From NCBI GenBank assembly GCA_021496505.1, contig CP053031.1, positions 1,914,001-1,978,000 of the forward strand: a stretch of 64,000 bases of DNA. The letters run 5' to 3'. The position numbers and the translations under genes were made by a program. The notes under the pieces are model-generated. The model did no database searches. It saw only the letters and a list, made by a program, of their open reading frames with translations, and was not told the origin of the DNA. Positions 1 to 64,000 of the stretch are shown piece by piece; the first letter of the stretch is position 1; the number at the start of each line of letters is the position of its first letter. Origin of the DNA: Thermoleophilia bacterium SCSIO 60948 (lineage in GTDB: Bacteria; Actinomycetota; Thermoleophilia; Solirubrobacterales; 70-9).

Positions 1-2
1 CG

Positions 3-1163
3 ATGCCGACGCGTGCCACCAAGCGCGGCGAGAGCCGTACGCAGTTCGCAGATCACGAGCGCGACCCGGACGTCCTCGTCTGCGGCGCATCGTTCGCCGG
101 CCTGACGATCGCCCGCGAGCTCGCGGGCTCGGGCGCCCGCGTCCTCGCAGTCGACCGCTATGAGATCGGCGAGCGCCAGACGTCCGCCTGCGCCGCGCCG
201 ACCCGCTGGCTCGAGGCGATGGGCCTCACCGAGTCGATGCGCCAGACGTTCGACACGCTCGTCATCCACACGCCGCACACGCGCGCCGACATGCGCCTTC
301 CCTGGACCTTCTCGACCTTCGACTACCCCGAGCTCTGCCGCAGCCTGTGGAGCCAGAGCGACGAGAACGCGAGCTTCGAGACCGCGAAGGTCGAGGGGCG
401 CGGCAAGCGCCGCAGCGACGGCCGGATCGAGGTCGTCACCGACCGCGGCACCGTCAGCGCGCCGCTCGTCGTCGACGCGCTCGGCTGGCGGCGGATCCTC
501 TCAAGGACCCAATACACGCCGCCCGACGCACCGCTCTCGCGTGGGCTCGAGGTCCATCCCGACTCACGGCGCGACGAGCTCGAGATCTGGATCGACCGCG
601 ACGTGATCCCGGCCGGCTACGGCTGGAGCTTCCCCGCGCGCGACGAGGTCCGGGTGGGCGTCGGCTCGTTCATCGGCCGCGACCACGTCAAACAGCCGAC
701 CGTCGAGCTGGCCGAGGACCTCGGCGTCGACGCGGTCAACTACCAGGGCAACTGGATCCCCCACCAGCTCCGCGACGCGACCGAGGAGGGGGTCTTCTTC
801 GCCGGCGACTCGGCCGGTCACTGCCTGCCGCTGACCGCCGAGGGCATCCGCACGGCCTTCTACTTCGCGATCGCCTGCGGCCGCGAGCTGCGCGGCGTCG
901 TCGAGGGCCGCCAGGACCGCTCGGCCGCGCTTCGCAACTACCACGAGTTCTCGGCCTCGCACGAGTGGCAGTACCGTTGGATGCTGCGCACCCAGAAGCT
1001 CGTCCCGAAGGTCCCGCCGCGAGTGCTCGCGCGATCGATCGACCTGATGGAGTCCAAGCGCTTCGTCGACTGGTCGTTCAACCACTACCTCAACGTCGCC
1101 CACCCGTCGTTCGCCGAGGCCGGCGGGCCCCGCGCCGCCGAGCGCGAGCTCGTCGCCTCCTAG
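3..1163 (+). CDS. FAD-dependent oxidoreductase, geranylgeranyl-reductase-like
   Basis: A 386-residue flavoprotein. The N-terminal Rossmann motif GASFAG (about residues 28-33) binds the ADP part of FAD, and a second flavin motif FAGDSAGHCLPLTAEGI lies near residues 265-285; the P-x-TAEGI form is typical of the geranylgeranyl reductase/PHBH-like family. The substrate is unknown. There is no signal peptide or membrane segment. The ATG at base 3 is used, but the window begins two bases earlier, so an upstream start cannot be excluded. It converges on the MFS gene, and the two genes share the same CTAG as overlapping stop codons. It has no LacI-type palindrome in view, so membership of the catabolic regulon is uncertain. 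Confidence 0.8.
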   Translation: MPTRATKRGESRTQFADHERDPDVLVCGASFAGLTIARELAGSGARVLAVDRYEIGERQTSACAAPTRWLEAMGLTESMRQTFDTLVIHTPHTRADMRLPWTFSTFDYPELCRSLWSQSDENASFETAKVEGRGKRRSDGRIEVVTDRGTVSAPLVVDALGWRRILSRTQYTPPDAPLSRGLEVHPDSRRDELEIWIDRDVIPAGYGWSFPARDEVRVGVGSFIGRDHVKQPTVELAEDLGVDAVNYQGNWIPHQLRDATEEGVFFAGDSAGHCLPLTAEGIRTAFYFAIACGRELRGVVEGRQDRSAALRNYHEFSASHEWQYRWMLRTQKLVPKVPPRVLARSIDLMESKRFVDWSFNHYLNVAHPSFAEAGGPRAAERELVAS

Positions 1164-2368
1164 CCCGGCGCCTGGCGCTCGGCCGCGTCGACGGTCCCCG
1201 GGGCTCCGGCGAGGTAACCGGACAGCGTCTGGACGGCCGCGAACACAACCAGCAGCGCGATCACCAGGTCCCAGCCGCCGCTCGCATCGAAGACGAGACC
1301 GGCGAGGACCGGGCCCGCGGCGGCCAGCAGGTAGCCGATCCCCTGCCCCATCGCCGACAGCCGAGCGGCGGCGGCCGGATCGTCGGCCCGCAGGACGAAG
1401 AGGACCAGGGCGAGACCGAAGCAGCCGCCCTGACCGAAGCCGATGACCGCGACCCACGGCAGCGTCGCGGCATCGGAGAAGACCAGCAAGCCGAGGAATC
1501 CGACCGCGATGCTCGCCGAGCACAGCGCGACGTTCCAGCTCTGGCTTCGCGTCCTCCCGGCGAGCGTCGGCGCCCCGACCGTCGCGACGATGCCGATCAC
1601 CTGCATCGCGGCGAGCACCGCCCCCGCCTCGGCCGAGCTCAGTCCGCGCGAGACGAGGATCTCGGCGAGCCAGGCGATCGTCACGTAGAAGTTGAGCGCC
1701 TGGAGGGCGAAGTAGATCGTCACGGTCCAGGCGACCCGGTCGCGCAGCAGCGATCGTGAGGCGCCGGCGGCGTCGCGCTCGCCGCGGCCCCGAACCCGGC
1801 GCGCGTCCCGGGACGGCCCGATCCAGGCGATGACCGCGATGATCGCCGGCACGAGCCAGACGCCCAGGCCGAAGCGCCAGTCGCCGGTCGCCTCGGTGAT
1901 CGGCACGCTGAGCCCGGCCGCGGCGGCGGCCGAGACCACCATCGCCGTGGTGTAGAGGCCGGTCGTCAGCCCGGCCCGGGCCGGGAACGAGCGCTTGACG
2001 AACGCCGGCAGCAGCACGTTGGCTACCCCGATCGCGAGCCCGGCGACCAGCGTCCCGCCGAACAGCGCCGCCGCGGGCTCCGCCCAGCGAAGCGCGATCC
2101 CGGCCGAGATCCCGGCCATCGCCACGAGGATCAGCCCCTCGATCCCGAAGCGGCCGAGCAGCCGCGGGACGATGAATCCGGCGAGGCCGAAAGCGACGAC
2201 CGGGAGCGTCGTCAGCAGCCCCGCGGCGGCAGCCGAGAGGCCGAGGTCGGACCGGATCTCCGAGATCACCGGCCCGACCGCCGTCACCGCGGGGCGCAGC
2301 GAGATCGCCGCGAGCGCGACTGCCGCGATCTGGAGACCCCGCGGGGCCGATGGCCGGGGGTCGCTCAT
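1160..2368 (-). CDS. MFS permease, CynX/NimT-like
   Basis: A 402-residue integral membrane protein with about 12 hydrophobic segments and no signal peptide. The start of the first helix (AISLRPAVTAVGPV) and the small-residue-rich helices match the CynX/NimT/YeaN branch of the major facilitator superfamily, which moves small anions such as cyanate or nitroimidazoles; the substrate here is unknown. It lies 24 bases downstream of the AhpD-like gene on the same strand and is probably co-transcribed with it from the promoter and LacI-type operator at 3094-3148. It could be the uptake or export step for the compound handled by the AhpD-like enzyme. Confidence 0.82.
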   Translation of the reverse strand: MSDPRPSAPRGLQIAAVALAAISLRPAVTAVGPVISEIRSDLGLSAAAAGLLTTLPVVAFGLAGFIVPRLLGRFGIEGLILVAMAGISAGIALRWAEPAAALFGGTLVAGLAIGVANVLLPAFVKRSFPARAGLTTGLYTTAMVVSAAAAAGLSVPITEATGDWRFGLGVWLVPAIIAVIAWIGPSRDARRVRGRGERDAAGASRSLLRDRVAWTVTIYFALQALNFYVTIAWLAEILVSRGLSSAEAGAVLAAMQVIGIVATVGAPTLAGRTRSQSWNVALCSASIAVGFLGLLVFSDAATLPWVAVIGFGQGGCFGLALVLFVLRADDPAAAARLSAMGQGIGYLLAAAGPVLAGLVFDASGGWDLVIALLVVFAAVQTLSGYLAGAPGTVDAAERQAPG

Positions 2369-2392
2369 CGACCCCCGATCTTGGCGGGTCGG

Positions 2393-3040
2393 CTAGCCGC
2401 GCACCGGAGTGCCGCTCGAGGCCCAGTAGTCCTCCGACGCCTTGCTCGTCGCGAGCGACTCGGCGTCTTCGAATCCGGGCGCCATCGAGGCGCTGGTCCC
2501 CGCCATCACCTGGTGATGGTCGATGTTGAGGTGGCGCAGCCAGCTCTGCTGGCCGAGCGTCAGCCCGATCATGCAGCCGAGCTCGACGAGCTCGGGCTCC
2601 GAGAACTGCGCGTACAGGCGCTCCCAGAACGCATCGTCAGTCTCGAAGCCCCAGACGATCGCCTCGGCATAGGCGAGCGCCGCCTTCTGGCGCTCGTCGA
2701 AGGCGTCGGAGGACTCGAAGTTGAGCAACTCGTCGTACTTGCCCTCGGTCAGCCCCTGCTCGGCGCCGCGCTCTGAGCGCTGGTTGCCGCAGTACTCGCA
2801 CTTGACGCTGCGCGAGACGAAGACGCGGCAGAGCTCCTTGATCGGGTGGTCGACGACGCCCTCGCGAAACAGGTCGCGCCACGCGTCGCGAAAGAACCGG
2901 AACGCGGCGGGCACGTGCGCGCGGACCGCTGTGCTCTCCGGCCGCGGGGTGCCCTCGCGAGCGCAGCGCTCCATCTCGACCCGCATCTCCTCGCTCATCG
3001 CCTCGAGCGGGACGTAACTGATCCTCTGCCTGCCCGCCAT
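2393..3040 (-). CDS. AhpD/carboxymuconolactone-decarboxylase-like protein
   Basis: A 215-residue all-helical protein of the AhpD-like superfamily. The motif CEYCGNQ (near residue 100) supplies the CxxC pair that gives peroxidase or disulfide-exchange activity in AhpD; a downstream histidine in LRHLNIDHH may complete the site. Family members include gamma-carboxymuconolactone decarboxylase and peroxidase partners, and the CxxC favours a redox role. The ATG at 3040 follows a GGAGG site. An operator-like palindrome and promoter sit 55-110 bases upstream. It heads a two-gene unit with the MFS permease. Confidence 0.78.
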   Translation of the reverse strand: MAGRQRISYVPLEAMSEEMRVEMERCAREGTPRPESTAVRAHVPAAFRFFRDAWRDLFREGVVDHPIKELCRVFVSRSVKCEYCGNQRSERGAEQGLTEGKYDELLNFESSDAFDERQKAALAYAEAIVWGFETDDAFWERLYAQFSEPELVELGCMIGLTLGQQSWLRHLNIDHHQVMAGTSASMAPGFEDAESLATSKASEDYWASSGTPVRG

Positions 3041-3093
3041 TCGGGCCTCCTCTCTCCCGGTCCGCGGCCGGCCGCCAGGACCACGCCGCCTGC

Positions 3094-3113
3094 GACGGCA
3101 AACGATTGCCGTC
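3094..3113. promoter_or_regulatory. LacI-type operator upstream of the AhpD-MFS unit
   Basis: An inverted repeat with two 8-base arms (GACGGCAA / TTGCCGTC) around a central ACGA, matching the LacI/GalR half-site pattern with central CG. It differs from the other operators in the window at the outermost core base (GGCAA..TTGCC instead of TGCAA..TTGCA). It lies between the neighbouring LacI gene and the AhpD-like gene, a few bases downstream of a plausible -10. Confidence 0.75.
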
Positions 3114-3119
3114 CGCTAC

Positions 3120-3148
3120 ATCCTAGGGCCTAGGGGAAGGGCCGTCAG
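3120..3148 (-). promoter_or_regulatory. Putative promoter of the AhpD-MFS unit
   Basis: Read leftward, CTGACG (3148-3143), a 17-base spacer and TAGGAT (3125-3120) form a sigma70-like promoter whose -35 overlaps the end of the LacI gene. The operator at 3094-3113 begins just past the expected start of transcription. The same arrangement recurs at 8884-8935 and 24864-24892. Confidence 0.5.
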
Positions 3149-4182
3149 GCCGCGGGACGCGCCGTCGAACCGCGCACGACCAGCTCCGCGGGGAGCTCGA
3201 TCCGCCGCGGCTGCTCGCCCTCCATCAACTCGACCGCGAGCACGGCCGCCGACTCCCCGAGCTCGAGGCTCGGCAGCCGGACCGTCGTCAGCGAGGGCGT
3301 CAGGTACTCGCCGATCGCGACGTCGTTGTAGCCAACGACCGAGACGTCCTCGGGGCAGCTCAGGCCGGCCTCGGTCAGAGCGCGGACGGCGCCGATCGCC
3401 ATCTGGTCGCTGGGGGCGAAGATCGCCGTTGGGGTGCCGCGCTCGAGCGTCGCGCGCGTCAGCCGCTCGCCCTCGCCCACGGTCAGCTTCCAGGCCTCCT
3501 CCCCCGCGCTGGCGTCCTCGCCACCGGCGGCGAGGATCGTCGTCGCGAAGCCGTTCGCGCGGCGTACGAACGGGTCGACGTCCGTCGGGCCGCGGAGCTG
3601 CGCGACCCGCCGGTGCCCGAGCTCGAGCAGATGCTCGGCGGCGATCCGGCCGCCGCCGTAGTCGTCGTGGACCGCGGCCGCAAGACCGCTCGCCGGCACG
3701 TCACGAACCCCGAGCACGAGCGGGACGGAGTCGCCGACGATCGTCCGCAGCATCTCGGCGTCGCCGTGGCGCGCGGCGAGGTCGACGATCGCGTCGACCC
3801 GGCGCTGGACGAGGTGGCGCAGGATCCGCTCGCAGCGCTCGGCGCTCTCGACCGTCTCGGAGACCAGCGTCACGAAGCCGTCGCGCTCGAGCCCTTCGGA
3901 GAGCCCGCGGATCAGCGGCGCGTTCAGCGGGTTCTCGAGGTCGGCCGTCACCACCCCGACGGTCATCGTGCGGCCGCTCCGAAGCCCGGTGGCGACGAGG
4001 TCCGGGACGTAGCTCAGCTCCGCCGCGGCACGCTTGACGCGCTCGATCGTTTCCGGGCTCAGCCTGCGCTTCGCGCCGTCGTTGAGCGCGCGGGAAGCGG
4101 TCGAGACGTGGACCTGCGCCCGCGCGGCGACGTCCCGCAGGGTCGCGGGCCGGACTCGCCTCCCCGAGACCCGCTCCGTCAT
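3145..4182 (-). CDS. LacI-family transcriptional regulator 1
   Basis: A repressor of about 345 residues. The N-terminal helix-turn-helix reads TLRDVAARAQVHVSTASRALN (residues 14-34), followed by a hinge region (YVPDLVATGLRSG) and a periplasmic-binding-protein-like sensor domain. The two specificity positions of the recognition helix are Val-Ser. Start is ATG 4182, or the preceding GTG at 4185; no strong ribosome site is visible. The gene lies next to the palindrome at 3094-3113 and about 4.7 kb from the paired operators at 8865-8957, so it is a natural candidate to control the AhpD-MFS unit and perhaps the dehydrogenase operon. The inducer is unknown. Confidence 0.9.
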   Translation of the reverse strand: MTERVSGRRVRPATLRDVAARAQVHVSTASRALNDGAKRRLSPETIERVKRAAAELSYVPDLVATGLRSGRTMTVGVVTADLENPLNAPLIRGLSEGLERDGFVTLVSETVESAERCERILRHLVQRRVDAIVDLAARHGDAEMLRTIVGDSVPLVLGVRDVPASGLAAAVHDDYGGGRIAAEHLLELGHRRVAQLRGPTDVDPFVRRANGFATTILAAGGEDASAGEEAWKLTVGEGERLTRATLERGTPTAIFAPSDQMAIGAVRALTEAGLSCPEDVSVVGYNDVAIGEYLTPSLTTVRLPSLELGESAAVLAVELMEGEQPRRIELPAELVVRGSTARPAA

Positions 4183-4329
4183 CACTCACACTTTACTCAA
4201 GAAATGTCGAACGCGCACTCATATCGGTGCGCGCGAGGAGCGCAGGCGGCGGAGGACGCCCCTTCGACCGCCCTCCACCATGCGGCCGCGCGGGCGGCCC
4301 GGAAGCCTTCGGCGAGCGGCGTCGCCTAC

Positions 4330-5808
4330 CTAGGGCGCGCCGATGTCGATCGCGACGTAGCGGGTGTCGAGGTACTCCTCGATCCCCTCGCGCCCGCCCT
4401 CGCGGCCGAAGCCGGAGGCCTTGACACCGCCGAACGGCGCGGCCGGGTTCGAGACGAGGCCGCGGTTCATGCCCACCATCCCCGTGTCGAGGCGGTCAAC
4501 GAGCCTCAGCCCGCGCTCGATGTCGCGCGTGAAGACGTAGGCGACGAGCCCGTACTCGGTCCGGTTCGCGGCCGCGACGGCCTCGTCCTCGGTCTCGAAC
4601 GAAACGATCGGTGCGACGGGTCCGAAGATCTCCTCGCCGAGGATCCGCGCGCTCCCCGGAACGTCGGCGAGCACGGTCGGCTCGTAGAAGTAGCCCTCGC
4701 CCTCGATCGGCCCGCCACCGGTCATCACGCGCGCGCCGCCCGCCGTCGCGTCGTCGACGAGTTCGGCGACCTTCCGGCGCTGGGTCTCGTCGATCAGCGG
4801 CCCGACGTCCGAGCCCTCGGGCCCGCGACCGACCGACTGCGCCGCCATCCGCTCGGCGAGCTTGCGCGAGAACTCGTCGATCACCGAGGAGTGGACGTAG
4901 AAGCGGTTCGCGGCCGTGCAGGCCTCGCCGCCGTTTCGCATCTTCGCGAGCATCGCGCCGTCGACCGCCTTGTCGACGTCGGCGTCCTCGAAGACGACGA
5001 ACGGAGCGTTGCCCCCGAGCTCCATCGACACGCGCAGCAGCCCCGGCGCCGCCGCCTCGACGAGCTTTCGCCCGACCTCGGTCGAGCCCGTGAACGAGAG
5101 CTTCCGAGCCCGCGGGTCGGCGATCAGCGGGTCCATCACGCGGCTCGCCGACGAGCTCGTGATCACGTTGAGCACTCCCGGCGGAAGCCCGCAGTCCTCG
5201 AGGATCTCCGCGAACGCCAGCATCGTCAGCGGCGTCTGCTGCGCGGGCTTGACGACCATCGTGCAGCCGGCCGCGATCGCCGGACCGACCTTGCGGGTCC
5301 CCATCGCGAGCGGGAAGTTCCACGGCGTGATCAGCAGGCAGGGGCCGACCGGGGCCTTCGTGACCAGCAGCCGCGAGGCGCCATCGGGCGCGAGCCCGTA
5401 GCGGCCGTCGATCCGCACCGCCTCCTCGGCGAACCAGCGCAGGTACTCGTTGCCGTAGGCGACCTCGCCGCGCGCCTCGGCGAGCGGCTTGCCCATCTCG
5501 AGGCTCATCAGCAGCGCGAGCTCCTCGGCGCGCTCGCCGATCTGCGCGTAGGCGGCCGAGAGGATCTCGCCGCGCTTGCGCGGCGCCCATGCGGCCCACT
5601 CCTCCTGAACCGCGCAGGCGGCATCGAGCGCGTCGACCGCGTCCTCGGCGCTCGCATCGGCGATCTCGCACAGGGTGCGACCCGTGGACGGGTCCTCGAC
5701 GGCGATCCTCGAGCCGTTGGTCGAGCGCCACTTGCCGTCGATCAGCAGTCCCTTCGGGACGCGCTCGACGACCTCGCGCTCGGCCGCCGCAGGCTTGGCG
5801 ACGGTCAC
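4330..5808 (-). CDS. NAD(P)-dependent aldehyde dehydrogenase (succinate-semialdehyde type)
   Basis: A 492-residue aldehyde dehydrogenase. TPWNFP carries the catalytic-site Asn, MELGGNAPFVVF carries the general-base Glu, GEACTAANRFYV carries the nucleophilic Cys, and EEIFGPVAPI is the C-terminal family signature. Its closest resemblance is to succinate-semialdehyde and related short-chain semialdehyde dehydrogenases. The start is GTG 5808, which overlaps the E1-beta stop as GTGA. It is the last gene of a four-gene leftward operon (reductase, E1-alpha, E1-beta, this gene) under the operator at 8865-8878. Confidence 0.92.
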   Translation of the reverse strand: MTVAKPAAAEREVVERVPKGLLIDGKWRSTNGSRIAVEDPSTGRTLCEIADASAEDAVDALDAACAVQEEWAAWAPRKRGEILSAAYAQIGERAEELALLMSLEMGKPLAEARGEVAYGNEYLRWFAEEAVRIDGRYGLAPDGASRLLVTKAPVGPCLLITPWNFPLAMGTRKVGPAIAAGCTMVVKPAQQTPLTMLAFAEILEDCGLPPGVLNVITSSSASRVMDPLIADPRARKLSFTGSTEVGRKLVEAAAPGLLRVSMELGGNAPFVVFEDADVDKAVDGAMLAKMRNGGEACTAANRFYVHSSVIDEFSRKLAERMAAQSVGRGPEGSDVGPLIDETQRRKVAELVDDATAGGARVMTGGGPIEGEGYFYEPTVLADVPGSARILGEEIFGPVAPIVSFETEDEAVAAANRTEYGLVAYVFTRDIERGLRLVDRLDTGMVGMNRGLVSNPAAPFGGVKASGFGREGGREGIEEYLDTRYVAIDIGAP

Positions 5809-6827
5809 GCTCGGGTCCCGATCCCGGTCCCGAGGCGCTCGCGGACCGACTCGACGAGCGTCTCCGCCGACGGCAGGAAGGCGTCCTCGAGCGTCGGGCT
5901 GTAGGGCACCGGCGTCTCGTCGGTCGCGACGACCCAGGCATCGTCGAGGTCGTGCAGGCCGTGCTCGGTCACCGCGCCGAGCAGTCCGGTCGCCCAGCCG
6001 CCGGTTCGCGGCCCCTCCTCGTACATGACGACGCGATTGGTCTTCTCGATCGAGCGCAGGACGGACTCGACGTCGAGCGGGCGCAGCGAGCGCAGGTCGA
6101 TGACCTCGGGGTCGAGGCCGTCGCCCTCGAGCGTGTCGGCGGCCTGCAGCGCGTCGCGGACCCCCTTCGAGATCGAGACGATCGTCAGGTCGGAGCCCTC
6201 GCGCGCCACCGCGGCCTCGCCGATCGGCAGGACCTCGCCCTCGGGCGGGCGCTCGCCCTTGACCGAGTAGAGCCGCTTGTGCTCGAGGAAGATGACCGGG
6301 TTCGGGTCGCGGATCGCGGCCTTCAGCAGCCCCTTGGCCTCGCGCGGCGAGCTCGGCGCGACGATCTTGATCCCCGGGATCCCCTGGAACCAGGTGCCGT
6401 GGTTCTGCGAATGCATCGCCCCGAAGCGACCGCCCGCGCCGACGGCGGAGCGGACCACCAGCGGCGCCGAGCCCTGCTCGTTAGAGACGTACCAGAGCTT
6501 CGCCGCCTGATTTACGAGCGAGTCCATCGGCAGCGCCATGAAGTCGCCGAACATGATCTCGAACACCGGCCGCAGCCCGGTCGCAGCGGCGCCGAACGCG
6601 GCGCCCGCCAGCGCGAGCTCGGAGATCGGCGTGTCGAAGACGCGATCGGGCCCGTACTTGTCGTAGAGGCCGCCCGTGACCGCGAACACGCCGCCGGGCT
6701 TGGCGACGTCCTCGCCGAAGAAAATGACCTTCTCGTCGCGCTCGAGCTCCTCGTCGAGCGCGTCGCGGATCGCGTCGCGGAAGACGAGCTGATCGCCGGA
6801 GCCGTTCGACGCGCCCGTGGCGCTCAT
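5805..6827 (-). CDS. Thiamine-dependent 2-oxoacid/acetoin dehydrogenase E1 beta subunit
   Basis: A 340-residue transketolase-like pyrimidine-binding subunit with the usual opening (FRDAIRDALDEELERDEKVIFFGEDVA) and a C-terminal transketolase domain. With the alpha subunit it forms the alpha2beta2 E1 that decarboxylates a 2-oxoacid or cleaves acetoin-type substrates on thiamine diphosphate. ATG 6827 overlaps the alpha stop as ATGA; the frame remains open upstream of this ATG, but that stretch is antisense-type coding noise. No lipoyl E2 or E3 gene occurs in the window, so the complex is either completed by genes elsewhere or uses another acceptor. Confidence 0.93.
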   Translation of the reverse strand: MSATGASNGSGDQLVFRDAIRDALDEELERDEKVIFFGEDVAKPGGVFAVTGGLYDKYGPDRVFDTPISELALAGAAFGAAATGLRPVFEIMFGDFMALPMDSLVNQAAKLWYVSNEQGSAPLVVRSAVGAGGRFGAMHSQNHGTWFQGIPGIKIVAPSSPREAKGLLKAAIRDPNPVIFLEHKRLYSVKGERPPEGEVLPIGEAAVAREGSDLTIVSISKGVRDALQAADTLEGDGLDPEVIDLRSLRPLDVESVLRSIEKTNRVVMYEEGPRTGGWATGLLGAVTEHGLHDLDDAWVVATDETPVPYSPTLEDAFLPSAETLVESVRERLGTGIGTRA

Positions 6828-7810
6828 GGCGCGAACTCCGTCCCGGCGCGCGCCGCGGGGTCCGGGTAGTCGGCGGCGAGCGCGTTGTCGATCGCCTGCT
6901 TGAGCTCGGCACGCGTGCGCTCCTCGACGGCCGCGATGTCGGACTCCGAAACGCCCTCCTCGAGCAGCCGCGCGCGGGCGCCGACGAGCGGGTCGCGCTG
7001 CTTCCACTGGTCGAGCTCGCCGTCGGGCCGGTACTTCGCCGGGTCGGACTTCGAGTGGCCGTAGTGGCGGTAGGTCTGCGCCTCGATCAGCGTCGGGCCC
7101 TCACCGGCGCGAGCGCGGGCGGCGGCGCGGCGCGCGGCCTCCTCGACCATCCAGACGTCGTTGCCGTCGACGACCTCGAACGGGACGCCGTAGGCCGCGG
7201 CGCGAACACCGATCTCGCCGCCGCCCGTGACCGCCTTCATCGGCGTGAACTCCCCGTAGAGGTTGTTCTCGCAGACGAACAGGACCGGCAGGTCGAGGAC
7301 GCGGGCGAAGTTGAGGCACTCGTGGAAGTAGGCCTGGTTCGTCGCGCCGTCGCCGAAGAACGCGACCGACACGCGGCCGTTCGTCCGGGCGGTCAGTCCG
7401 GCGCCGATCGCCGCGGCCATCGATCCGCCGACGATCCCGAAGCAGCCGACGAGGCCGTGATCGAGGTCGACGACGTTCATCGAGCCCGAGCGCCCGCCGC
7501 AGACCCCGGTCTCGCGGCCGAGCATCTCGGCGACCAGCGCCTCGGGGTCGGTGCCCTTAGCGAGCGCGTGGCCGTGGCCGCGGTAGGTGCCGCTGAAGTA
7601 GTCATCGGGCTCGAGCGCCAGGTTGACGCCGACCGGCACCGCCTCCTGGCCGGCCGACAGATGCGTCGTCCCGTGGACCTCGCCCTTGAGGAACAGCCGA
7701 TGGAGCGACTGCTCGAACTCGCGGATCAGGAGCATCCGCGCGTAAGCGTCGAGGAAGTCGCGCGGCTCGGGCGCCCGACCCTCGGTCGGTGCTTCGGTGG
7801 TGACGCTCAT
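6824..7810 (-). CDS. Thiamine-dependent 2-oxoacid/acetoin dehydrogenase E1 alpha subunit
   Basis: A 328-residue E1-alpha. The thiamine-diphosphate/Mg motif runs from GDGATNQA (residues 153-160) to CENN (180-183), and the substrate-side motif GRSGSMNV is near residue 107. The length and lack of a long N-terminal extension resemble acetoin dehydrogenase AcoA and branched-chain-type E1. ATG 7810 is preceded by GGAGGAG. It lies 27 bases downstream of the reductase gene in the same leftward operon. The operon order (reductase, E1, aldehyde dehydrogenase) suggests stepwise oxidation and decarboxylation of a small hydroxy acid, which is inference. Confidence 0.93.
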   Translation of the reverse strand: MSVTTEAPTEGRAPEPRDFLDAYARMLLIREFEQSLHRLFLKGEVHGTTHLSAGQEAVPVGVNLALEPDDYFSGTYRGHGHALAKGTDPEALVAEMLGRETGVCGGRSGSMNVVDLDHGLVGCFGIVGGSMAAAIGAGLTARTNGRVSVAFFGDGATNQAYFHECLNFARVLDLPVLFVCENNLYGEFTPMKAVTGGGEIGVRAAAYGVPFEVVDGNDVWMVEEAARRAAARARAGEGPTLIEAQTYRHYGHSKSDPAKYRPDGELDQWKQRDPLVGARARLLEEGVSESDIAAVEERTRAELKQAIDNALAADYPDPAARAGTEFAP

Positions 7811-7837
7811 CGAATCCGCTCCTCCGCTGTCCCCCGC

Positions 7838-8815
7838 CTAAGCCTGCGCGCTCTCGGTCTCGAGCGGCTCGAGTCCGTCGGAGACCTCGACCTCGCGCGG
7901 CTCCAGCTCGAGGCCCGACAGCCGGGCCTGCTGATCGAGCAGCATCGCGAAGTCCTCCGTCGTGTGCCCGGAGCCGATCAGCGCCTGGACCGCCTGCGCC
8001 GTCGTCGCGGCGACCGGCATCGGCACCTCGAGGTCGTGCGCGAGCTCGAACCCGAGGTCGAAGTCCTTCTGCAGCAGAATCGGCGTGAAGGTCGGCGAAT
8101 AGTCGAGGTTGACGAAGGCCGGCGTCTTGTAGCGCGTGAACATCGAGCCCATGACGCTGCCATTGATGAACTCGAGCAGATCCTCGCGCTCGATCCCTGC
8201 CTTCTCGGCCAGCACGGTGATCTCGGCCAGGCACTGGCTGACGACGCCGAGCATCAGGTTGTGGCAGATCTTCGCCGTGCGGGCGAGCTCGCCCTCACCG
8301 ACGTAGGTCACGCCCTTGCCGAACAGCTCGAGCAGCGGTCGAGCCTCCCCCCAGGCGTCGGCGGGGCCGGAGACGACGACCGTCAGTCGCCCGGATGAGA
8401 CGACCTTCGGGTTGCCGCTGACGGGTGCCGCGAGGATCGCCGTACCGCGCTCGGAGGCGACGGCCCGGACCTCCTCGGCCGCGGCCGGTGCGATCGTCGT
8501 CGAGTCGACGATGATCCGCGGCTGCTGCCCGGGGTTCGAGAGCAGGCCCTCGGGACCGGTGACGACGGCGCGGAAGTCGTCGGACCCCGCGACCATCGTG
8601 AAGACGATGTCGCGGTCGGCGAGCTCCGCGGGTGTGTCGACGATCGTCGCGCCGAGCTGAGCCAAGGGCTCGGCCTTGGCGCGGGTGCGGTTGTAGACGG
8701 CGACGTCATGGCCCGCATCGAGCAGACGGCTGGCGAGCGCGTAGCCCATCCGGCCGGTGCCGACCCATCCGAGCCGCAGCGCGCGTGAGTCGCCATCGCC
8801 GTTGGTCCCGCCCAT
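7838..8815 (-). CDS. 3-hydroxyisobutyrate-dehydrogenase-like NAD(P) oxidoreductase 1
   Basis: A 325-residue beta-hydroxyacid dehydrogenase. The N-terminal Rossmann motif GWVGTGRMG and the second motif AAPVSGNPK are seen, and the catalytic Lys lies in TAKICHNLML. The family includes 3-hydroxyisobutyrate, tartronate-semialdehyde and gamma-hydroxybutyrate dehydrogenases and imine reductases, so the substrate is open. ATG 8815 is chosen because GGAGGAG sits just before it and the Rossmann domain follows; in-frame upstream codons would run into the promoter region. It is the first gene of the operon driven leftward from the divergent promoter at 8884-8935. Confidence 0.9.
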   Translation of the reverse strand: MGGTNGDGDSRALRLGWVGTGRMGYALASRLLDAGHDVAVYNRTRAKAEPLAQLGATIVDTPAELADRDIVFTMVAGSDDFRAVVTGPEGLLSNPGQQPRIIVDSTTIAPAAAEEVRAVASERGTAILAAPVSGNPKVVSSGRLTVVVSGPADAWGEARPLLELFGKGVTYVGEGELARTAKICHNLMLGVVSQCLAEITVLAEKAGIEREDLLEFINGSVMGSMFTRYKTPAFVNLDYSPTFTPILLQKDFDLGFELAHDLEVPMPVAATTAQAVQALIGSGHTTEDFAMLLDQQARLSGLELEPREVEVSDGLEPLETESAQA

Positions 8816-8864
8816 CTCTCCTCCTCCGTGCGACATCCGGCCGATCGGCCGTCGTCCGCCAACT

Positions 8865-8878
8865 TGCAAACGATTGCA
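8865..8878. promoter_or_regulatory. LacI-type operator, leftward dehydrogenase operon
   Basis: TGCAAACGATTGCA, with perfect TGCAA/TTGCA arms around ACGA. It sits immediately downstream of the leftward -10 at 8884-8889, where a bound repressor would block initiation. Confidence 0.8.
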
Positions 8879-8883
8879 GCAGC

Positions 8884-8913
8884 ACTCTAACGAGACAGGC
8901 TCGCGGTCGTCAA
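8884..8913 (-). promoter_or_regulatory. Leftward promoter of the reductase-E1-aldehyde dehydrogenase operon
   Basis: Read leftward, TTGACG (8913-8908), 18 bases and TAGAGT (8889-8884). Its -35 overlaps the -35 of the rightward promoter almost base for base, giving a symmetrical back-to-back arrangement. Confidence 0.55.
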
Positions 8914-8935
8914 GTCTCGATTCCGGATGTATGAT
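8907..8935 (+). promoter_or_regulatory. Rightward promoter of the M24-aldehyde dehydrogenase unit
   Basis: TCGTCA (8907-8912), 17 bases and TATGAT (8930-8935). The operator at 8945-8957 would cover the first transcribed bases. Confidence 0.55.
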
Positions 8936-8944
8936 CGCCACGCC

Positions 8945-8957
8945 ACAAACGTTTGCA
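8945..8957. promoter_or_regulatory. LacI-type operator, rightward M24 operon
   Basis: ACAAACGTTTGCA contains the perfect 10-base palindrome CAAACGTTTG. Its centre is 79 bases from that of the 8865-8878 site, so one tetrameric or two dimeric repressors could control both divergent promoters. Confidence 0.72.
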
Positions 8958-9002
8958 GTCGGCCTGGAGCCGCTGCGCGGGGAGAGCGACGGGAGAGACG
9001 AG

Positions 9003-10385
9003 ATGGGACTGCCTACCTACGGCTTCATGGGGGTCGACTGGGAGGAGCGGGTGCGCTTCGACCGGTTGCGCGAGGAGCGCCTCGCCCGCGCCCAGGCAGA
9101 GCTCGCGGCCTCCGAGCTCGGAGCGGTCCTGTGCTTCGACATGTCGAACATCCGTTACATCACGGCGACCCACATCGGCACCTGGGCCTCCGACAAGCTC
9201 AACCGCTTCTGCCTGCTCCCCCAGGGCGACCCGCCGATCATGTGGGACTTCGGCTCGGCCGCTCGCCACCACAAGCTCTACAACCCGTGGCTCGGCGACG
9301 AGCGCTCGCACGCAGGTATCTCGACGATGCGCGGCGCCTTCTCGCCCGAGTCCGGCCGCGCCGAGTCGGTCGCGGAGAAGATCCGCGTCGAGCTCGAAGC
9401 TCGCGGCCTGCTCGGCGAGCCTGTCGGGGTCGACGCGGTCGAGCCGGCCGTCCTGTTCGCACTCCAGGACGCCGGGATCAACGTCGTCGACGGCCAGCAG
9501 CTGATGCAGCGCGCGCGGATGATCAAGACGCAGGACGAGATCACGCTGCTGAACTCGGCCTGCGCGATGGTCGACGCGGCCTACGAGGAGCTCTACCGCT
9601 TCATGCGGCCGGGCGTGCGCGAGAACGAGTGCGTCGGGCTCGTCAACAAGGTCCTCTACGACCTCGGCTCGGAGTTCGTCGAGGGCGTCAACGCGATCTC
9701 GGGCGAGCGCTGCTCGCCGCACCCCCACGTCTACACGGACCGGATGCTGCGGCCGGGCGACCCCGCCTACTTCGACATCCTGCACTCGTTCAACGGCTAC
9801 CGCACGTGCTACTACCGCACGTTCTCGATCGGCTCCGGGTCGCGCTCGCTGCTCGATGCCTACAAGCGCTGTCGCTATTACCTCGACGCCGCGATCGCGA
9901 TGATCAAGCCGGGCGTGACGACGGGCGACGTCGTCGAGTTGTGGCCGCAGGCGCAGGAGTTCGGCTTCCCCGACGAGGAGGCGGCGTTCGCGCTCCAGTT
10001 CGGCCACGGCGTCGGCCTGACGATCTGGGAGAAGCCGATCTTCAGCCGCCTCGTCTCACTCGAGCATCCGGAGGAGATCAAGGAGGGGATGGTGTTCGCG
10101 CTCGAGACCTTCTGGCCGGCGTCCGACGGCTGGCAGGCGGCGCGGATCGAGGAGCAGCTCGTCGTCACCGCCGACGGCTGCGAGGTGATCACGCGATTCC
10201 CGGCGGAGGACCTGCTGATCGCGGGCAAGCCGTACTACACGGTCGGCGGGAACCTCTCGCTCGAGCGCGAGACCCAGTCGAACCTGAACTCGGAGCTCGA
10301 CGCGGGCGGCCAGGTCGCATCGCCGAAGCCGCCGTCAGACGCGCCGCCGATGCCGACCGGCGACGCCGGGGCGACGACCTACTAG
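9003..10385 (+). CDS. M24 pita-bread-fold hydrolase, DddP/creatinase-like, one metal Asp replaced
   Basis: A 460-residue M24-family protein with an N-terminal creatinase-like domain and a C-terminal pita-bread domain. Of the five metal ligands of aminopeptidase P-type enzymes, Asp258, His335 (FGHGVGL), Glu368 and Glu383 appear kept, but the second Asp is replaced (TCYYRT, Cys269 at or next to that position). The family includes prolidases, creatinase, ectoine hydrolase and the DMSP lyase DddP, so the reaction is open. ATG 9003 follows GGGAGAGACGAG; longer in-frame starts would overlap the operator and divergent promoter. Followed 12 bases later by an aldehyde dehydrogenase, probably in one transcript. 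Confidence 0.82.
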   Translation: MGLPTYGFMGVDWEERVRFDRLREERLARAQAELAASELGAVLCFDMSNIRYITATHIGTWASDKLNRFCLLPQGDPPIMWDFGSAARHHKLYNPWLGDERSHAGISTMRGAFSPESGRAESVAEKIRVELEARGLLGEPVGVDAVEPAVLFALQDAGINVVDGQQLMQRARMIKTQDEITLLNSACAMVDAAYEELYRFMRPGVRENECVGLVNKVLYDLGSEFVEGVNAISGERCSPHPHVYTDRMLRPGDPAYFDILHSFNGYRTCYYRTFSIGSGSRSLLDAYKRCRYYLDAAIAMIKPGVTTGDVVELWPQAQEFGFPDEEAAFALQFGHGVGLTIWEKPIFSRLVSLEHPEEIKEGMVFALETFWPASDGWQAARIEEQLVVTADGCEVITRFPAEDLLIAGKPYYTVGGNLSLERETQSNLNSELDAGGQVASPKPPSDAPPMPTGDAGATTY

Positions 10386-10397
10386 ACGGAGGCGACC

Positions 10398-11915
10398 ATG
10401 GCGATCACGGGCGACACCGCCGCGACGATGGAGCGCTCGGCCGGGCGCGAGCGCTGGGGGGCGATGATCGGCGGCGAGTGGGTCGAGCCGACGCCGTCGG
10501 ACGAGACGTTCGGCGTCACCGACCCGGCGACCGGCACCGAGATCGCGCGCGTGATCGCTGGCGACGCGCAGCTCGTCGACCGAGCCGTCGCCGATTCGCG
10601 GCGCGCGTTCGCCGAGTGGCGCGCGCTACCGCCGCGCGAGCGCGGCCGGCTGATGCGGGCGGTCGCGGCGAAGATCCGCGACCACGTCGACGAGCTCGCG
10701 GCGCTCGAGGCGCTCGAGGTCGGCAAGCCGAAGCGCGATGCGTTGCGCTTCGACGTCTCCTTCTCCCACGCGGGCTACGACTACTTCGCCGGCCTCGCCG
10801 ACACGCTCCACGGCGAGATCCTCGACCAGGGCGCGATCGAGGCGCGGGTCATCTACGAGCCCTACGGGGTCGTCGCCGCGATCCTCCCCTTCAACTGGCC
10901 GCCGATCCACTTCACGAAGAAGTGCGCCCCGGCGCTCGCGGCCGGCAACACGGTGATCGTCAAGCCGGGCGAGCAGGCGCCGCTGACGGTGCTGCGGCTG
11001 GTCGAGCTCGCGAACGAGGTCCTGCCTCCCGGAGTGATCAACGCGGTGCCTGGGATCGCGGCCGGCGGCGCGCTGTCGAGCCACCCGCGAGTCGAGCGGA
11101 TCACGTTCACCGGCGCGACGGCGACCGGTCGGCGGGTGCTTCAGTCGGCCTCGGAGAACCTGACCTTCGCGACGATGGAGCTCGGCGGCAAGAACGCGCT
11201 GATGGTGCTCGAGGACGCCGATCTCGAGGTGGCGACGGACGTCGCGCTCGAGGGAATGTTCTACAACCAGGGCGAGGCTTGCACCTCGACCGCGCGGATC
11301 CTCGTCCACGACTCGGTCTACGACGAGTTCCTCGAGCGCTTCACCGAGGCGACGTCGCGGCTCGTGGTCGGCGACGGACTCGACGCCGCGACCGACATCG
11401 GCCCGATGGTCGACGCGAACCAGCGCGACAAGGTCCTCGCGTTCGTCGAGACCGGCCTGGCCGAGGGCGCGCGCAAGTCCTTCGAGGGCAGCGTGCCCGA
11501 CGACGAGCGGTTCGCCGGCGGCTACTGGGTCCCGCCGACGATCCTCACCGACGTCGCGCCCGAGTCGACGCTCGGCCAGGAGGAGATCTTCGGCCCCGTC
11601 GCCTGCTTCATGCGCTTCTCGACCGAGGACGAGGCGATCGAGATCGCCAACGGCACCGCCTACGGCCTGACCGCCGCGATCATCAGCCGCGACGAGACCC
11701 GCGCCTACCGGATCGCCGAGCGGCTCGAGGCCGGGATGGTCTTCGTCAACAACTACATGCGCCGCGCCTTCCTCGGCTCCCCGTTCGGCGGCGTCAAGGG
11801 CTCGGGCTTCGGCCGCGAGAACGCGGCCGAGACCCTCCACGAGTTCGTCCGCTCGAAGAACATCCGCTTCCCGAGTGGCAAGGCCCCCGTGCCGAAGTGG
11901 CCGCCGCGGCACTGA
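10398..11915 (+). CDS. Aldehyde dehydrogenase 2
   Basis: A 505-residue aldehyde dehydrogenase with LPFNWPPIH (Asn), MELGGKNALMVLED (Glu base), GEACTSTARILV (catalytic Cys) and the EEIFGPVACF signature. It differs clearly in sequence from the enzyme at 4330-5808, so the pair is not a recent duplication. ATG 10398 follows GGAGGCGACC. It lies 12 bases after the M24 gene and shares its promoter; it would oxidise an aldehyde formed by the M24 enzyme or by a later step. The exact substrate is unknown. Confidence 0.92.
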   Translation: MAITGDTAATMERSAGRERWGAMIGGEWVEPTPSDETFGVTDPATGTEIARVIAGDAQLVDRAVADSRRAFAEWRALPPRERGRLMRAVAAKIRDHVDELAALEALEVGKPKRDALRFDVSFSHAGYDYFAGLADTLHGEILDQGAIEARVIYEPYGVVAAILPFNWPPIHFTKKCAPALAAGNTVIVKPGEQAPLTVLRLVELANEVLPPGVINAVPGIAAGGALSSHPRVERITFTGATATGRRVLQSASENLTFATMELGGKNALMVLEDADLEVATDVALEGMFYNQGEACTSTARILVHDSVYDEFLERFTEATSRLVVGDGLDAATDIGPMVDANQRDKVLAFVETGLAEGARKSFEGSVPDDERFAGGYWVPPTILTDVAPESTLGQEEIFGPVACFMRFSTEDEAIEIANGTAYGLTAAIISRDETRAYRIAERLEAGMVFVNNYMRRAFLGSPFGGVKGSGFGRENAAETLHEFVRSKNIRFPSGKAPVPKWPPRH

Positions 11916-11923
11916 GGCGACCG

Positions 11924-12355
11924 CTAGTCGCGACCGGTCTCCTCGAGCACGTACGAGGTGCTGCCAGACTCGATCGTGAGCTGCGTTCCGTCGTAAGACC
12001 ACTCCGGGTCGGAGAGGAAGAAGCGGGTCATCTCGTTCTGGTCGGCCGCCGGGATGTCGCCGCAGCCCATGAGGGTGCTGGTCACACCGCCGTCGACGCG
12101 AAGCGTCCCACCGTCAACCTCGAATCGCCCCAGGTTGTCGTTGCAGTAGGTCCAGCGAATTCGGTCCTTGCCTTCGAACCTGAAGAACTTGACCCGGAGC
12201 CCGTCCTCAGGCAGCGCCGTCGTCTCGCCGCCGACGGTGACCTCCTCGGTCGCGAAGATGGCCCCCATCGGAAGCTCCTCGTCCTGACCGCAGCTCGAGA
12301 AGGCGGCGGCGCTGAGACCTACGAGGAACGCGAGTCGAAGACGGGCGGCGCGCAC
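11924..12355 (-). CDS. META-domain (HslJ-like) lipoprotein
   Basis: A 143-residue secreted protein: a basic start, a short hydrophobic stretch and a lipobox-like AAFSSC (Cys near residue 22) indicate a lipoprotein signal. The C-terminal half (TLMGCGDIPAADQNEMTRFF...YDGTQLTI) matches the META/HslJ domain found in envelope-stress and heat-shock lipoproteins. The start is GTG 12355. It is leftward between two rightward catabolic genes and has no operator-like site, so it is probably not part of the pathway. Confidence 0.72.
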   Translation of the reverse strand: MRAARLRLAFLVGLSAAAFSSCGQDEELPMGAIFATEEVTVGGETTALPEDGLRVKFFRFEGKDRIRWTYCNDNLGRFEVDGGTLRVDGGVTSTLMGCGDIPAADQNEMTRFFLSDPEWSYDGTQLTIESGSTSYVLEETGRD

Positions 12356-12396
12356 GGGTCGGGAACTATGTCTGAGACCCGGCTGAAAGCGAGCTG

Positions 12397-13650
12397 ATGG
12401 ACGCCAACGACTACCCGCGATTCTCCGCTGCGGAGATCGACTCGCGGATCGCGGCGATCGACCGTGCGATCGACGAAGCCGGCGCCGAGCACCTCGTGGT
12501 CTACGGCGCCAACCGCGTCGGCTCGGCGGTCGAGTGGCTGAGCCAGTGGCCGGTCACCCGCGAGGCGATCCTGATCCACACGCCCGACGAACGCGACCGG
12601 CTCCTCGTCGGCTTCTACAACCACGTCCCGCTCGCGACCAGGCTCGCGATTGACGCCGACGTCGACTGGGTGGGCCCGGACCCGATCGGCGCCGCAATCA
12701 ACGAGCTGCTGCGCCGCGGCGCCGCGAACAGACCCATCGCTGTGCTTGGCCCGCTCTCCCACCCGGCGCACGAGCGCATCGCCGACCTCGCATCGCGCGC
12801 GATCGCGCTCGGACCCGCGTACACCCGCCTCCGATTGATCAAGTCCGAGGAGGAGATCGCGCGGGTGCGGATCGCCGCCAAACTGACCGACGCCGCGGTC
12901 GAGGCGCTGGCCGCCGAGGCGAGGCCCGGGCTCGACGAGCGCGAGCTCGGCAACATCGTCGAGCGCGCCTACGTCGGCCGCGGCGGCACGACCCACATCC
13001 ACTACTTCGGCGCCACGCCGATGGATTCACCCGAGGTCTCGGTCCCCGCCCAGTGGCCATCCGCCCGGAAACTCCAGGCCGGCGACGCACTCAGCTGCGA
13101 GATCAGCGCCGCGTACTGGGGCTACGCCGCCCAGCTCCTCCGCACCTTCACGATCGCCGCCGAGCCGACCCCGCTCTACCGCGAGCTCCACGAGGTCGCC
13201 GAAGCCGCCTTCGACGCGATCGTCGCGAAGATCCGGCCCGGCGCAAAGGCGCAGGAGCTCGTCGACGCGTCTGGCGTGATCGAGGACGCCGGCTTCACCA
13301 CCCGCGACGACCTCGTCCACGGCTTCGTGGGCGGATATCTCCCGCCCGTCCTCGGCTCCCGCAGCCGGCAGCTCGAACCGGTCCCCGAGTTCGTGCTCGA
13401 CGCAGGGATGATGCTGGTGGTGCAGCCGAACGTGGTGACACGCGATGAGACGGCGGGGGTCCAGACCGGTGAGCTCCTACTCGTGACGCCCGACGGGTGC
13501 GAGCGCCCGAACGCGGGAAGCGTGGCGTCTGAGCATGCTGACATCCGGACGACGAACGAAGAGTCAGCAGCGAACCCCAGCGCGCTTCTCGATCGTCGGT
13601 CTTGCCGAGGTGACCGGCGCGGGCCTGACGCGCGCTGCCCGGAGACTTAG
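12397..13650 (+). CDS. M24 pita-bread-fold protein lacking metal ligands; aberrant C-terminal tail
   Basis: A 417-residue protein with creatinase-type N-terminal and pita-bread domains. Metal positions are changed throughout: the first Asp is Glu235 (SCEISAAY), the second is Gln246 (YAAQLLRT), and the two C-terminal Glu positions read Gln343 and Gln356; His308 is kept. Loss of the metal site with retention of the fold is the state of creatinase and ectoine hydrolase, so a metal-free amidinohydrolase or hydrolase role is plausible. The protein should end near residue 372 (LLLVTPDGCERPN); the remaining 45 residues have no family counterpart and overlap the stop of the convergent nuclease gene, so the 3' end may be altered. 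Confidence 0.75.
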   Translation: MDANDYPRFSAAEIDSRIAAIDRAIDEAGAEHLVVYGANRVGSAVEWLSQWPVTREAILIHTPDERDRLLVGFYNHVPLATRLAIDADVDWVGPDPIGAAINELLRRGAANRPIAVLGPLSHPAHERIADLASRAIALGPAYTRLRLIKSEEEIARVRIAAKLTDAAVEALAAEARPGLDERELGNIVERAYVGRGGTTHIHYFGATPMDSPEVSVPAQWPSARKLQAGDALSCEISAAYWGYAAQLLRTFTIAAEPTPLYRELHEVAEAAFDAIVAKIRPGAKAQELVDASGVIEDAGFTTRDDLVHGFVGGYLPPVLGSRSRQLEPVPEFVLDAGMMLVVQPNVVTRDETAGVQTGELLLVTPDGCERPNAGSVASEHADIRTTNEESAANPSALLDRRSCRGDRRGPDARCPET

Positions 13651-15047
13651 CTCTCACCACCTTCGCGGCTCCGCGACTCGGTCATCGAAAAGTCGAGGAA
13701 AGCGGTCGCGTCATCGAAGCCCTCGTAGCGTCCCACACAGCTGAGGATCGACCGGCGAATGTCGGCAGCTCGACCCGCGTCCCGGCTCACTGCGACCCAT
13801 GCGCCAAGCAACTGGATACCGGTCATCAAGCAATGCTCCCTGGCGCTCGCATACGGGAGCATTTGTGATGGGAAGACGTTCGGGTCTCGGTCTCGCAAAG
13901 GCTGCTCGCAGAACCCGTTCACGACGAGGATTGCTTTTGGCCGGATCGCCGTCTTCTCAAGTTCCAGGCTCACCCATTTCTCCAGCTGGGCAGCATTTGC
14001 TTCCCTCGCGCTCTTCGTTAAGCCTTTTATCTCGACCACAGCTGTGACGCCTTCGTCCTTAAGCACAAGATCGGTCCGACCACTCTCTTCAGCGTCCTCG
14101 ACCGTGAACCCGAGCCCCTCGAACACGTGACGCACCTGTACCTCGAGCGCTGGCCCGCTTGCACTGAAGAGAAGCTTCTTCTGTTCGAGGTCGGCAAGCT
14201 CGCGCCTCACCCTGTCGCGCCTGCCGACAGCGCGCTTGACGCTCTCCTCGCGCTTTTGGAGAGTGATGCGGGCGTCGTTCTCTGCCGCTAGCCGATACTC
14301 GCTCGTCCACCTCGGCAGCCGGAACTCCTCAGCGTCCGATCGCAGCGTGCGAAGCATCTCTAGTACACCCGACCCGACTTCACGATTTCGCTTAACAATG
14401 GCGTCATCGGAAAGGCCCTCGTAATCGATGTCGGGCAGTAGTGCGACCCAGCCTTGATCGACGCGGGCGACGGCAGCGACCGCACGGGTTGTCCGACGGA
14501 TGACGGCCTGCGTTCGCCCGACCGGCTCTTTGAGGTACGCCCGATATCGAAGGGCCCCCTCGTGCTTGCGCCAGAACGCCCCGAACGACGGGTCGCCTCG
14601 GAAGTCCATTCGGCGACCCTCGGCCTTGATGAGCTCGACCTCAAGCGGGAAAGCGGCCGCGACGGAAGCGTCCGACACGATTGAGGTCGTCTGACGGTTG
14701 CGACCGGTTCCCGAGAATTCCTTCTCACCTGTCGCACGAAAGAATCGATGGGGCGCGCTACAGAAGATCGCCACACACCCGCCGAGCCTGAGCAGCTCCA
14801 AGATCTCATCCCGCCGACGCCTGAGCTCTTCTAAGACAAGGGATGAGTCATCCTCGTGAAGGAGGGGTAGCCCGCGATACGTGCCGCTGTAGTCACGCCT
14901 GTACTCAGAGAGAACGTGGCTCGGGTCCCAAATGACTAGCTCGTAATCGAGAAGTGAGTGACTCGAGCGAAAGTCGATACCGACGATGTCCGGATGCTCA
15001 AGGTCAAAACCGAGTGACACGGCAGAACGGGCGCTCGGCGAAGCCAT
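13647..15047 (-). CDS. Orphan PD-(D/E)XK nuclease-like protein with unknown N-terminal domain
   Basis: A 466-residue protein not recognised as a named family. The C-terminal part from about residue 295 has the restriction-endonuclease pattern: Glu302 in LEVQVRHVFEGLGF, Asp326 in GRTDLVLK and Glu339-Ile-Lys341 in AVVEIKG. A charged, probably coiled-coil segment (about 255-295) precedes it. The N-terminal part (DIVGIDFRSSHSLLDYELVIWDP) looks like an alpha/beta domain. Codon use is visibly less GC-rich than that of its neighbours. It stands alone, convergent with the second M24 gene, which suggests acquisition as a defence or restriction-type gene. The function is inferred from the motif only. 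Confidence 0.6.
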   Translation of the reverse strand: MASPSARSAVSLGFDLEHPDIVGIDFRSSHSLLDYELVIWDPSHVLSEYRRDYSGTYRGLPLLHEDDSSLVLEELRRRRDEILELLRLGGCVAIFCSAPHRFFRATGEKEFSGTGRNRQTTSIVSDASVAAAFPLEVELIKAEGRRMDFRGDPSFGAFWRKHEGALRYRAYLKEPVGRTQAVIRRTTRAVAAVARVDQGWVALLPDIDYEGLSDDAIVKRNREVGSGVLEMLRTLRSDAEEFRLPRWTSEYRLAAENDARITLQKREESVKRAVGRRDRVRRELADLEQKKLLFSASGPALEVQVRHVFEGLGFTVEDAEESGRTDLVLKDEGVTAVVEIKGLTKSAREANAAQLEKWVSLELEKTAIRPKAILVVNGFCEQPLRDRDPNVFPSQMLPYASAREHCLMTGIQLLGAWVAVSRDAGRAADIRRSILSCVGRYEGFDDATAFLDFSMTESRSREGGES

Positions 15048-15237
15048 CGTTTGAACGTACCGCTCCTCGAAGACGGTTCAGCGGAGCACGACCCCGCTTT
15101 CAGCGAACGATCTAGAAGGCCCGGGCGCCGACGCGCATTGAGTTAATCCCTCATCGGTCAAGCGTCCTAGCTCTCAGTTGCCTCGAGGTCGAGAATCTGC
15201 TCAACAGGATCACCGGTCTTGACAAGACTCATGTCAC

Positions 15238-16341
15238 TCAGAGCCGCTCAGCAAGCCAGTCAGCCACCAGCGGCCGGTACCGATACGCCACGTTGTTACA
15301 CACGTGGTTGCCCTCGTCGTAGACAACGAACTCGCCGTTCGGAGCGGCGTCGGCGATGCGCTTGGTCTGCTCCCAGGGGATCAAGCGGTCGAGCTTGCCG
15401 GCGATGATGAGGAGGGGCTGCTCGATCTGGTCGGCGACCCCGTCTAGGCCGAGCTCCAGCGCCGCCTCGCGACCGGCCTCCTGGTCGGCTGAGCGCGAGT
15501 AGTAGGTGAAGGAGTCGCGGGTGAGGCCCGGGATGTGGTCCCAGATCTCACCGAAGTTCCAGGGGCCGCAGACGCCGGCCGCTGCCTTGATGCGCGGCTC
15601 GAACGCGGCGGTGCGGGGGGCGTAGTAGCCGCCGAGACTGACGCCGGCGACGCCGACCCGGTCGAGGTCGACGCTCGCACGCGAGCCCTCGTACTCCCCG
15701 GCGGACAGCGACGGCACCGGCTCTCCCCCGCTTCGCTCGAGCTCGTCGAGCAGCGCTCCGACCGCGACCTCGTAGTCGTGGCGCAGCGGAAGCTCGAACC
15801 CGCCCTCGCCCTGGCCGGGACCGTCGAGCGACGCGACCGCCAGCCCGCGGTCGAGGAAAACGTTCTCGAGCGAGAAGAACTCCTCCTTGGTCGAGTCGAG
15901 GCCCGGGATCAGGATCACGAGCGGGACGGCGCCCTCGCCACGCGGTCGCCGCAGGTTGGCGACGACCCGCGAGCCCTCGAGCGGCGCCTCGATGCGCTCC
16001 GCTGCTGGGTCGAGCAACCGGTGCCCATCGCGCTGTGCGTCGCGCGCCCGCAGCGTCACCTCGGTGTTGCGCTCGCCGTCGAGCACCCAGACGTACTTGG
16101 CGAAGTGGAACGCGACGGCTGCGCGGATGAACGCCTCGCCGGCGGTCCGCAGACGGCCCGCCTCCTCCGCCTCTCGTGCCAGACCGAGGTGCATCTCCCC
16201 CAGCTCGCACCAGGCGTCGATCCACTCCTCCCAGCGCTCGACCTTCGCGGTCGTGCGGTTGAAGTCGCCGAGATCGACGCCATTCGTGACCATGCGCGGC
16301 GCCCAGTTGTCGATCGCCGCCTGCACCCTCGCGTCAGGCAT
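15238..16341 (-). CDS. Alpha/beta hydrolase, 2,6-dihydroxypseudooxynicotine-hydrolase-like
   Basis: A 367-residue hydrolase with an N-terminal helical cap (residues 1-120) and a core with the triad Ser236 (GVSLGG), Asp318 (GKLDRL) and His346 (EGNHVC). The oxyanion-region motif PGLDSTKEEFF (147-157) and the cap resemble 2,6-dihydroxypseudooxynicotine hydrolase, which splits a C-C bond next to a ketone. The actual substrate is unknown. ATG 16341 overlaps the amidohydrolase stop (TGATG). It is the last gene of a leftward run with the amidohydrolase, desaturase-like oxidoreductase, EamA permease and liv transporter genes. Confidence 0.82.
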   Translation of the reverse strand: MPDARVQAAIDNWAPRMVTNGVDLGDFNRTTAKVERWEEWIDAWCELGEMHLGLAREAEEAGRLRTAGEAFIRAAVAFHFAKYVWVLDGERNTEVTLRARDAQRDGHRLLDPAAERIEAPLEGSRVVANLRRPRGEGAVPLVILIPGLDSTKEEFFSLENVFLDRGLAVASLDGPGQGEGGFELPLRHDYEVAVGALLDELERSGGEPVPSLSAGEYEGSRASVDLDRVGVAGVSLGGYYAPRTAAFEPRIKAAAGVCGPWNFGEIWDHIPGLTRDSFTYYSRSADQEAGREAALELGLDGVADQIEQPLLIIAGKLDRLIPWEQTKRIADAAPNGEFVVYDEGNHVCNNVAYRYRPLVADWLAERL

Positions 16342-17345
16342 CAGTCCTCCTCTCCGCCGATCCCCCAGAAGATCCGCTCGGCGTTGCCGGCGAGCACGGC
16401 AGCCTCCGCGAGGTCGCCGAGCCCGGCCGCTCGCACCGTCGCGATCGGGTCCTGGTCGCCCATGTCGAAAGGCCAGTCCGATCCGAGCAGCACGCGCTCG
16501 GGTCCGGCCCACTCGACGATCTGGGCGAGCAGTGCCGGGTCGTGCGTGATCGTGTCGAGATGGAAGCGCCGGATCGACTCGGACGGCGCCTCGGTGAGCC
16601 GCGATCGCGCCTGCGGCTGGAAGCCGTGCGCGTGGTCGAGCCGTCCGCGGAGCGCGGGCAGAACGCCGCCGGCGTGGGCGAGGATCACGGTGAGCTCGGG
16701 GTGGCGCTCCATCACCCCGGCCATCGTCATGTGGGCCGCGGCGATCGTCGTCTCGAGCGGGTTGCCGACCGTGTTCCACGAGTAGAAGTCGTCGAACGCC
16801 GGGTCGGGGAGACTGCGGGTCGCCGGGTGGATGAAGACGACCGAGCCGCTCGCCTCGGCCTCGGCCCAGAAGATCTCGCGGCTCTCGTCGCCGAGCGGCG
16901 TGCCGCCGATCCCCGCCGTGATCTCGACCCCGGCCAGCCCAGCCGCGCGGACCCCGCCGAGTTCCGCCGCGGCGAGCTCCGGGTCGCCCATCGGGACGGC
17001 GCCGAGGCCGGCGATCCGCTCGGGGTAACGGTCGACGATCCGCGCCAGCCCCGCGTTGCCGATCCGGCAGCGCTCGAGCGCGAGCTCCGGCTCGGTCGAC
17101 GCGTAGAGCAGCGGCACCCAAGGACACAGCACGACGCGCTCGATCCCGCGCTCGTGCTGAGCCGCGAGGATCGCATCGACATCGACCGCCTCGCCGATCA
17201 TCGCCCGGATCGACTTGCCCTCGAGCTCGACGACCTGGGCGCCGTCGGCGTCTCGCGTCACGCTCGCCCGCCAGCTCTCGTCCCCACCGTCGCCACGAAG
17301 CAGCTCGGGGACGATGACGTGCGCGTGGCAGTCGACCGGACCCAT
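16341..17345 (-). CDS. Amidohydrolase, ACMSD-like decarboxylase family
   Basis: A 334-residue amidohydrolase-2 (TIM-barrel) protein. Metal-binding His7 and His9 are in DCHAHV, further ligand positions lie in VFIHPATRS and TVILAHAGG, and the conserved Asp is in LLGSDWPFD. Family members include 2-amino-3-carboxymuconate-6-semialdehyde decarboxylase and gamma-resorcylate decarboxylase, which remove carboxylates from cyclic or semialdehyde compounds. ATG 17345 overlaps the upstream oxidoreductase stop (TGATG), and the stop overlaps the next start, so the three enzymes are translationally coupled. A decarboxylase acting before the C-C hydrolase is inference. Confidence 0.85.
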   Translation of the reverse strand: MGPVDCHAHVIVPELLRGDGGDESWRASVTRDADGAQVVELEGKSIRAMIGEAVDVDAILAAQHERGIERVVLCPWVPLLYASTEPELALERCRIGNAGLARIVDRYPERIAGLGAVPMGDPELAAAELGGVRAAGLAGVEITAGIGGTPLGDESREIFWAEAEASGSVVFIHPATRSLPDPAFDDFYSWNTVGNPLETTIAAAHMTMAGVMERHPELTVILAHAGGVLPALRGRLDHAHGFQPQARSRLTEAPSESIRRFHLDTITHDPALLAQIVEWAGPERVLLGSDWPFDMGDQDPIATVRAAGLGDLAEAAVLAGNAERIFWGIGGEED

Positions 17346-18937
17346 CAGCCCTCGCCCCCCGCGACCGCGTCGAAGTCGAGGCCGAGGTCCTCGAAGACGA
17401 TCCGCGCGGCGTTCCGCCCCGGCGCGCCGGTGATCGAGCCGCCTGGGTGCGTCGTTCCACCCGTCTGGTAGAGCCCGGCAAGCGGCGTTCTGTGTTGGCC
17501 CCAGCCGGGCGCCGGCTGGAGCGGGCCGGCCTGGGGCAGCGAGCGGATTCCGCCGTGCATCGCGCCGTCGATCATGTGCGGGTTCTGGGCCTCGATGTCC
17601 GGCGGCGCCTGGACCAACGAGGCGAGGATCGCGTCGTCGGTCAGACCCGGCACGTACTCGCGGACGCGCTCGAGCTGCCGCGCGGCGAACTCGTCCTTGG
17701 CGTCCTGCCAGGACGCGGAGCCCGGCGGCGGGGTCGCGGTCGCGCAGGTCAGCAGCTTCACGGTGTGGTGTCCCTCCGGCGCCCGCGAGGGGTCGGCGAG
17801 CGTCGGGCAGGCGACGAGCAGCCACGCCGGCTCGGGGTCGTGGATCCCGTCGCGCATCCGCCGGCCGTAGTCGAGCACCTGCTGCGGGAACCCGGCGAGG
17901 CCGGAGGAGACCGAGCTCCGGGGCCCGCCCGGCGTCTCGTAGATCGGCGGCGCGCTCGTCGCGTGGTGGACGGCGAACCCGGACAGCCCGATGTCGTAGG
18001 TCTCGATCCCCCAGCGCCAGTCCTCGGGCCAGACCTCGGCCGGCGCCATGTCGATCAGGTGCTTGACGTGGATCGTCGAGACGACCGCGCGATCGCCGAC
18101 GAACCGCTCGCCGCCCTCGACCTCGAAGCCGAGACAGCGCTCGCCCGAGTCGTCGAGCACGAGCCGCTCGACCTTGCGATCCGTCAGCACCTCTCCCCCG
18201 CTCGCCTCGATCGTCCGAACCAGCGAAGCCGCCAGCTCGCCCGACCCACCGCGCGGCAGCGTCCAACCTCGCCCCTGGCGCCCGAAGACGATCGAGTAGG
18301 CGAGCGGCCCCGTCCCCGCGACGTCGACGGGGACGTAGGTCTGGAACGCCTGCCAGAGGAAGAACGCCCGGACGTGCTCCGACTCATACGTGTCGCGGAT
18401 GACCTCCCAGGCCGACAGCATCCGCCGGCGCTCCCAGCGGTGCCCGTCGGGGTGCTCGGCGAGCATCTCCGACATCGACGGGCCGTAGCCGACCGGGTTG
18501 AAGCGGGCGGCCGAGAAGACCTGCTTGACGCGGTCGTACTCCTCGAGCGCTTTCCGGTAGGCCGCTGCATCGCGCCTCGAGAATCGCGCCAGCTCCTCGC
18601 AGCTGCGCTCGAGGTCGAGCCACATCGTCAGCTGCTCGCCGTCGGGGAAGACGACGTGGGCGAACGGGTCCGGGCTCAGGTAGTCGAGCCCCTGCTCGCC
18701 GATCAGGCCGAGCTCGTCGCGGGTCAGCAGCGGGTTCGTCTGGATCAGCGTGTGGCCGGTCGAGCACGAGTCGAGCAGGAACCCGGGTTGGAGCAGCTCC
18801 TCGGACGCCGCGCCGCCGCCGGCGACCGAGCGCGCGTCGACGACGATCACCGAGAGTCCGGCCCGGGCCAGGTAGGCGGCGGTGATCAGGCTGTTGTGGC
18901 CGGCCCCCGCGACGACGACGTCTGCGACTCGCTCCAC
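17345..18937 (-). CDS. Phytoene-desaturase-like FAD oxidoreductase
   Basis: A 530-residue flavoprotein of the COG1233/CrtI type: the N-terminal FAD motif VVVAGAGHNSLITAAYLA is followed by the redox family's GGGAASEELL loop, and the C-terminal YQTGGTTHPGGSITGAPGRNAA closes the FAD site. It lacks context for carotenoid synthesis; here it sits with an amidohydrolase, a C-C hydrolase and an ABC importer, so oxidation of an imported compound is likelier. GTG 18937 is preferred over GTG 18940 because GGAGG lies five bases before it. It starts 10 bases after the EamA stop. Confidence 0.84.
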   Translation of the reverse strand: MERVADVVVAGAGHNSLITAAYLARAGLSVIVVDARSVAGGGAASEELLQPGFLLDSCSTGHTLIQTNPLLTRDELGLIGEQGLDYLSPDPFAHVVFPDGEQLTMWLDLERSCEELARFSRRDAAAYRKALEEYDRVKQVFSAARFNPVGYGPSMSEMLAEHPDGHRWERRRMLSAWEVIRDTYESEHVRAFFLWQAFQTYVPVDVAGTGPLAYSIVFGRQGRGWTLPRGGSGELAASLVRTIEASGGEVLTDRKVERLVLDDSGERCLGFEVEGGERFVGDRAVVSTIHVKHLIDMAPAEVWPEDWRWGIETYDIGLSGFAVHHATSAPPIYETPGGPRSSVSSGLAGFPQQVLDYGRRMRDGIHDPEPAWLLVACPTLADPSRAPEGHHTVKLLTCATATPPPGSASWQDAKDEFAARQLERVREYVPGLTDDAILASLVQAPPDIEAQNPHMIDGAMHGGIRSLPQAGPLQPAPGWGQHRTPLAGLYQTGGTTHPGGSITGAPGRNAARIVFEDLGLDFDAVAGGEG

Positions 18938-18947
18938 CACGACCTCC

Positions 18948-19823
18948 CTACGCCAGCAACAGGATCAGCGACCCGCCGACGACGAGCGCGGCGCCGCCGA
19001 CGATCCGCGGGTTGACGATCTCCACAGAGCGCCCCGAGATCATCGGCGCGAGCGCGAGGACGACCGGGACCGAGAGCAGCTGCAGCGCCAGCACGGTCGC
19101 GATCGCGGTCGTGTCGAGCGACTCGTAGCGGCCCCATGTGGCGAGGCCGACGATCAGGCCCGCCGCCAGCTTCCAGTAGAGACCCGAACGCTCGTTGCCG
19201 ATCGAGCCGAGCTGCTCGTTGCTCAGCGCCAGCACGAATGCGTAGCCGAGAGTGGCGGCGGCCATCCCGAGCGTCACGCCGAGCAGCGGCGCGTCGAAGT
19301 GCTCGAGCGCCTCGGCCGTGATCACGGCGCTCGTCGCCCAACAGGCCGCGGTGGCGAAGCCCCAGACCGACTCGGAGAACGCGGCGCGCTCGCCGGACCC
19401 CGGGTCGCTGACCGCGAACGCGCCGACGATCACGAGCGCGACGCCGAGCGCCGCGATCGGCGCCGGGATCTCACCCGCGAAGACGATCCCGAGGACGAGC
19501 CCGAACAGCGGCGTCGTCGCGATCAGCGGGCTCGTCCGCGCGGCACCGATCCGCGACTGCGAGAAGTTGAGCGTCGTCCAGCCGACGAAGAAGTGCACCA
19601 TCCCCGCGGCGGCGAACAGCGCGTAGGCGTCGAGCGGCACCGCGCCGAGATCGCCGAGCTCGCCTGCAACCGCCGCCGCGAGCCCGAGAACCAGGGTCGC
19701 GAGGACGAGCTGGAGGAAGGTCGAGAGATAGACGCTCGAGAGGTTGCGGACCGCGCGGGCGTTGAAGGCCTGGAAGAGGCCGAAGCCGGCGCCCGAGACC
19801 GCGGCCCAGGCGGCGCCGCTCAC
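18948..19823 (-). CDS. EamA/DMT-family membrane transporter
   Basis: A 291-residue protein of ten hydrophobic helices in two EamA repeats (repeat 1 about 1-140, repeat 2 about 150-290), the drug/metabolite transporter architecture. The start is GTG 19823, overlapping the livF stop by four bases, so it is coupled to the ABC importer. It may export a by-product or toxic intermediate of the pathway; the direction and substrate are unknown. Confidence 0.82.
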
Positions 19824-20653
19824 ACCTTCGCTGCCGCCGTCGTGGCCTCCGGGCTCTTCGTCGGCGTGCCGCCGAAGAAGAGGTCCGTCATCTCCGGGTT
19901 GCTGAGCACGGCGTCCGCCCTGTCGGCGAGCAGGACGCGCCCCGACTCCATGACGACGCCGTGGGTCGACATCCGCAGCCCGAAGCGGACGTTCTGCTCG
20001 ATCATCAGCAGCGTCTTGCCGGCGGCCTGCATCCGCTGGATCGCCTGCGCGACGAGCTTCAGCGCCTTCGGGTCGAGACCGACCGAAGGCTCGTCGAGCA
20101 TCACCATCGCCGGGTCGAGCATCAGCGAGCGCGCGAACTCGACCGAGCGCCGCTGGCCGCCGGAGAGGTTGCCGGCCTTGTCGTGGGCGCGCTCGGCGAC
20201 GATCGGGAAGAGCTCGCAGACGTTCTCGTAGCGCTCCTCGATGAGCTTCTTCTTGCGGCGGATGATGTAGGCGCCCATCAAGACGTTGTCGCGCACGGTC
20301 AGGTTGGGAAACAGCGCGTCGGACTGAGGCACCTGGCTGATGCCCCTGCCGAGGATCGAAGCCGCCGACTCGCCCTCGATCCGCTCGCCGCGGTAGGTGA
20401 TCGTGCCCTCGCGCGGGTTGAGCAACCCGCTGACGGCGCGGAGCACCGTCGACTTGCCGGCGCCGTTCGGGCCGACGATGCACGTGGTCGAGCCCCCGGC
20501 GACGGACAGATCGACGCCCTGGAGGACGTCGCCGGCGCCGTAGCCGGCGTAGACGCCCTCGATTCGCAGCATCTCCTCCGAGGCCGATGCCCCGGCCGCC
20601 GTCGCGGGTGCCCCCGAGTCGGCCGAACCGCCGCTGCCGTTCATCGAGCTCAT
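19820..20653 (-). CDS. livF: Branched-chain-amino-acid-type ABC transporter ATPase
   Basis: A 277-residue LivF-type ATPase. Walker A is GPNGAGKS, the signature is [13 protein letters not shown], and Walker B is AMVMLDEPS, followed by GLDPKAL. Its first 28 residues are a Gly/Ser/Ala-rich extension before the domain. ATG 20653 overlaps the LivM-LivG stop (ATGA). With the fused LivM-LivG, LivH and the binding lipoprotein it makes a complete importer whose substrate, given the setting, need not be an amino acid. Confidence 0.95.
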
Positions 20654-22461
20654 ACTCCCACCGGCTCCTCGAGCTTGAAGTCGTCGCCGAGATACGCGTC
20701 GAGCACCTTCGGGTCGCGCTGGATCTCATCCGAGTTGCCCTCGCAGATGCAGGCGCCCTGGGCGAGCACGACGATCGGCTCGCACAGCGAGAGCACGAGC
20801 GGCATGTTGTGCTCGACGATCAGGAACGTCTTGCCCTGGGCGTTGAGCTCGCGGATCATGTCGGCCATCCGGTTGATCAGCGTCGGGTTGATCCCGCCCG
20901 CGGGCTCGTCGAGCAGGATCAGCTTCGGGTCGAGCATCAACACCTGCGCGAGCTCGACGAGCTTTCGCTGCCCGAACGACAGCGCCTCGGCCGGCCGGTC
21001 GCGGTACTCCGACATCCCCACGAACTCGAGCAGCTCGTCGGCGCGCCTGGACTCCTCGCCGGAGACCGCACCGGCTCGGAGCTGGCCGAACGAGAAGCTC
21101 CGAAGCGGCGCGACGACGTTCTCGAGCACGGTCATGTCGCGGAACACGCGCGTGATCTGGAACGTCCGCCCGAGCCCGGCGTAGGCGCGCGACCAGGCCT
21201 TCTTGCCGTCGATCCGCTCGCCGTCGAGCCAGACCTTGCCGGCATCGGCCGACATCGTTCCGCCGATCAGGTTGAACGTCGTCGTCTTGCCCGAGCCGTT
21301 CGGGCCGATCAATCCCGTGATCGTGCCCTCCTCGACCTCGAACGAGCAGCCGTTCACCGCCTGGACGCCGCCGAAGCTCTTCTGCAGGCCCTCGACGACG
21401 AGCAGCTTCTTGCCGCTCGCCGCTCGCTTCGTGACCGGCGCGATCTCGAGCTTTCGCTCGCCGAGCCGGGCGCCGACGAGCGCCCTGCGGTTGCGCCCCG
21501 CCGCGCGCTCGAGCAGCTTGCGCACCGACGGGACGATGCCGTCGGGCAGCAGCAGGATCGTCAGCGCGAGAAGCCCGCCGAAGATCAGCAGCCGCGAGTT
21601 GCCGCCGCCGAACTCCTGGTTTGCGAACTCGTTCAGCGACTCGATCAGGAACGCGCCGAGCACCGGGCCGAACAGCGTCCCGCGACCGCCGAGGATCACC
21701 GCGAGGACGATCTGGACGCTGATCACGATGTCGAACGTCCCCAGCGGGTCGATGAACGCGAGGTAGTAGCCGTAGACGCCGCCGGCCATGCCGAGGAAGA
21801 CGGCGCTGGCGACGAAGGCGATGATCTTGTAGACGGGCGTGTTGATCCCGATCGTCGCCGCCTTGTCCTCGTCCTCGCGGATCGCGAGCAGGCCGGTCCC
21901 GATCTTCGTCCGCCGGATCCACCACGACAGCGCGACGGAGGCGATCAGCAGCCCGGCGAGCGTGTAATAGAACGGCCAGTTCTGGAACTCGATCGGCCAC
22001 ATCGGCAGCGGCAGCGTGATGCCGCTCGATCCGCCGGTGAGCTCGCGCAGGTTGATCGCCGCGATCTGGAGGATGAACAGGCCGGCGATCGTGATGATCA
22101 CGAACGCGAAGCCGCGGGTTCGCATCGCGATCAGCCCCAGCAGCGCGGCGAACAGCGCCGCGACGACACCGGCGACGGGGACCCAGATGAACGGGTCGCC
22201 GCCGATCTTGGTGGTCATGATCCCGACCGTGTAGGCGCCGAGTCCGATGAACGCCGACTGGCCCAGCGAGATGTAGCCGCCGAACCCCATGATCACGTTG
22301 AGCCCGACCGCGCCGATCGCGAAGACGAGCGAGAGGATGATCATGTTCTGGTAGAAGAGATCGTCCGAGAGCAGCGGGAAGACGAGCAGCAGGCCGAACG
22401 CCACCGTCACGACCGCGCGCCACAGGTTCGGCTTCAGGGCGAAGTTCGCCGCGGAGCTCAT
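20650..22461 (-). CDS. LivM-LivG fusion: ABC permease plus ATPase in one chain
   Basis: A 603-residue natural fusion. Residues 1-320 are a LivM-type permease with about nine helices and the cytoplasmic EAA-like loop ([15 protein letters not shown]). Residues 355-600 are a LivG ATPase with Walker A GPNGSGKT, signature [12 protein letters not shown] and Walker [12 protein letters not shown] basic linker of about 35 residues joins them. Each part is of normal family length, so this is fusion rather than truncation. ATG 22461 overlaps the livH stop (ATGA). Confidence 0.94.
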
Positions 22462-23339
22462 ACCGCCACGTCCTCACGTAGCCGGGTGCCCATCAGCCCC
22501 TGCGGGCGGAAGAACAGGACGAGGAAGATCACGACGTAGGGCACCGCCGTCGCCCAGGCCGTCGAGATGTAGGTCTGCGTGTAGACCTCGGCCAGGCCGA
22601 GGATCAGCGCTCCTATGACCGCCCCCTGGAGGCTCCCGAGCCCACCGAGGACGATGATCGAGAGCACCCGCGCGATCCAGATGTAGTGCGAGCCGGGCAG
22701 GAACGGATAGAGCACCGAGACCATCGACCCGGCGGCGCCGACGGTCGCGACCCCGACCGCGAAGGTGAGCGCGCTGACCCCGGCGATGTTGACACCGACG
22801 AGCGAGGCGCCCTGGGCGTTGGTCGACGATGCGCGGATCGCGCGGCCGGTCCAGGTCCGGCTGAGGAACATCCACAGCGCGACGAGCACGACGATCGCGA
22901 TCGCGCAGGCGAACACCTGCGCCTTCGGCAGCGTGATCCCGAGCAGGTCGTAGGACTGGTTGAAGTAGGACGGGCGGGCCGAGTTCGAGTTGTTGCCCCA
23001 GACGAGGCCCATGATCGCCTCGAAGACGAGCGCGAGCCCGAAGGTCAGGAGCACCGTCGAGGAGAGCGGCGCGTCTCGCAGCGGGCGCACCGTGCCGACG
23101 TAGATCACGCCGCCGAGCACGAACATCAGCGGGGTGACGATCAGGATCGAGAGCAGCGGGTCGATCCCGAACTGATCCCAGAGGGTGAAGGCGATGAACG
23201 CGCCGAGGATCAGCAGCGCGCCGTGGGCGATGTTGATCACCTTCATGACGCCGAAGATCAGCGTCAGCCCCGATGCGAACAGCGCGTAGACGCCACCGAT
23301 CAGGAGCCCGAAGGCAGTCGCTTGGATGAACTCTTCCAT
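22458..23339 (-). CDS. livH: Branched-chain-amino-acid-type ABC transporter permease LivH
   Basis: A 293-residue LivH permease with about eight helices (opening FIQATAFGLLIGGVYALFASGLTLIFG) and the conserved loop AIRASSTNAQGASLVGVN that docks to the ATPase. It lies 134 bases downstream of the binding-protein gene, with a strong hairpin in the gap, and is coupled by ATGA overlap to the LivM-LivG gene. Confidence 0.95.
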   Translation of the reverse strand: MEEFIQATAFGLLIGGVYALFASGLTLIFGVMKVINIAHGALLILGAFIAFTLWDQFGIDPLLSILIVTPLMFVLGGVIYVGTVRPLRDAPLSSTVLLTFGLALVFEAIMGLVWGNNSNSARPSYFNQSYDLLGITLPKAQVFACAIAIVVLVALWMFLSRTWTGRAIRASSTNAQGASLVGVNIAGVSALTFAVGVATVGAAGSMVSVLYPFLPGSHYIWIARVLSIIVLGGLGSLQGAVIGALILGLAEVYTQTYISTAWATAVPYVVIFLVLFFRPQGLMGTRLREDVAV

Positions 23340-23405
23340 GAATTCCCGGTCTGCTGTCCTCGCTCGCCGAACCGCCGCGGCTCAGCCCGCCGTGCCGGCG
23401 CCGGT

Positions 23406-23446
23406 CGCGGACCGCGGGCCCCTAGGAGGAGGACCCGCGGTCCGCG
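23406..23446 (-). promoter_or_regulatory. Stable intercistronic hairpin between livK and livH
   Basis: Two perfect 13-base arms (23406-23418 and 23434-23446) with a 15-base loop, nearly all G/C, placed 27 bases past the livK stop. There is no T-run, so it is unlikely to be a full intrinsic terminator. In ABC operons such stems commonly protect the binding-protein mRNA and give it an excess over the permease genes. Confidence 0.7.
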
Positions 23447-23473
23447 CGCCGGCTCGGCGCGTGTCGCGGCGAG

Positions 23474-24730
23474 CTACTCGTCGTTGGGCATCGCCTGTCC
23501 GTCGATGATCACCTCGTCCGAGGTCGCGGCATCCGGCGGCAGGACGATCTCGGCCTGGCCGTCCTGCCACTGGCCGATCAGGAACTCGCCGATCGGAGCA
23601 CCCGAGTCCTCCCACTGGAGCGGCCCGAGGATCGTCTCGACCTCGTTCTCGCGCAGCCAGTCGGCGAGCGCGAGCTGATCGTCGATCGAACCGACCCCCT
23701 CCACGGCGGCCTGCAGGACCTGGCCGGCGGCGTAGGCGTCGGCGGCGTCCTCCGGCGGCTCCTCGCCGTTGAACTTGTCCTTGTAGGCCTGGACGAACTC
23801 CTCGTTGCCGGGCGTCGAGGCGTCGGGCACGTGGCTGATCGCGAAGAACACCTCTTCCGTGTTCTCCTCGCCGATGCCGTCCGAGTACTGCTCGCCGAAC
23901 GACGGCGCGTTCGTCTGGAAGAAGATCGGCGGGTCGTATCCGACCTTCTCGAGCGAGCGGCTGAAGCCGATCCCGTCGTCGAACTGCGAGCCGTTGATCA
24001 GCATGTCGGGCGAGTCCTGGGTCGCCTCGCTCGCGATCGTGTCGAAGTTCGACGTCGAGATCGGATAGATCTCGTCGTAGACGGTCTCGATGCCGGCCGC
24101 CTCGAACTTCTCCTTCAGCGCATCGACGACCGGCACCGTGAACGGGTCGTCGAGCGTCGCGTAGGCGACGGTCTTCGGCTGCTGGTCCTCGGGCAGGTTG
24201 AGGATGTACTCCGCGAACAGGTCGCCCTGCTTGTCGGCCGTCGCCTGCTGGGTGAAGAACGGCCCGTACTGGAAGTCGCGGGCGAAGATCTCCGGGGCGC
24301 CACCGGCGGGCTCGATGTAGAGCATCCGGTTGCGCTCGGCCGCCGCCGAGGCCGGCAGGTTGAGCAGCGACGAGAAGGTCCCGAGCAGCAGATCGACCTG
24401 ATCGCGCTGGATCAGGGCGTTGTAGTCGGCGACCACGGTGTTCTGGTCGGAGGCGTCGTCCTTGACGATCAGCTCGACGTCCTGATCGAGCAGGCCGCCG
24501 TTCTCGTTGATCATGTCGACCCAGACCTCGTAGCCCTGCTGCGCGGCCTTGCCGGGCTGCGAGAACTCGCCGGTCAGCGGCAGCGAGGCGCCGATCGTGA
24601 TCGTGCCGTCTCCGTCGTCTCCACCACCACCGCTATCGCTGCCGCAACCGATCGCGAACACGATCGCCGCAAGCAGCAGTCCGAGCGCGGCGAAACTCCG
24701 CTTCGCGCCGGATCGCAAGCTGCTCCCCAT
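23474..24730 (-). CDS. livK: Branched-chain-amino-acid-type ABC substrate-binding lipoprotein
   Basis: A 418-residue type I periplasmic binding protein with a lipoprotein signal (AAIVFAIGCGSDSGGG; Cys near residue 28) and a Gly/Asp-rich tether. The domain opens TITIGASLPLTGEFSQPG and contains VELIVKDDASD and AYATLDDPFTVPVVDAL, typical of the LivJ/LivK and aromatic-compound-binding clades. ATG 24730 follows GGGAGAGAGAGGG; further upstream codons fall in the operator. It is the first gene of the importer operon under the promoter and operators at 24837-24892. Confidence 0.93.
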   Translation of the reverse strand: MGSSLRSGAKRSFAALGLLLAAIVFAIGCGSDSGGGGDDGDGTITIGASLPLTGEFSQPGKAAQQGYEVWVDMINENGGLLDQDVELIVKDDASDQNTVVADYNALIQRDQVDLLLGTFSSLLNLPASAAAERNRMLYIEPAGGAPEIFARDFQYGPFFTQQATADKQGDLFAEYILNLPEDQQPKTVAYATLDDPFTVPVVDALKEKFEAAGIETVYDEIYPISTSNFDTIASEATQDSPDMLINGSQFDDGIGFSRSLEKVGYDPPIFFQTNAPSFGEQYSDGIGEENTEEVFFAISHVPDASTPGNEEFVQAYKDKFNGEEPPEDAADAYAAGQVLQAAVEGVGSIDDQLALADWLRENEVETILGPLQWEDSGAPIGEFLIGQWQDGQAEIVLPPDAATSDEVIIDGQAMPNDE

Positions 24731-24836
24731 CTCGACCCTCTCTCTCCCTTGCCCGGCAACGGTCGTTTCCCCGACGACGCGCCGCCCTCTCCATGGACTG
24801 ATGCAAACCCGCTCCCACCCCGCCTCCCCGGCGGAC

Positions 24837-24850
24837 TGCAAACGATTGCT
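24837..24850. promoter_or_regulatory. LacI-type operator before livK
   Basis: TGCAAACGATTGCT, one mismatch from the palindrome at 28297-28310. It lies just downstream of the livK -10. Confidence 0.75.
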
Positions 24851-24863
24851 GCAATCGAGTGCA
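24850..24863. promoter_or_regulatory. Second, weaker LacI-type half-palindrome before livK
   Basis: TGCAATCGAGTGCA has TGCA ends and a central CG but a degraded right half. It abuts both the main operator and the -10, so it may be an auxiliary site. Confidence 0.45.
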
Positions 24864-24892
24864 AAGCTACACCCTCGGTCCGATGGCGTCAA
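24864..24892 (-). promoter_or_regulatory. Promoter of the livK importer operon
   Basis: Read leftward, TTGACG (24892-24887), 17 bases and TAGCTT (24869-24864), followed at once by the two operator-like palindromes. The layout matches the promoters at 3120-3148 and 8884-8935. Confidence 0.55.
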
Positions 24893-24928
24893 CTCTACGC
24901 CTCGTCGGGCGCCGCGAAAAGGGGGTTT

Positions 24929-25969
24929 TCAGGCGCGCGGGGGCGCCGTCGACTCGCGGATCACGAGCGAGGCCTCGAGCAGCTTCGACTCGAGCACGGC
25001 CTCGGGATCGTCGAGCTTGGCGAGGAGCAGATTCGCGGCCTCGGCCCCGAGCTCGTAGTGCGGGATCCGGATCGACGTCAGCGGCGGGCGGAAGTGCTCG
25101 ATGAACGGCATGTCGTTGAAGCCGACCACCGAGACGTCGCCGGGGCAGCTCATGCCGCGGCGCTCGAGCGCGTCGTAGCAGCCGAGCGCCACGAGGTCGT
25201 TGACCGCGATCACCGCGGTGAACTCGGGGCCGTCGGCGAGCAGGCGCTCGCAGGCCGCTGCGCCGTCGGACTCGACGAGCGCCGGCGTCTCGGCGATCAG
25301 CGCCGGATCGGCCTCGAGACCCTCGGCCGCGATCGCCTCGACGAAGGCCTCACGGCGCATCGCCGCGGTCGAGAGCTGCTCGGGGCCGGCGATGTGGGCG
25401 ATCCGCTCGTGGCCCAGCTCGCGCAGGTGCCGCACGGCGAGCGCGATCCCCTGGTGGTCGTCGCCGATCGCGAACGGGATCCGCTCGTCGGCGGTGCGCC
25501 GGTTGACGAGCACGACGGGCATCGACTCCGGCAGCCCGAGCGCCGCCGCGTCGAAGCGCGCGGTCGCCGAGAGGAACCCGTCGACCTGGCGGTTGACCAG
25601 CGCCCCGACGCTCATTCGCTCGCGCTCGGCGTCGTTGTCGGTGTTCGCGATCAGCGGCGTGTAGCCGGCCGCCTCGAGGCGGTCCTGGATGCCGCGGACG
25701 ATCGGCGGGAAGAGCGGGTTGTTGAGGTCGGGGATCATCACGCCGACGGTCCACGTCCGGCTCGTCTTGAGTCCTCGAGCCATCGGGTTCGGGAAGTAGC
25801 CGAGTCGCTCGGCGGCCGCGAGGACGCGGTCGGCGGTCTCCGTGTTGACCAGCGGGCGGGTCGCCTCGTTGAGCGCACGCGAGGCCGTGCCCGGGTGCAC
25901 GTCGGCCTCGCGAGCGACGTCGCGCAGGGTCACGCGCGAGCCGAGGGCCCCGGCGCCGCCCGCGCTCAT
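24929..25969 (-). CDS. LacI-family transcriptional regulator 2
   Basis: A 346-residue LacI-type repressor: helix-turn-helix TLRDVAREADVHPGTASRALN (residues 14-34), hinge YFPNPMARGLKTSRTW, then a sugar-binding-protein-like sensor domain. The recognition-helix specificity positions are Pro-Gly, unlike Val-Ser in regulator 1, so the two may prefer slightly different operators. ATG 25969 follows GAGGAGA; an in-frame GTG at 25987 would place the ribosome site inside the gene. It lies upstream of livK on the same strand and about 1.5-2.3 kb from the operators at 27459 and 28297, making it the likely regulator of those units. Confidence 0.92.
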   Translation of the reverse strand: MSAGGAGALGSRVTLRDVAREADVHPGTASRALNEATRPLVNTETADRVLAAAERLGYFPNPMARGLKTSRTWTVGVMIPDLNNPLFPPIVRGIQDRLEAAGYTPLIANTDNDAERERMSVGALVNRQVDGFLSATARFDAAALGLPESMPVVLVNRRTADERIPFAIGDDHQGIALAVRHLRELGHERIAHIAGPEQLSTAAMRREAFVEAIAAEGLEADPALIAETPALVESDGAAACERLLADGPEFTAVIAVNDLVALGCYDALERRGMSCPGDVSVVGFNDMPFIEHFRPPLTSIRIPHYELGAEAANLLLAKLDDPEAVLESKLLEASLVIRESTAPPRA

Positions 25970-26078
25970 GTCTCTCCTCGTTGACACGGCGTCATCGGCC
26001 GCCGCAGGCTAGGTCGTAGGCCCGCGAGCGTCAACCTGCGCCGAGCCCGCTGCGCGTCGCCACCGCCCTCGGCGCGGG

Positions 26079-26513
26079 CTACGCCGCGTCGCTCGGGTAG
26101 CCCTCCTCCGGGACCTGATAACCCGAGCTCTCGAGCGAGCCGGAGCCGCGCCAGCCCCAGATCAGCAGCGCGTCCTCCTCGCCCGTGTTGTCGAAGCCGT
26201 GCCAGTGGCCGGCCGGGGTGAAGACGACGTCGCCCGCCTTCGCGGGCTCGCGTCCCTCGTCGGTGTAGATGTCGCCGCTGCCGCTCATCACGAGCAGGAA
26301 CTCGTCGCATTCGGTGTGGAGGTGGCGGTCGTGGCGGGCGCCGGGCGGCATCACCGTGCGTCCGAAGACGAGCTGGTCGGAGCCCGTGTTCGCCTCGGAG
26401 AGCAGGAACTGGACCTGCATCTCGACCCAGCCCTCCTCCTCGGTCAGGCCCTCGACGAGCGGGACCTCGTGGACCCGGGTGCGGTAGGGCTCGAGCCCCT
26501 CACTGCCCGCCAT
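26079..26513 (-). CDS. Single-domain cupin
   Basis: A 144-residue cupin. Motif 1 reads PPGARHDRHLHTECDEFLLVMSGSG and motif 2 PAGHWHGFDNTG, giving His/His/Glu/His metal ligands. Such proteins are isomerases, lyases or dioxygenases, or simply bind a small ligand, so the reaction is not assigned. ATG 26513 overlaps the stop of the upstream dehydrogenase, so the two are co-expressed from the unit headed by the operator at 27459-27472. Confidence 0.85.
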   Translation of the reverse strand: MAGSEGLEPYRTRVHEVPLVEGLTEEEGWVEMQVQFLLSEANTGSDQLVFGRTVMPPGARHDRHLHTECDEFLLVMSGSGDIYTDEGREPAKAGDVVFTPAGHWHGFDNTGEEDALLIWGWRGSGSLESSGYQVPEEGYPSDAA

Positions 26514-27421
26514 CAGTCCGCCATCCCCGCGAGCTTTCGGTAGGCCTCGAAGGTGACGACGAAGTCCTTGTCGCCGATTCCGAGCCCGCGCGCCGCGTTC
26601 AGCATCTCGTTGGCCGCCGCGGTCACCGGCAGCGGGACGCCGCTCGTCCGGCCGAGGTCGAGCGCGAGCATCAGGTCCTTCTGCTGGAGGTCGACATCGG
26701 CCCAGGCGTCCTCGGGCATCCGCCCCTCGAGGATGAACGGGCCGCGGTAGCCGAGCACCGGGGAGGCGACGACGCTTCGCAGCATCGCGTTGACCGCTAC
26801 CTCGCGGTCGACGCCACCGCGCTCGGCGAGCGCGACGCCCTCGCAGAAGCCGATCACCTGGACGACGAGCGCGAGGTTGATCGCGAGCTTCGCCTGTAGA
26901 GCGAGGCTCTGTTCGCCGATCCGCGTGACCTTCGGGCCGATGTCGAGCAACACCGGCTCGAGCCGGTCGAACGCCTCCTGCGAGCCGCCGACCATCACCG
27001 CGAGGTTGCCCTGCTCGAGCGTCTCGACCGACCCCGACACCGGGGCGTCGAGCATCTCGGCGCCGCGCTCGGCGATCAGCGCCGCGAGCTCGGCGCTCTT
27101 GGCCGGCGCGATCGTCGACATGTCGGCGAACAGGCCGCCCGAACGGATTCCGGCCGCGACGCCGTCCCCCCCGGTCACGATCGCCTCGACGGCCTTGCCG
27201 TCGGTGACCATCGAGAAGACGATCTCGGCGCGCTCGGCGACCTCGCGCGGGCTGGCGGCCCGGACCATCCCGTCGGCCTCGACCCTCTCGGCCTTCGCGG
27301 GGTCACGGTTCCAGCCGACGACCTCATAGCCCGCGCCCATCAGACTGCGGACGACCGCGCTGCCCATCGAACCGAGGCCGATGAACCCGATGGTCCCCGG
27401 CTTCGCAGTCGACCCTGCCAT
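26513..27421 (-). CDS. 3-hydroxyisobutyrate-dehydrogenase-like NAD(P) oxidoreductase 2
   Basis: A 302-residue beta-hydroxyacid dehydrogenase: Rossmann motif GFIGLGSMG, substrate-side motif DAPVSGSVE and catalytic Lys in LQAKLAINLAL. It is diverged from the copy at 7838-8815, so the enzymes probably handle different hydroxy acids. ATG 27421 follows GGGAGGAG. It is the first gene of a two-gene unit with the cupin. Confidence 0.9.
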   Translation of the reverse strand: MAGSTAKPGTIGFIGLGSMGSAVVRSLMGAGYEVVGWNRDPAKAERVEADGMVRAASPREVAERAEIVFSMVTDGKAVEAIVTGGDGVAAGIRSGGLFADMSTIAPAKSAELAALIAERGAEMLDAPVSGSVETLEQGNLAVMVGGSQEAFDRLEPVLLDIGPKVTRIGEQSLALQAKLAINLALVVQVIGFCEGVALAERGGVDREVAVNAMLRSVVASPVLGYRGPFILEGRMPEDAWADVDLQQKDLMLALDLGRTSGVPLPVTAAANEMLNAARGLGIGDKDFVVTFEAYRKLAGMAD

Positions 27422-27458
27422 CCCGCTCCTCCCTGCCGGCCGCGCGACCACGCGCGAC

Positions 27459-27472
27459 TGCAAACGATTGCT
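27459..27472. promoter_or_regulatory. LacI-type operator before the dehydrogenase-cupin unit
   Basis: TGCAAACGATTGCT, identical to the site at 24837-24850, ending 38 bases before the dehydrogenase start. The promoter elements are less clear here than at the other sites. Confidence 0.75.
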
Positions 27473-27523
27473 GCCCTCCGCTGTGGTCAGAGTATCCGAC
27501 GGCGCAAGTGCGGCGAGCGACGC

Positions 27524-28201
27524 CTAGGAGGCGAAGCGGATCTCGGCGATGCCGGCACCCTCGAGCGCCAGGGCGTAGCTCTCGCCGGGGTTCGGGTCGC
27601 TCGGCGGGATGATCGACCCGCAGATCACGACGTCTCCCGCACCGAGCGTCTGGCCCTGCGCAGCGAGCGTTCCGGCGAGCGATCGCAGCAGCCCGATCGG
27701 CTCGCCCGTCGCGCCGTAGACATCGAGCTCCTGATCCTCGCCGTCGGCGCCGGTCAACCGCATCTGGGGGTCGTCGATCAGATCGGCCGGCCCCGCCGCA
27801 CCGAGCGCGAACCCGCGGTGGAAGATGTCGCCGGCGAGGATCCGCTCGACGCTGTCCTCGTCGGGGTCGAGGTCGGCGATCTCGAAGGCGGGGCCGACCG
27901 ATGCGATCGCGGCTCGCACCTCGTCGTCGGTCGCGTCCTGGGGCAGGTCGGAGCCCATGGTGATCGCGAGCTCCGGTTCGAGCTTCGGGTTCGAGAAGAC
28001 CGAGAGGTCGACCTCGGCCCCGCCGTCGATCCGCGTCGCCTCGGTCAGGTAGCCGACGAGGGGTTCGGAGATCGAGAGCTTCTCCATCGCGGCCGCGGTC
28101 CCGAAGCCGAGCTTCCAGCCGACCGGCGGGCGCTCGGCGCTCTCGCGCTCGCGCGTCGCCAGCTGGCTTTGCATCCCCTTGTCGATTCGCTCGTCAGCCA
28201 T
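27524..28201 (-). CDS. 2-oxopent-4-enoate-hydratase-like protein (fumarylacetoacetate hydrolase superfamily)
   Basis: A 225-residue protein resembling MhpD/2-oxo-4-pentenoate hydratase and 4-oxalocrotonate decarboxylase: GWKLGF near residue 30, PKLEPELAITMG (metal-binding Glu pair) near 80 and FEIADLD near 115 are the usual family landmarks. These enzymes act late in meta-cleavage pathways. ATG 28201 follows GGAGGAG. It is transcribed leftward from the divergent region holding the operator at 28295-28312. Its presence supports an oxo-enoate intermediate in the pathway, although no ring-cleavage dioxygenase is seen. Confidence 0.82.
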   Translation of the reverse strand: MADERIDKGMQSQLATRERESAERPPVGWKLGFGTAAAMEKLSISEPLVGYLTEATRIDGGAEVDLSVFSNPKLEPELAITMGSDLPQDATDDEVRAAIASVGPAFEIADLDPDEDSVERILAGDIFHRGFALGAAGPADLIDDPQMRLTGADGEDQELDVYGATGEPIGLLRSLAGTLAAQGQTLGAGDVVICGSIIPPSDPNPGESYALALEGAGIAEIRFAS

Positions 28202-28294
28202 CAGGTGCTCTCCTCCAGGTCGATCCCGCATCCCCGCCAGGTGGCATCCCTACCCGCAGGACTTGACCGCGCACTTATCCTTCGGCGGGGAGAT

Positions 28295-28312
28295 GCTGCA
28301 AACGATTGCAGC
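28295..28312. promoter_or_regulatory. LacI-type operator between hydratase and exported amidohydrolase
   Basis: The best palindrome of the set: GCTGCAA and TTGCAGC arms around ACGA. It lies 20 bases before the amidohydrolase start and 94 bases before the hydratase start and could control both divergent genes. Confidence 0.82.
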
Positions 28313-28331
28313 GCAACGGAGGAGAGTTTGC

Positions 28332-30077
28332 ATGGGACCCGACCGGCGGTCACTCGACGGCTTCCCACAGCGGCGCCGAGACGCCGCAGGCTTCGCTTTG
28401 GCCTGCATCGCGGCGCTCGGCGCGTCGATAGCCGGGACCGGCGTCGGCGCCTCGACGGCGGCCCCGGGCTCGGCCCCCGACGTCATCCTGCGAAACGGCG
28501 AGATCCTGACGATGGACGGGAAGCGCCCGCGCGCCCAGGCGATCGCGATCACCGACGAGCGGATCAGCGCGGTCGGCCGCGACGGCGCCGTGACGCGGAC
28601 CGCCGGCCTCCGCACCCGTGTCGTCAACCTCCGAGGCCGGACCGTCGTCCCCGGCCTGATCGACGGCCACACCCACGCGATCCGCGGTGGCCAGACCTAC
28701 GCCGACGAGACCTACTGGCTCGATGAGACCTCGCTCGCCTCAGCGCTCGACAAGATCGCCGACGAGGCCGCCGCGAAGGCGCCGGAGGAGTGGACCGCGG
28801 TGATCGGTGGCTGGCATCCGAACCAGTTCTCCGAGGGTGAGGCGCCGACCGTCGCCGACCTGACCGAGGCGGCGCCCGACCGGCCCGTCTACGTGCAGTA
28901 CCTCTACGACTACGCGCTCGTCAACGACGCCGGCATCGAGGCCCTCGGGCTGAACGAGTCCGAGACGCCGCCCGCGCCCGGGATCGTCGTCGAGCGCGAC
29001 GAGAACGGCGACGCGACCGGTCGACTGACCGGGGGTATCGGTCCCTTCAACACGCTCGTCGCGACCCTCCTCCCCGCCACACCGGAGGAGCGCAAGGACT
29101 CGCTCGAGAGCTACTTCGGCGAGCTCACCGAGCGCGGCGTGACCGGGTTCATCGACGACAGTGCCGGGCCGTCGAGCGCCTACGACGCGCTCTATGCGCT
29201 CGCCGACGAGGGCCGGCTGGACCTCCGCGCGGGCTACCGGATCCCGGCCCAGGCGCCGGGCAACGAGTCGGCGTTCTTCGAGCAGGTGATGGCCTTCCGG
29301 CCCCCGCGCCAGCCCGACGGAGAGATCCCGTTCGTCGGGATCGGCGAGTCGATCGTCTTCGGTGTCAACGACGGTGTCCGCTACTCGCCCGGCTTCCAGT
29401 CGACGCCGGAAGCCCGTCAGGAACTCCGCGAGGTCGCGACCTACGCCGCCCAGAAGCGGATTCCGCTCGAGATCCACGCCTACAACGACGACACCGCATC
29501 GCAGATCCTCGACGTCTTCGAGGAGGTCGACCAGACGTATCCGATCGGCGGCCTGCGATGGGCGATGGCGCACCTGAACACCGGCTCGCCCGAGACGATC
29601 GCGCGGATGCAGGCGCTCGGGATGGCGTTCTCGGTCCAGATGGGCCCGTACTTCGAGGCGCCGCAGATCAAGGATGGCTGGGGCGAGGAGATCGCGAGGC
29701 GCGCCGCCGTGCGCGAGGCGATCGACCAGGGCGTCCGGGTCGCCGGCGGCACCGACGCGACGCGAGTCGGCGACTTTCGGGTCTGGCCGGCGGTCGAGTT
29801 CCAGGTGACGGGCGCTTCCGCGGGCAACGCCGTCGTCCGTCCTCCCGATCAGCGGCTCAGCCGGATGGAGGCGCTGCGCGCCTACACCCAGGGCTCGGCC
29901 TGGCTCGCGTTCGACAACGACGACCGCGGCACGCTGCGCCCCGGCAAGTTCGCCGACATCGCCGTGCTCGACAAGCCCTACATGGACGTACCGAAGAACG
30001 AGATCGGCGACCTGCGCTCGGTGCTGACAATGCGAGGCGGCGAGCCGGTCTACGACAAGCGCGGTCTGCTCGACTGA
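28332..30077 (+). CDS. Exported YtcJ-like metal-dependent amidohydrolase
   Basis: A 581-residue amidohydrolase-3 protein. After a basic start with the twin-arginine-like string QRRRDAAGF there is a hydrophobic stretch (ALACIAALGASIAGTG), suggesting export, possibly by Tat. The catalytic barrel starts with the metal pair in GLIDGHTHAIRGG and has later ligands in LEIHAYND, MAHLNTG and GTDATR. Relatives hydrolyse formamides, ureas or cyclic amides. ATG 28332 follows GGAGGAG. It would act outside the membrane, before uptake by the Liv-type importer, which is inference. Confidence 0.84.
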   Translation: MGPDRRSLDGFPQRRRDAAGFALACIAALGASIAGTGVGASTAAPGSAPDVILRNGEILTMDGKRPRAQAIAITDERISAVGRDGAVTRTAGLRTRVVNLRGRTVVPGLIDGHTHAIRGGQTYADETYWLDETSLASALDKIADEAAAKAPEEWTAVIGGWHPNQFSEGEAPTVADLTEAAPDRPVYVQYLYDYALVNDAGIEALGLNESETPPAPGIVVERDENGDATGRLTGGIGPFNTLVATLLPATPEERKDSLESYFGELTERGVTGFIDDSAGPSSAYDALYALADEGRLDLRAGYRIPAQAPGNESAFFEQVMAFRPPRQPDGEIPFVGIGESIVFGVNDGVRYSPGFQSTPEARQELREVATYAAQKRIPLEIHAYNDDTASQILDVFEEVDQTYPIGGLRWAMAHLNTGSPETIARMQALGMAFSVQMGPYFEAPQIKDGWGEEIARRAAVREAIDQGVRVAGGTDATRVGDFRVWPAVEFQVTGASAGNAVVRPPDQRLSRMEALRAYTQGSAWLAFDNDDRGTLRPGKFADIAVLDKPYMDVPKNEIGDLRSVLTMRGGEPVYDKRGLLD

Positions 30078-30086
30078 GCGAGAGGG

Positions 30087-32717
30087 CTACTTCGCGGCGA
30101 GCCAGTCGGGGCCGACGCCGGGCTCGACCGAGAGCGGCGGGTCGAGCGGGAATGCCTCGACCATCTCGCGCACGGCGATCTCCTTCGCCTGGTCGATCTC
30201 GGACTCGGGGCCCTCGAAGAGGAGCTCGTCGTGGATCTGGAGGATCAGCCGCGTCTCGAGCCCGGCCTCGGTCAGCGCGCGGGTCGCGTTGATCATCGCG
30301 ATCTTGATGATGTCCGCCGCGGTGCCCTGGATCACCGTGTTGACCGCGAGCCGCTCACCGAGCAGCTTTCGCTGGCGGTTCGTCGAGCGCAGCTCGGGGA
30401 TCAGGCGACGGCGCCCGAGCAGCGTCGTCACGTAGCCGGCCTCGGTCGCCTCGTCGATCGTGCGGTCGATGAAGCGCTGAATCGCGGGGAAGCGCTGGAA
30501 GTAGCGGTCGATGTAGGCGGCCGCCTCCTCGCGCGGGATCGCGAGCCGGTCGGCGAGTCCGAAGGCCGACAGGCCGTAGGCGATTCCGTAGTTGATCATC
30601 TTCGCCTTCGAGCGCTCGGCGGGCCCGATCTCGCGCCCGTCCTGGGCGAGCATCTCGGCGGCGGTCGCCGTGTGGACGTCCTCGCCCGAGGCGAAGATCT
30701 CGCGCAGCACCGTCTCGTCGGCGACGTGGGCGAGCACCCGCAGCTCGACCTGGTCGTAGTCGGCCGAGAGCAGGAGGTTGCCCGGACCCGCGACGAAGCA
30801 GCCGCGGACCGGCCGCCCGACCTCGGAGCGGATCGGGATGTTCTGGAGGTTCGGGTTCTGCGAGCTGAGGCGCCCCGTCGCCGCGGCGACCTGGTTGAAG
30901 GTCGTGTGGATGCGGCCCGTCTCGGGATCGATCAGTCCCGGCAGCGAGTCGAGGTAGGTGTTCTTGAGCTTCGTCAGCTCGCGCCACTGCTCGATCCGCG
31001 GCACGATCTCGTGCTCGTCTCGGATCTGGCCGAGGACGCGGGCGTCGGTCGAGTAGCCGGTCTTGCCGCGGCGCTTACGCGTCAACCCGAGCTTCTCGAA
31101 CAGGATCACGCCGAGCTTCTGCGGCGAGCCGATCGTGAACTCCTCGCCGGCGAGCTCCCAGATCTCGGTCTGGAGGCGGTCGATCGTCTGCTCCATTCCG
31201 GCGCCGATCTCCGCCAACCGCTCGGCGTCGAGCTTGATCCCGGCACGCTCGAGGTCGGCGAGGACCTCGATCAGCGGCATCTCGATGTCGGTCAGCAGCC
31301 GCATCAGCCCGAACTGGTCGATCTGCTCGCGCTGGCGGCGCGCGAGCTCGAAGACGAGCCGGGCGTCGGCGGACGGGTCCGCCTGCTCGACCGCCTCGGC
31401 CGCCGCGTCGAGGGAGAGCTGCGCGTCCGCCGGCGCCTCGCTCGCCCCCTCCCCCGCGCTCGACGAGGCCGCCAGACCGGCATCGGCCGCGAGCTCGGCG
31501 AGGCCGTAGTCGCGGCGCGCCGGATCGATCAGGTAGGCGGCGACCATCGTGTCGTGGTGGAGGTCGAGGTTGCCCGGGCCGGCGGCCTGGATCAGCCCGC
31601 GGCGGCCGGTGCCCCCCAGGTCCTTGACGTCGTGCGCGATCACGGGCCGGTCGCGCAGCTCGCCCGCCAGCGCCCCGAGATCCGAAGCGTCGCCCGTGAC
31701 GATCCGCTCGGCATCGGCGGCCGCGAACCGCCCGCCCGCCAGCGCGATCGACACCGGCCCGTCGGCGAGCTCTGTCGGCTTGCCCTCCTCGGCCTCGACC
31801 TCGAGCGTCTCGTCGACCGAGCGCTCGGGGACCGCGCCGGAGTACTCCTCCTCGAGTCGGCGGATCACCGATCGCAGCTCGAACTCGGCGGCGACGTCGC
31901 GGAGCCGCGAGAGGTCGGGCTCGCTGCGGAGCTCGCCGAGCAACCCGTCGGGGACCTCGACGTCGAAGACCATCGTCGCGAGCTGCTTCGAGACACGCGC
32001 GTCGTCGGCGTGCTCGGTCAGGTTCTGCTTTCGCTTCGCGCCCGAGATCTCGTCGATCGAGTCGAGCACGCCCTCGACGGTCTCGTACTTCTGGAGCAGC
32101 TGCGCGGCGGTCTTGTCGCCGATCCCCGGGACGCCGGGGATGTTGTCGGAGGTGTCACCGCGCAGGCCGATCAGGTCCGGGACCTGATCCGGGCGGACGC
32201 CGTAGCGCTCGACGACGCCCTTCGTGTCGTAGGTCTTCGTGTCGGTGACCCCGCGCGATGTCGTCATCACGCGCACCCGGTCGCCGACGAGCTGGTAGAC
32301 GTCGCGATCGCCGGAGACGATCATCACCTTGTGGCCGGCCTCGCTGGCCTGCCGGGTGAGGGTCGCGATCACGTCGTCGGCCTCGTAGCCGTCGACCTTC
32401 ACGTTCGTGAACCCGAACGCCTCGGCCATCGGCGCGAGGTGCGGCCACTGCTCCTTGAGCAGGTCCGGGCGACCGGGGCGATGGCCCTTGTACTCCTTGT
32501 AGGTCGTATCGCGGCCCGACAGGCCCGCGTCCCAGGCGCAGATGACGGTCGACGGCTGGTGGTCGACGAGGATCTTGGCCATCATCGAGGCGAAGCCGAA
32601 GATCGCGTTCGTCGGTCTTCCGTCGGCCGTCGCGATCGACTCGGGGAGCGCGAAGAAGGCTCTGTAGGCGAGCGAGTTGCCGTCGATCAGGAACAGTTCG
32701 CGCTCGGGCTCGGGCAT
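30087..32717 (-). CDS. polA: DNA polymerase I, proofreading site degenerate
   Basis: An 876-residue family A polymerase. Residues 1-290 are the 5'-3' exonuclease (FLIDGNSLAYRAFFALP; GVPGIGDKTA), 320-490 a 3'-5' exonuclease-like domain, and the rest the polymerase with SADYDQVELRVLA (motif A), KMINYGIAYGLSAFGL (motif B) and QIHDELLFE (motif C). In the middle domain the DxE metal motif is absent (PVSIALAGGRFAA at that place), so proofreading is probably lost, as in Taq and many actinobacterial enzymes. The start of the listed frame, ATG 32717, fits the family. Confidence 0.96.
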   Translation of the reverse strand: MPEPERELFLIDGNSLAYRAFFALPESIATADGRPTNAIFGFASMMAKILVDHQPSTVICAWDAGLSGRDTTYKEYKGHRPGRPDLLKEQWPHLAPMAEAFGFTNVKVDGYEADDVIATLTRQASEAGHKVMIVSGDRDVYQLVGDRVRVMTTSRGVTDTKTYDTKGVVERYGVRPDQVPDLIGLRGDTSDNIPGVPGIGDKTAAQLLQKYETVEGVLDSIDEISGAKRKQNLTEHADDARVSKQLATMVFDVEVPDGLLGELRSEPDLSRLRDVAAEFELRSVIRRLEEEYSGAVPERSVDETLEVEAEEGKPTELADGPVSIALAGGRFAAADAERIVTGDASDLGALAGELRDRPVIAHDVKDLGGTGRRGLIQAAGPGNLDLHHDTMVAAYLIDPARRDYGLAELAADAGLAASSSAGEGASEAPADAQLSLDAAAEAVEQADPSADARLVFELARRQREQIDQFGLMRLLTDIEMPLIEVLADLERAGIKLDAERLAEIGAGMEQTIDRLQTEIWELAGEEFTIGSPQKLGVILFEKLGLTRKRRGKTGYSTDARVLGQIRDEHEIVPRIEQWRELTKLKNTYLDSLPGLIDPETGRIHTTFNQVAAATGRLSSQNPNLQNIPIRSEVGRPVRGCFVAGPGNLLLSADYDQVELRVLAHVADETVLREIFASGEDVHTATAAEMLAQDGREIGPAERSKAKMINYGIAYGLSAFGLADRLAIPREEAAAYIDRYFQRFPAIQRFIDRTIDEATEAGYVTTLLGRRRLIPELRSTNRQRKLLGERLAVNTVIQGTAADIIKIAMINATRALTEAGLETRLILQIHDELLFEGPESEIDQAKEIAVREMVEAFPLDPPLSVEPGVGPDWLAAK

Positions 32718-32767
32718 CGGCCGCTGATCCTAGGTTGCGAACCAGCGCCTGCGGGAAGCACCTTGGG

Positions 32768-33235
32768 ATGAGCCCCGCCGACGACGCAGCCGACGCCGAC
32801 ATCCAGCGCTACGCCTGGAACAACAACCAGCGACTGCCGTTTCTCATCCTCGGCATCCTGCTCGCGGTCACCCAGGCGATCAACGGCCAGTTCGCGTTCG
32901 CCGCCGTCTTCCTGTTCGCGTTCGTCGCGATCTACTTCACCTACGGCCAGACCCAGACGCGGCTCGATCCCGACGGGATCACGTGGCGCGGATCGTTCGG
33001 CCGAAAGCAGGCGAGCTGGGACCGCGTCGGCGCGATCGAGCCGGGCAAGGCGCTCGGCATTCGCCAGATGCGGATCACCGTCGACGGCTCGACCCCGCGC
33101 ACCCTCCCCGCGCCGATCGACGGGCTGATGTTCCGCGACCGCGAGTTCGACGCGAAGTCCGAGCGGATCCGCGCCTACGCGGCCGCCCATGGAGCGCCGC
33201 TCGGGGTCGACTCCGAGGCGCGGGAGAAGCTCTAG
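32768..33235 (+). CDS. Small membrane protein with PH-like domain
   Basis: A 155-residue protein with two hydrophobic segments (RLPFLILGILLAV and FAAVFLFAFVAIYFTYG, residues 22-62) followed by a short beta-rich domain (LDPDGITWRGSFGRKQASWDRVGAIE) resembling bacterial PH domains. ATG 32768 is chosen over an in-frame upstream codon because it starts right at the conserved part. It is divergent from polA and 37 bases before the malic enzyme gene. No function is assigned. Confidence 0.65.
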   Translation: MSPADDAADADIQRYAWNNNQRLPFLILGILLAVTQAINGQFAFAAVFLFAFVAIYFTYGQTQTRLDPDGITWRGSFGRKQASWDRVGAIEPGKALGIRQMRITVDGSTPRTLPAPIDGLMFRDREFDAKSERIRAYAAAHGAPLGVDSEAREKL

Positions 33236-33272
33236 CTGCCGCCACCCATCGGCCACCTATGATCCCGCCGCG

Positions 33273-34727
33273 ATGGCGCAGGTCTCAGCCCAGTATTCGG
33301 TCCTCGTTCGTGTAGAGCTCGACGCTCGATCCGAGCCGCTCGGCCAGCTGACCCAGAAGATCGCCGAGGTCGGCGGCCAGCTCCAGGGCGTCGACGTCCT
33401 GCGCGGTGCCGGCGGCGAGGGCAAGCGGGTGCGCGAGTTCACGATCGACGCTCGCGACCAGGCGCACTGGGAGGTCATCCTGCGCGCGATCGGCTCGACG
33501 AAGGGCGCCCGTGTCCTCGACTACGTCGACCGCACGCTGCAGATGCACCGCGGCGGCAAGATCGAGCAGCACAACCGCTACGCGCTGAAGACACGCGACG
33601 ACCTCTCGATGGCCTACACGCCGGGCGTCGCGCGGGTCTGCACCGAGATCGCGAAGGACCGCGAGAAGGCGTTCGACTACACGATCAAGAAGAACACGGT
33701 CGCCGTCGTCTCCGACGGCAGCGCCGTGCTCGGCCTCGGCAACATCGGCCCCGAGGCGGCGATGCCCGTCATGGAGGGCAAGGCGATGCTGTTCAAGGAG
33801 TTCGCCCAGGTCGACGCGTTCCCGATCTGCGTCGACACCCAGGACGCCGAGTCGATCATCCGCCTCTGCGAGCTGATCGCGCCGACCTTCGGCGGCATCA
33901 ACCTCGAGGACATCTCGGCCCCGCGCTGCTTCGAGATCGAGGACCGGCTCAAGGAGACCCTCGACATCCCCGTCTTCCACGACGACCAGCACGGCACCGC
34001 GGTCGTCACGATGGCGGCCCTCTTCAACGCGCTGAAGATCATCGAGAAGCCGATCGAGGAGCTCAAGGTGCTCGTCGTCGGGCTCGGCGCCGCGGGGATC
34101 GCGGTGACGAAGATGATGCGCGAGTCCGGGATCACGAACCTGATCGGCTGCGACTCGCGCGGCGCGGTCTCGACCGAGCGCGAGGACTACCAGTCCGGCG
34201 AGATGACCGAGACGAAGCGCTGGTACGCGGAGATCTCGAACCCCGAGAAGCTGGTGGGGTCGCCCTCAGAAGTGATCGACGGCTGCGACCTGTTCATCGG
34301 CGTCTCCCAGCCCGGCGTCATCTCCACCGACGACGTCAAACGGATGGCCGACGACCCGATCGTCTTCGCGATGGCCAACCCGAACCCGGAGATCACCCCC
34401 GAGGAGGTCGAGGGGATCGTGCCGATCATGGCGACGGGCCGCTCGGACTACCCGAACCAGATCAACAACGTCCTCGCCTTCCCCGGCATCTTCCGCGGCG
34501 CCCTCGACGCCGGCGCCCCGCAGATCACAGAGCAGATGAAGCTCGCCGCCGCGCGCGGCATCGCCGAGGTCGTCAACGAGGCAGACCTCGCGCCCGACTA
34601 CATCATCCCCTCGGTCTTCGACCGCGACGTCGCCCCGGCCGTGGCGAACGCGGTCATCGAGGAGGCGCGATCGGCCGGCATCGCCCGCGTCTCCGAGGAG
34701 ACCGGGACCTTCTCGACGATCGACTAG
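33273..34727 (+). CDS. NAD(P)-dependent malic enzyme with N-terminal ACT domain
   Basis: A 484-residue malic enzyme that converts malate to pyruvate and CO2. Residues 1-75 form an ACT-type ligand-binding domain (SVLVRVELDARSEPLGQLTQKIAEVGG), suggesting allosteric control by a small molecule. The catalytic part has MAYTPGVARVC, FHDDQHGTAVV, the NAD site VVGLGAAGIAV and FAMANPNPEITPEE. ATG 33273 begins the ACT domain. It runs convergently into the ferredoxin-like gene, with stops overlapping by four bases. Confidence 0.93.
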   Translation: MAQVSAQYSVLVRVELDARSEPLGQLTQKIAEVGGQLQGVDVLRGAGGEGKRVREFTIDARDQAHWEVILRAIGSTKGARVLDYVDRTLQMHRGGKIEQHNRYALKTRDDLSMAYTPGVARVCTEIAKDREKAFDYTIKKNTVAVVSDGSAVLGLGNIGPEAAMPVMEGKAMLFKEFAQVDAFPICVDTQDAESIIRLCELIAPTFGGINLEDISAPRCFEIEDRLKETLDIPVFHDDQHGTAVVTMAALFNALKIIEKPIEELKVLVVGLGAAGIAVTKMMRESGITNLIGCDSRGAVSTEREDYQSGEMTETKRWYAEISNPEKLVGSPSEVIDGCDLFIGVSQPGVISTDDVKRMADDPIVFAMANPNPEITPEEVEGIVPIMATGRSDYPNQINNVLAFPGIFRGALDAGAPQITEQMKLAAARGIAEVVNEADLAPDYIIPSVFDRDVAPAVANAVIEEARSAGIARVSEETGTFSTID

Positions 34728-35635
34728 CCGCCCCGGGCGGCCAGCGGCTCGAGGGTCGTCGCCGTGTGGGCGACGAACCAGCTCTGCCCCGGAGCTCCGC
34801 ACGTCAGTCCCGCGGCGTCGACCCGCGCGCGCTTGACCGTGATCTCGAAGTCGCCCTTCGGCGTGCCGACGCCGATCACGACGGTCTCCTTGTCGAGCGC
34901 CTGGCCCGAGGTGTGGCGGACGTCGGCGACCCGCGGCAGGCCGAGTTCCTGGTGGGCGTGCGCGATCGCCGTCTGGGCCGCCGGCGAGGCGCCGATCCGC
35001 CCGCGCAGGAACTCGCCGATCAGCTCTCCGCTCTCGGTCGCGCGGATCAGCCGCGCGTCGGCCGACGCCGGGACCCGGCCGTACATCAGGCCGAGCGGGA
35101 GGACGAGCAGGGTCGGCGAGAAGCGGCAGCCGCCGAGGTGGCCCGCCTGCCAGGCGCTGCCGGGACGGATCGCGTCGAGGCCGTGGAGCAGCGGCCGACC
35201 GCGCTCGCCGCAGCACGGATCGTGGCGGCCGTGGGTGCAGACGAGGTAGAGCGGGTCGGTGTGGGGTTCGCCGCTCGAGCCGTCGAGCGGTAGGTCGAGG
35301 AGCTCGGCGTCCTCGCCGTACTCACCGCCGACGATGGAGCGTGAGCGCTCACGGGTGTCGACGAGCATCCAGCGACGCATGGTGGCGTCCGGGCTCTTGC
35401 CCGGGCGGCGGATCGCCTGGACGCGGATGCCCTGCTCGCGCGCCCGTGCCTCGACGCCGAGCGCGATCTCGCGATCGAAGCGCGATGTACGAAGGCCCTC
35501 GGGCCCCCACGGGAACGGCTGCTCGACGAGCAGCAGCCGCGATGCGGGGAACGCGGTGCCGAGCATCGGGTCGCCGCGCAGGTCGGAGCGGATCGAGCAG
35601 CGCTCGCCGCGCGGAGGCCATCCCCGGTCGCTCAC
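34724..35635 (-). CDS. Sucrase/ferredoxin-like (thioredoxin-fold [2Fe-2S]) protein
   Basis: A 303-residue protein of the Suc_Fer-like/Apd1-type family, in which a thioredoxin-fold domain carries a [2Fe-2S] cluster on Cys and His ligands. Candidate ligands are in YLVCTHGRHDPCCGERG and in AGHLGGCRFSPTL, where the family's second His appears as Cys. The likely role is electron transfer. GTG 35635 overlaps the JmjC-gene stop (GTGA), so the two are translationally coupled; a ferredoxin feeding an Fe(II) oxygenase, or keeping its iron reduced, would fit, but that is inference. Confidence 0.83.
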   Translation of the reverse strand: MSDRGWPPRGERCSIRSDLRGDPMLGTAFPASRLLLVEQPFPWGPEGLRTSRFDREIALGVEARAREQGIRVQAIRRPGKSPDATMRRWMLVDTRERSRSIVGGEYGEDAELLDLPLDGSSGEPHTDPLYLVCTHGRHDPCCGERGRPLLHGLDAIRPGSAWQAGHLGGCRFSPTLLVLPLGLMYGRVPASADARLIRATESGELIGEFLRGRIGASPAAQTAIAHAHQELGLPRVADVRHTSGQALDKETVVIGVGTPKGDFEITVKRARVDAAGLTCGAPGQSWFVAHTATTLEPLAARGG

Positions 35636-36864
35636 GCCGATACGACGACGCCCTCTCGCAGCAGCCGGCGAGCCAGCGTGAGGCCGTCGGCCTCGTCGAG
35701 GCCGGGCAGCTCGCCGGGCGAGAACTCGTCGCGGTCGAGGATGAACGCGACGGCTTCGGCCGTCGCGGCGGGGAACTCGAGGCTGCGGTCCATGAACTCG
35801 AGCCGCACGCGGTCCCTGGCTTCGTCGAGCGTGATGCGGTGGCGCAGGGCGGCGCGACGGCGAAGCCGCGTCTGCGACTCGAGCCCGTCGGCCGCGGCGA
35901 GCTGGGCGAGCGGGGCGATCGGCTCGGGGCGGGTCCGCCCCATCAGATTCGATCCGATCCGCCGTGCGACCCGGTCGGCCGGCACCTCGGAGAGGGCCTC
36001 GGTCAGCGCCTCGACCGTGGCCTCGAGGTGAGGCTCGAGGACCTCCGGGTCGTCGAGGTCCTGGCCGACCGGCAGCGAGGCGCGCAGGCGCGGGTCGTCC
36101 TGGACGGCATCGAGCAGCTGGCGGACGAGGTCGTAGCGCGTCAGCGGGTGGACGCCGATCGTGAGATGGATCGAGACGTCGCCCTGCGCGACCGCGGAGT
36201 GGACCGTCCCGCGTGGCAGGTAGAGCGCGTCGCCGGGTTCGAGGACAGTGTCGATCGCGGGTTCCTCGGGGACCCGGTCGGCGATCTGCGCCTTGTAGGC
36301 GTCGAACGGCTGGTTCGAGAGCGGGTCGGTGACGACGGGGGGATGGACCGTCCAGCGCTTGCGGCCGGCGATCTGAAGCACGAAGACGTCGTGGACGTCG
36401 TGATGCGGCGCGAACCCCTGGTTCTGCGGCGGGGTGATGTAGGCGTTGATCTGCGCCGGGTGCCCGAGCTCGTCGGCGAGACGGGTCGCGAACTCGACGA
36501 GTGGCGGCCAGGTGCGGTGAAGTCCCTGGAGGACGAGCGTCGACCCGTCCGCGAGCGCCGCAAGGACCTTGTCATCGGCGACCTGATCGGCGATCGCCGC
36601 GCCGGCGCCTCCGCCGCGCGTGTACGTACCGGCCGGCCGCACCGAGCCGTCCTTCGCCATGCGCAGGAACGGGGTCCGAAGGCCGCGCTCGGATACGAGC
36701 TCGTCGACCGCCGCGGGGTCGAACAGGTCTGCGAACCCCGACGGGAGCTCGCTCGCGCGCGAGAGCAGCGGCGATCGGCCCCAATGCTCGGCGCCGAACT
36801 CCTCGGCGGAGCGGGCGACACAGCGCGCCAGCGCCGTGTCGCCCGTCACCACGTCAACGGTCAC
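35632..36864 (-). CDS. JmjC/cupin-4 Fe(II)/2-oxoglutarate oxygenase
   Basis: A 410-residue oxygenase of the ROXA/YcfD/NO66 type, which hydroxylate protein side chains. The iron triad is His154-x-Asp156 in FAPHHDVHD and the distal His222 in LPRGTVHSAV, with GRKRWTVHPP supplying the 2-oxoglutarate side. The C-terminal half is helical with a winged-helix-like end. GTG 36864 starts 14 bases after the stop of the repeat-peptide gene, with GAGGT nearby. Its position between that peptide gene and a ferredoxin-like gene suggests the peptide is its substrate; the usual alternative is a ribosomal protein. Confidence 0.85.
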   Translation of the reverse strand: MTVDVVTGDTALARCVARSAEEFGAEHWGRSPLLSRASELPSGFADLFDPAAVDELVSERGLRTPFLRMAKDGSVRPAGTYTRGGGAGAAIADQVADDKVLAALADGSTLVLQGLHRTWPPLVEFATRLADELGHPAQINAYITPPQNQGFAPHHDVHDVFVLQIAGRKRWTVHPPVVTDPLSNQPFDAYKAQIADRVPEEPAIDTVLEPGDALYLPRGTVHSAVAQGDVSIHLTIGVHPLTRYDLVRQLLDAVQDDPRLRASLPVGQDLDDPEVLEPHLEATVEALTEALSEVPADRVARRIGSNLMGRTRPEPIAPLAQLAAADGLESQTRLRRRAALRHRITLDEARDRVRLEFMDRSLEFPAATAEAVAFILDRDEFSPGELPGLDEADGLTLARRLLREGVVVSA

Positions 36865-36878
36865 GTCGCAGGTGACCT

Positions 36879-37115
36879 CTAGGCGCCGCCGTCGGCGGGA
36901 CCCTCGGGGCCGTCCTCGGCCGGGCCGTCCGCGCCACCGTCGCCTGTGCCCGCGCCACCGTCGGCCGGACCCTCGGGACCGGGCTCCGCGGGGCCGTCCG
37001 CGCCGCCGTCTCCGGTGCCGGCGCCGCCGTCAGCGGGGCCCTCGGGACCGGGCTCGGCCGCGCCGTCCGCGCCGCCGTCTCCGGTGCCCTCGGTGATGTC
37101 GTCGTCGTCCAACAT
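36879..37115 (-). CDS. Acidic three-repeat Gly/Asp peptide (possible modified-peptide precursor)
   Basis: A 78-residue protein that is exactly a 9-residue leader (MLDDDDITE) plus three head-to-tail copies of a 23-residue unit, GTGDGGADGPAEPGPEGPADGGA, with only P/A and P/D changes. Each unit has about nine Gly, three Asp and two or three Glu; there is no Cys, aromatic, Lys or Arg. The unit has no recognised domain. ATG 37115 follows GAGAGAGG. It is followed 14 bases later by the JmjC oxygenase gene and then a ferredoxin-like gene. Asp-rich repeats beside a protein hydroxylase suggest a ribosomally made, post-translationally hydroxylated peptide, possibly metal-binding. Confidence 0.6.
   Translation of the reverse strand: MLDDDDITEGTGDGGADGAAEPGPEGPADGGAGTGDGGADGPAEPGPEGPADGGAGTGDGGADGPAEDGPEGPADGGA
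36882..37088 (-). repeat. Three 69-base tandem repeats inside the peptide gene
   Basis: Units at 37088-37020, 37019-36951 and 36950-36882, each encoding one 23-residue repeat in phase. Differences between copies are mainly at third codon positions or exchange Pro with Ala or Asp, so selection on the protein is likely. Confidence 0.85.
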
Positions 37116-37307
37116 GTGAGACCTCTCTCGTCGCAGGGGTGTCGCCCGGGGGCGTTCTGGTCCCAAGGCTATTGCCCGCGATTCGCCGGCCGAGAACAGC
37201 CGCCGCACGACGTGTGCGAGTCGGTGCTCACGCTTGTCTAGGGTCTCGTCGGGTAGCCGACCAAGCCCGTCGTACCACCCACACCACCCACCGAAAGGCG
37301 TCCACGA

Positions 37308-38225
37308 ATGCGAGTCCTGATCACCGGAGCAACAGGCATGATCGGCTCACGACTCGCCGACGCCCTGATGTCGCGCGGCGACGAGGTCGTGGGCCTCTCC
37401 CGCGACGCCGAGAAGGCGAAGCAGAGCAAGCCCGAGGTCACGTGGCATTCCTGGGACGCGACCTCCGAGGTCGCTCCAGCCGCCGCGCTCGAGGGCATCG
37501 ACTCAGTCGTCAACCTGATCGGCGAGGAGATCAATCAGCGCTTCACCGAGTCGGCGAAGGAGCGGATCCGCGAGAGCCGCGTCACCGCGACGAAGAATCT
37601 CGTCGAGGCGATCGGGCTCGCGTCGACGAAGCCGAAGGCGCTCGTCTCGGGCTCGGCCGTCGGCATCTACGGCGATCGCGGCGATGAGCGCCTCGACGAG
37701 AAGGCCGCGGTCGCGAGCGACCCCGACGACTTCCTCGCCCGCGTCTGCATCGATTGGGAGGGCGCCGCCCGCGAAGCCGAGCAGCACGGCGTTCGCGTCG
37801 CCACCCTTCGCACCGGCCTCGTCATGGACCCGGACGGCGGCCTGCTCGGCCAGCTCCTGTTGCCGTTCAAGCTCGGTGCCGGTGGTCCGCTGGCCGGCGG
37901 CAAGCAGTGGATGCCGTGGATCCATCGTGACGACGAGGTCGCGCTGCTCGCCTGGCTCGCGCGCTCCGACGAGGCGAGCGGCGTCTACAACGGCGCCGCG
38001 CCCGAGCCGGTGCGAAACAGCGAGTGGACGAAGGCGCTCGCCAAGGCCGTCCACCGCCCGGCCTTCTTCCCGATCCCGAAGCTCGCCGTCGTCGCGCTCC
38101 GCGGCAAGGAGATGGCCGACAACGCGACCGCGAGCCTCAGGGCCGTCCCCGACAAGGCCGTCGCCGAGGGCTTCGACTTCCGCCACCCGGACGTCCACGC
38201 CGCGATGAAGGACCTGCTCGACTGA
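37308..38225 (+). CDS. TIGR01777-family NAD-dependent epimerase-like protein
   Basis: A 305-residue extended short-chain dehydrogenase: nucleotide motif GATGMIGSRLADAL at the start, VVNLIGEEINQRFTESAKERIRESRV near residues 65-90, and a C-terminal DUF1731-type end. Members are often annotated as sugar-nucleotide epimerases, but their reaction is not settled. The ATG is preceded by GAAAGG. It is divergent from the peptide-JmjC operon across a 192-base gap and is followed eight bases later by the NTF2-like gene. Confidence 0.87.
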   Translation: MRVLITGATGMIGSRLADALMSRGDEVVGLSRDAEKAKQSKPEVTWHSWDATSEVAPAAALEGIDSVVNLIGEEINQRFTESAKERIRESRVTATKNLVEAIGLASTKPKALVSGSAVGIYGDRGDERLDEKAAVASDPDDFLARVCIDWEGAAREAEQHGVRVATLRTGLVMDPDGGLLGQLLLPFKLGAGGPLAGGKQWMPWIHRDDEVALLAWLARSDEASGVYNGAAPEPVRNSEWTKALAKAVHRPAFFPIPKLAVVALRGKEMADNATASLRAVPDKAVAEGFDFRHPDVHAAMKDLLD

Positions 38226-38232
38226 GCGACGG

Positions 38233-38622
38233 ATGGAGCGCGGCGACCTAGAGCGCTGGATCGAGGCCTACGAGCGCCTCTGGCGGATGCCCGGAACGGA
38301 CGGCCTTGCCGACCTCTTCGCCGCTGACGCGACCTATTCCGCGGGCCCCTACACCGAGACCGTCCGCGGCTTCGTGGCGATCCAGGACTTCTGGGAGGCA
38401 GAACGCGACAGCCACGAGGAGCGCTTCGAGTTCTCCTACGAGGTGATCGCGGTCGAGGGCTCCGTCGGCGTCGCGAAGATCGACGTCCGCTACCTCGAGC
38501 CCGCCCAGGACTACCTCGACATCTGGATCGTCGAATTCGACGGTCAGGGCCTCTGCACCCGCTTCGAGGAGTGGCCCTACTGGCCCGACAAGGACCCGGA
38601 CTCGGCCGGGTCCCAGCGCTGA
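38233..38622 (+). CDS. SnoaL/NTF2-like fold protein
   Basis: A 129-residue protein with the cone-shaped NTF2-like pattern: an N-terminal helix, the loop LFAADATYSAGPYTETVRGFVAIQDFW, and curved beta strands ending in FEEWPYWPDKD. Members include polyketide cyclases, isomerases and binding proteins; no catalytic assignment is possible. It starts eight bases after the epimerase gene and is probably co-transcribed. It converges with the anti-sigma-like gene. Confidence 0.78.
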   Translation: MERGDLERWIEAYERLWRMPGTDGLADLFAADATYSAGPYTETVRGFVAIQDFWEAERDSHEERFEFSYEVIAVEGSVGVAKIDVRYLEPAQDYLDIWIVEFDGQGLCTRFEEWPYWPDKDPDSAGSQR

Positions 38623-38624
38623 GA

Positions 38625-38996
38625 TCAGCGCAGGCCTGCGCCCGGCGGCTCGGCGTGCTCCGGCGTCACAACGTCGACGGGCGCGCCCTTGATGAACTCG
38701 CGTGAAGCCGGCCCCAGCGGATCGCAGCCGCCGTAGAAACCAGGGCCGGGATCGGCGCCGGGCTCGATCTTGACGGACGAATCGCAGACGATGCGAACCT
38801 CTGCCTCCGATCCGCCCCCGATCGCCGGCCCGACCGGCGAGACGACGAAGCCGGCGGCGAGGACTGCTCCGGCGCCGGCGATCAGACGCATGTGCCGCGA
38901 GGCCCAGCCCTTGGCGAGCTGGCGCTCCGAGCGCTCTAGGTCGGACTCGAGCCGGCTCAGGCTCGGCAGTCCGCGATACGGGTCTTCGGGGTTCAT
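38625..38996 (-). CDS. Membrane partner of the ECF sigma factor (possible anti-sigma)
   Basis: A 123-residue protein: a charged cytoplasmic N-terminus (about residues 1-35), one membrane helix (LIAGAGAVLAAGFVVSPVG) and a short outer domain with two Cys (VRIVCDSSVK and YGGCDPLG). No zinc-binding HxxxCxxC motif is seen, so it is not a classical ZAS anti-sigma. ATG 38996 overlaps the sigma stop as ATGA, the usual sigma/anti-sigma coupling. Confidence 0.62.
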   Translation of the reverse strand: MNPEDPYRGLPSLSRLESDLERSERQLAKGWASRHMRLIAGAGAVLAAGFVVSPVGPAIGGGSEAEVRIVCDSSVKIEPGADPGPGFYGGCDPLGPASREFIKGAPVDVVTPEHAEPPGAGLR

Positions 38997-39559
38997 GCTG
39001 CTCCTTCGCTTCGCGACTCGATCGCGTCGATCCGCCTTGCCAGAGCGCTGAGTCCACGTGAGACCCGCGCCCTTGCCGTCTGCTCGCTGACCTCGAGTCG
39101 CTCCGCGATCTCGGGATAGCCGAGCTCGCGCACGATCCGGAGCTCGAGCACCGAACGGTGGTCCTCGGAGAGCCCGTCCATCGCTCGCCGGACCGCCTCG
39201 CGTCGGCGCTCGCTGCCCGCGAGCTCCTCGACACGCCGGAACTCCTCCTCGCTCAGCTCTGGCGGCTCGAACCCGAACCGGCCGAGTGCGCGCCGCTCGA
39301 TCTCACCGTCGCGGTAGAAGCGCGCCAGCTTCGACTGGGCGATCGAGTAGATCCAGGCACGCGCGGCATCGACGTCGGAGCCCTTGAACTGCGCTCGCTT
39401 GGCGAGCGCGTGGGCGAACGTCTCGGCGGTCAGGTCCATCGCGATCTGCGAGTCCCAGACCCGGCGCGTGAGATACACGAGCAAGTCCGCCGCGCACTCC
39501 CGGTAGAGCGCCGTGAAGCGCCCCTCCTCGGCCAGCCAGGCTTTCGTCTTGCCTCTCAT
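38993..39559 (-). CDS. ECF-type RNA polymerase sigma factor
   Basis: A 188-residue ECF sigma factor. Region 2 includes YRECAADLLVYLTRRVWDSQIAMDLTAETF, and region 4 includes LPYPEIAERL-type helix-turn-helix sequence ELGYPEIAERLEVSEQTARARVSRGL. ATG 39559 is chosen because the in-frame 62 codons upstream are Arg/Ser-rich and unlike the family. It is translationally coupled to a one-helix membrane protein. The regulon is unknown. Confidence 0.88.
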   Translation of the reverse strand: MRGKTKAWLAEEGRFTALYRECAADLLVYLTRRVWDSQIAMDLTAETFAHALAKRAQFKGSDVDAARAWIYSIAQSKLARFYRDGEIERRALGRFGFEPPELSEEEFRRVEELAGSERRREAVRRAMDGLSEDHRSVLELRIVRELGYPEIAERLEVSEQTARARVSRGLSALARRIDAIESRSEGAA

Positions 39560-39608
39560 CGCCCGATCAGATGCACGGCGGCGGAATCTGTGACCGCGAG
39601 CCCTCGGC

Positions 39609-40880
39609 TCAGTCGCCGCCGAGGCGCTCCTCGAGGAATCGCAGCGAACCGACCTCGCCGAGCGGCCGGCCCGGAGAACCGGCGAATCCGAGCGGTATCG
39701 ACAACGCGACCCCGACCCCCTCGAGGGTCGTCTCCCCCGTGTCATCGATCGAGTACGTCCCGAGCACGGAGTCTCGATCCTGCGTCAGGAACGCCTCGTC
39801 GACGATGTCCTCGCGCCGGACCCCACGGTCCGACGCTCCGCGCTCGATCGCGTCGAGCACGAGCGCCATCGACTCGTAGCCATAGGCGGCAAAGCGCCCG
39901 GGCTCGCGTCCGTAGATGTCCTCGAATCGCTCGACGAAAGCCTCGCCCGACACCGGCAGCTGCTCGGGCAGCTGCGCACCGGCGACGGCTCTCGGGATGC
40001 CACGGAGCGCCCCGATCTCGTCACCGTCGACCGGTGCGAGTCGCCCGTCACCCGGCCCGAGCAGAGCGTCCGGCCAGATCTCCTCTCCGGAGGGCACCGT
40101 GCTGTTCTTCTCAAACCCCTCCGACTCGACCGCCAGATAGGTGCCGAGGTCGGTTCCCGGCGCGACCTGCTGGCCCGACCGCCGCTGCTCGAGCGGATCC
40201 CCGCCACCCGCACCTACGCCGACCCCGAGCTCACGCGCCCGCTCGGTGAACGCATCCGCCATGACATCCCCGTACTCCGAGCCGTCGGTGACCACGACTA
40301 TGCGATTCAGCCCGGAGCGCTCGGCGATCTCGGCCGCCGCCTCGGCCTGGAAATCATCCGACGGCACAACCCGCGCGAACGTCCGCTGGCCCCCCACCGC
40401 GTAGTCCTCGTTCGGGTCCGACAGGGTCCCGGGCTCGATCACCAGGTCCATCGCCGAGGCCGACGGCGAGACCTGGAGCATCCCGGCGCTGTTCGTGAGC
40501 GGCAGCGAGGTCCGCGTCGCACCCGAGGTGAAGTCGCCGATGTAGGCGAGGCCGCCGGCATCCTGGATCGCCGCGCGGGCGTTGTCTCCGACGACCGCCG
40601 CATTCCAGCCACTCTCGGACTTCGCCGCCGAATCCATGACCTCGAGCGAGATCTCGACCCCGGCGGCCTCCCCCTCGGCCTGGTCGAGGGCGAGCTTCGC
40701 GCCGTCGGCGATGTCGCGCCCTGCGACAGCGTCCGGGCCGCTCAACGGCGCGCTCAGGTAGACACGTCCCTCGGAGGCCCCAGAGGCCCCTTCGGTCGCC
40801 GAGCACGCCGCGAGCATCGACATCGCGGCGAACAACATCGTCGCAAAGGCGACAGGCTTGTAACGGCTCGTCGCCTTCAC
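39609..40880 (-). CDS. Type I solute-binding lipoprotein (LivK-like), orphan
   Basis: A 423-residue lipoprotein: signal with lipobox SMLAACSATEG (Cys near 26), then a periplasmic-binding-protein type I fold (VYLSAPLSGPDAVAGRDIADGAKLALDQ). The sequence PLTNSAGMLQVSPSASAMDL lines the usual ligand cleft. No permease or ATPase gene is beside it, so it may serve a distant importer or act as a sensor. The start is GTG 40880, only 20 bases from the divergent pfk gene and without a clear ribosome site. Confidence 0.82.
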   Translation of the reverse strand: MKATSRYKPVAFATMLFAAMSMLAACSATEGASGASEGRVYLSAPLSGPDAVAGRDIADGAKLALDQAEGEAAGVEISLEVMDSAAKSESGWNAAVVGDNARAAIQDAGGLAYIGDFTSGATRTSLPLTNSAGMLQVSPSASAMDLVIEPGTLSDPNEDYAVGGQRTFARVVPSDDFQAEAAAEIAERSGLNRIVVVTDGSEYGDVMADAFTERARELGVGVGAGGGDPLEQRRSGQQVAPGTDLGTYLAVESEGFEKNSTVPSGEEIWPDALLGPGDGRLAPVDGDEIGALRGIPRAVAGAQLPEQLPVSGEAFVERFEDIYGREPGRFAAYGYESMALVLDAIERGASDRGVRREDIVDEAFLTQDRDSVLGTYSIDDTGETTLEGVGVALSIPLGFAGSPGRPLGEVGSLRFLEERLGGD

Positions 40881-40886
40881 GCGACG

Positions 40887-40892
40887 TATATT
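40887..40892 (+). promoter_or_regulatory. -10-like element for a leaderless pfk transcript
   Basis: TATATT lies eight bases before the GTG start of the phosphofructokinase gene, which has no ribosome site, so transcription may begin at the start codon. No good -35 is seen at 17 bases. Confidence 0.4.
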
Positions 40893-40900
40893 CGCCGCCG

Positions 40901-41929
40901 GTGCGGATCGGAGTGCTGACAGCCGGCGGGGATTGCCCCGGCCTCAACGCGGTGATCCGCGCGGTCGCTCGCTCGGCGATGCTCGAGGGCAACGAGGCGG
41001 TCGGGATCCTGCGTGGCTACGAGGGCCTTGCCAAGCGCGAGTACATGGACCTCGACATGAAGACCGTCAGCGGCATTCTCCACCTCGGCGGGACGATAGT
41101 CGGGACCTCGAGCTTCGAGCCCCACACCGAGAAGGCCGTCCCGCAGATCGTCGAGGCGTTCGAGAAGGACTCGCTCGACGCAGTCGTCGCGATCGGCGGC
41201 GAGCACACGATGGAGATCACCCGCAAGCTCTACGCCGACGACGGCCTGCCGCTCGTCGGCGTCCCGAAGACGATCGACAACGACGTCGTCGGCACCGACT
41301 ACACGTTCGGCTTCGACACCGCGGTCCAGACCGCCACCTCGGCGATCGACCGCCTCCACTCGACCGCCCAGTCCCACAATCGGCTGATGATCGTCGAGGT
41401 CATGGGCCGGAACGCCGGCTGGATCGCCGCCCACTGCGGGATCGCCGGCGGCGCCGATGCGATCCTGATCCCCGAGAAGCCGACCACCGTCGAGGAGGTC
41501 GCGGCCGGGATCATGAAGCGCCACGACCGCGGCAAGGATTTCTCGATCATCGTCGTCTCCGAGGGCGCGCACGTCACGAAGGACGGCGAGCAGCTCAATC
41601 AGCCGGGCGACGAGGTCGACGAGTACGGCTACCCGCGACTCGGCGGGATCGGCGCCGTCCTCGCTGGCGCGCTCGAGGAACAGACGGGCTACGAGAGCCG
41701 CGTCACGGTCCTCGGCCACGTCCAGCGCGGCGGCACCCCGACCTCTACCGACCGCATCCTCGCCACCCGCTACGGCGTCAAGGCCTACGAGATGGTCAAG
41801 GCGGGCGAGTTCGGCCGTATGGCATCGAGTCAGGGCTCGAAGATGACCTCCGTCCCGCTCGAGGAGACGAAGGGCATCAAGGAGGTCGACCTCGACCTCC
41901 TCGACATCGCGCGTCGCTTCTACGGCTGA
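40901..41929 (+). CDS. pfkA: 6-phosphofructokinase, group III-like, with unusual phosphate-donor site
   Basis: A 342-residue phosphofructokinase that phosphorylates fructose 6-phosphate in glycolysis. GGDCPGLN (residues 9-16), PKTIDND (122-128) and MGRNAGW are diagnostic. Lys in PKTIDND is the pyrophosphate-type residue, whereas ATP enzymes have Gly. At the other donor-deciding place this protein has GGEHT (99-103) instead of ATP-type GGDGS or PPi-type GGDDT/GGEDT, so donor choice cannot be called. GTG 40901 has no ribosome site and may be leaderless. Confidence 0.92.
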   Translation: MRIGVLTAGGDCPGLNAVIRAVARSAMLEGNEAVGILRGYEGLAKREYMDLDMKTVSGILHLGGTIVGTSSFEPHTEKAVPQIVEAFEKDSLDAVVAIGGEHTMEITRKLYADDGLPLVGVPKTIDNDVVGTDYTFGFDTAVQTATSAIDRLHSTAQSHNRLMIVEVMGRNAGWIAAHCGIAGGADAILIPEKPTTVEEVAAGIMKRHDRGKDFSIIVVSEGAHVTKDGEQLNQPGDEVDEYGYPRLGGIGAVLAGALEEQTGYESRVTVLGHVQRGGTPTSTDRILATRYGVKAYEMVKAGEFGRMASSQGSKMTSVPLEETKGIKEVDLDLLDIARRFYG

Positions 41930-41965
41930 TCGCCGGCCGCGCCTTGAGGTAGGTTGCTGCGCTCG

Positions 41966-42895
41966 ATGGGGGTGCGGTGGAGCGACGAGGTCGACGCGAT
42001 CATGGGCGGCGACGCCGCGGCGATGTTCGCCTACCTGACGCCAGCCAAAGGCGTTGTGATGTGGCCGATGGCGCCGCTCGGCATCCGCGACCGCGAGGCG
42101 GGAACGGTCACCGTCACGACCGCCCGCGGCCTGTGGAAGAAGCTGGAGCGACTGAAGGCCAACCCGGGCGCCGCGCTGGCCTACCACGCCCGCGAGCATG
42201 GCCATGCGAGTGGCGAGGACTTCGTCTTGGTCCAGGGCCGCGCCCAGGTCCAGGAGGAGCCGGATCGCGAATGGCTCGAGTCGATCACCCCACAGTGGGA
42301 GCGCTTCCTCGGCCCGCGCACGACCGGACTTACCGCGAAGTTGATGGGCCCCTACTACTGGGATCGCGTCGCGATCACGATCCATGTCGAGCGCGTGAGC
42401 CGCTGGCGTGACGCCCGCTGCGAGGGCGAGCCCGAGGTCGACGGTGAGCCCTGGCCCGCGAGCAACCCGCCCCAGAACCGGCCGAGGAACGGCACGCGGC
42501 CGCGGGTCGACGTCGAAGAGCTCATCGAGGGAGCGCGCGACCTACCACACACGATCCTCGGCTGGTGCGGCGGCGACGGGCTGCCGACGATGGTCGCCGC
42601 CGAGGCCAAGGGCGTGACCCAGGCCGGAGCGCAGCTCGTGGTCCCGGCATCGATCCTCCCGAAGGGCGGCAGGCGTGCGGGCCTGACCAGCCACGCGTTC
42701 CATCGCGCGATGGTCGGGCAGGAGCAGCGCGTCTACACCGGCTGGCTCGACTCCGACGGCTCGGGCGTCATCACCTACTCACCGCACACGAGGGCCGGCA
42801 ACAAGCTGCCGCCCTCGAAGGCGCTCTTCTCGGTAGGGGCCGGGGTCGCGGTCCGGCTCGGCCAGCGCGAGGCGCGCCAGCGCGGGCTCGCCTAG
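41966..42895 (+). CDS. FMN-binding split-barrel (PNPOx-like) protein
   Basis: A 309-residue protein with two apparent halves. The first (residues 1-130) has the pyridoxamine-phosphate-oxidase-like split-barrel pattern (AMFAYLTPAKGVVMWPMAPLGIRD; ALAYHAREHGHASGEDFVLVQGRAQV). The second half (about 185-309) also contains barrel-like strands, so it may be a duplicated barrel. Relatives use FMN or F420 or only bind flavin; no reaction is assigned. ATG 41966 fits the first strand. It lies 36 bases after pfk on the same strand. Confidence 0.68.
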   Translation: MGVRWSDEVDAIMGGDAAAMFAYLTPAKGVVMWPMAPLGIRDREAGTVTVTTARGLWKKLERLKANPGAALAYHAREHGHASGEDFVLVQGRAQVQEEPDREWLESITPQWERFLGPRTTGLTAKLMGPYYWDRVAITIHVERVSRWRDARCEGEPEVDGEPWPASNPPQNRPRNGTRPRVDVEELIEGARDLPHTILGWCGGDGLPTMVAAEAKGVTQAGAQLVVPASILPKGGRRAGLTSHAFHRAMVGQEQRVYTGWLDSDGSGVITYSPHTRAGNKLPPSKALFSVGAGVAVRLGQREARQRGLA

Positions 42896-42903
42896 CCAGG
42901 CAG

Positions 42904-43065
42904 CTAGCGCTTCAGCGCTTGGCGAAGCGGCGTCGCGACCTTGTCGACGGCGCCGATGAAGAAGACGAGCAGGAAGATCATCGCCGCCTGCGTGCCGCCG
43001 AGGTTGAACCCGTAGGCGAGCAGGAACAGCATCATGCCGACGACTGCGAAGACGAGGAGGCGCAT
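42904..43065 (-). CDS. Small two-helix membrane protein, 53 residues
   Basis: A short leftward gene read directly from the DNA. It encodes 53 residues: MRLLVFAVVGMMLFLLAYGF forms one membrane helix, AAMIFLLVFFIGAV a second, and a basic tail (LRQALKR) ends it. ATG 43065 has GC-rich third-position codons like true genes here. It resembles many uncharacterised small actinobacterial membrane proteins; no function is assigned. It converges with the FMN-barrel gene with an eight-base gap. Confidence 0.6.
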   Translation of the reverse strand: MRLLVFAVVGMMLFLLAYGFNLGGTQAAMIFLLVFFIGAVDKVATPLRQALKR

Positions 43066-43157
43066 CGGCGGCGCAGCCTATCCCATCGGTGAGTCGAGAT
43101 CCCGATCCGCTAACGAGGCGACGCTTTCGCCGCGCCCCCCGAATAGATTGAGCGAAG

Positions 43158-43466
43158 GTGACGCCGCACGGCCAGAACCCAGACCGGACCCCCAGCAGTC
43201 GGGATCCGGGTCCGCCGTACCTCCCCTTGAACATGCCGGACTGGTTCGAATATCAGTTCCTCGCAAATGGGGCTTGGTGGGGCGAAGCCCGATGCCTAGC
43301 CGCAGATTTCCATCGGAACGATGACGGCAGCTACGTCGCGTCGACGCCGGGCAGTCCGATCATCTTTCGCTGCATCGCGCTCGGACCGGGCTGGTTCATC
43401 CATGCCGACGGCGGCGGCCAGCTCTACACCTACCGCCTCGTCGACCTTGGAGTTCCGCCGGAATGA
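43158..43466 (+). CDS. Small unrecognised protein, 102 residues
   Basis: A 102-residue protein not recognised. The first 25 residues are Pro/Arg-rich; the rest (MPDWFEYQFLANGAWWGEARC to VDLGVPPE) is rich in Trp, Phe and Tyr and looks like a small beta domain. GTG 43158 is used; an ATG at about codon 26 could be the real start. Its stop overlaps the ATG of the next gene (ATGA), so it is coupled to the conserved FFDPDNG protein. It opens the lower-GC defence island. Confidence 0.5.
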   Translation: MTPHGQNPDRTPSSRDPGPPYLPLNMPDWFEYQFLANGAWWGEARCLAADFHRNDDGSYVASTPGSPIIFRCIALGPGWFIHADGGGQLYTYRLVDLGVPPE

Positions 43467-44195
43467 AGGACCAGTACGTCAGCGACGTCAACGACTACCT
43501 CAAGTACGGGCTGCTCCGAGCGATCGTTCGCGGCACCCCCTCAAAACGCACGCTCTACGTCTGTTGGATGCTGACCGAGGACGACCAAGGCCCCGACGGG
43601 CGAAAACTTGGCTACCTGGATGACCCAGAGAAGTTCCGGGGGAACGATCCAGTCCTCTTCGACGAACTGGTCAGGCTGGTGCGACAGGACCAGCGTTCGG
43701 TTCGGAGCATCGCGGACTCACCGGTCCTTCCGGCCGGCACCGTATTTCACTCGGACATCATTCGTGACGACTTCGAAGGTCGCTCGTCGAACCTCCGCTC
43801 AATGCTCGAGCGACGTCCCAGTAAGCCCATCGTGTTCTTCGATCCCGACAATGGAATCGAGGTCGAGTCGGAGGGTCGGGCGGAAGGGATCCAGCAAGTA
43901 CGTTCGCTGGGAAGAGATTGAGGAGATCACGGACGATGGAATCGCAGTTGTCTACCAGCACTCATCAAGACCCCAGGGCGGCATGGACCAGCACGTCCGT
44001 GGCCTCCTCAACGAGTTAGAGAAGCGCCTACCGAGTCATAGAGGGTTTGCGGTTCGCGGGCCGACCACCAACTTCTTGCTCGCAGTCCCCACACAGGAGG
44101 CGAAAGACCTGGAGAAGGTGTTGTTGACCTTCTGCGAGCAGTGGCAGTGGGGGCGCCCTATCTGGCTCCAAAGCTCGGGCGCCGAGTTCGCCTAG
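43463..44195 (+). pseudogene. Conserved FFDPDNG-family protein, interrupted by a one-base frameshift
   Basis: Two overlapping frames make one protein of about 243 residues. Frame 1 runs from ATG 43463 (MKDQYVSDVNDYLKYGLLRA) through VFFDPDNGIEVESEGR; frame 2 supplies RKGSSKYVRWEEIEEITDDG and the C-terminus to 44195. Skipping one G in the GGG at 43878-43880 restores EGRRKGSSKYVRW, a string I know from uncharacterised proteins of this type. Without correction, frame 1 ends at 43921 as a 152-residue product. It could be a sequencing error, a true mutation or programmed frameshifting; a G run is a common place for the first. The function is unknown. Confidence 0.68.
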
Positions 44196-44214
44196 CTCCG
44201 GGTGGCCACCACCC

Positions 44215-45114
44215 CTAAGAGGTCGGCTCCAGGGTCAGGTCGGCCACCAACATCGCGTGGTCGCCGCCCGCTTCGATCACCTGATCGAGGATCGTCTCGA
44301 AGCGCTGCAGTTTGAAATCCGGCGTAGCCCACATTGAGTCAAAGCGGCGTTCAAAGTTCTTTCCGCGATAGGTCGCTGCTAGGAGTTCATCGCTTGTCGG
44401 TTCCCGTTCGGCGCCGAAGTCATCCCGGAACAGATCTCTCCCGCGATGAACGGGGTTCAAGCCCAGCAGCGCGTGCATCTTCTTGACGCCTGACCTGTCC
44501 TCGCCCCAGTGGAAGCCAACGCTGTCGATGCTCTCTTTGAGGGGCTCGTTCGCATCTATCCCGAAGACGAACGGCTCAGCGATCGTCGTCATCTCTTGCG
44601 CCACCGCACCGTAGAACAGCGGCTTGCGCTCGTGCACCTTCACCCGTCCGACCGTGCCAGTCCCGGGCGTCGCATGAAACGAGGCTGCGGTGAAGCTCCC
44701 TTGATCAGAGCGGACCTCGGCGAGAACTGACCTCGCCGAATACCGCAGGGCCAGTCTCTCCGGCATAGAGCCGAAGTCCAGCGGCTTCGGTTCCCTGTAC
44801 GCGGCCTCGAGAACCTCCCAGCCGAAGGCCTTCGGAGGGATTCGTCGTCGGGACACGACCTCGAAACCGCGCTTGACCGCGATGGCACAACCATCGGGGG
44901 GAAACGCTCGGCGCGGAACCTCTGGGTCGCAATGCTGGGAGAAGACCACCTGCATCCCAGTCGCTTCCTTGAGGAGGTCGAACCATGACCTTCGACACTC
45001 CTGAAGCAGCAGCACGTCGCAGTCCTTCGAAGCCGCGAGCGTCAGGAGGTCGCGCGGATGCTGAGCCTGCGTGGCAAAATAGGCGCGCAGATTGAGTGAG
45101 CCGATGCGGATCAC
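44215..45114 (-). CDS. Endonuclease/exonuclease/phosphatase (EEP) family protein
   Basis: A 299-residue EEP-fold hydrolase with the complete metal set: Asn in GSLNLRAYF, Glu in LLLQECRRSW, Asp-x-Asn in GIDANEPLKES, and Asp-His in GGDHAMLVADL. Relatives include AP endonucleases, DNase I and phosphodiesterases. GTG 45114 overlaps the upstream stop (GTGA); upstream in-frame codons lie inside that gene. It is the last gene of the ten-gene leftward island run, so DNA cleavage or repair linked to restriction is plausible. Confidence 0.83.
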   Translation of the reverse strand: MIRIGSLNLRAYFATQAQHPRDLLTLAASKDCDVLLLQECRRSWFDLLKEATGMQVVFSQHCDPEVPRRAFPPDGCAIAVKRGFEVVSRRRIPPKAFGWEVLEAAYREPKPLDFGSMPERLALRYSARSVLAEVRSDQGSFTAASFHATPGTGTVGRVKVHERKPLFYGAVAQEMTTIAEPFVFGIDANEPLKESIDSVGFHWGEDRSGVKKMHALLGLNPVHRGRDLFRDDFGAEREPTSDELLAATYRGKNFERRFDSMWATPDFKLQRFETILDQVIEAGGDHAMLVADLTLEPTS

Positions 45115-45797
45115 CGGACCACCTCCGTCAGCGGAACGCGGTCCGCGTTGACCAGTTCGACGACGCAGGCACGCAACTCGTGTCCCGGATAGGAGTCGAT
45201 GGGCTGGGGGTCGCCGATTGCGACCGTGCGGACGGCGGTGGGTACGGCGGTCGGTTCCGGGCCACCCCAACCGACATGCCGGCTGAATTCCTTCCCGTGT
45301 CTCGCTAGGAGCTCAGGAATCGAATGGACCCGAGTCTCGGCGTCCTGCCTAGCGAACAGCTCGCCCCCAGGTCGAAGTTTGAAGTCTTCGGATCGCCGCG
45401 CAACGCATCCGAGGAACCCAGCTCGCGCCGGGCCGTCCAATAGGCAGCAGACCTTCAACAGATCGAACAGCTGGTGGTCGATGTCCCACGCCTTCAGTTC
45501 GCCAGCGAGGTCGACTTCACCTGATTCGCGCGTCACGACAACGTCAATCTCGCTGGCAGGACGGCTCCAATTCGCGAGGCCGCTCAGGACTCGATCGGCC
45601 TCGACTTGCACCTCAGCGAGACCCGACTCCTCGTAGGCGCGTCGAAGTCCATCGACGAAAGCTGGCGCCAACTCCTCTCTCTCACGGATGCCCTTCTCTA
45701 CGCCGCGACCGTCGGTTCGAACCACAGCCCCGGCAGCCGTTGCCGAAGCGAGCTCCAGAATCGCATGGGCCGTCGGTCCACCGAGGCCGTTCGGCAT
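45111..45797 (-). CDS. Putative PD-(D/E)XK-fold nuclease
   Basis: A 228-residue protein not recognised by name. Asp85 in SEIDVVVTR and Glu100-Leu-Lys102 in LAGELKAW make the D-(x)14-ExK spacing of PD-(D/E)XK nucleases, and the following helix (HQLFDLLKVCCLL) fits the fold. ATG 45797 overlaps the stop of the Mug-like gene (TGATG), and its stop overlaps the EEP start. A nuclease role is inferred from motif spacing only. Confidence 0.5.
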   Translation of the reverse strand: MPNGLGGPTAHAILELASATAAGAVVRTDGRGVEKGIREREELAPAFVDGLRRAYEESGLAEVQVEADRVLSGLANWSRPASEIDVVVTRESGEVDLAGELKAWDIDHQLFDLLKVCCLLDGPARAGFLGCVARRSEDFKLRPGGELFARQDAETRVHSIPELLARHGKEFSRHVGWGGPEPTAVPTAVRTVAIGDPQPIDSYPGHELRACVVELVNADRVPLTEVVR

Positions 45798-46297
45798 CAG
45801 CGCCACCACTCCTTGAGCTCCTCAAGCGCGGCGGCCACGAGCTCTCGTCGCGCCATCGGACCCGGCATCACGAAGGCCTCGGCACCTGCGAGAGGCCTCC
45901 CCGGACGGAGCCCGTGCCCCCCGAACCTCCCGAGAAGCGCCTCAGCAGAGCGCTTGAACGTGAAGATCACACGGGGAATCTCGAGCTTCTCGAGCTTCGC
46001 CAGGAGCAGCCTACGCCCGTGCTCGAACTCGCTGGCGGGAATGCCGTCGGCCCGCGGAGTCGGCCGCTTCACGACATCGGTGAAGCCGAGGCCGGCGCCG
46101 AACGCACGGTCGTCCTCGTAGCCGGATCCTGTCGGAACGACACTAGCCGTTTCCAAGCGGCGGAAGAAGGTCTGCCCAACCCTGCCCTGGTAGTAGTGGC
46201 CCGCCTCAACGCTCACCGGCGAAGGGTTGATCCCGACGACCACTCCCCGTAGCCCCGGCGCCAGCAGATCGGCGAGCGTTTCTACCTCGACGCCCAT
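45797..46297 (-). CDS. Mug/TDG-like uracil-DNA glycosylase family protein
   Basis: A 166-residue protein with the motif VVVGINPSPVS (residues 19-29), which in Mug/TDG enzymes carries the catalytic Asn, and YYQGRVGQTFFRRL as the second conserved segment. The usual PNPSG motif near the C-terminus reads MPGPMARRE, so substrate choice or activity may differ. It would remove deaminated or mismatched bases. It overlaps the preceding small gene by 16 bases, in a restriction-modification operon. Confidence 0.72.
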   Translation of the reverse strand: MGVEVETLADLLAPGLRGVVVGINPSPVSVEAGHYYQGRVGQTFFRRLETASVVPTGSGYEDDRAFGAGLGFTDVVKRPTPRADGIPASEFEHGRRLLLAKLEKLEIPRVIFTFKRSAEALLGRFGGHGLRPGRPLAGAEAFVMPGPMARRELVAAALEELKEWWR

Positions 46298-46653
46298 CCA
46301 GTCCTCAACCGCTCGGTGCCCGTCGTCGCCGAGCTGTCGGGTGACAACAGGTTCGGCCGATGTCGTGAGGGTCGAATGCTTTTCGTTAGAGGGTCAGTCC
46401 TCCGCTCCACGGAGATCAGACCGCGTTGAACCAGCTCGTCGAAGTCGCTACGGGTAAAACCATCGCCCCCGCCCGACCAATCGCGGATGCGAAACCCGAT
46501 TTGTCGGATCCGCCCACGTAGCTTCTTCTGCTCGTTTCGTTCTGCCGTCGACTTCTGTCCCAGGAGGGCGCGGATCTCGTCCGCTTCGGCGCGAGAGAAG
46601 CTGGCCCGCCCCTTCAAGAAGGCCTCCACCGGTCGCGCCGGTAGGCGTCCCAC
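46282..46653 (-). CDS. Small unrecognised protein downstream of hsdR
   Basis: A protein of up to 123 residues with a helical, charged first half (RAEADEIRALLGQKSTAERNEQKKLRGRIRQIGF) and a compact end (FTRSDFDELVQRGLI) before a Pro/Arg-rich tail. It looks like a small nucleic-acid-binding protein, but the family is not recognised. The start is either GTG 46653 or GTG 46629, both inside the 3' end of hsdR; its stop lies inside the Mug-like gene. These overlaps suggest strict co-translation. Confidence 0.55.
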   Translation of the reverse strand: MGRLPARPVEAFLKGRASFSRAEADEIRALLGQKSTAERNEQKKLRGRIRQIGFRIRDWSGGGDGFTRSDFDELVQRGLISVERRTDPLTKSIRPSRHRPNLLSPDSSATTGTERLRTGWASR

Positions 46654-49600
46654 TCGATCTCTGGCAACTCCCGCGTGCTGTTGTTCATTCGCACCCAGAA
46701 CACCTCACGCCGATCGCTCATCGAAGCCATCACCGGTCTCGAGGACCGCGCGACATCGACTCGGCACACCTCGCGCCCGGCGATCGCATCAATTCGGACC
46801 CGCGTGCTCATCGCCGCGGTGTGCCCGATCGCGCCGATCAGGTGAGTCGTCAGCCAGTTGACCAGCCCGTCGGCGCTCTGCGGCTTCACGAGGGGTAGGT
46901 CCGAACCGAGCCCCAGGACCTGACGATCGTCTGAAACACCGATCAGCAGCGTGCCTCCATCCGCGTTGAGAAAGCCGGCGACCGTCTTGACGATCGCGTC
47001 CTCGATGCGCTTGTCCTTGGCCTCCTCGCGCAGGTTCCATCGAGCGGTTGACTTGAACTCGACTGCGAACCCTTCGTCGCCCGCGATCAGCTCGTCGGTT
47101 GTCGCCGCGAAGAAGGCGCCGTCGCCGCGCAGCTGCTCGGCGACGAGCTCGGCGAAATGACGATCGCTTCGGATCTTCTCGAGGACCGTCGCCGAGACGG
47201 CGTCGACGTCGACTGGCCCAGCCTCCGCATCCACTGTGTCGCGCTCGACCGGCGGGGTCACCGAGGCGACGTCTCCGTAGACGCTTCCGCCGTCGTCATA
47301 GAACGCGGCGAAAATGTGGTCGAAGACGATCCCCGTCTTTCGCTCCCAGGTTTCGGGGTCGTAGGCCTCCGGCAGGTCCTCGAGCACGTCCTTGACGAGC
47401 ACCCGCGCGGACTCCCGGGTCTCGGCGCGCTTGCGCCAATCGAGCACCAGCCGGTCCTGGATCTGCCCCATCAGCTTGCGCGCGATCCGCTTGACCTCGG
47501 ACCGCTCATCGTCGGTCAACTCAGGATCGGGCTTGGTCAGCAGGTCGAAGACTGCGAGCTCGGGCTCCGAGAGCCCCTCGCGAACCGTGCGCTCCTCCTC
47601 CTCGGAGAGCCCGCGAGACAGCTCCTGCAGGCGGCGAAGCAGCTCATCGACGTTGAGACTGCCGGCGTTGTACTCCTCGATCAGCTCCCGGAAGCGAACG
47701 ACGAGGTCGTGTCGCGTCGGGTTGCGCTCGACCGCCCGCTCTACCTGCGCTCGCAGCCGGCCGCTCAACCGTTGCGCCTCGGTCCGCCGCTTGCCCGCAG
47801 CCCGCGCCACGAGCGCCTCGAAGTCGATCTCGTTGAGGTCGATCAGCGAGTCCGCGTCGGCACCGTCGGCGGCTGCTCGAATCACGTACTCCTCCGCCCC
47901 CACCGATCGATCGAGCAGCTCCTGCACCGAGCCAGCGACACCCGAGAGGTCGGGCGCAGGATCGAGTCCGCGGATCGTCTCCGCCAGGTTCCTCGCGACG
48001 CCGACGATTCGCACGTGCGCGTTCGCCGCCGGGTCGGGCAGGATCGCCGCGAACAGCCGCCGCACCCGCGCCGAGCGCTCGAGGTAGGCGCGGCGGGTGA
48101 CGTCGTCGATCAGCAGCGCCTCGACCGAAGCGTCACGCAGTGCGATGAACTCGAATCCGCTCGCGCGAGCCAGCGCTTCGAGATCGACGTCCCAACGCTC
48201 GCAGAACTCGCGCAGCTCGCCGATCTCCTCTTCGAGCTCCTCGACTAGCGCCGCCTTGTCGCGGATCACCTCGAGCTCGGCGTCATCGCCCTCGCGCGCT
48301 GCCGCATAGATCGCCAGGGCCTCCTCAAGCCGGCGGAAGACCCCGACGTAGTCGACGATCAGCCCGTTCTCCTTCTCGGGGAAGACGCGGTTGGCGCGCG
48401 CGATCGTCTGCATCAGCGAGTGATTTCGCATCGGGCGGTCGAGGTAGATCGTCGAGCACGAGGGCACGTCGAAGCCCGTCATCCACATCGCGCAGACGAA
48501 GACGAGCCGGAACGGGTCGGCCGCATCCTTGAATCGCTCGTCGAGGTCCTCGTCGAGCATCTTGCGCCGGTGCGGTTCGATGTCGAGCCCGGCCTCGCGC
48601 ATCTCGGCGATCTCGTTCTGTGATTGCGAGACGACGACCGCCGTCTCGGTGTCCTCCATGAACCGGATCTGCTCATCCACCCCGACCCGCTCGAGCTCGG
48701 GTAGCCGGGCCGCGCGCTCGCGCAGCTCATCCAGGTGCTTCGCCCACTCCTCAGCAACGAGGTCGTGCATTCGCACCGCCGTCGCCTTGTCGATCGCGAC
48801 GAACATCGCCTTGCCGAGGAAGCCGCGGCCGACGAAGTGGCGGACGAGATCGGCGGCGATCCGCCGCAGCCGCTCCGGCCGGGTGATTAGCTGGTACTCG
48901 GTCGCGAAGCGCCGGGAGAGCGCCTGCTCCTGCGTTTCGTCGAGCTCTGCCTGCTCGAGGATCCCCGTCAGCTCCTCGTCGAAGCGCTCGTTGATGATCT
49001 GAAGCTCGGGGATCCGGTTCTCGTAGAACAGCGGAACCGTCGCCCCGTCGGCGATCGAGTCGCGGAAGTTGTATGTCGAGATGTAGTCGCCGAAGACCTC
49101 TCGCGTGCGCTCGGCCTCGGCGCGGATCAGCGGCGTCCCGGTGAAGCCGAGGAAGTCGGCGTTCGGCAGCGCTTGACGCATGTTGAGCGCGAGCCGCGAG
49201 TACTGGCTGCGGTGCGCTTCATCAGTGATCACGATGACGTCGTCGCGCTCCGAGCAGACCGGCATCTCTTCTCCCCTCGCCGGGCGGAACTTGTGGATCA
49301 GCGTGAAGACGTAGCGGTGGTTCTCGCCGAGCAGCCGCCTTAGATGGGCCGATGAATCGGCTTGAAGGTGGCCCTCGACGACACCCGCGTCTTTGAACTC
49401 GTCGTACAGCTGGTCGTCGAGCTCGGCGCGGTCGGTGACCATCACGAAGGTCCAGTTGCCGGGCTCGCGCCGCAGCACCTTCTGGGTGAAGAAGAGCATC
49501 GAGAGGCTCTTGCCGGAGCCCTGCGTGTGCCAGAACACGCCGAGCCGCCCATCGCGGGTCGCTGGATCGCGAAGCGCGCGGATCGCGGCGTTGACTCCGA

Positions 49601-50417
49601 GGAGCTGGTGGTTCTGGGCCAGCACCTTGGTCAGGCCGCCGGGCCGCTCGAGGTAGGCGACGAAGTTCTCGACCGAGTCGAGCAGGTGCGCCGGCTCGCA
49701 GAGGCCGCGAATCGCCGTTTCGAGCGAGATGACACCCGCCTCCGACTCCTGGTCGACCCGCTTCCAGTCTCCGAAGCGCTCCCACGGCGCGAAGGTCGAG
49801 CCGACCTTCGTCTCCGAGCCCGTCGAGAGGATGACGAAGGCGTTCGGCGTGAACAGCTGCGGCACCGCGTCGCGGTAGTCGGTCAGGTTTTGGCGGTAGG
49901 CCTGCTCGACCGAGCGATGCGACGCCTTCAGCTCAAGCAGCACGAGCGGAATGCCGTTTACGAAGCAGACGATGTCGCAGCGCCTCCGGTGCATCGGTCC
50001 GGTGACCCAGAACTGGTTTACGACGAGGAAGTCGTTGGCCGAGGGGTCGTTCCAGTCGATCAGCCGGACCGTCTCGGTCGATCGCTCACCGTCCTCACCG
50101 ACGACCGTCAACTTGACCCCGTCGCGAATCAGCTTGAAGACGGCCTGATTGGCGCGCGTTCGGTCGAGCGTCGATCTGTCCTGCATCAACTCGGCGATCG
50201 CGAACTCGATCGCCGCGGGGCCCACTTCAGGGTTCAGCTGGGCGAGCTTCGGCTCTAGCCGACCCCGTAAGACGACCTGCGACTGGTCGGTCCGCCCCAG
50301 CTCACCGGTCGCCGCGACCTCGCGATAACCGTTGACGACCTCATAGCCGAGCGACTCCAGCAGCGCCACGGTCGGGCGCTCAACCAGCTCATCCTCCGAG
50401 TAGTCCTGTGGGCTCAC
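46614..50417 (-). CDS. hsdR: Type I restriction enzyme R subunit with C-terminal AlbA-like domain
   Basis: A 1267-residue HsdR. The N-terminal nuclease has Asp148 and Glu162-Leu-Lys164 (LVLLELKAS); the translocase has Walker A TQGSGKS (about 298-304), VITDEAHRSQY (397-407), GFTGTPL and later helicase motifs (MWMTGFDVPS; QTIARANR). After the usual helical C-terminus there is an extra domain from about residue 1110: EFKSTARWNLREE, AGFLNADGGTLLIGVSDD and EVFWVRMNNSTREL match the AlbA-2/Schlafen-like putative nucleic-acid-binding domain. ATG 50417 overlaps hsdS (ATGA). It cuts unmethylated DNA after translocation. Confidence 0.95.
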   Translation of the reverse strand: MSPQDYSEDELVERPTVALLESLGYEVVNGYREVAATGELGRTDQSQVVLRGRLEPKLAQLNPEVGPAAIEFAIAELMQDRSTLDRTRANQAVFKLIRDGVKLTVVGEDGERSTETVRLIDWNDPSANDFLVVNQFWVTGPMHRRRCDIVCFVNGIPLVLLELKASHRSVEQAYRQNLTDYRDAVPQLFTPNAFVILSTGSETKVGSTFAPWERFGDWKRVDQESEAGVISLETAIRGLCEPAHLLDSVENFVAYLERPGGLTKVLAQNHQLLGVNAAIRALRDPATRDGRLGVFWHTQGSGKSLSMLFFTQKVLRREPGNWTFVMVTDRAELDDQLYDEFKDAGVVEGHLQADSSAHLRRLLGENHRYVFTLIHKFRPARGEEMPVCSERDDVIVITDEAHRSQYSRLALNMRQALPNADFLGFTGTPLIRAEAERTREVFGDYISTYNFRDSIADGATVPLFYENRIPELQIINERFDEELTGILEQAELDETQEQALSRRFATEYQLITRPERLRRIAADLVRHFVGRGFLGKAMFVAIDKATAVRMHDLVAEEWAKHLDELRERAARLPELERVGVDEQIRFMEDTETAVVVSQSQNEIAEMREAGLDIEPHRRKMLDEDLDERFKDAADPFRLVFVCAMWMTGFDVPSCSTIYLDRPMRNHSLMQTIARANRVFPEKENGLIVDYVGVFRRLEEALAIYAAAREGDDAELEVIRDKAALVEELEEEIGELREFCERWDVDLEALARASGFEFIALRDASVEALLIDDVTRRAYLERSARVRRLFAAILPDPAANAHVRIVGVARNLAETIRGLDPAPDLSGVAGSVQELLDRSVGAEEYVIRAAADGADADSLIDLNEIDFEALVARAAGKRRTEAQRLSGRLRAQVERAVERNPTRHDLVVRFRELIEEYNAGSLNVDELLRRLQELSRGLSEEEERTVREGLSEPELAVFDLLTKPDPELTDDERSEVKRIARKLMGQIQDRLVLDWRKRAETRESARVLVKDVLEDLPEAYDPETWERKTGIVFDHIFAAFYDDGGSVYGDVASVTPPVERDTVDAEAGPVDVDAVSATVLEKIRSDRHFAELVAEQLRGDGAFFAATTDELIAGDEGFAVEFKSTARWNLREEAKDKRIEDAIVKTVAGFLNADGGTLLIGVSDDRQVLGLGSDLPLVKPQSADGLVNWLTTHLIGAIGHTAAMSTRVRIDAIAGREVCRVDVARSSRPVMASMSDRREVFWVRMNNSTRELPEIEWDAYRRDRWRPS

Positions 50418-51613
50418 GCAGCTTCGGGCTCGAGCACGCCCAGGTCGATATCCGAGATGTCGATGCGACCGGTTACGAGGCGCGGGACGAGGAGGTCGCG
50501 GGTTTCGGCGAGCTGGCGGTTCGTGGCGAGTAAGGCGCTGGCACCGCGAAGCAATGGGTCGACACTAGCTGCGAACCGAGCGAGCAGCTCCTCATCGGGC
50601 AGAAGGACCTGCGCCTGCTCGAAGTCGCGTGGCCTGACCGCTGGGTACGCCGCCCCGGTCGCGCGCGAGACTAAGTACCCGGCGAACTCCGGTGAGTCGG
50701 TGCAGAGGTACAGGTACGCCGAGGGGACTCTGCGAGGCGACAAGACCGCTAGACCTGTCGAGACCACCGTCCCTGGGTCGGGGTTATGGACGAGACCATG
50801 CGCTCGCCGGTTCGGGCGAACTGTTGACCAGATCGTGTCGCCATCGCAAACCAAGCGACGCGCCCGCCCCGGAGCGTCAGCCGCTGGCATCACAGTCGGG
50901 TCATCCAGCTGACCGACTCCAACAGAAGAGATATCCAGGTAGCGAACGGGCTCTGGGAGGTCAGCCTTGCTGACCTTCAGTGGGTTGACGGAAGCGACCT
51001 CACGTAGGGCGACGCTTTGCCAGTGCGATGGCACTGCCCCGGTGGAATCGCTTCTTCGGCCCGGAAACCGAAATCGCACAAACCACTCCCGATAGAGCGA
51101 CCGCGCGAGCCGCTCAAGCAACTCAATCCGCCGCACATTGATCTCGATGAGCTCGTCGAAGGCGGAAAGGAGAGCGGCTACGCGGCGTTGAACGGAGCGT
51201 GCCGGCAGCCTTACCCGCAACCGATGGAGGTGGTTGCGATTGACTCCCGGGACCGCTGATGCGGAAGACCCGTCGATCGCGACTGTGCGCAGCATGTAGG
51301 CAATGAATCGTTCGTCATTCCCCTTGAAGTCTCGGACCCATAGCGAGGTATTCAATGGCCAGTAGGGATCGCGGATCAAATGCACCTCCCCGAGCGAGCC
51401 GTACCGTCCAATTACGACACCAGGCGGCCGCGCCTTGAACTCAGCGTGACGGCCAGTGATCCCCGCCGACGAGACAACCGGATAGGGGCCGGACTGCCGT
51501 TTGCGCTTCGGCAAGTCGAATCCACGTTGGAGCGTCACGACATCGCCGAGGGGTAGCTCAATCCAGTCGGATCGGCTCGCCTGCCTTCTCTTGATCGAAC
51601 TCTCGTCCATCAC
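50414..51613 (-). CDS. hsdS: Type I restriction-modification specificity subunit
   Basis: A 399-residue HsdS with two target-recognition domains separated and followed by conserved helices. The first starts WIELPLGDVVTLQRGFDLPKRKR, the second HWQSVALREVASVNPLKVSK, and each ends in a coiled helix (LLSAFDELIEINVRRIELLERLA; VDPLLRGASALLATNRQLAETRDLLVPRLVTG). It recognises a bipartite DNA sequence and recruits HsdM and HsdR. It lies 55 bases after hsdM. Base composition is lower in GC than in the flanking core genes. Confidence 0.94.
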   Translation of the reverse strand: MMDESSIKRRQASRSDWIELPLGDVVTLQRGFDLPKRKRQSGPYPVVSSAGITGRHAEFKARPPGVVIGRYGSLGEVHLIRDPYWPLNTSLWVRDFKGNDERFIAYMLRTVAIDGSSASAVPGVNRNHLHRLRVRLPARSVQRRVAALLSAFDELIEINVRRIELLERLARSLYREWFVRFRFPGRRSDSTGAVPSHWQSVALREVASVNPLKVSKADLPEPVRYLDISSVGVGQLDDPTVMPAADAPGRARRLVCDGDTIWSTVRPNRRAHGLVHNPDPGTVVSTGLAVLSPRRVPSAYLYLCTDSPEFAGYLVSRATGAAYPAVRPRDFEQAQVLLPDEELLARFAASVDPLLRGASALLATNRQLAETRDLLVPRLVTGRIDISDIDLGVLEPEAA

Positions 51614-51668
51614 CTACTCCGCCAAAACGTAGAGGACGGTGCCGGATGATTAGGCCAGTGTGTCCTGG

Positions 51669-53213
51669 TCAGTTATCGAGAAGCCTGGTGAGCACTCCGT
51701 CGATCCCGTCCTCGAGCTCGCGCGCGTTGGCGCCGAGCGTTTGCAGCTCGGCGTGCGCCGCCGCGAGCTGCTCGTCAAAGACCTCGTCGTCGAGATCCTC
51801 GACCTCGGTCCCGACGTAGTGACCCGGGTTGAGGCTCCAGCCCTGCTCCTCGATCTCGGCGCGAGTCGCGACCCTGCAGAGGCCTTCGATGTCGGCGTAG
51901 GCCCCATCGGGGAAGCGCTCGTCGAAGAGCTCGTTGGGGCCGTCGGCGAACTCAGGCTCCTCGCCTCGGTAGAGGCGGACGATGTTGGCGATCAGCTCGC
52001 GCTGCTCGTCCGTGAAGTCGCGGTGTGCGCGGTCGATCTGATTGAAGATCTGGCGCGCGTCCACGAACAGGATTCGATCGGAGCGCTCGCTTCCGACCTT
52101 GCCGCGATCGAAAAACCAGAGCGTCACCGGCAGGGTGACGGTGTAGAAGAAGTTCGACGCTACCGCAACGATGACGTCGACCAGCCCATCTCTGATGAGC
52201 CTCTGGCGGATCGCCGCCTCGCTGTGGCGCGCGTCGGAAGCCGAGTTGGCCATCACGAAGCCGGCGCGACCGGCCTCGTTCAGCGCCGCGGCGAACATCT
52301 GTATCCAGATGTAGTTGCCGTTGTCTGCGTTCGGTAGGGCCGGAAACCGCGGATCCTCTTCGAGCTTCGCCTTGTCGATCTTGTCGACGTTGAATGGCGG
52401 GTTGGCCATCACGAAGTCGAAGCGGCCGAAGCTCTCGTGGCGATCCTCGTAGTAGCTGTTGCCCTCGAGGATGTCGCCGTCGAGGCCGTGGACGGCGAGG
52501 TTCATCCGCGCGAGACGGACCGTCTCGCTTGTCTTCTCCTGGCCGTAGATCGAGAGCTCACGCCCCGGCGAGCGCTTATGGCGCTCGATGAACCGCGCCG
52601 ACTGCACGAACATGCCGCCTGAGCCGCACGCCGGATCGAGGATCCTTCCGTGGTAGGGCTGAAGGATCTCGACTATGAGCCTGACGATCGACGTCGGTGT
52701 GAAGAACTCGCCGGCCTTCTGCCCCTCTGCCATCGCGAACTGGCCGAGGAAGTACTCGTAGATCAGGCCGAACGCGTCACCCTCGAGGTGTTGCGTGTAG
52801 CTGCTGATGTAGCGCAGCAGCGAGGCGATCGTCGAGTTCTCGATCGCACTGTAGTTGCGCGGCAGGGCGCCCTTGAGCGAGTCGTTGTGCTCCTCAATCT
52901 GGTGCATGGCCCCGTTGACGGCCTGGCCGAGGTTAGCGCCCTCGGGTCGGCTGAGTAGGCCACTGAACCTGGACTCCGGTGCGAGGTAGATGACGCCGCG
53001 GGCGTGGTAGTCCGACGGGCCGATCCTGCGGCGTGTCGAGGCGCCCGCCTCAAGTTCCTCTTGGACGCCGTCGAACTTGACCTCCGCGAAGCGCAGGAAA
53101 ATGAGGCCAAGGACTGGAGCGCCGTACTCCGAGGCCTTGAGGCCGGAGTTGGCGCGTAGTTGATCGGCGGCAGCCCAGAGGCGATTTTCGAGTTCAGCGA
53201 GATCCGGCTGCAT
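51669..53213 (-). CDS. hsdM: Type I restriction-modification N6-adenine methyltransferase
   Basis: A 514-residue HsdM with an N-terminal helical bundle ([34 protein letters not shown]), S-adenosylmethionine motif [10 protein letters not shown] (193-202) and catalytic motif NPPF (271-274). It methylates the adenine of the site read by HsdS, protecting host DNA. ATG 53213 is chosen at the first conserved helix, eight bases after the stop of the small membrane-protein gene. Confidence 0.95.
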
Positions 53214-53221
53214 CGTCCGAG

Positions 53222-53683
53222 TCAGGTTGACGCCACCAGGACCGCGACGGTAATGATCGATGCGACGAGCGCCAGGTAGAAGACGCGGAGAATAGGACTG
53301 AACACCACGCTCCTCCACGCGAGAGGAACGGACTCCTTGTCGCTTAGACCCGAGAGGAAACCGCTCGCTGGCGCCGCCATGAAGAACGGGGGCACCTTCG
53401 GATCACCGCGCCGGACGCATTCGTAGAGCGCTCGAAATTGCCGCTCAGCCCTCAAATAGTAGGAATCCAAGCCCCAGAAAGCGACAACCGGAACCAGACC
53501 AACAAGCGCAAGGCACCACCGCGACTGAGCGACCGCGAAACCAAGAGCAGCACCAGCCAAGGTCAATGCCCACCCTTTGACGTAAAAGCCATCGTTGCCC
53601 AGTCGTGTAATCACAGCTTGGATCAACTCGAGGTGCTTCATCAGCTCCTCGGGCGAACGATCCCCTGGCCGTTCCTGACTCAA
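53222..53683 (-). CDS. Small three-helix membrane protein, possible effector
   Basis: A 153-residue protein. An amphipathic N-terminal helix ([15 protein letters not shown]) is followed by membrane helices at about 37-53 ([17 protein letters not shown]), 56-74 and 129-151, with a cytoplasmic loop [20 protein letters not shown] know similar uncharacterised proteins, but not a function. TTG 53683 is chosen because it overlaps the HIT stop by four bases; an ATG at codon 15 is the alternative. Membrane proteins of this size are common effectors next to TIR genes, hence the suggestion. Confidence 0.68.
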
Positions 53684-54129
53684 CCTAGATCCTGGCGAAT
53701 CTCGTGCGCCAAAGCGGAAGTTTCGACAACCGGCGATCGTGATGGCCAAATGGGCCCAAACGAGTCACCCTGCCAGCGCGGGACAAGATGAAAATGCAGG
53801 TGGAAGACAGACTGCTCGGCCGCCCTTCCCCGGGAGGTAATGAGATTGATTCCCTCGCATTCGAGCACTCGCTCGAGCGCATGACCAACCTCTTGGATCG
53901 CCTCAAAGAGACTGGCACTAAGGGGGCGCGATACCGCAAAAAAATCGGGAAAGTGTCCCCGCGGCAGAACCAGCGTGTGGCCCCGAGCCGCCGGCGCCAG
54001 CGGAAAGATCGCCAGCCATTCCTCCCTGCTGGCGATGACCTCCGATTCGGGCTCGCCGCCTTGAGACAGATTGCAGAACTCGCAATCTGAATCAAACGGC
54101 TCCTTCGCTAGAGCCCTATCGACCCGCAT
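53680..54129 (-). CDS. HIT-family nucleotide hydrolase
   Basis: A 149-residue histidine-triad protein: HLHFHLVP (His110, His112, His114) is the catalytic motif, LVLPRGHFPDFFAV the usual preceding strand, and Cys16/Cys19 (CEFC) a possible zinc site as in Hint/GalT-like members. HIT enzymes hydrolyse nucleoside phosphoramidates, dinucleoside polyphosphates or adenylates. ATG 54129 overlaps the TIR stop by 14 bases. Its position between a TIR gene and a membrane-protein gene suggests a role in making or removing a nucleotide signal, which is inference. Confidence 0.86.
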   Translation of the reverse strand: MRVDRALAKEPFDSDCEFCNLSQGGEPESEVIASREEWLAIFPLAPAARGHTLVLPRGHFPDFFAVSRPLSASLFEAIQEVGHALERVLECEGINLITSRGRAAEQSVFHLHFHLVPRWQGDSFGPIWPSRSPVVETSALAHEIRQDLG

Positions 54130-54613
54130 CCCTCGCCGCTGCCTCGATCCAGGCTCCCACATTGTTGTAACCGTCGTCGAGAATCCAGTCGTAGGTTCGG
54201 TAGAACCGCGAAAGCGTCTGACGACCGAAGAACCCACCGCCATCGGTCGTTTCGAAGTAGTCGAACGGATTTGGGCCAGCGCCCTTAACCTGGCCATTCT
54301 CTCCTCGTATCCCGTTGATATGGATTCCGAGCATCCCCATGGAGTCGGCGTGACTCTTCTGGATTTCGTAGCCCACCCATTCTCGCGCGTAGGTCTCGGA
54401 GCCGATCAAGACAACGGTCACGCCAGCACCACGCATTCCATCATCGATCAGACGTTGTATCGCCGCGGCGCCTTTGGTCTTGGCCTCCTCCCACAAAGAG
54501 TGGTCATAGAACCCGACCTCCTCGGCGTTTCGCTTCAACGTGTTGCTCTTCCGCACGACATTGGCTCGCCATACGTCGTCGTAGTGAAAGCTTGCATAAA
54601 CCTGTCTTGACAT
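54116..54613 (-). CDS. TIR-like domain protein (Thoeris ThsB/DUF1863 type)
   Basis: A 165-residue single-domain protein. VYASFHYDDVWRANVVRK at the start, FYDHSLWEEAK, VTVVLIGSETYAREWVGYEIQKS and MLGIHINGI follow the TIR-like (MTH538/DUF1863) pattern of ThsB, with Glu83 as the likely catalytic residue for NAD-derived signal synthesis. No ThsA (SIR2-SLOG) gene is present; instead HIT and membrane-protein genes follow. ATG 54613 has an ideal AGGAGGT site at a seven-base spacing. It is the first gene of the ten-gene leftward run. Confidence 0.82.
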   Translation of the reverse strand: MSRQVYASFHYDDVWRANVVRKSNTLKRNAEEVGFYDHSLWEEAKTKGAAAIQRLIDDGMRGAGVTVVLIGSETYAREWVGYEIQKSHADSMGMLGIHINGIRGENGQVKGAGPNPFDYFETTDGGGFFGRQTLSRFYRTYDWILDDGYNNVGAWIEAAARDAGR

Positions 54614-54694
54614 CTTCGACCTCCTGAGCAGAACTGACTGGATGAAGGCTGCCTGATCGATCAGACGTCTCGCTTGGGTAAGGACTGCCGAGGG

Positions 54695-55519
54695 CTACGA
54701 CGCCGAGCGGCACCCGGCCAAGAACTTGGAAACAACTGACGCCGCACTCGCCGCGGAGTCGGCTTCCCCGACTGCTCGAACCAGCCTGCTTCCGATGATC
54801 ACCCCGTCGGCCACCGAGCCCACCTCGGCGGCCTGTTCGGGGGTACCGATCCCGAAGCCGACCGCGACCGGAACCGAAGCATCGCGCTGAGTCGCGCGGA
54901 CGAGATCGGCAAGGCCCTCGGGCATGACCTTGCGCTCGCCGGTCGTCCGTGTGTCCGATACCAGGTACACGAAGCCCTCCGCCCCGCCGCAGATGCGCGC
55001 CCGGCGTTCCGGCGGAGTGTTCGGGGCGACGAGCGGGATGATCGCGAGACCGGCCTCGCGCAGCGCCGCGGTGATCTCGCCGCCCTCCTCTGGCGGAAGG
55101 TCGGGGACGATCGCCCCGACGGCCCCGGCTTCGGCGAGCAGCGAGGCGAACCGCTCGGGCCCCCGCGCGAGGATCATGTTCGCGTAGCCCATCGCGACGA
55201 CCGGGATCCGCTCGGACACCGAAGCGCAGACCTCGAGCGTCGACTCCAGCGTCGCGCCGCCGCGGAGCGCCTTGGTCGCCGCGGCGTGGACGACGGGGCC
55301 GTCGGCGAGCGGATCGGAGAACGGAATCCCGAGCTCGATCAGGTCGGCGCCGCCCTCGACGTAGGCGTCGGCGACGGCCAGCGACGTCTCATGGTCGGGA
55401 TAGCCGGCCATCAGGTAGGGCATCAGCGCCGCTCGGCCTTCGGCCTTCGCGGCGCCTAACGCATCGGCGATCCGCTTCCCGCCGGCGAGTTGCGGCGCCG
55501 GCGCTCCCCCATCGGACAT
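54695..55519 (-). CDS. trpA: Tryptophan synthase alpha subunit
   Basis: A 274-residue TIM barrel that cleaves indole-3-glycerol phosphate to indole. The catalytic Glu lies in GADLIELGIPFSDP, the Asp in IVPDLPPEEGG, and GFGIGTPEQAAEVG binds phosphate. The start is the ATG two bases after trpB's stop. It is the last gene of the trp run, 81 bases upstream of the defence island's TIR start. Confidence 0.96.
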   Translation of the reverse strand: MSDGGAPAPQLAGGKRIADALGAAKAEGRAALMPYLMAGYPDHETSLAVADAYVEGGADLIELGIPFSDPLADGPVVHAAATKALRGGATLESTLEVCASVSERIPVVAMGYANMILARGPERFASLLAEAGAVGAIVPDLPPEEGGEITAALREAGLAIIPLVAPNTPPERRARICGGAEGFVYLVSDTRTTGERKVMPEGLADLVRATQRDASVPVAVGFGIGTPEQAAEVGSVADGVIIGSRLVRAVGEADSAASAASVVSKFLAGCRSAS

Positions 55520-55521
55520 CC

Positions 55522-56745
55522 TCAGAACTCCCGCTCGCCCTCGAGCTCACCCATCTCGTGCAGGCGAGCGGTCGCCTCTGCGAGGTCCTTGTCGCCGCGA
55601 CCCGACAGGCAGAGGACGTCGAAGCCCTCGTCGGGCGCGTCGCCCGCATCGGCGTCGGCGAGCAGCCAGGCGATCGCGTGCGAGGGCTCGAGCGCGGGGA
55701 TGATCCCCTCGAGCCGCGAGAGCTCCTTGAACGCCAGCGCTGCCTGCGTGTCGGTGACCGCGACGTAGCGAGCCCGTCCGAGATCGCGCAGATGCGCGTG
55801 CTGCGGGCCGACGCCCGGATAGTCGAGCCCGGCCGAGATCGAGTGCGCCTCGGTGATCTGGCCGTCGTCGTCGGAGAGCACCGATGACATCGCGCCATGC
55901 AGGACGCCCGGTTTACCGAGCCCCAGCGACGCGCCGTGGCGCTCGGTGTCGAGCCCATCCCCCGCCGCCTCGACGCCGATCAGCTCGACACCGGGCTCGT
56001 CGAGGAACGCGTGGAAGGCGCCGATCGCATTGGAGCCGCCGCCGACGCAGGCGATGACGCGCTTCGGTGGTCCGCCGTCGGACTTGCCGCACTGCTCGGC
56101 GATCTCGACGCCGATCGTGCGCTGGAGATCGCGCACCAGAACGGGATACGGCGCCGGGCCGACCGCGGATCCGATCACGTAGTGGGTGTCGACCGAGTTC
56201 GTGACCCAGTCGCGGATGGCGGCGCTCGTCGCCTCCTTGAGGGTCTTCGCGCCCGCCTCGACCGGCGCGACCTCAGCCCCGAGCAGCCGCATCCGCTCGA
56301 CGTTCGGGGCCTGGCGGCGCATGTCCTCGGTTCCCATGTAGACCACGCAGTCGAGACCGAGCAGTGCGCATGCGGTCGCGGTCGCGACGCCGTGCTGGCC
56401 GGCGCCGGTCTCGGCGATCACGCGCGTCTTGCCCATCCGCTTGGCAAGCAGTCCCTGGCCGACGGCGTTGTTGATCTTGTGGGCACCAGTGTGGGCGAGG
56501 TCCTCGCGCTTGAGGTAGACGCGGCGGCCGATTCGCTCCGAGAGCCGGTCGGCGCGGTAGAGCGGCGTCGGGCGGCCGACGTAGGTCTCGAGCAGGCGAC
56601 CGAGCTCCGCCAGGTACTCGGGGTCCTCGCGCGTCTCGGCCCACACTCGGGTCAGTTCATCGAGCGCCGGGATCAGCACCTCGGGGACGAAGCGACCGCC
56701 GTAGGGACCGAACCGCTCCTCGATCGCCTCGGATCCCGCGGTCAC
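55522..56745 (-). CDS. trpB: Tryptophan synthase beta subunit
   Basis: A 407-residue PLP enzyme that joins indole and serine. The PLP lysine is in [18 protein letters not shown], the phosphate-binding loop is [11 protein letters not shown], and [17 protein letters not shown] is also typical. ATG 56745 overlaps the trpF stop by four bases. This is the standard trpB1 form. Confidence 0.97.
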
Positions 56746-57524
56746 TCTGCGACCTCCTCGGCCTCGGGCTCTCGGTCGCGCTCGGCGATCGCCCGCGAGA
56801 TTCGTGCGCGCTGGGCGTCCTCGCGCTCGGTCGTCGAGCGGCCCTGGGTGATCACCTCGCGCTCCTCATCGGGCTCGACACGGTCGGGGCGGTCGAACAG
56901 TGCGCCGGCCGCATTCGCGCGGTCGAAGAACTCGCGCATCTTCGCCTCCGACTTGACGCCGGGACGGTCGTTCTCGACGCCGCTCGCGACGTCGACCGCG
57001 TAGGGCTGCGCCTCGGCGATCGCGGCGTCGACGTTCTCCGGCGTCAGGCCGCCGGCCAGGATCGTCGGGACCTTCGAGCGCCGCAGCCGCGCCAGGTGCC
57101 AGTCGAAGCTCTCGCCCGACCCGCCGCGCTTCGGCGAGTAGGCGTCGAAGAGGTGGAAGTCGGTCCGATAGGCCTCGGCCGCCTGGACGTCGGCGCCCGA
57201 GCGGACGCGGAGCGCCTTGATCACCTTCACCCCGGCGCGACGCGAGACCTCGCGGCAGAACGCCGCGCCCTCGTCGCCGTGGAGCTGGACCATCGCGAGG
57301 TTGAGGTTCTCGACCGCGTCGGTCACCTCGCGCAGCGACGGGTTGACGAACACGCCGGTGATCAAGGTCCGGCGCCGGAAGGCGGCGGCGATCGCGGCGG
57401 CCTCGCCCGGATGCGCGTGGCGGGGGCTCTCGGGCCACAGGTTGAGGCCGATCGCCCAGGCGCCGAGGTCGCACGCCAGCTCGGCGTCCTCGGGCCGCGT
57501 TATGCCACAGATCTTGACCCGCAT
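56742..57524 (-). CDS. trpF: Phosphoribosylanthranilate isomerase with a charged C-terminal extension
   Basis: A 260-residue protein. Residues 1-210 are a normal TrpF barrel: catalytic Cys in [15 protein letters not shown], Asp in [17 protein letters not shown], and [15 protein letters not shown] with VDVASGVE for phosphate binding. About 50 more residues are highly charged ([20 protein letters not shown]) and without family counterpart. ATG 57524 is chosen at the first strand; an in-frame GTG at 57551 overlaps the hipA stop. It is separated from trpC by about 4.6 kb of unrelated genes. Confidence 0.93.
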
Positions 57525-57547
57525 CGCCCGGCCAACGATAGGGGCGC

Positions 57548-58855
57548 TCACCCGCGCCGCAGCTCAAGCCGGTGCGTCGCCGCGATCGCCTCGATCTGAC
57601 CCGAGTCCACCCCGGCCCGGTCGGCGAGCTCGGGCCACGCCTTTACCGCCTCGGTCACCTCGGCAAGGATCGTTTCCGGCCGGCCGCGTTTTATCGATGC
57701 CGCACGTGCGACAGCCAGCAGATCCTCGATCGTTAGATCGTCGACCTTGCCGTTGATCGACATCTGGTGCCGAGCGGTCCAGGGTCCGTTCGGGTTGTAG
57801 GAGTAGGTGACGTCGAAGGCCGGGGAGAGCGACCAGCGACCATCCCGGTCCATCAGGAAGGCGATGTTCTTGACGTGGTCGTCCTGATTTCTCGCGACGA
57901 CGTTGAAGACCATCCGGCGAAACTGTTGCTCGGCAGCGTCGGGCGGTAGATCGAGGCGGCGGATCACGTCGAATGCCTGCTCGTAGCTGTTGGCCCCCGC
58001 AAGCCGGTAGTCGAGGTGGGCCAATGCGCCAAGCGACTGCATGTGCAGCCGGTCGCCGGTCGCGTCGCGATCGAAGCGCCGGGTCATGAAGTGGCGCCTG
58101 CCGCCCTCTTCGAGCAGCCGACATTCACTCATCACAATGCCCGCGCGGGCGGCCAGCTCCGAATAGACGTACTCGATCGCGCCGTAGCCGAGCGCGCCGC
58201 CAAGCTCCCGCGAAAAGTCATCGACACCATCGAACTTAAGGATCCAGTACTCGAAGGGCGGCGGAAGGTCTATTTGACCCGAGCGGACCTCGTCGGTCCC
58301 GGGGTCGAGAGCGATCAACGCCTTGGCGCGTGCACCGCCCGCGGAGGTGCCGACCCGAAGTATCTGGCGCATCGCCGCGGCAGAGTCCTCGCCCCCGATC
58401 CCGACCCCGAGACCTTCGCGCTCGTCGAGCACCTCCGCCGCAAGCGCGGCCAGCCGCGCCACGTCGACGCGCTCGTCCTCGGACGGATCCGGCCCGGTCG
58501 CAGGTAAGAACTCGAGCGCACCCATTGCCCTGGTCCCGACGTAGCAGAGTCGCTCGACCGCATCGAAGTCGACAGGCGAGCGGCCCTCGCGAGCGAGCCA
58601 GGCGTCGATCAGGGCGCGGCCATAGCGATCTGGAAGCGCATCGCTGAGAAGACCGGGCAGGCCTTCGAAGGTCTGGCGATCGAGCGCCGGGAATCTCCAG
58701 ATCCCACCACGGCCTATCGGCATCTGGATCGGCGCGATCTCAATCTCGCGAACCGTGAAAGCCGGGTCGTATTCGAATCGCGCGACATCGCCGGCACGGT
58801 CGATCGCGACCGCACCGACCCGCGTTCCCCAGAGTGAGACCTCGGCGACCGTCAT
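57548..58855 (-). CDS. hipA: HipA-type serine/threonine kinase toxin
   Basis: A 435-residue HipA. The activation/P-loop-like motif GTSAGGARAK (169-178), ATP site EYWILKFDG, catalytic NQDDHVKN (323-330) and metal-binding Asp348 in SPAFDVTYSY are all present, so the kinase should be active. In E. coli HipA phosphorylates glutamyl-tRNA synthetase and halts growth. The start GTG/ATG at 58855 overlaps the hipB stop by four bases. It sits directly before trpF on the same strand. Confidence 0.93.
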   Translation of the reverse strand: MTVAEVSLWGTRVGAVAIDRAGDVARFEYDPAFTVREIEIAPIQMPIGRGGIWRFPALDRQTFEGLPGLLSDALPDRYGRALIDAWLAREGRSPVDFDAVERLCYVGTRAMGALEFLPATGPDPSEDERVDVARLAALAAEVLDEREGLGVGIGGEDSAAAMRQILRVGTSAGGARAKALIALDPGTDEVRSGQIDLPPPFEYWILKFDGVDDFSRELGGALGYGAIEYVYSELAARAGIVMSECRLLEEGGRRHFMTRRFDRDATGDRLHMQSLGALAHLDYRLAGANSYEQAFDVIRRLDLPPDAAEQQFRRMVFNVVARNQDDHVKNIAFLMDRDGRWSLSPAFDVTYSYNPNGPWTARHQMSINGKVDDLTIEDLLAVARAASIKRGRPETILAEVTEAVKAWPELADRAGVDSGQIEAIAATHRLELRRG

Positions 58856-59229
58856 GATCCGCCGGACTCGTCGCCCCAGGGAGCCCGCCGACTCGCGGGC
58901 TCGTTCGGCGCTCGCCTGCGCCTGGATCGCGCTCTGTTTGCTCGATCGAGCTGCTCAAGCGGACTGGGACCGGGAGGCTCGAGGATGCCGTCGAGCTCGC
59001 CGAGTGCACCCAGCGCTCGCAGAATCCTCACGAGGTTCGTCGTAGCGACCGAAGCACCACCTTCGGCACTCGTCAGGGTGCGGCGCGACACCCCAGCACG
59101 CTCAGCGAGCGCCGCCTGGGTTTCGCCGAGCTCGATTCGGCGCCGCTTCATGCGCTGACCCAACTCATCGAGCGTCGCCGCGTCGATCGTCGTCGCTTCT
59201 ATTCGCATATTGCGCATATTATTGCGCAT
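58852..59229 (-). CDS. hipB: HipB-type antitoxin with XRE helix-turn-helix
   Basis: A protein of up to 125 residues. The XRE domain is LGQRMKRRRIELGETQAALAERAGVSRRTLTSAEGG (about residues 23-58), and the tail is basic and disordered. It neutralises HipA and represses the pair. Three Met codons lie in the first eight (MRNNMRNM), all inside a repeated operator-like sequence; none has a ribosome site, so the true start (59229, 59217 or 59208) is uncertain. Confidence 0.87.
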   Translation of the reverse strand: MRNNMRNMRIEATTIDAATLDELGQRMKRRRIELGETQAALAERAGVSRRTLTSAEGGASVATTNLVRILRALGALGELDGILEPPGPSPLEQLDRANRARSRRRRAPNEPASRRAPWGDESGGS

Positions 59230-59231
59230 AT
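59203..59231. promoter_or_regulatory. hipBA operator-like repeats
   Basis: The block holds three copies of a ten-base unit close to ATTGCGCATA, with an inverted GCGCA-N6-TGCGC pair at 59212-59227. It spans the candidate hipB start codons. HipB proteins bind such repeats to repress their own operon. Local AT content is far above the surroundings. Confidence 0.55.
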
Positions 59232-59268
59232 CGCGTTGAGAAACAAAGTTATGCGCGTTTTATTGCGC

Positions 59269-59713
59269 TCAGTCGATCTCGATCAGCTCGATGACGCAAC
59301 CGTCCGGGTCGCGCATGTAGAGCAGACGCCCCGTACCGCGCGGGATGTCGAATTCGACCGCCTCGCCGACCAGCGTCGCGCCGTGTCCCTCGGCCGCCGC
59401 CAGCGTCGCGTCGAGGTCGCCCACCTCGAGGGCGATGTGCGGGACCCCCGGATCGGCCGGTGCGTTGCGCGTCGCCGATTCGCCGCGGATCGAGTTCTCG
59501 GCAAGCTCGATCTCGATCCCGCCACCCTCGAGCATCGCGACGCGCGCCTGGGCCTCCGCGACGCCGTGGACCCGGGCGACCATCTCGCCCGGTGCCTCGA
59601 ACGGCCCGGACGTCAGCTCGAAACCCAGCGCGTCGCGCCAGAGGCCGATCGAGCGCTCGAGGTCGTCGACGTGGATCCCGAAGTGGACAGTCCTCGAACT
59701 CCGGGGCCACCAT
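59269..59713 (-). pseudogene. Glyoxalase/bleomycin-resistance (VOC) protein, one-base frameshift near the N-terminus
   Basis: A VOC-fold gene split between frames. ATG 59713 gives MVAPEFEDC; one extra base in the CC at 59685-59686 then shifts to the frame encoding HFGIHVDDLERSIGLWRDALGFEL and the rest (PHIALEVGDLDATLAAAEGHG; MRDPDGCVIELIEID) to 59269. Read as one chain it is about 147 residues, the usual size, with two beta-alpha-beta repeats. Without correction only a 104-residue fragment starting at internal ATG 59583 is made. A sequencing error and a real mutation are equally possible. The substrate is unknown. Confidence 0.66.
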
Positions 59714-59742
59714 CGCTCATCGGGGATGGCTACCCAAGGCGC

Positions 59743-59788
59743 CTGGTGGTCACTCGGGCCGGTCAGGGCCGGCTCGAGTGACCACCAG
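59743..59788 (-). terminator. Long hairpin after the ArsR-SRPBCC operon
   Basis: Two 20-base arms (59743-59762 and 59769-59788) with one mismatch (G-U in RNA) and a six-base loop. It starts 25 bases past the SRPBCC stop. The following sequence is not T-rich, so termination efficiency is uncertain. Confidence 0.6.
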
Positions 59789-59812
59789 AGTCCGAGGTCG
59801 TGATGCGGGGCC

Positions 59813-60325
59813 CTAGGCGAGCTCGTTCGCGGTCTGCTCGAGCAGACCGAAGGAGTCTTCGATGCCGTCGGCCATCCCGCTGCCGAGGATCATGTCGCGC
59901 TCCTCCTTGCCCGAGACCTCCATCAGCAGCGTGAGCTTGGTGCGGCCCTCGCCGAGGTCCTCGAACGTGAGCGTGTTGACGGCGCCGTCGCCGTTCGGTC
60001 CCTGGGGTCCGGGGTAACCCTCGAAGCGCTCGACCGCGACGATCTTCTCGCCCTCGACGAGCTCGGTCGTCACTCCGGTGAACGCGACCTCCATCTCGCC
60101 CTCGGGCCCCTGGGCGTTCATCGCGAAGCGATACTTGCCGCCCACGCTCGCGTCCATCTCGCAGACGGTCATCTCACCGCGTCCGCCGTGCCACCACTTG
60201 CGGATCAGATCGGCCTCGGTGTAGGCGCGCCATACGAGATCCTTCGGAGCGTCGAACTCGCGCTCGATCAGGATCTGGTCGTCGGCCGGGGTCGTCGCCC
60301 TGACCTTGTTCTGCGTCGCGTTCAT
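59813..60325 (-). CDS. SRPBCC/AHSA1-domain protein
   Basis: A 170-residue helix-grip protein of the AHSA1 (Hsp90-ATPase-activator-like) group: ILIEREFDAPKDLVWRAYTEADLIRKWWHGGRGEMTV begins the domain and GTEDxIEDS-type end MADGIEDSFGLLEQ closes it. Such proteins pair with ArsR regulators in many actinobacteria; their ligand is usually unknown. ATG 60325 overlaps the ArsR stop by four bases. Confidence 0.87.
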   Translation of the reverse strand: MNATQNKVRATTPADDQILIEREFDAPKDLVWRAYTEADLIRKWWHGGRGEMTVCEMDASVGGKYRFAMNAQGPEGEMEVAFTGVTTELVEGEKIVAVERFEGYPGPQGPNGDGAVNTLTFEDLGEGRTKLTLLMEVSGKEERDMILGSGMADGIEDSFGLLEQTANELA

Positions 60326-60669
60326 AGCGACCCTCCCTCTGGTTGTTGCTTGAGCTCCTCGAGCACGCCGTCAAGCGCGTCGAATCGCTCGTTCCACGCC
60401 TGCTCGAACGCGCCCACCCACGTATGGACCTGCTCGAGCGGACGTCCGTCGATCCGGTAGAGCCGCCGCCTGCCGTCCTCCCTCACCTGGACCAGGCCCA
60501 CCGCGCGCAGCACCCGCAGGTGCTTCGAGACGGCCGGCTGGTCCATCGTGAGCTCGGACACCAGCTCCGAGACCGACAGCTCACTGCCGGCGAGCGCGTC
60601 GAGGATCTCCCTCCGACGCGGTTCGGCGATCGCGTTGAACGCGTCGGTGGTCGTGGCGGCCCTTGCCAT
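60322..60669 (-). CDS. ArsR-family repressor, probably leaderless
   Basis: A 115-residue winged-helix protein: AEPRRREILDALAGSELSVSELVSELTMDQPAVSKHLRVLRAVGLVQVREDGRRRLYRID is the ArsR domain. No metal-binding CVC motif is seen, which fits the non-metal subgroup coupled to SRPBCC genes. ATG 60669 is chosen because a strong promoter places the transcription start at or next to it; an in-frame codon 36 bases upstream falls in that promoter. Confidence 0.9.
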   Translation of the reverse strand: MARAATTTDAFNAIAEPRRREILDALAGSELSVSELVSELTMDQPAVSKHLRVLRAVGLVQVREDGRRRLYRIDGRPLEQVHTWVGAFEQAWNERFDALDGVLEELKQQPEGGSL

Positions 60670-60677
60670 GCCGAAAC

Positions 60678-60705
60678 AATATATACGTTTATCGGCATAT
60701 GTCAA
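60678..60705 (-). promoter_or_regulatory. Strong sigma70-like promoter of the ArsR gene
   Basis: Read leftward: TTGACA (60705-60700), 16 bases and TATATT (60683-60678), ending eight bases before the ATG. The spacer has near-symmetrical ATAT ends that could be the ArsR operator. The transcript should have no leader. Confidence 0.75.
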
Positions 60706-60726
60706 CGACCCACCTCAGAACGAGAG

Positions 60727-60760
60727 AGGGCCGGCACCCTCCTGGAGTGCCGGCCCTTCT
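60727..60760 (-). terminator. Hairpin after htrA
   Basis: Inverted GGGCCGGCAC / GTGCCGGCCC arms around a nine-base centre, about 70 bases past the htrA stop and just upstream of the ArsR promoter. It probably isolates htrA from the ArsR-SRPBCC unit. Confidence 0.6.
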
Positions 60761-60830
60761 CGCAAGTCGACCGGGTGGGAGGTATGTGCCGCCCGGGGGT
60801 TCAACGGGCGGGGTTTCCGATCGACAAGCT

Positions 60831-62048
60831 CTAGCTGGCGGCCCCCTTCGGGCGCTCGCCGAGCTCGACGCTGACCGTTTGGGACTCGCCGTCGCGCAGC
60901 ACCGTCAGCTCGATCTCCTCGCCCGGATTGCTGGCGTCGACCGCGGCGATCACATCGTCGAATCCACTGATGTCCTTGCCGTTGACCGCGGTGATCAGGT
61001 CGCCGCCCGCCTCGACCTGCTGGCCGTCGACCGACAGCCGTCCGCTGCCGCCCTCGAGCCCGGCTTTGTCGGCCGGACCGTTCGGGGTCACCTCGCCGAC
61101 GATCGCGCCCTCGGTGCCGCTGGGCAGGCTGAGGGCGTCGGCCAGCTCCGGCGTCAGGTCGCCGCCCGACAGCCCGAGGTAGGCATGCTCGGCCTCGCCC
61201 GTGGCGATGAGCTCGTCGGCGATCTGCTTGGCGGTGTTGATCGGGACTGCGAAGCCGATGCCGACGTTCCCGCCCTCGGCGCCGCCCGAGGACTCGATCT
61301 GCGAGTTGATCCCGATGACCGCGCCGTTGGCGTCGAGCAGCGGTCCGCCGGAGTTGCCGGGGTTGATCGGCGCGTCGGTCTGGAGCGCGTCGGAGATCTG
61401 GTAGCCGTTCGGAGAGGTGATGTTGCGATCGAGAGCCGAGATGATCCCTGCGGTCACGGTCTGGTCGAGCCCGAACGGCGAGCCGATCGCGATCACCTCG
61501 TCGCCGACCGCGACGGCACCCGAGTCTCCGAGGCTCAGGGGCGTAGCGCCGTCGAGCGCGTCGATCTTCAGCACGGCGACGTCGGTCGAGGGATCGGTCC
61601 CGACCACCTTCGCCTGAACGGGGTCGGACTCGGCGCTGCCGAGCCGGACCTCGACCTCCCTGGCGCCCTCGACCACGTGCGCGTTCGTGAGGACGTTGCC
61701 GCTGTCGTCGAGCAGGAAGCCCGAGCCCGTCGCGGTGCCTCGCTGGGGCCCCCCGAACGGCGAGGGCTGCTGCGTAGAGACACCCTCGGCCTGGATGAAG
61801 GCGATCCCGCTCGAGGAGTTCTCGTAGATCTGGCCGACGCGGGTCGGTGCGTTCGAGTTCGAGACGGGGCGCGTGTTCGCTCCCGATCCCGCGTCGTCGA
61901 CCGGAGTCAGGGTCGCGGTGGTAGCGCCGTCATCACCGGCGTCGATGACCCCGGTCGCGATCGCGCCGTAACCGAGCACCGCCACGACCAACCCACCGAC
62001 GAGGCCGCCGCCGATCGCCGACCCCAAGAACCCTCTGACCTTTCGCAT
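60831..62048 (-). CDS. Membrane-anchored HtrA/DegP-type serine protease
   Basis: A 405-residue S1C protease. One N-terminal membrane helix (GGGLVGGLVVAVLGYGAIATG) and a low-complexity linker precede the trypsin-like domain with His in VLTNAHVVEGA, Asp in PSTDVAVLKID and Ser in NPGNSGGPLLD; a PDZ domain (about 305-395; GAIVGEVTPNGPADKAG) follows. It degrades or senses misfolded proteins outside the membrane. It lies between trpC and trpF, with hairpins on both sides, and so has its own expression. Confidence 0.93.
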   Translation of the reverse strand: MRKVRGFLGSAIGGGLVGGLVVAVLGYGAIATGVIDAGDDGATTATLTPVDDAGSGANTRPVSNSNAPTRVGQIYENSSSGIAFIQAEGVSTQQPSPFGGPQRGTATGSGFLLDDSGNVLTNAHVVEGAREVEVRLGSAESDPVQAKVVGTDPSTDVAVLKIDALDGATPLSLGDSGAVAVGDEVIAIGSPFGLDQTVTAGIISALDRNITSPNGYQISDALQTDAPINPGNSGGPLLDANGAVIGINSQIESSGGAEGGNVGIGFAVPINTAKQIADELIATGEAEHAYLGLSGGDLTPELADALSLPSGTEGAIVGEVTPNGPADKAGLEGGSGRLSVDGQQVEAGGDLITAVNGKDISGFDDVIAAVDASNPGEEIELTVLRDGESQTVSVELGERPKGAAS

Positions 62049-62133
62049 CGAACGAGCGTTGCGTCAGGTTCCGAAGCCTTCCTAACGCGGCCCGAACACG
62101 AACCTAAAGATGTTTGACCCCGGGTTAAGCGTT

Positions 62134-62158
62134 GAGCCTCGCGCGCGCTGCGGGGCTC
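62134..62158 (-). terminator. Hairpin after trpC
   Basis: Nine-base arms (62134-62142 and 62150-62158, one mismatch) with a seven-base loop, starting a few bases after the trpC stop. There is no clear T-run. It suggests that the trpD-trpC message ends or is attenuated before htrA. Confidence 0.5.
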
Positions 62159-62162
62159 AGAG

Positions 62163-62978
62163 TCAGAGCAGATCTCGCGGGATGTAGTGCTCGCGCGTCT
62201 GGTCGGCGTCGACCGCGAGCTCGGCGAGCGCGCGCTCGGGGTCCTCGGCGCGCATCAGCGACTCCCCGACGAGGACGGCGTCGACGCCGATCCGCTCAGC
62301 CTCCACGAGCTCGGAGCGATCCGAGTAGCCCGACTCGGAGACGACGATCTTGCCGGCCGGGACGTCCGTGATCAGCTCGGCGGTCGTGCCGAGGTCGACG
62401 CTCAGGTCGCGCAGGTCGCGGTTGTTGATCCCGATGATGTCGGCGCCGGCCTCGAGGGCGATCTCGAGCTCCTCGTCGGCGTGCACCTCGACCAGGCAGT
62501 CGATGTCGAGTTCCCAGGCGCGCTCGAGCATCCCCTGCGTGCGATCGCCGAGCGCCGCGACGATCAGCAGCACCGCGTCGGCGCCGGCGGCCGCGGTCTC
62601 GAGAAGCCCGTAGCGGCTCGTCACGAAGTCCTTGCGCAATATCGGCAGGCCGGACGCCTGGCGGGCGGCGCGGACGTCGGCGAGCGAGCCGCCGAAGCTC
62701 CGCTCCTCGGTCAGGACGGAGAGCGCGGCAGCGCCGCCGCGCTCATACGCGCTGACGATCTGCGCGACCTCGGCACCGGGACGGATCTCCCCCGCGCTCG
62801 GCGAGGACCGCTTGAACTCCGTGATCAGCGACAGGCCGGGGCGCTGGAGGGCCTCGCCGAACGGGCGCGGCTCCTCGCGGCCCTCGAGGCGTCGCTCGAG
62901 CTCCTCCGCTGGGACCTCACGGCTGCGTCGCTCCTCAGCCTCGCGAGAGTCGTCGACGAGCTGGTCGAGTCGGCTCAT
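62163..62978 (-). CDS. trpC: Indole-3-glycerol-phosphate synthase
   Basis: A 271-residue TIM barrel. SLITEFKRSSPSAGEI carries the catalytic Lys, LPILRKDFV a second Lys, IIGINNRDLRDLSVD the Asn, and VSESGYSDRSE the Glu region. It closes the indole ring in tryptophan synthesis. ATG 62978 overlaps the trpD stop as ATGA. Confidence 0.96.
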   Translation of the reverse strand: MSRLDQLVDDSREAEERRSREVPAEELERRLEGREEPRPFGEALQRPGLSLITEFKRSSPSAGEIRPGAEVAQIVSAYERGGAAALSVLTEERSFGGSLADVRAARQASGLPILRKDFVTSRYGLLETAAAGADAVLLIVAALGDRTQGMLERAWELDIDCLVEVHADEELEIALEAGADIIGINNRDLRDLSVDLGTTAELITDVPAGKIVVSESGYSDRSELVEAERIGVDAVLVGESLMRAEDPERALAELAVDADQTREHYIPRDLL

Positions 62979-64000
62979 TCCGTTGGCAGGCTAGCCGAGC
63001 GAGCGGAGGCCGCGGCTCGAAGCCGGTCGAGCACCGCTGACGCCGCCCCGGAGTCGACCGCCTCGCGCGCCCGGTCGATGCCCCGCGGAAGGTCTTCGAC
63101 GCCGCCGCCGACGAGGATCGTCGCGCCCGCGTTGATCAGGACGACCTCGCGCGCGGGGCCCTTCTCGCCGGCGAGCACGGACTCGATGACGGCGGCGTTC
63201 TGCGCGGGCTCACCGCCGGCGATCGCCGACAGCTCGGCGGACTCCAGCCCGAGCTCCTCGGCGTCCGCGAACCACTCGTCGGTCCTGCCGCCCGCGACCT
63301 CGATCACCCGCGTCTGACTCGCGATCGAGAACTCGTCGAGACCGTCCTCGGCCGAGACGACGAGCGCCCGCTCGCAACCGAGGCCGATCAGGGCCTCGGC
63401 GATCGTCTCCTGGAAGTAGCGATCCGAGACGCCCAGCAGCTGCCGCCTCGCCCCGGCCGGGTTCGTCAGCGGTCCGAGGAAGTTGAAGATCGTCCGCACC
63501 GCCAGCGCCTTGCGGACGGGCACGACGTGGCGGGCGGCGACGTGGTGCTTCGGCGCGAACATGAACCCGAACCCCGTCTCAGCGATCGCCGCGGCAACCT
63601 CGTCCGGCGAGAGCTCGATCTCGACGCCGAGTGCCTCGAGCGCGTCGGCCGAACCGGATCGCGACGTCGCCGAGCGATTTCCGTGCTTGGCGACCGCGAC
63701 GCCCGCGCCCGCCGCGACGAGCGCGGCGGCCGTCGAGATGTTGAACGTCGTCGGCCCGCCGCCCGTGCCGGCCGTATCGACGACCGCCGAGGGGTCGGGC
63801 ACCTCGACCGACGCCGCCAGGCGACGCATCGTCCGCGCGAGTCCGACGAGCTCGGCGACCGTCTCGCCCTTGGTCCGCAGAGCGATCAGGAAGGCACCGG
63901 TCTGGACCTCGTCGGCGCGTCCTTCCATGATCTCGTCGAGCACGGCCGAGGCGTGATCCGAGGTCAGGTGCTGTCCGCGGGCGACGGAATCGATCGCGCG
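62975..64000 (-). CDS. trpD: Anthranilate phosphoribosyltransferase (5' end beyond window)
   Basis: At least 341 residues; the frame stays open to base 64000, where AIDSVARGQHLTSDHASAVLDEIM can be read, so the start lies outside. Key motifs are VVDTAGTGGGPTTFNIST (PRPP/phosphate loop), VAKHGNRSATSRSGSADALEALG and FNFLGPLTNPAG. It transfers phosphoribose to anthranilate in tryptophan synthesis. trpE/trpG are presumably to the right of the window. Confidence 0.96.
   Translation of the reverse strand, partial: RAIDSVARGQHLTSDHASAVLDEIMEGRADEVQTGAFLIALRTKGETVAELVGLARTMRRLAASVEVPDPSAVVDTAGTGGGPTTFNISTAAALVAAGAGVAVAKHGNRSATSRSGSADALEALGVEIELSPDEVAAAIAETGFGFMFAPKHHVAARHVVPVRKALAVRTIFNFLGPLTNPAGARRQLLGVSDRYFQETIAEALIGLGCERALVVSAEDGLDEFSIASQTRVIEVAGGRTDEWFADAEELGLESAELSAIAGGEPAQNAAVIESVLAGEKGPAREVVLINAGATILVGGGVEDLPRGIDRAREAVDSGAASAVLDRLRAAASARSASLPTE

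Follow-up and report, generated by a model that had tools for sequence, protein, structure and literature searches.

A LacI-type regulon with a pseudooxynicotine-hydrolase-like enzyme in a Thermoleophilia bacterium, possibly for the breakdown of a nitrogen-containing ring compound

What kind of compound is broken down by a gene cluster that encodes a C-C hydrolase of the pseudooxynicotine type and no recognised ring-cleaving dioxygenase? The question is raised by a stretch of 64,000 nucleotides of the soil-type actinobacterium Thermoleophilia bacterium SCSIO 60948 (CP053031.1, positions 1,914,001 to 1,978,000), here called the window, in which an original prediction placed an uptake and degradation pathway at 15238-30077. 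All the proteins named there are indeed encoded, as indicated by GC3 pattern and by Pfam, NCBIfam and PDB sequence matches. The boundaries need to be redrawn, since the regulon spans from about 1160 to 30077 and half of it lies to the left of 15238. The leftward genes encode a CMD-family protein and an MFS transporter, two M24 proteins of the creatinase fold, a second beta-hydroxyacid dehydrogenase, two aldehyde dehydrogenases, E1 alpha and beta subunits and a second LacI-family regulator.

A sequence search found a predicted LacI-type operator, TGCAAACGATTGC, ahead of every unit. Exact copies, all given on the plus strand, lie in the promoter region from which the HIBADH1 and M24a genes diverge (8865..8877, with a weaker copy at 8945), ahead of livK (24837..24849, followed by a weaker repeat at 24850-24862), 38 bp upstream of the start of HIBADH2 (27459..27471) and where the hydratase-like and amidohydrolase genes diverge from their promoter region (28297..28309); a copy with one mismatch precedes the CMD gene (3097..3109, plus strand). 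Allowing at most one mismatch, five of the six sites in the whole 3.42-Mb genome fall inside the window. Allowing two, the window holds 12 hits (near-palindromes being scored on both strands) against 0.43 expected, a number reached by none of 100 shuffles. Two LacI-family regulators are encoded on the minus strand (regulator 1, 24929..25987, NCBIfam and Pfam; regulator 2, 3145..4185, 40% identical to the first), so that a LacI-family gene accompanies a putative common palindromic operator at all units. In relatives, 26 sites with at most one mismatch were found in 12 LacI-type loci (219 kb), whereas four loci from two genomes (70 kb) with a GntR/FCD-type regulator instead had none; nine comparison regions (165 kb) had three, two of them in a single M24a/LacI locus, L105. 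The operator at each unit, the concentration of its sites in the window and its recurrence in relatives bear out the single regulon proposed for this region.

Next to each other on the minus strand are the genes for three enzymes and an importer. The C-C hydrolase (15238..16341; Pfam, PDB match, family alignment) is an alpha/beta hydrolase whose top solved match is 2,6-dihydroxypseudooxynicotine hydrolase (2jbw, E 2.9e-43). In an alignment that speaks at the family level, its Ser, Asp and His columns match the same residues of 2jbw, which we take to be the triad of that enzyme. It is about 33% identical to nicotine-plasmid hydrolases and, among PDB sequence matches, is also similar to AntI (E 1.4e-18). 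The ACMSD-like metal-dependent decarboxylase or hydrolase (16341..17345; Amidohydro_2, PF04909; Pfam, PDB match) has human ACMSD as top match (8.1e-38) and, aligned to 4ofc, keeps the columns of HxH, His, His and Asp, presumably the metal and catalytic residues; it also resembles resorcylate and 5-carboxyvanillate decarboxylases in PDB sequence matches. Tryptophan-pathway genes were not recognised in the regulon. The third enzyme is a CrtO/CrtI-like (phytoene-desaturase-like) FAD oxidoreductase (17345..18940; NCBIfam, Pfam, PDB match, 14-sequence alignment), for which the identity of carotenoid ketolase CrtO was rejected (220.7 bits against an NCBIfam cut-off of 1000).

The transport genes, likewise on the minus strand, encode an EamA-family membrane transporter (18948..19823; Pfam), a LivF-like ABC ATPase (19820..20653), a LivM-LivG fusion of permease and ATPase (20650..22461), a LivH-like permease (22458..23339) and a LivK-like lipoprotein binding protein (23474..24730; NCBIfam, Pfam), with a CynX/NimT-family MFS transporter at the far left (1160..2368; 44% match in relative G366). 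The Liv family imports non-nitrogenous compounds too, and this lack of restriction to nitrogenous cargo speaks against reading the substrate as an N heterocycle.

The third unit of the original region was given too much weight. It comprises a single-domain cupin (26079..26513, minus; Pfam), an FAH/oxo-enoate-hydratase-like protein (27524..28201, minus; weak NCBIfam and Pfam matches, with 22.1 bits against a Pfam cut-off of 23.9 and 54 bits for DmpH/DmpE, far under cut-off) and a predicted exported amidohydrolase (28332..30077, plus; PF07969, Amidohydro_3, YtcJ-like; NCBIfam, Pfam) with an N-terminal twin-arginine-like stretch noticed by eye. Each was found in one of 14 relatives, and they are peripheral, hardly conserved members of the regulon. 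The labels "hydratase" for the FAH-like protein and "decarboxylase" for the ACMSD-like protein were also too narrow, since family evidence does not separate lactonase or hydrolase roles. As had been stated, no ring-cleaving dioxygenase is present among the ten Pfam-scanned proteins of 15238-30077. The cupin, with a 3-His/1-Glu motif seen by eye that is presumably the known one of its family, could itself be a dioxygenase. Genome-wide, a profile search found no member of the intradiol family PF00775 and 29 VOC-domain hits, some paired in frames of about 332 aa, among which there could be extradiol enzymes.

The proposed lower module ends in a 2-oxoacid dehydrogenase. A CMD-family (carboxymuconolactone-decarboxylase, AhpD-like) protein (2393..3040, minus), with identities of 71%, 55% and 44% in relatives G207, G191 and G165, is accompanied on the same strand by a succinate-semialdehyde-dehydrogenase-like aldehyde dehydrogenase (4330..5808), the E1 beta (5805..6827) and E1 alpha (6824..7810) subunits of a TPP-dependent 2-oxoacid dehydrogenase and the beta-hydroxyacid dehydrogenase HIBADH1 (7838..8815). 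A BADH-like aldehyde dehydrogenase (10398..11915, plus) and HIBADH2 (26513..27421, minus; HIBADH/GarR family; NCBIfam, Pfam) complete the set. Both HIBADH proteins match at the family level only, the tartronate semialdehyde reductase and HIBADH equivalogs being rejected (202.9 against 397 for HIBADH2, 170.3 against 340.75 for HIBADH1).

The regulon also encodes two M24-fold proteins, M24a (9003..10385, plus) and M24b (12397..13650, plus). In M24a the column of the second Asp of the M24 site carries an invariant Cys-Tyr-Tyr (CYYR in 34 of 34 aligned rows). At the columns of the metal ligands of prolidase 1pv9, which we assumed as reference, M24b has Glu, Gln, Gly, Gln and Gly, and its Glu235, Gln246 and Gln343 are invariant in nine of nine rows. 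An M24 metallopeptidase (prolidase/aminopeptidase P) identity was rejected for both, as the dinuclear Asp-Asp-His-Glu-Glu site is absent. Because the site is altered in every aligned member, the M24a family, labelled Xaa-Pro peptidase, is unlikely to be a peptidase. It is common to roseobacter and Streptomyces plasmids and adjoins 2-oxoacid dehydrogenase genes in actinobacteria and roseobacters and, as distant homologues, in haloarchaea.

The DMSP lyase DddP is the closest NCBIfam model of M24a and has the same fold (Z 34.6), but the score of 121.6 bits falls below the cut-off of 600 and two of six ligand columns are lost, so that this identity was rejected. These are Asp297 and Asp307, unkept in our alignment and listed among the six metal ligands of DddP in the excerpted text of PMC4108388. 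For M24b the best structural match is the ectoine hydrolase DoeA (Z 35.9, rmsd 2.5, 359 aligned), tied with prolidases. DoeA was rejected as well (62.5 and 57.8 bits for M24a, 35.3 and 29 for M24b, against cut-offs of 575 and 613). Ectoine catabolism (the DoeA/EutD module) does resemble our regulon in that an M24-fold hydrolase, an importer and a semialdehyde dehydrogenase belong to one catabolic regulon; it differs in that DoeA scores are far from reached and neither DoeB nor DoeD was noticed in the window. To our knowledge, a C-C hydrolase is never part of ectoine clusters.

The gene set recurs in other, distant families. Within one sample of 396 genomes, the C-C hydrolase was found in 11, ten of which also have M24a, a gene present in 31 of the full 396 (Fisher p = 2e-11). 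Among 14 relatives, M24a was found in 11, M24b and the Liv importer in nine each, and the ACMSD-like protein and a Mo-hydroxylase large subunit in eight each; the counts for the C-C hydrolase (13) and the CrtO-like protein (12) are partly built in, since relatives were picked by the presence of either gene. The cluster is absent at the CrtO loci L028 and L029, at the distant C-C hydrolase loci L034-L036 and in G342. In the sample seen, lineages carrying it are mostly metagenome assemblies.

The Mo-hydroxylase lies within the same loci in those eight relatives, and at L089 and L127 the operator adjoins its genes. Together with the operator and its recurrence, this supports the catabolic, heterocycle-like character originally suggested. 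A cyclic amide, the other option named there, is a candidate that the evidence neither favours nor speaks against. The active-site loop reads YRGAGR in all seven readable enzymes and not AYRCSF as in CO dehydrogenase (comparison loops from the excerpted text of PMC8305194). 6-hydroxypseudooxynicotine dehydrogenase is among the nearest solved structures. Three observations run against an N-heterocycle substrate: CO dehydrogenase outscores the latter enzyme (530 against 497 bits), the nearest NCBIfam model is glyceraldehyde dehydrogenase, under cut-off, and the window's own cluster has no Mo-hydroxylase, none being found in positions 1-33000. The source genome has three elsewhere, at most 42% identical to the relatives' enzymes and without the regulon operator.

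Computation supports the gene set, its common operator, the recurrence of that operator and the linkage between C-C hydrolase and M24a. As to function, we consider it about an even chance that the regulon is catabolic, repressed by LacI and directed at an N-containing ring compound, most likely N-heteroaromatic or alkaloid-like and bearing a side chain that is acyl or oxidisable. The pathway would be laid out like the nicotine pyridine pathway and yet be distinct from it. It is the Mo-hydroxylase, the flavoenzyme and the C-C hydrolase that recall the nicotine route of Arthrobacter/Paenarthrobacter nicotinovorans pAO1, with which the regulon putatively shares a pseudooxynicotine-hydrolase-type enzyme at the family level, a flavoprotein oxidoreductase, a succinate-semialdehyde-dehydrogenase-like enzyme and, in relatives, a Mo-hydroxylase of the same superfamily. 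Unlike that route, it has a CrtO/CrtI-like flavoenzyme, additional ACMSD-like and M24 enzymes and a LacI regulator, the NDH/KDH-type hydroxylase is missing from the window's cluster, and the C-C hydrolase is distant; nor was a 2,6-dihydroxypyridine 3-hydroxylase noticed among those regulon proteins that were scanned.

Such a pathway might begin with trimming of a precursor by the exported amidohydrolase and import through LivKHMGF. The CrtO-like flavoprotein would dehydrogenate the substrate and, in many relatives, the Mo-hydroxylase would hydroxylate the ring; the ACMSD-like enzyme may then remove a carboxyl group or hydrolyse a ring intermediate. The alpha/beta hydrolase could cleave a C-C bond adjacent to a ketone via a beta-diketone tautomer, after which the two M24 proteins, with their altered metal sites, may open the remaining ring by C-N hydrolysis. 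The beta-hydroxyacid and aldehyde dehydrogenases and the 2-oxoacid dehydrogenase would pass the fragments to central metabolism.

Nitrogen is strictly required by none of these steps, and the likeness of the hydrolase to AntI and of the ACMSD-like protein to resorcylate and 5-carboxyvanillate decarboxylases would suit an N-free aromatic or polyketide-like ketone of the acyl-resorcinol type, which the flavoenzyme would aromatise or desaturate, the ACMSD-like enzyme decarboxylate as a hydroxy-aromatic acid and the hydrolase cut as an aryl ketone, with the M24 proteins acting late. We regard this as unlikely, as no aromatic ring-cleavage gene was recognised within the regulon and sister loci carry genes for creatininase-family and PLP enzymes, nitrile-hydratase alpha, or RidA and an amidase. 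The nearest non-peptidase fold relatives of the M24 proteins, moreover, include the C-N-cleaving DoeA and creatinase, with DddP just as near to M24a.

A sugar, cyclitol or amino-acid-derivative pathway, in which the tartronate-semialdehyde-reductase-like and 2-oxoacid dehydrogenases, under LacI control, act on a polyhydroxylated ring, with the C-C hydrolase opening a cyclic beta-diketone, seems distinctly unlikely. The LacI regulators are nearest to RbsR models of NCBIfam, a MocA-type and a creatininase-family gene lie beside the C-C hydrolase in G207, and M24a accompanies a sugar-type ABC importer at L105 and such importers, SDRs and ThuA in roseobacters, an association that makes the lower module not specific to N heterocycles. 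Nevertheless, importers at C-C hydrolase loci are mostly of the Liv or NMT1/TauT type, and Mo-hydroxylases, ACMSD-like and CrtO-like enzymes are unusual in sugar routes. Two or three separate pathways under one LacI-family operator, with a lower module of general use (M24a, dehydrogenases, E1) next to upper modules that are unrelated and only answer the same signal, would fit the 21 of 31 M24a genomes that have no C-C hydrolase and the poorly conserved third unit. They are very unlikely given M24a in nearly all C-C hydrolase genomes and, in the fetched set, the restriction of M24a copies with 75% identity or more to such genomes.

Returning to the N-containing ring compound, we tentatively suggest, as a bolder and rather doubtful possibility, an undescribed pathway across several actinobacterial families that clears an N heterocycle and needs no ring-cleaving dioxygenase. 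The ring would be prepared by a flavoenzyme, joined in many lineages by a Mo-hydroxylase, and would lose its side chain to the pseudooxynicotine-hydrolase-like enzyme; its hydrolytic opening would fall to the two creatinase-fold proteins, whose metal sites are rebuilt or lost. In the one open library searched we found no matching known pathway, in line with the original prediction; the enzyme families are known and, as far as that library shows, their combination is new. If the suggestion is true, the M24a family would be a new and widespread class of catabolic enzymes mislabelled as Xaa-Pro peptidases. The gene set is defined, conserved and under joint control, and offers a starting point for substrate screening.

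The original prediction had placed an uptake and degradation pathway at 15238-30077, and frames with coding-type GC3 in this stretch encode every protein that it named. The stretch holds genes for a C-C hydrolase, an ACMSD-like amidohydrolase-2, a CrtO/CrtI-like flavoprotein, EamA, LivF, a LivM-LivG fusion, LivH, LivK, LacI, a cupin, a beta-hydroxyacid dehydrogenase (HIBADH2, 26513-27421, minus strand), a FAH/hydratase-like protein and, divergent from the remaining genes, an exported amidohydrolase. The genome is a single contig of 3.42 Mb, of which the window is G000:C1:1914001-1978000.

Exact copies of a 13-mer, TGCAAACGATTGC, were found at 8865, 24837, 27459 and 28297, and a copy with a single mismatch at 3097. 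Allowing two mismatches gave 12 matches, counting both strands of near-palindromes, against 0.43 expected from dinucleotide shuffles, and none of 100 shuffles reached 12. With at most one mismatch the whole genome has six sites, of which five fall in the window, within 25 kb of sequence; no plausible target was seen in the region of the sixth (558158). The sites lie upstream of livK, HIBADH2, the divergent hydratase-like/amidohydrolase pair, the divergent pair of HIBADH1 (7838-8815, minus strand) and the M24-fold protein M24a (9003-10385, plus strand), and the CMD gene. A predicted operator thus precedes each unit, which, with five of the six genomic sites in the window, bears out the proposal of a shared regulon. 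Since the left-hand units also have sites upstream, the regulon spans about 1160 to 30077, adding the CMD and MFS genes, a second LacI, aldehyde dehydrogenases 1 and 2, the E1 alpha and beta subunits of a 2-oxoacid dehydrogenase, HIBADH1 and two M24 proteins. The second M24 protein, M24b (12397-13650, plus strand), begins 480 bp after aldehyde dehydrogenase 2 and has no operator site of its own in the window; in relatives a site lies close by (loci L089 and L092).

A 466-aa protein (13647-15047) separates the left and right parts of the regulon; it has weaker coding bias, no Pfam or PADLOC match and a C-terminal half that by eye is nuclease-type-like. Farther along, 46614-53318 carries a complete type I restriction-modification set (HsdR, HsdS, HsdM) with a GC content of about 0.65 against 0.69-0.72, its HsdR of 1267 aa ending in an AlbA_2/Schlafen domain. 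A PDC-M50A-like protein and a ThsB/TIR-like (PDC-M50B) protein follow at 53222-54613, and 46614-54613 is likely an acquired defence island.

The predicted operator recurs in relatives. At up to one mismatch, 26 sites were counted in 12 LacI-type relative loci (219 kb) and none in four loci from two genomes that have a GntR/FCD-type regulator instead of LacI (70 kb). Nine comparison regions (165 kb) gave three sites, two of them in L105, an M24a/LacI locus. In a phylum sample of 396 genomes, 11 have the C-C hydrolase (E <= 1e-45) and 31 have M24a (E <= 1e-100). The two occur together in ten genomes, the window's own included, so that all but one of the hydrolase genomes also have M24a (Fisher p 2.0e-11). 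In a class sample of 199 genomes, hydrolase matches at E <= 1e-20 in 16 were mostly distant homologues.

We tabulated 14 relatives, that is, 11 genomes and the contigs L025 (a Thermoleophilaceae MAG), L026 (a Nocardiopsaceae MAG) and L027 (an actinobacterial MAG). Left out were L028 and L029, with only the CrtO-like gene of the C-C hydrolase/CrtO-like/ACMSD-like set, L034-L036, with distant C-C hydrolases accompanied only by weak ABC-ATPase matches, as well as G342 and M24a-only genomes. The C-C hydrolase occurs in 13 relatives and the CrtO-like gene in 12, counts inflated by the choice of relatives through matches to these two. M24a occurs in 11, M24b and LivM-G in nine each, the ACMSD-like gene and a Mo-hydroxylase large subunit in eight each, HIBADH2 in four, CMD in three, and the cupin, the FAH-like gene and the exported amidohydrolase in one each; several contigs stop within the cluster, which makes absences there weak. 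No C-C hydrolase, CrtO-like or ACMSD-like gene was found in six comparison regions and the rest of the window; the comparison regions include the M24a-only loci L104 and L106.

Among PDB entries the C-C hydrolase matches 2,6-dihydroxypseudooxynicotine hydrolase (2jbw, 2.9e-43) and, at 1.4e-18, AntI. In the alignment with 2jbw, its Ser, Asp and His fall on the residues that we take to be the catalytic triad, and Ser238, Asp321 and His349 are invariant in all 19 rows of the family alignment. The ACMSD-like protein retains its metal columns in the alignment. The CrtO-like protein reaches 220.7 bits with the CrtO model, below the cut-off of 1000, and by sequence is therefore a relative of CrtO rather than that enzyme.

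Operator sites adjoin Mo-hydroxylase genes in L089 and L127. The matches of the Mo hydroxylase of locus L096 include CO dehydrogenase at 530 bits, 6-hydroxypseudooxynicotine dehydrogenase at 497 and quinoline 2-oxidoreductase at 494. All seven readable cluster copies carry the active-site loop YRGAGR, a hydroxylase-like loop that differs from the AYRCSF given for CO dehydrogenase in the available part of the source (PMC8305194). Two of the three Mo hydroxylases of the window's genome share 27 to 42% identity with the relatives' cluster copies and the third gave no match; none has a regulon operator in the whole-genome search at up to one mismatch, and the idea that one of them is the cluster's missing enzyme is not supported. 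In L127 (2187-6520, genome G228), 2-oxoacid:ferredoxin-oxidoreductase-like subunits and a FAD protein were seen by eye near Mo-hydroxylase and E1 genes.

Both M24 proteins have the M24 fold, according to models with mean pLDDT of 80.1 and 81.6 and fold matches in the pdb_via library. M24a retains Asp259, His336, Glu369 and Glu384, but in all 34 rows of its alignment, among them a haloarchaeal sequence of 36% identity, Cys-Tyr-Tyr-Arg stands invariant in place of the second Asp. Its nearest NCBIfam model is DddP (121.6 bits; cut-off 600), an enzyme that binds two metals through six residues according to the available part of the source (PMC4108388); two of these six are lost in M24a. M24a matches prolidases, the ectoine hydrolase DoeA and DddP all alike (Z 34-36), so that the fold assigns no function. 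In M24b, the columns of what we take to be the prolidase ligands hold Glu, Gln, Gly, Gln and Gly; its top structural match is DoeA (Z 35.9, rmsd 2.5, 359 residues), with prolidases tied and creatinase close behind (Z 33.8). We infer that M24a and M24b are non-peptidase hydrolases of C-N bonds.

The order of steps that we infer would begin with import by Liv and dehydrogenation by the flavoprotein, the Mo hydroxylase of relatives also hydroxylating the ring. The ACMSD-like enzyme would remove or hydrolyse a carboxyl-bearing group, a C-C bond beside a ketone would then be cleaved, the M24 proteins would hydrolyse C-N, and the fragments would be oxidised through the beta-hydroxyacid, aldehyde and 2-oxoacid dehydrogenases. 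That there is no ring-cleaving dioxygenase, as the original prediction had it, applies to the cluster's annotated families and to these only, since the cupin, or a VOC protein not linked to the cluster, may act as one. The prediction's statement that no known pathway matches agrees with searches of open-licence papers, in which no pathway with this gene combination was found. Membership among ectoine, DMSP, nicotine or carotenoid genes was rejected, since the genes fall short of the curated cut-offs, do not keep the ligand columns or differ in what the cluster contains.

The amine oxidase of the nicotine pyridine pathway is a flavoprotein. This pathway comprises Mo hydroxylation, amine oxidation and side-chain removal by pseudooxynicotine hydrolase, as described in the available part of the source (PMC3891541). 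The same three types of opening chemistry would be used here, namely Mo hydroxylation (in relatives), flavin oxidation and side-chain removal by a C-C hydrolase. By analogy, the window's system is most likely similar to that pathway, but stands outside it, since the window's cluster lacks a Mo hydroxylase and has a flavoenzyme from a different family. A nitrogen-containing ring compound is our preferred substrate, at about even confidence. A nitrogen-free aryl ketone is possible, although rather unlikely; a cyclitol is also possible, with slightly lower probability. That several pathways share one operator is possible but the least probable, and a near-complete locus in the relative G207 supports treating the window's units as a single system. 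Its contig holds together, at 10-66 kb, M24a, E1, aldehyde dehydrogenase, CMD (71%), Liv and LacI genes, HIBADH1, M24b, ACMSD-like and CrtO-like genes, two C-C hydrolases, Mo-hydroxylase subunits, a creatininase-family gene, a PLP enzyme, a homologue of the exported amidohydrolase (37%), a TRZ/ATZ-type amidohydrolase, a two-domain cupin and an SDR.

Beyond the regulon for a putative nitrogen-containing ring compound, M24a (49 records at E <= 1e-30) is also found on plasmids of Rhodococcus, Streptomyces, Paenarthrobacter, Phaeobacter and Tritonibacter, and in haloarchaea at 32-35%. On roseobacter plasmids (L038, 13938-22321; L042, 13929-20940) it leads a series of genes that includes a 2-oxoacid dehydrogenase complex (E1 alpha, E1 beta, lipoyl protein and E2; L038 also has LpdA) together with a semialdehyde dehydrogenase, adjoined by a sugar-type ABC importer and ThuA; these genes form an uncharacterised catabolic module. 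Plasmids of a single strain, Paenarthrobacter sp. R1, carry two M24a copies (L040, 1-17030; L041, 12196-17228), one in a Liv/amidase/RidA/cupin cluster and the other a few genes from SulR, a sulfonamide-resistance flavin reductase. We judged the sulfonamide link incidental, because the other copy has its Liv/amidase/RidA setting without sulR.

Of seven M24a regions that we read, five have M24a near several of the following: beta-hydroxyacid dehydrogenase, E1 alpha/beta or an E1 fusion, E2 and a succinate-semialdehyde-type dehydrogenase. The second Paenarthrobacter copy has these neighbours only in part, and the Rhodococcus opacus region has none of them nearby. The upper genes vary among regions, being a sugar-type ABC importer with SDRs, Liv with amidase and RidA, or an LLM flavin oxidoreductase with a flavin reductase and a second ABC importer. 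We read this distribution as a single lower module that serves several upper pathways.

Follow-up and report, generated by a model that had tools for sequence, protein, structure and literature searches.

Base excision has recently been recognised as an anti-phage strategy and is known from a few Brig enzymes. Brig1 is a defence glycosylase of uracil-DNA glycosylase (UDG) type that removes bases from phage DNA and has homologues mostly in Actinobacteria (PMC11078745), and Brig3 is a defence-island glycosylase that also removes phage DNA bases (PMC13160076); the abasic sites left by these enzymes block phage replication (PMC11078745, PMC13160076). The closest structural match of Brig1 is a family 4 UDG, with Glu in the pocket (PMC11078745). 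Glycosylases and restriction also meet in R.PabI, which is itself a restriction enzyme with the HALFPIPE fold, and whose restriction is enhanced by AP endonucleases (PMC10273834). Our literature searches yielded no type I operon with a glycosylase of TDG/Mug type.

The locus described here lies in a 64,000-nt stretch of the genome of Thermoleophilia bacterium SCSIO 60948, referred to as the window. By description, its glycosylase resembles Brig1 and Brig3 in being of UDG type and in lying in a defence island, and is set apart from Brig1 (family 4-like, Glu) as a family 2 protein with Asn. The link between a glycosylase and restriction-modification (RM) is shared with the R.PabI base-excision glycosylases, but in the window the type I system is intact and the UDG-superfamily protein comes as an addition to it. 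With the MUG/TDG enzymes (UDG superfamily family 2, including human TDG and E. coli Mug) the window protein has the Pfam UDG domain and the GINP motif in common, whereas its clade is paired or fused with a small domain, sits sometimes in defence loci and carries its own motifs. The following features were assigned, in order of transcription:

51669..53213, minus strand: hsdM, N6-adenine-type methyltransferase subunit (PADLOC MTase_I 1.1e-205; NPPF motif)
50414..51613, minus strand: hsdS, specificity subunit (Pfam Methylase_S 2.3e-11; PADLOC Specificity_I 4.2e-67)
46614..50417, minus strand: hsdR (Pfam HSDR_N, SWI2_SNF2, SLFN_AlbA_2; TIGR00348 1.1e-146)
46282..46617, minus strand: small-domain ORF, with a TTG start overlapping the hsdR stop; the domain is seen fused elsewhere
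45797..46297, minus strand: TDG/Mug-type DNA glycosylase (GINP catalytic motif, MPGPMAR motif 2; Pfam PF03167)
45111..45797, minus strand: orphan, putative PD-(D/E)XK nuclease (EIDV...GELK...Q; ATG 45797 overlaps the glycosylase stop)
44215..45114, minus strand: EEP-fold protein, TDP2/nocturnin-like, with a His-type active site (AF2 fold matches, conserved residues)

As in the known type I system, the R, M and S genes are all present, and HsdR, HsdM and HsdS are encoded in one operon, making the RM system complete (the likely start of hsdM is ATG 53213; the longest ORF begins at 53318). Unlike the usual type I RM, HsdR carries a Schlafen AlbA_2 domain at its C-terminus (residues 1118-1251; Pfam SLFN_AlbA_2 2.1e-13), and an extra tail follows 3′ of the operon. 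After hsdM-hsdS-hsdR come, head-to-tail and with no gaps, the small ORF, the glycosylase, the orphan and the EEP gene, and the positions of the four minus-strand ORFs that the initial annotation had placed directly after hsdR were confirmed. The hsdS/hsdR junction is a GTGA overlap. Upon re-reading of the starts from the sequence, each junction of the tail was found to overlap as well: hsdR and the small ORF at TTGA (TTG 46617, upstream GGAGG), the small ORF and the glycosylase over 16 nt (ATG 46297, upstream GAGG), the glycosylase stop and the orphan at TGATG (ATG 45797, upstream AAGGAG), and the orphan and the EEP gene at GTGA (GTG 45114, upstream GGAGG). These overlapping starts, led by Shine–Dalgarno (SD)-like sequences, bear out the proposed translational coupling of the tail to hsdR, although two starts had to be moved, that of the small ORF to TTG 46617 (not GTG 46653) and that of the orphan to ATG 45797 (not 45809).

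Immediately upstream of hsdM and on the same strand lie genes for a ThsB-type TIR protein that also matches PDC-M50B, for PDC-M50A and for a HIT protein. GC content is 0.60-0.67 over about 43.1 to 54.6 kb versus 0.69-0.72 in the flanks, and the low-GC stretch, which ends beside trpA, is a defence island with type I RM, TIR and PDC-M50 genes. Within it, PDC-M50A and the ThsB-type TIR (PDC-M50B) at 53222-54613 may be a defence pair, interrupted by the HIT gene. At 43463-44195 on the plus strand, a gene facing the operon end appears to be split by a frameshift near 43880 and has no Pfam match. PADLOC, NCBIfam and PHROGs did not recognise the tail proteins, apart from weak Mug-like matches.

The glycosylase matches Pfam PF03167 (UDG) with E 7.7e-12 and 45.9 bits against a cut-off of 24.3, which upholds its assignment to the UDG superfamily. 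Among solved structures the closest family is TDG (E 4.6e-13 with the single sequence against PDB, 1.6e-18 with a profile), followed by Mug, and the profile alignment with human TDG (E 1.6e-18) extends through motif 2. Judged from its sequence, the protein is a relative of Mug/TDG and not Mug itself, because its scores fall far under the cut-offs of the curated NCBIfam mug models (49.4 of 402.6 bits for TIGR00584 and 35.3 of 144 for NF007570). Motif 1, GINP, keeps the catalytic Asn (N24) in alignment with TDG and E. coli Mug, so that the enzyme is potentially active. Motif 2, MPGPMAR, aligns with MPSSSAR of TDG, with different middle residues; Mug has NPSGLSR. Across 299 searched genomes of the class, identity drops in a sharp step: five hold relatives at 52-59% (one of them two copies), single genomes follow at 43% and 39%, and Mug proteins range around 30-38%. 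In a maximum-likelihood tree the glycosylase falls, apart from E. coli-type Mug, into a clade of 18 (support 100/99) with an inner group of 11 (95/92). The clade carries the motif GINPxPxSVxAGHYYQG, and the inner group MPGP(Y/F/M). MPGPM as an individually altered specificity was rejected: its replacement of PNPSG gives no argument for altered base choice, since it is common to the clade and TDG-like. No second family 2 member of the superfamily was found in the host, which encodes family-4-like and family-5-like UDGs elsewhere (families assigned by motif).

Several members of this clade adjoin defence genes. In one genome (G461, L106:990-6488), GajA, GajB, a 193-aa ORF and PD-Lambda-3_B (Ymh) are followed in one direction by a clade glycosylase; on Arthrobacter-type plasmids (L058/L051) it adjoins two methyltransferases (PglX-like), MTaX1 and an AAA ATPase (AAA_5); and at L047 a broken ribbon-helix-helix fusion copy adjoins a type III RM system. 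PADLOC was empty at eight other clade loci, and most close relatives (L039, L040, L042-L044) have ordinary neighbour genes or lie on short contigs. Defence genes adjoined 4/13 clade loci when the window was counted and 3/12 when it was not; of 15 Mug control loci (119 neighbours) none had an RM or Gabija neighbour at 1e-30, which gives p = 0.035 and, for the count excluding the window, a non-significant p = 0.075. Control neighbours gave only RecD-like, PDC-S68 and mad3 matches. These counts, in which recCBD (L105) was not scored as defence, come from crude gene calls on loci picked by similarity, several of them on short contigs. The recurrence of clade glycosylases beside defence systems is thus suggestive, with a small enrichment, and the recurring unit is the glycosylase, not the four-gene set.

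In genome G451 (L105:979-10678), the small domain and the glycosylase are encoded in a single open frame; recC lies 10 nt downstream of it, and ORFs resembling recB and recD come next. In stand-alone relatives, (M)...HRVxEEWMG precedes MGxxVETL, a start codon lying a few residues further upstream. The window glycosylase frame upstream of its ATG reads DDGHRAVEDWMG, and the GHRAVEDW extension is coded at 46298-46321; back to the stop at 46396 this frame contains no ATG, GTG, TTG or CTG, and the small ORF occupies another frame. Because of the one-frame fusion in G451 and the start-less but conserved GHRxxExW extension, one split fusion gene probably accounts for both the small ORF and the glycosylase, the small ORF being its N-terminal half. 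The simplest reading is that a one-base shift, whether natural or introduced in assembly, broke up a former fusion; a TTTT run lies nearby at 46380. The separate small protein of the initial annotation is present as an ORF, but looks like half of the glycosylase gene. The small domain is also found N-terminal to a GIY_YIG_2 nuclease domain (L063:8614-9513).

The orphan has no match in Pfam, NCBIfam, PADLOC or PHROGs, and its sole relative found is a 526-aa protein in genome G210 (E 4.6e-5, 32% identity). EID89...E104xK106...Q113 is kept in both proteins, and this conservation, over two sequences only, suggests that the orphan belongs to the PD-(D/E)XK nucleases. The AF2 model, built from the same two sequences, has a mean pLDDT of 50.9, and a fold search with this poor model gave no significant match. 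Hence the label ‘nuclease-like’ given earlier to 45111-45797 is backed by the D...ExK...Q motif, but not by any family match.

For the EEP protein the Pfam match is weak (4.6e-5, just below the cut-off), and the AF2 model (pTM 0.81) matches EEP enzymes at Z about 18-21: TDP2 at 21.4, PDE12, CCR4-type enzymes and nocturnin at about 20, ExoIII at 18.9 and APE1 at 18.3. In the model there is a mild preference for TDP2 as the closest fold, with neighbouring rows <1 Z apart. TDP2, nocturnin and CCR4-type enzymes, the best fold matches (Z 20-21), have the His-type active site in common with the EEP protein, which is only 15-20% identical to them. Across three EEP sequences N8, E39, H147, D187, N189, D259, D285 and H286 are invariant, and the fold and the metal ligands N8, E39, D187, N189, D285 and H286 are as in the ExoIII/APE1 type; fold matches and retained catalytic residues thus bear out the EEP assignment. 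In AP endonucleases the active site contains a Tyr (Y109 in ExoIII, Y171 in APE1). At this place 3/3 sequences have FHA (His147), as positioned by sequence motif and not by residue-level superposition. Because His, not Tyr, occupies the active site and the fold is closest to TDP2, the EEP protein is not specifically an AP endonuclease, and the proposal that it cuts abasic sites gains no specific support. One relative (52%) is encoded in Salsipaludibacter albus, where a gene for a DISARM DrmD helicase lies about 5 kb away on the opposite strand, and the other shows 27-29% identity.

The four-gene set was found in no other genome in class- and phylum-level genome searches. A scan of 85k species genomes with the EEP alignment returned Salsipaludibacter albus only; on plasmids the orphan, EEP and small domain were not found, among phages only Mug of Klebsiella prophages matched, and IMG/VR yielded nothing. 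The closest relatives of the AlbA_2-fused hsdR (77% in G103, 75% in G121 and 50-53% in G005, with the match spanning the C-terminal region) have no such tail: in G103 the gene 3′ of hsdR resembles an NYN/PIN nuclease by eye, and in G121 the contig ends 170 nt downstream of hsdR, and those 170 nt do not encode the small domain. The refuting observation named in the initial annotation, that in relatives the genes are mostly unlinked, is largely what was seen as regards linkage to hsd, although the glycosylase relatives are sporadic and not plainly housekeeping.

Our best explanation, which we hold tentatively and at a little under even confidence, is that a restriction operon has taken on an accessory module for base excision. 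Downstream of hsdR, an otherwise unremarkable type I hsdMSR operon would have gained a cassette coupled to it in translation: the small domain with its TDG-like glycosylase (broken by a frameshift or read as a coupled ORF pair), then the putative PD-(D/E)XK nuclease and last the EEP phosphodiesterase. The glycosylase would excise a non-canonical or mispaired pyrimidine in foreign DNA, leaving abasic sites that stall replication, and the two phosphodiesterases may then cut or trim the damaged DNA. In this way the reach of the operon would be extended to DNA that HsdR cannot cut, e.g. modified phage DNA (cf. Brig1 and Brig3). Substrate, target and cooperation of the tail proteins are predicted. 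The suggestion that the tail targets phage DNA is consistent with the coupling, the retained catalytic Asn, the defence island and the recurrence of the clade, but the specific three-step set is unsupported: the search for the tail elsewhere gave no second genome. Against such a module, the glycosylase might be inactive, since only a joined frame would restore its N-terminal extension.

It is nearly as likely, and a real possibility, that unrelated DNA-metabolism and defence genes have simply gathered 3′ of hsdR and are co-transcribed by position, with no joint pathway. The set is unique to the window genome, relatives of the EEP protein and of the orphan are very scarce and in neither case linked to hsd, sister glycosylases occur in several different contexts, and the AlbA_2-fused hsdR of G103 precedes a different gene, as if this were a cargo slot. 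However, the unbroken run of four overlapping junctions, each led by an SD-like sequence, suggests that coupling was selected for, and the pairing of small domain with glycosylase recurs.

Repair of the host chromosome, with the glycosylase and EEP protein mending deaminated or mismatched bases or restriction-induced ends, is distinctly improbable. The classical role of TDG/Mug enzymes is the repair of T:G and U:G mismatches, TDP2, which the EEP protein resembles in fold, cleans blocked 5′ ends, and a sister gene lies upstream of recCBD (L105), all of which count in favour of repair. This reading becomes less likely because HsdM is of the N6-adenine type (NPPF) and makes no 5-methylcytosine to deaminate; repair of 5-methylcytosine deamination arising from the cognate methyltransferase was rejected on this chemistry. 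Moreover, family-4-like and family-5-like UDGs are encoded elsewhere in the host, and sister genes are sporadic in the class, some linked to Gabija or methyltransferase systems. Thus the initial suggestion that the tail repairs self-damage is unlikely.

Least probable of all is a decaying remnant, in which a natural frameshift broke the fusion and left the glycosylase non-functional (or an assembly error disrupts an intact gene), since the glycosylase ORF has lost none of its catalytic motifs and has an ATG with a GAGG-type ribosome site, and the downstream overlaps are intact, even though the GHRxxExW extension persists without a start codon near the TTTT run and the neighbouring gene also looks frameshifted.

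The accessory-module reading can be extended to the clade as a whole, a step that we regard as rather unlikely: TDG-like glycosylases with the small, possibly DNA-binding domain would be a modular anti-phage add-on to ATP-driven nuclease systems, namely type I and III RM, Gabija and RecBCD-type complexes, marking foreign DNA with abasic sites. If this TDG/Mug-type clade does act against phages by base excision, as the Brig enzymes do, and docks on restriction and Gabija operons, family 2 of the UDGs would be linked to immunity, and the clade would provide candidates that can be tested directly on phages with modified pyrimidines, as well as a tool-like enzyme, possibly with a new base specificity.

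Some further arrangements were observed around the clade. In a sister group (L013-L016, family f6), GKTP replaces GINP and the catalytic Asn is absent, so that these may be inactive or altered glycosylases. The 193-aa ORF of the Gabija locus (L106) shows a GIY-YIG-like motif by eye and no Pfam match, and the fusion of the small domain with GIY_YIG_2 (L063:8614-9513) lies close to an IS110 transposase gene. At two loci (L045:1543-2628 and L046:8745-9863) the clade glycosylase stands behind a ribbon-helix-helix/UPF0175-like N-terminus, and the L045 fusion directly follows a PIN-like gene, which resembles a toxin-antitoxin-style arrangement with a glycosylase domain.
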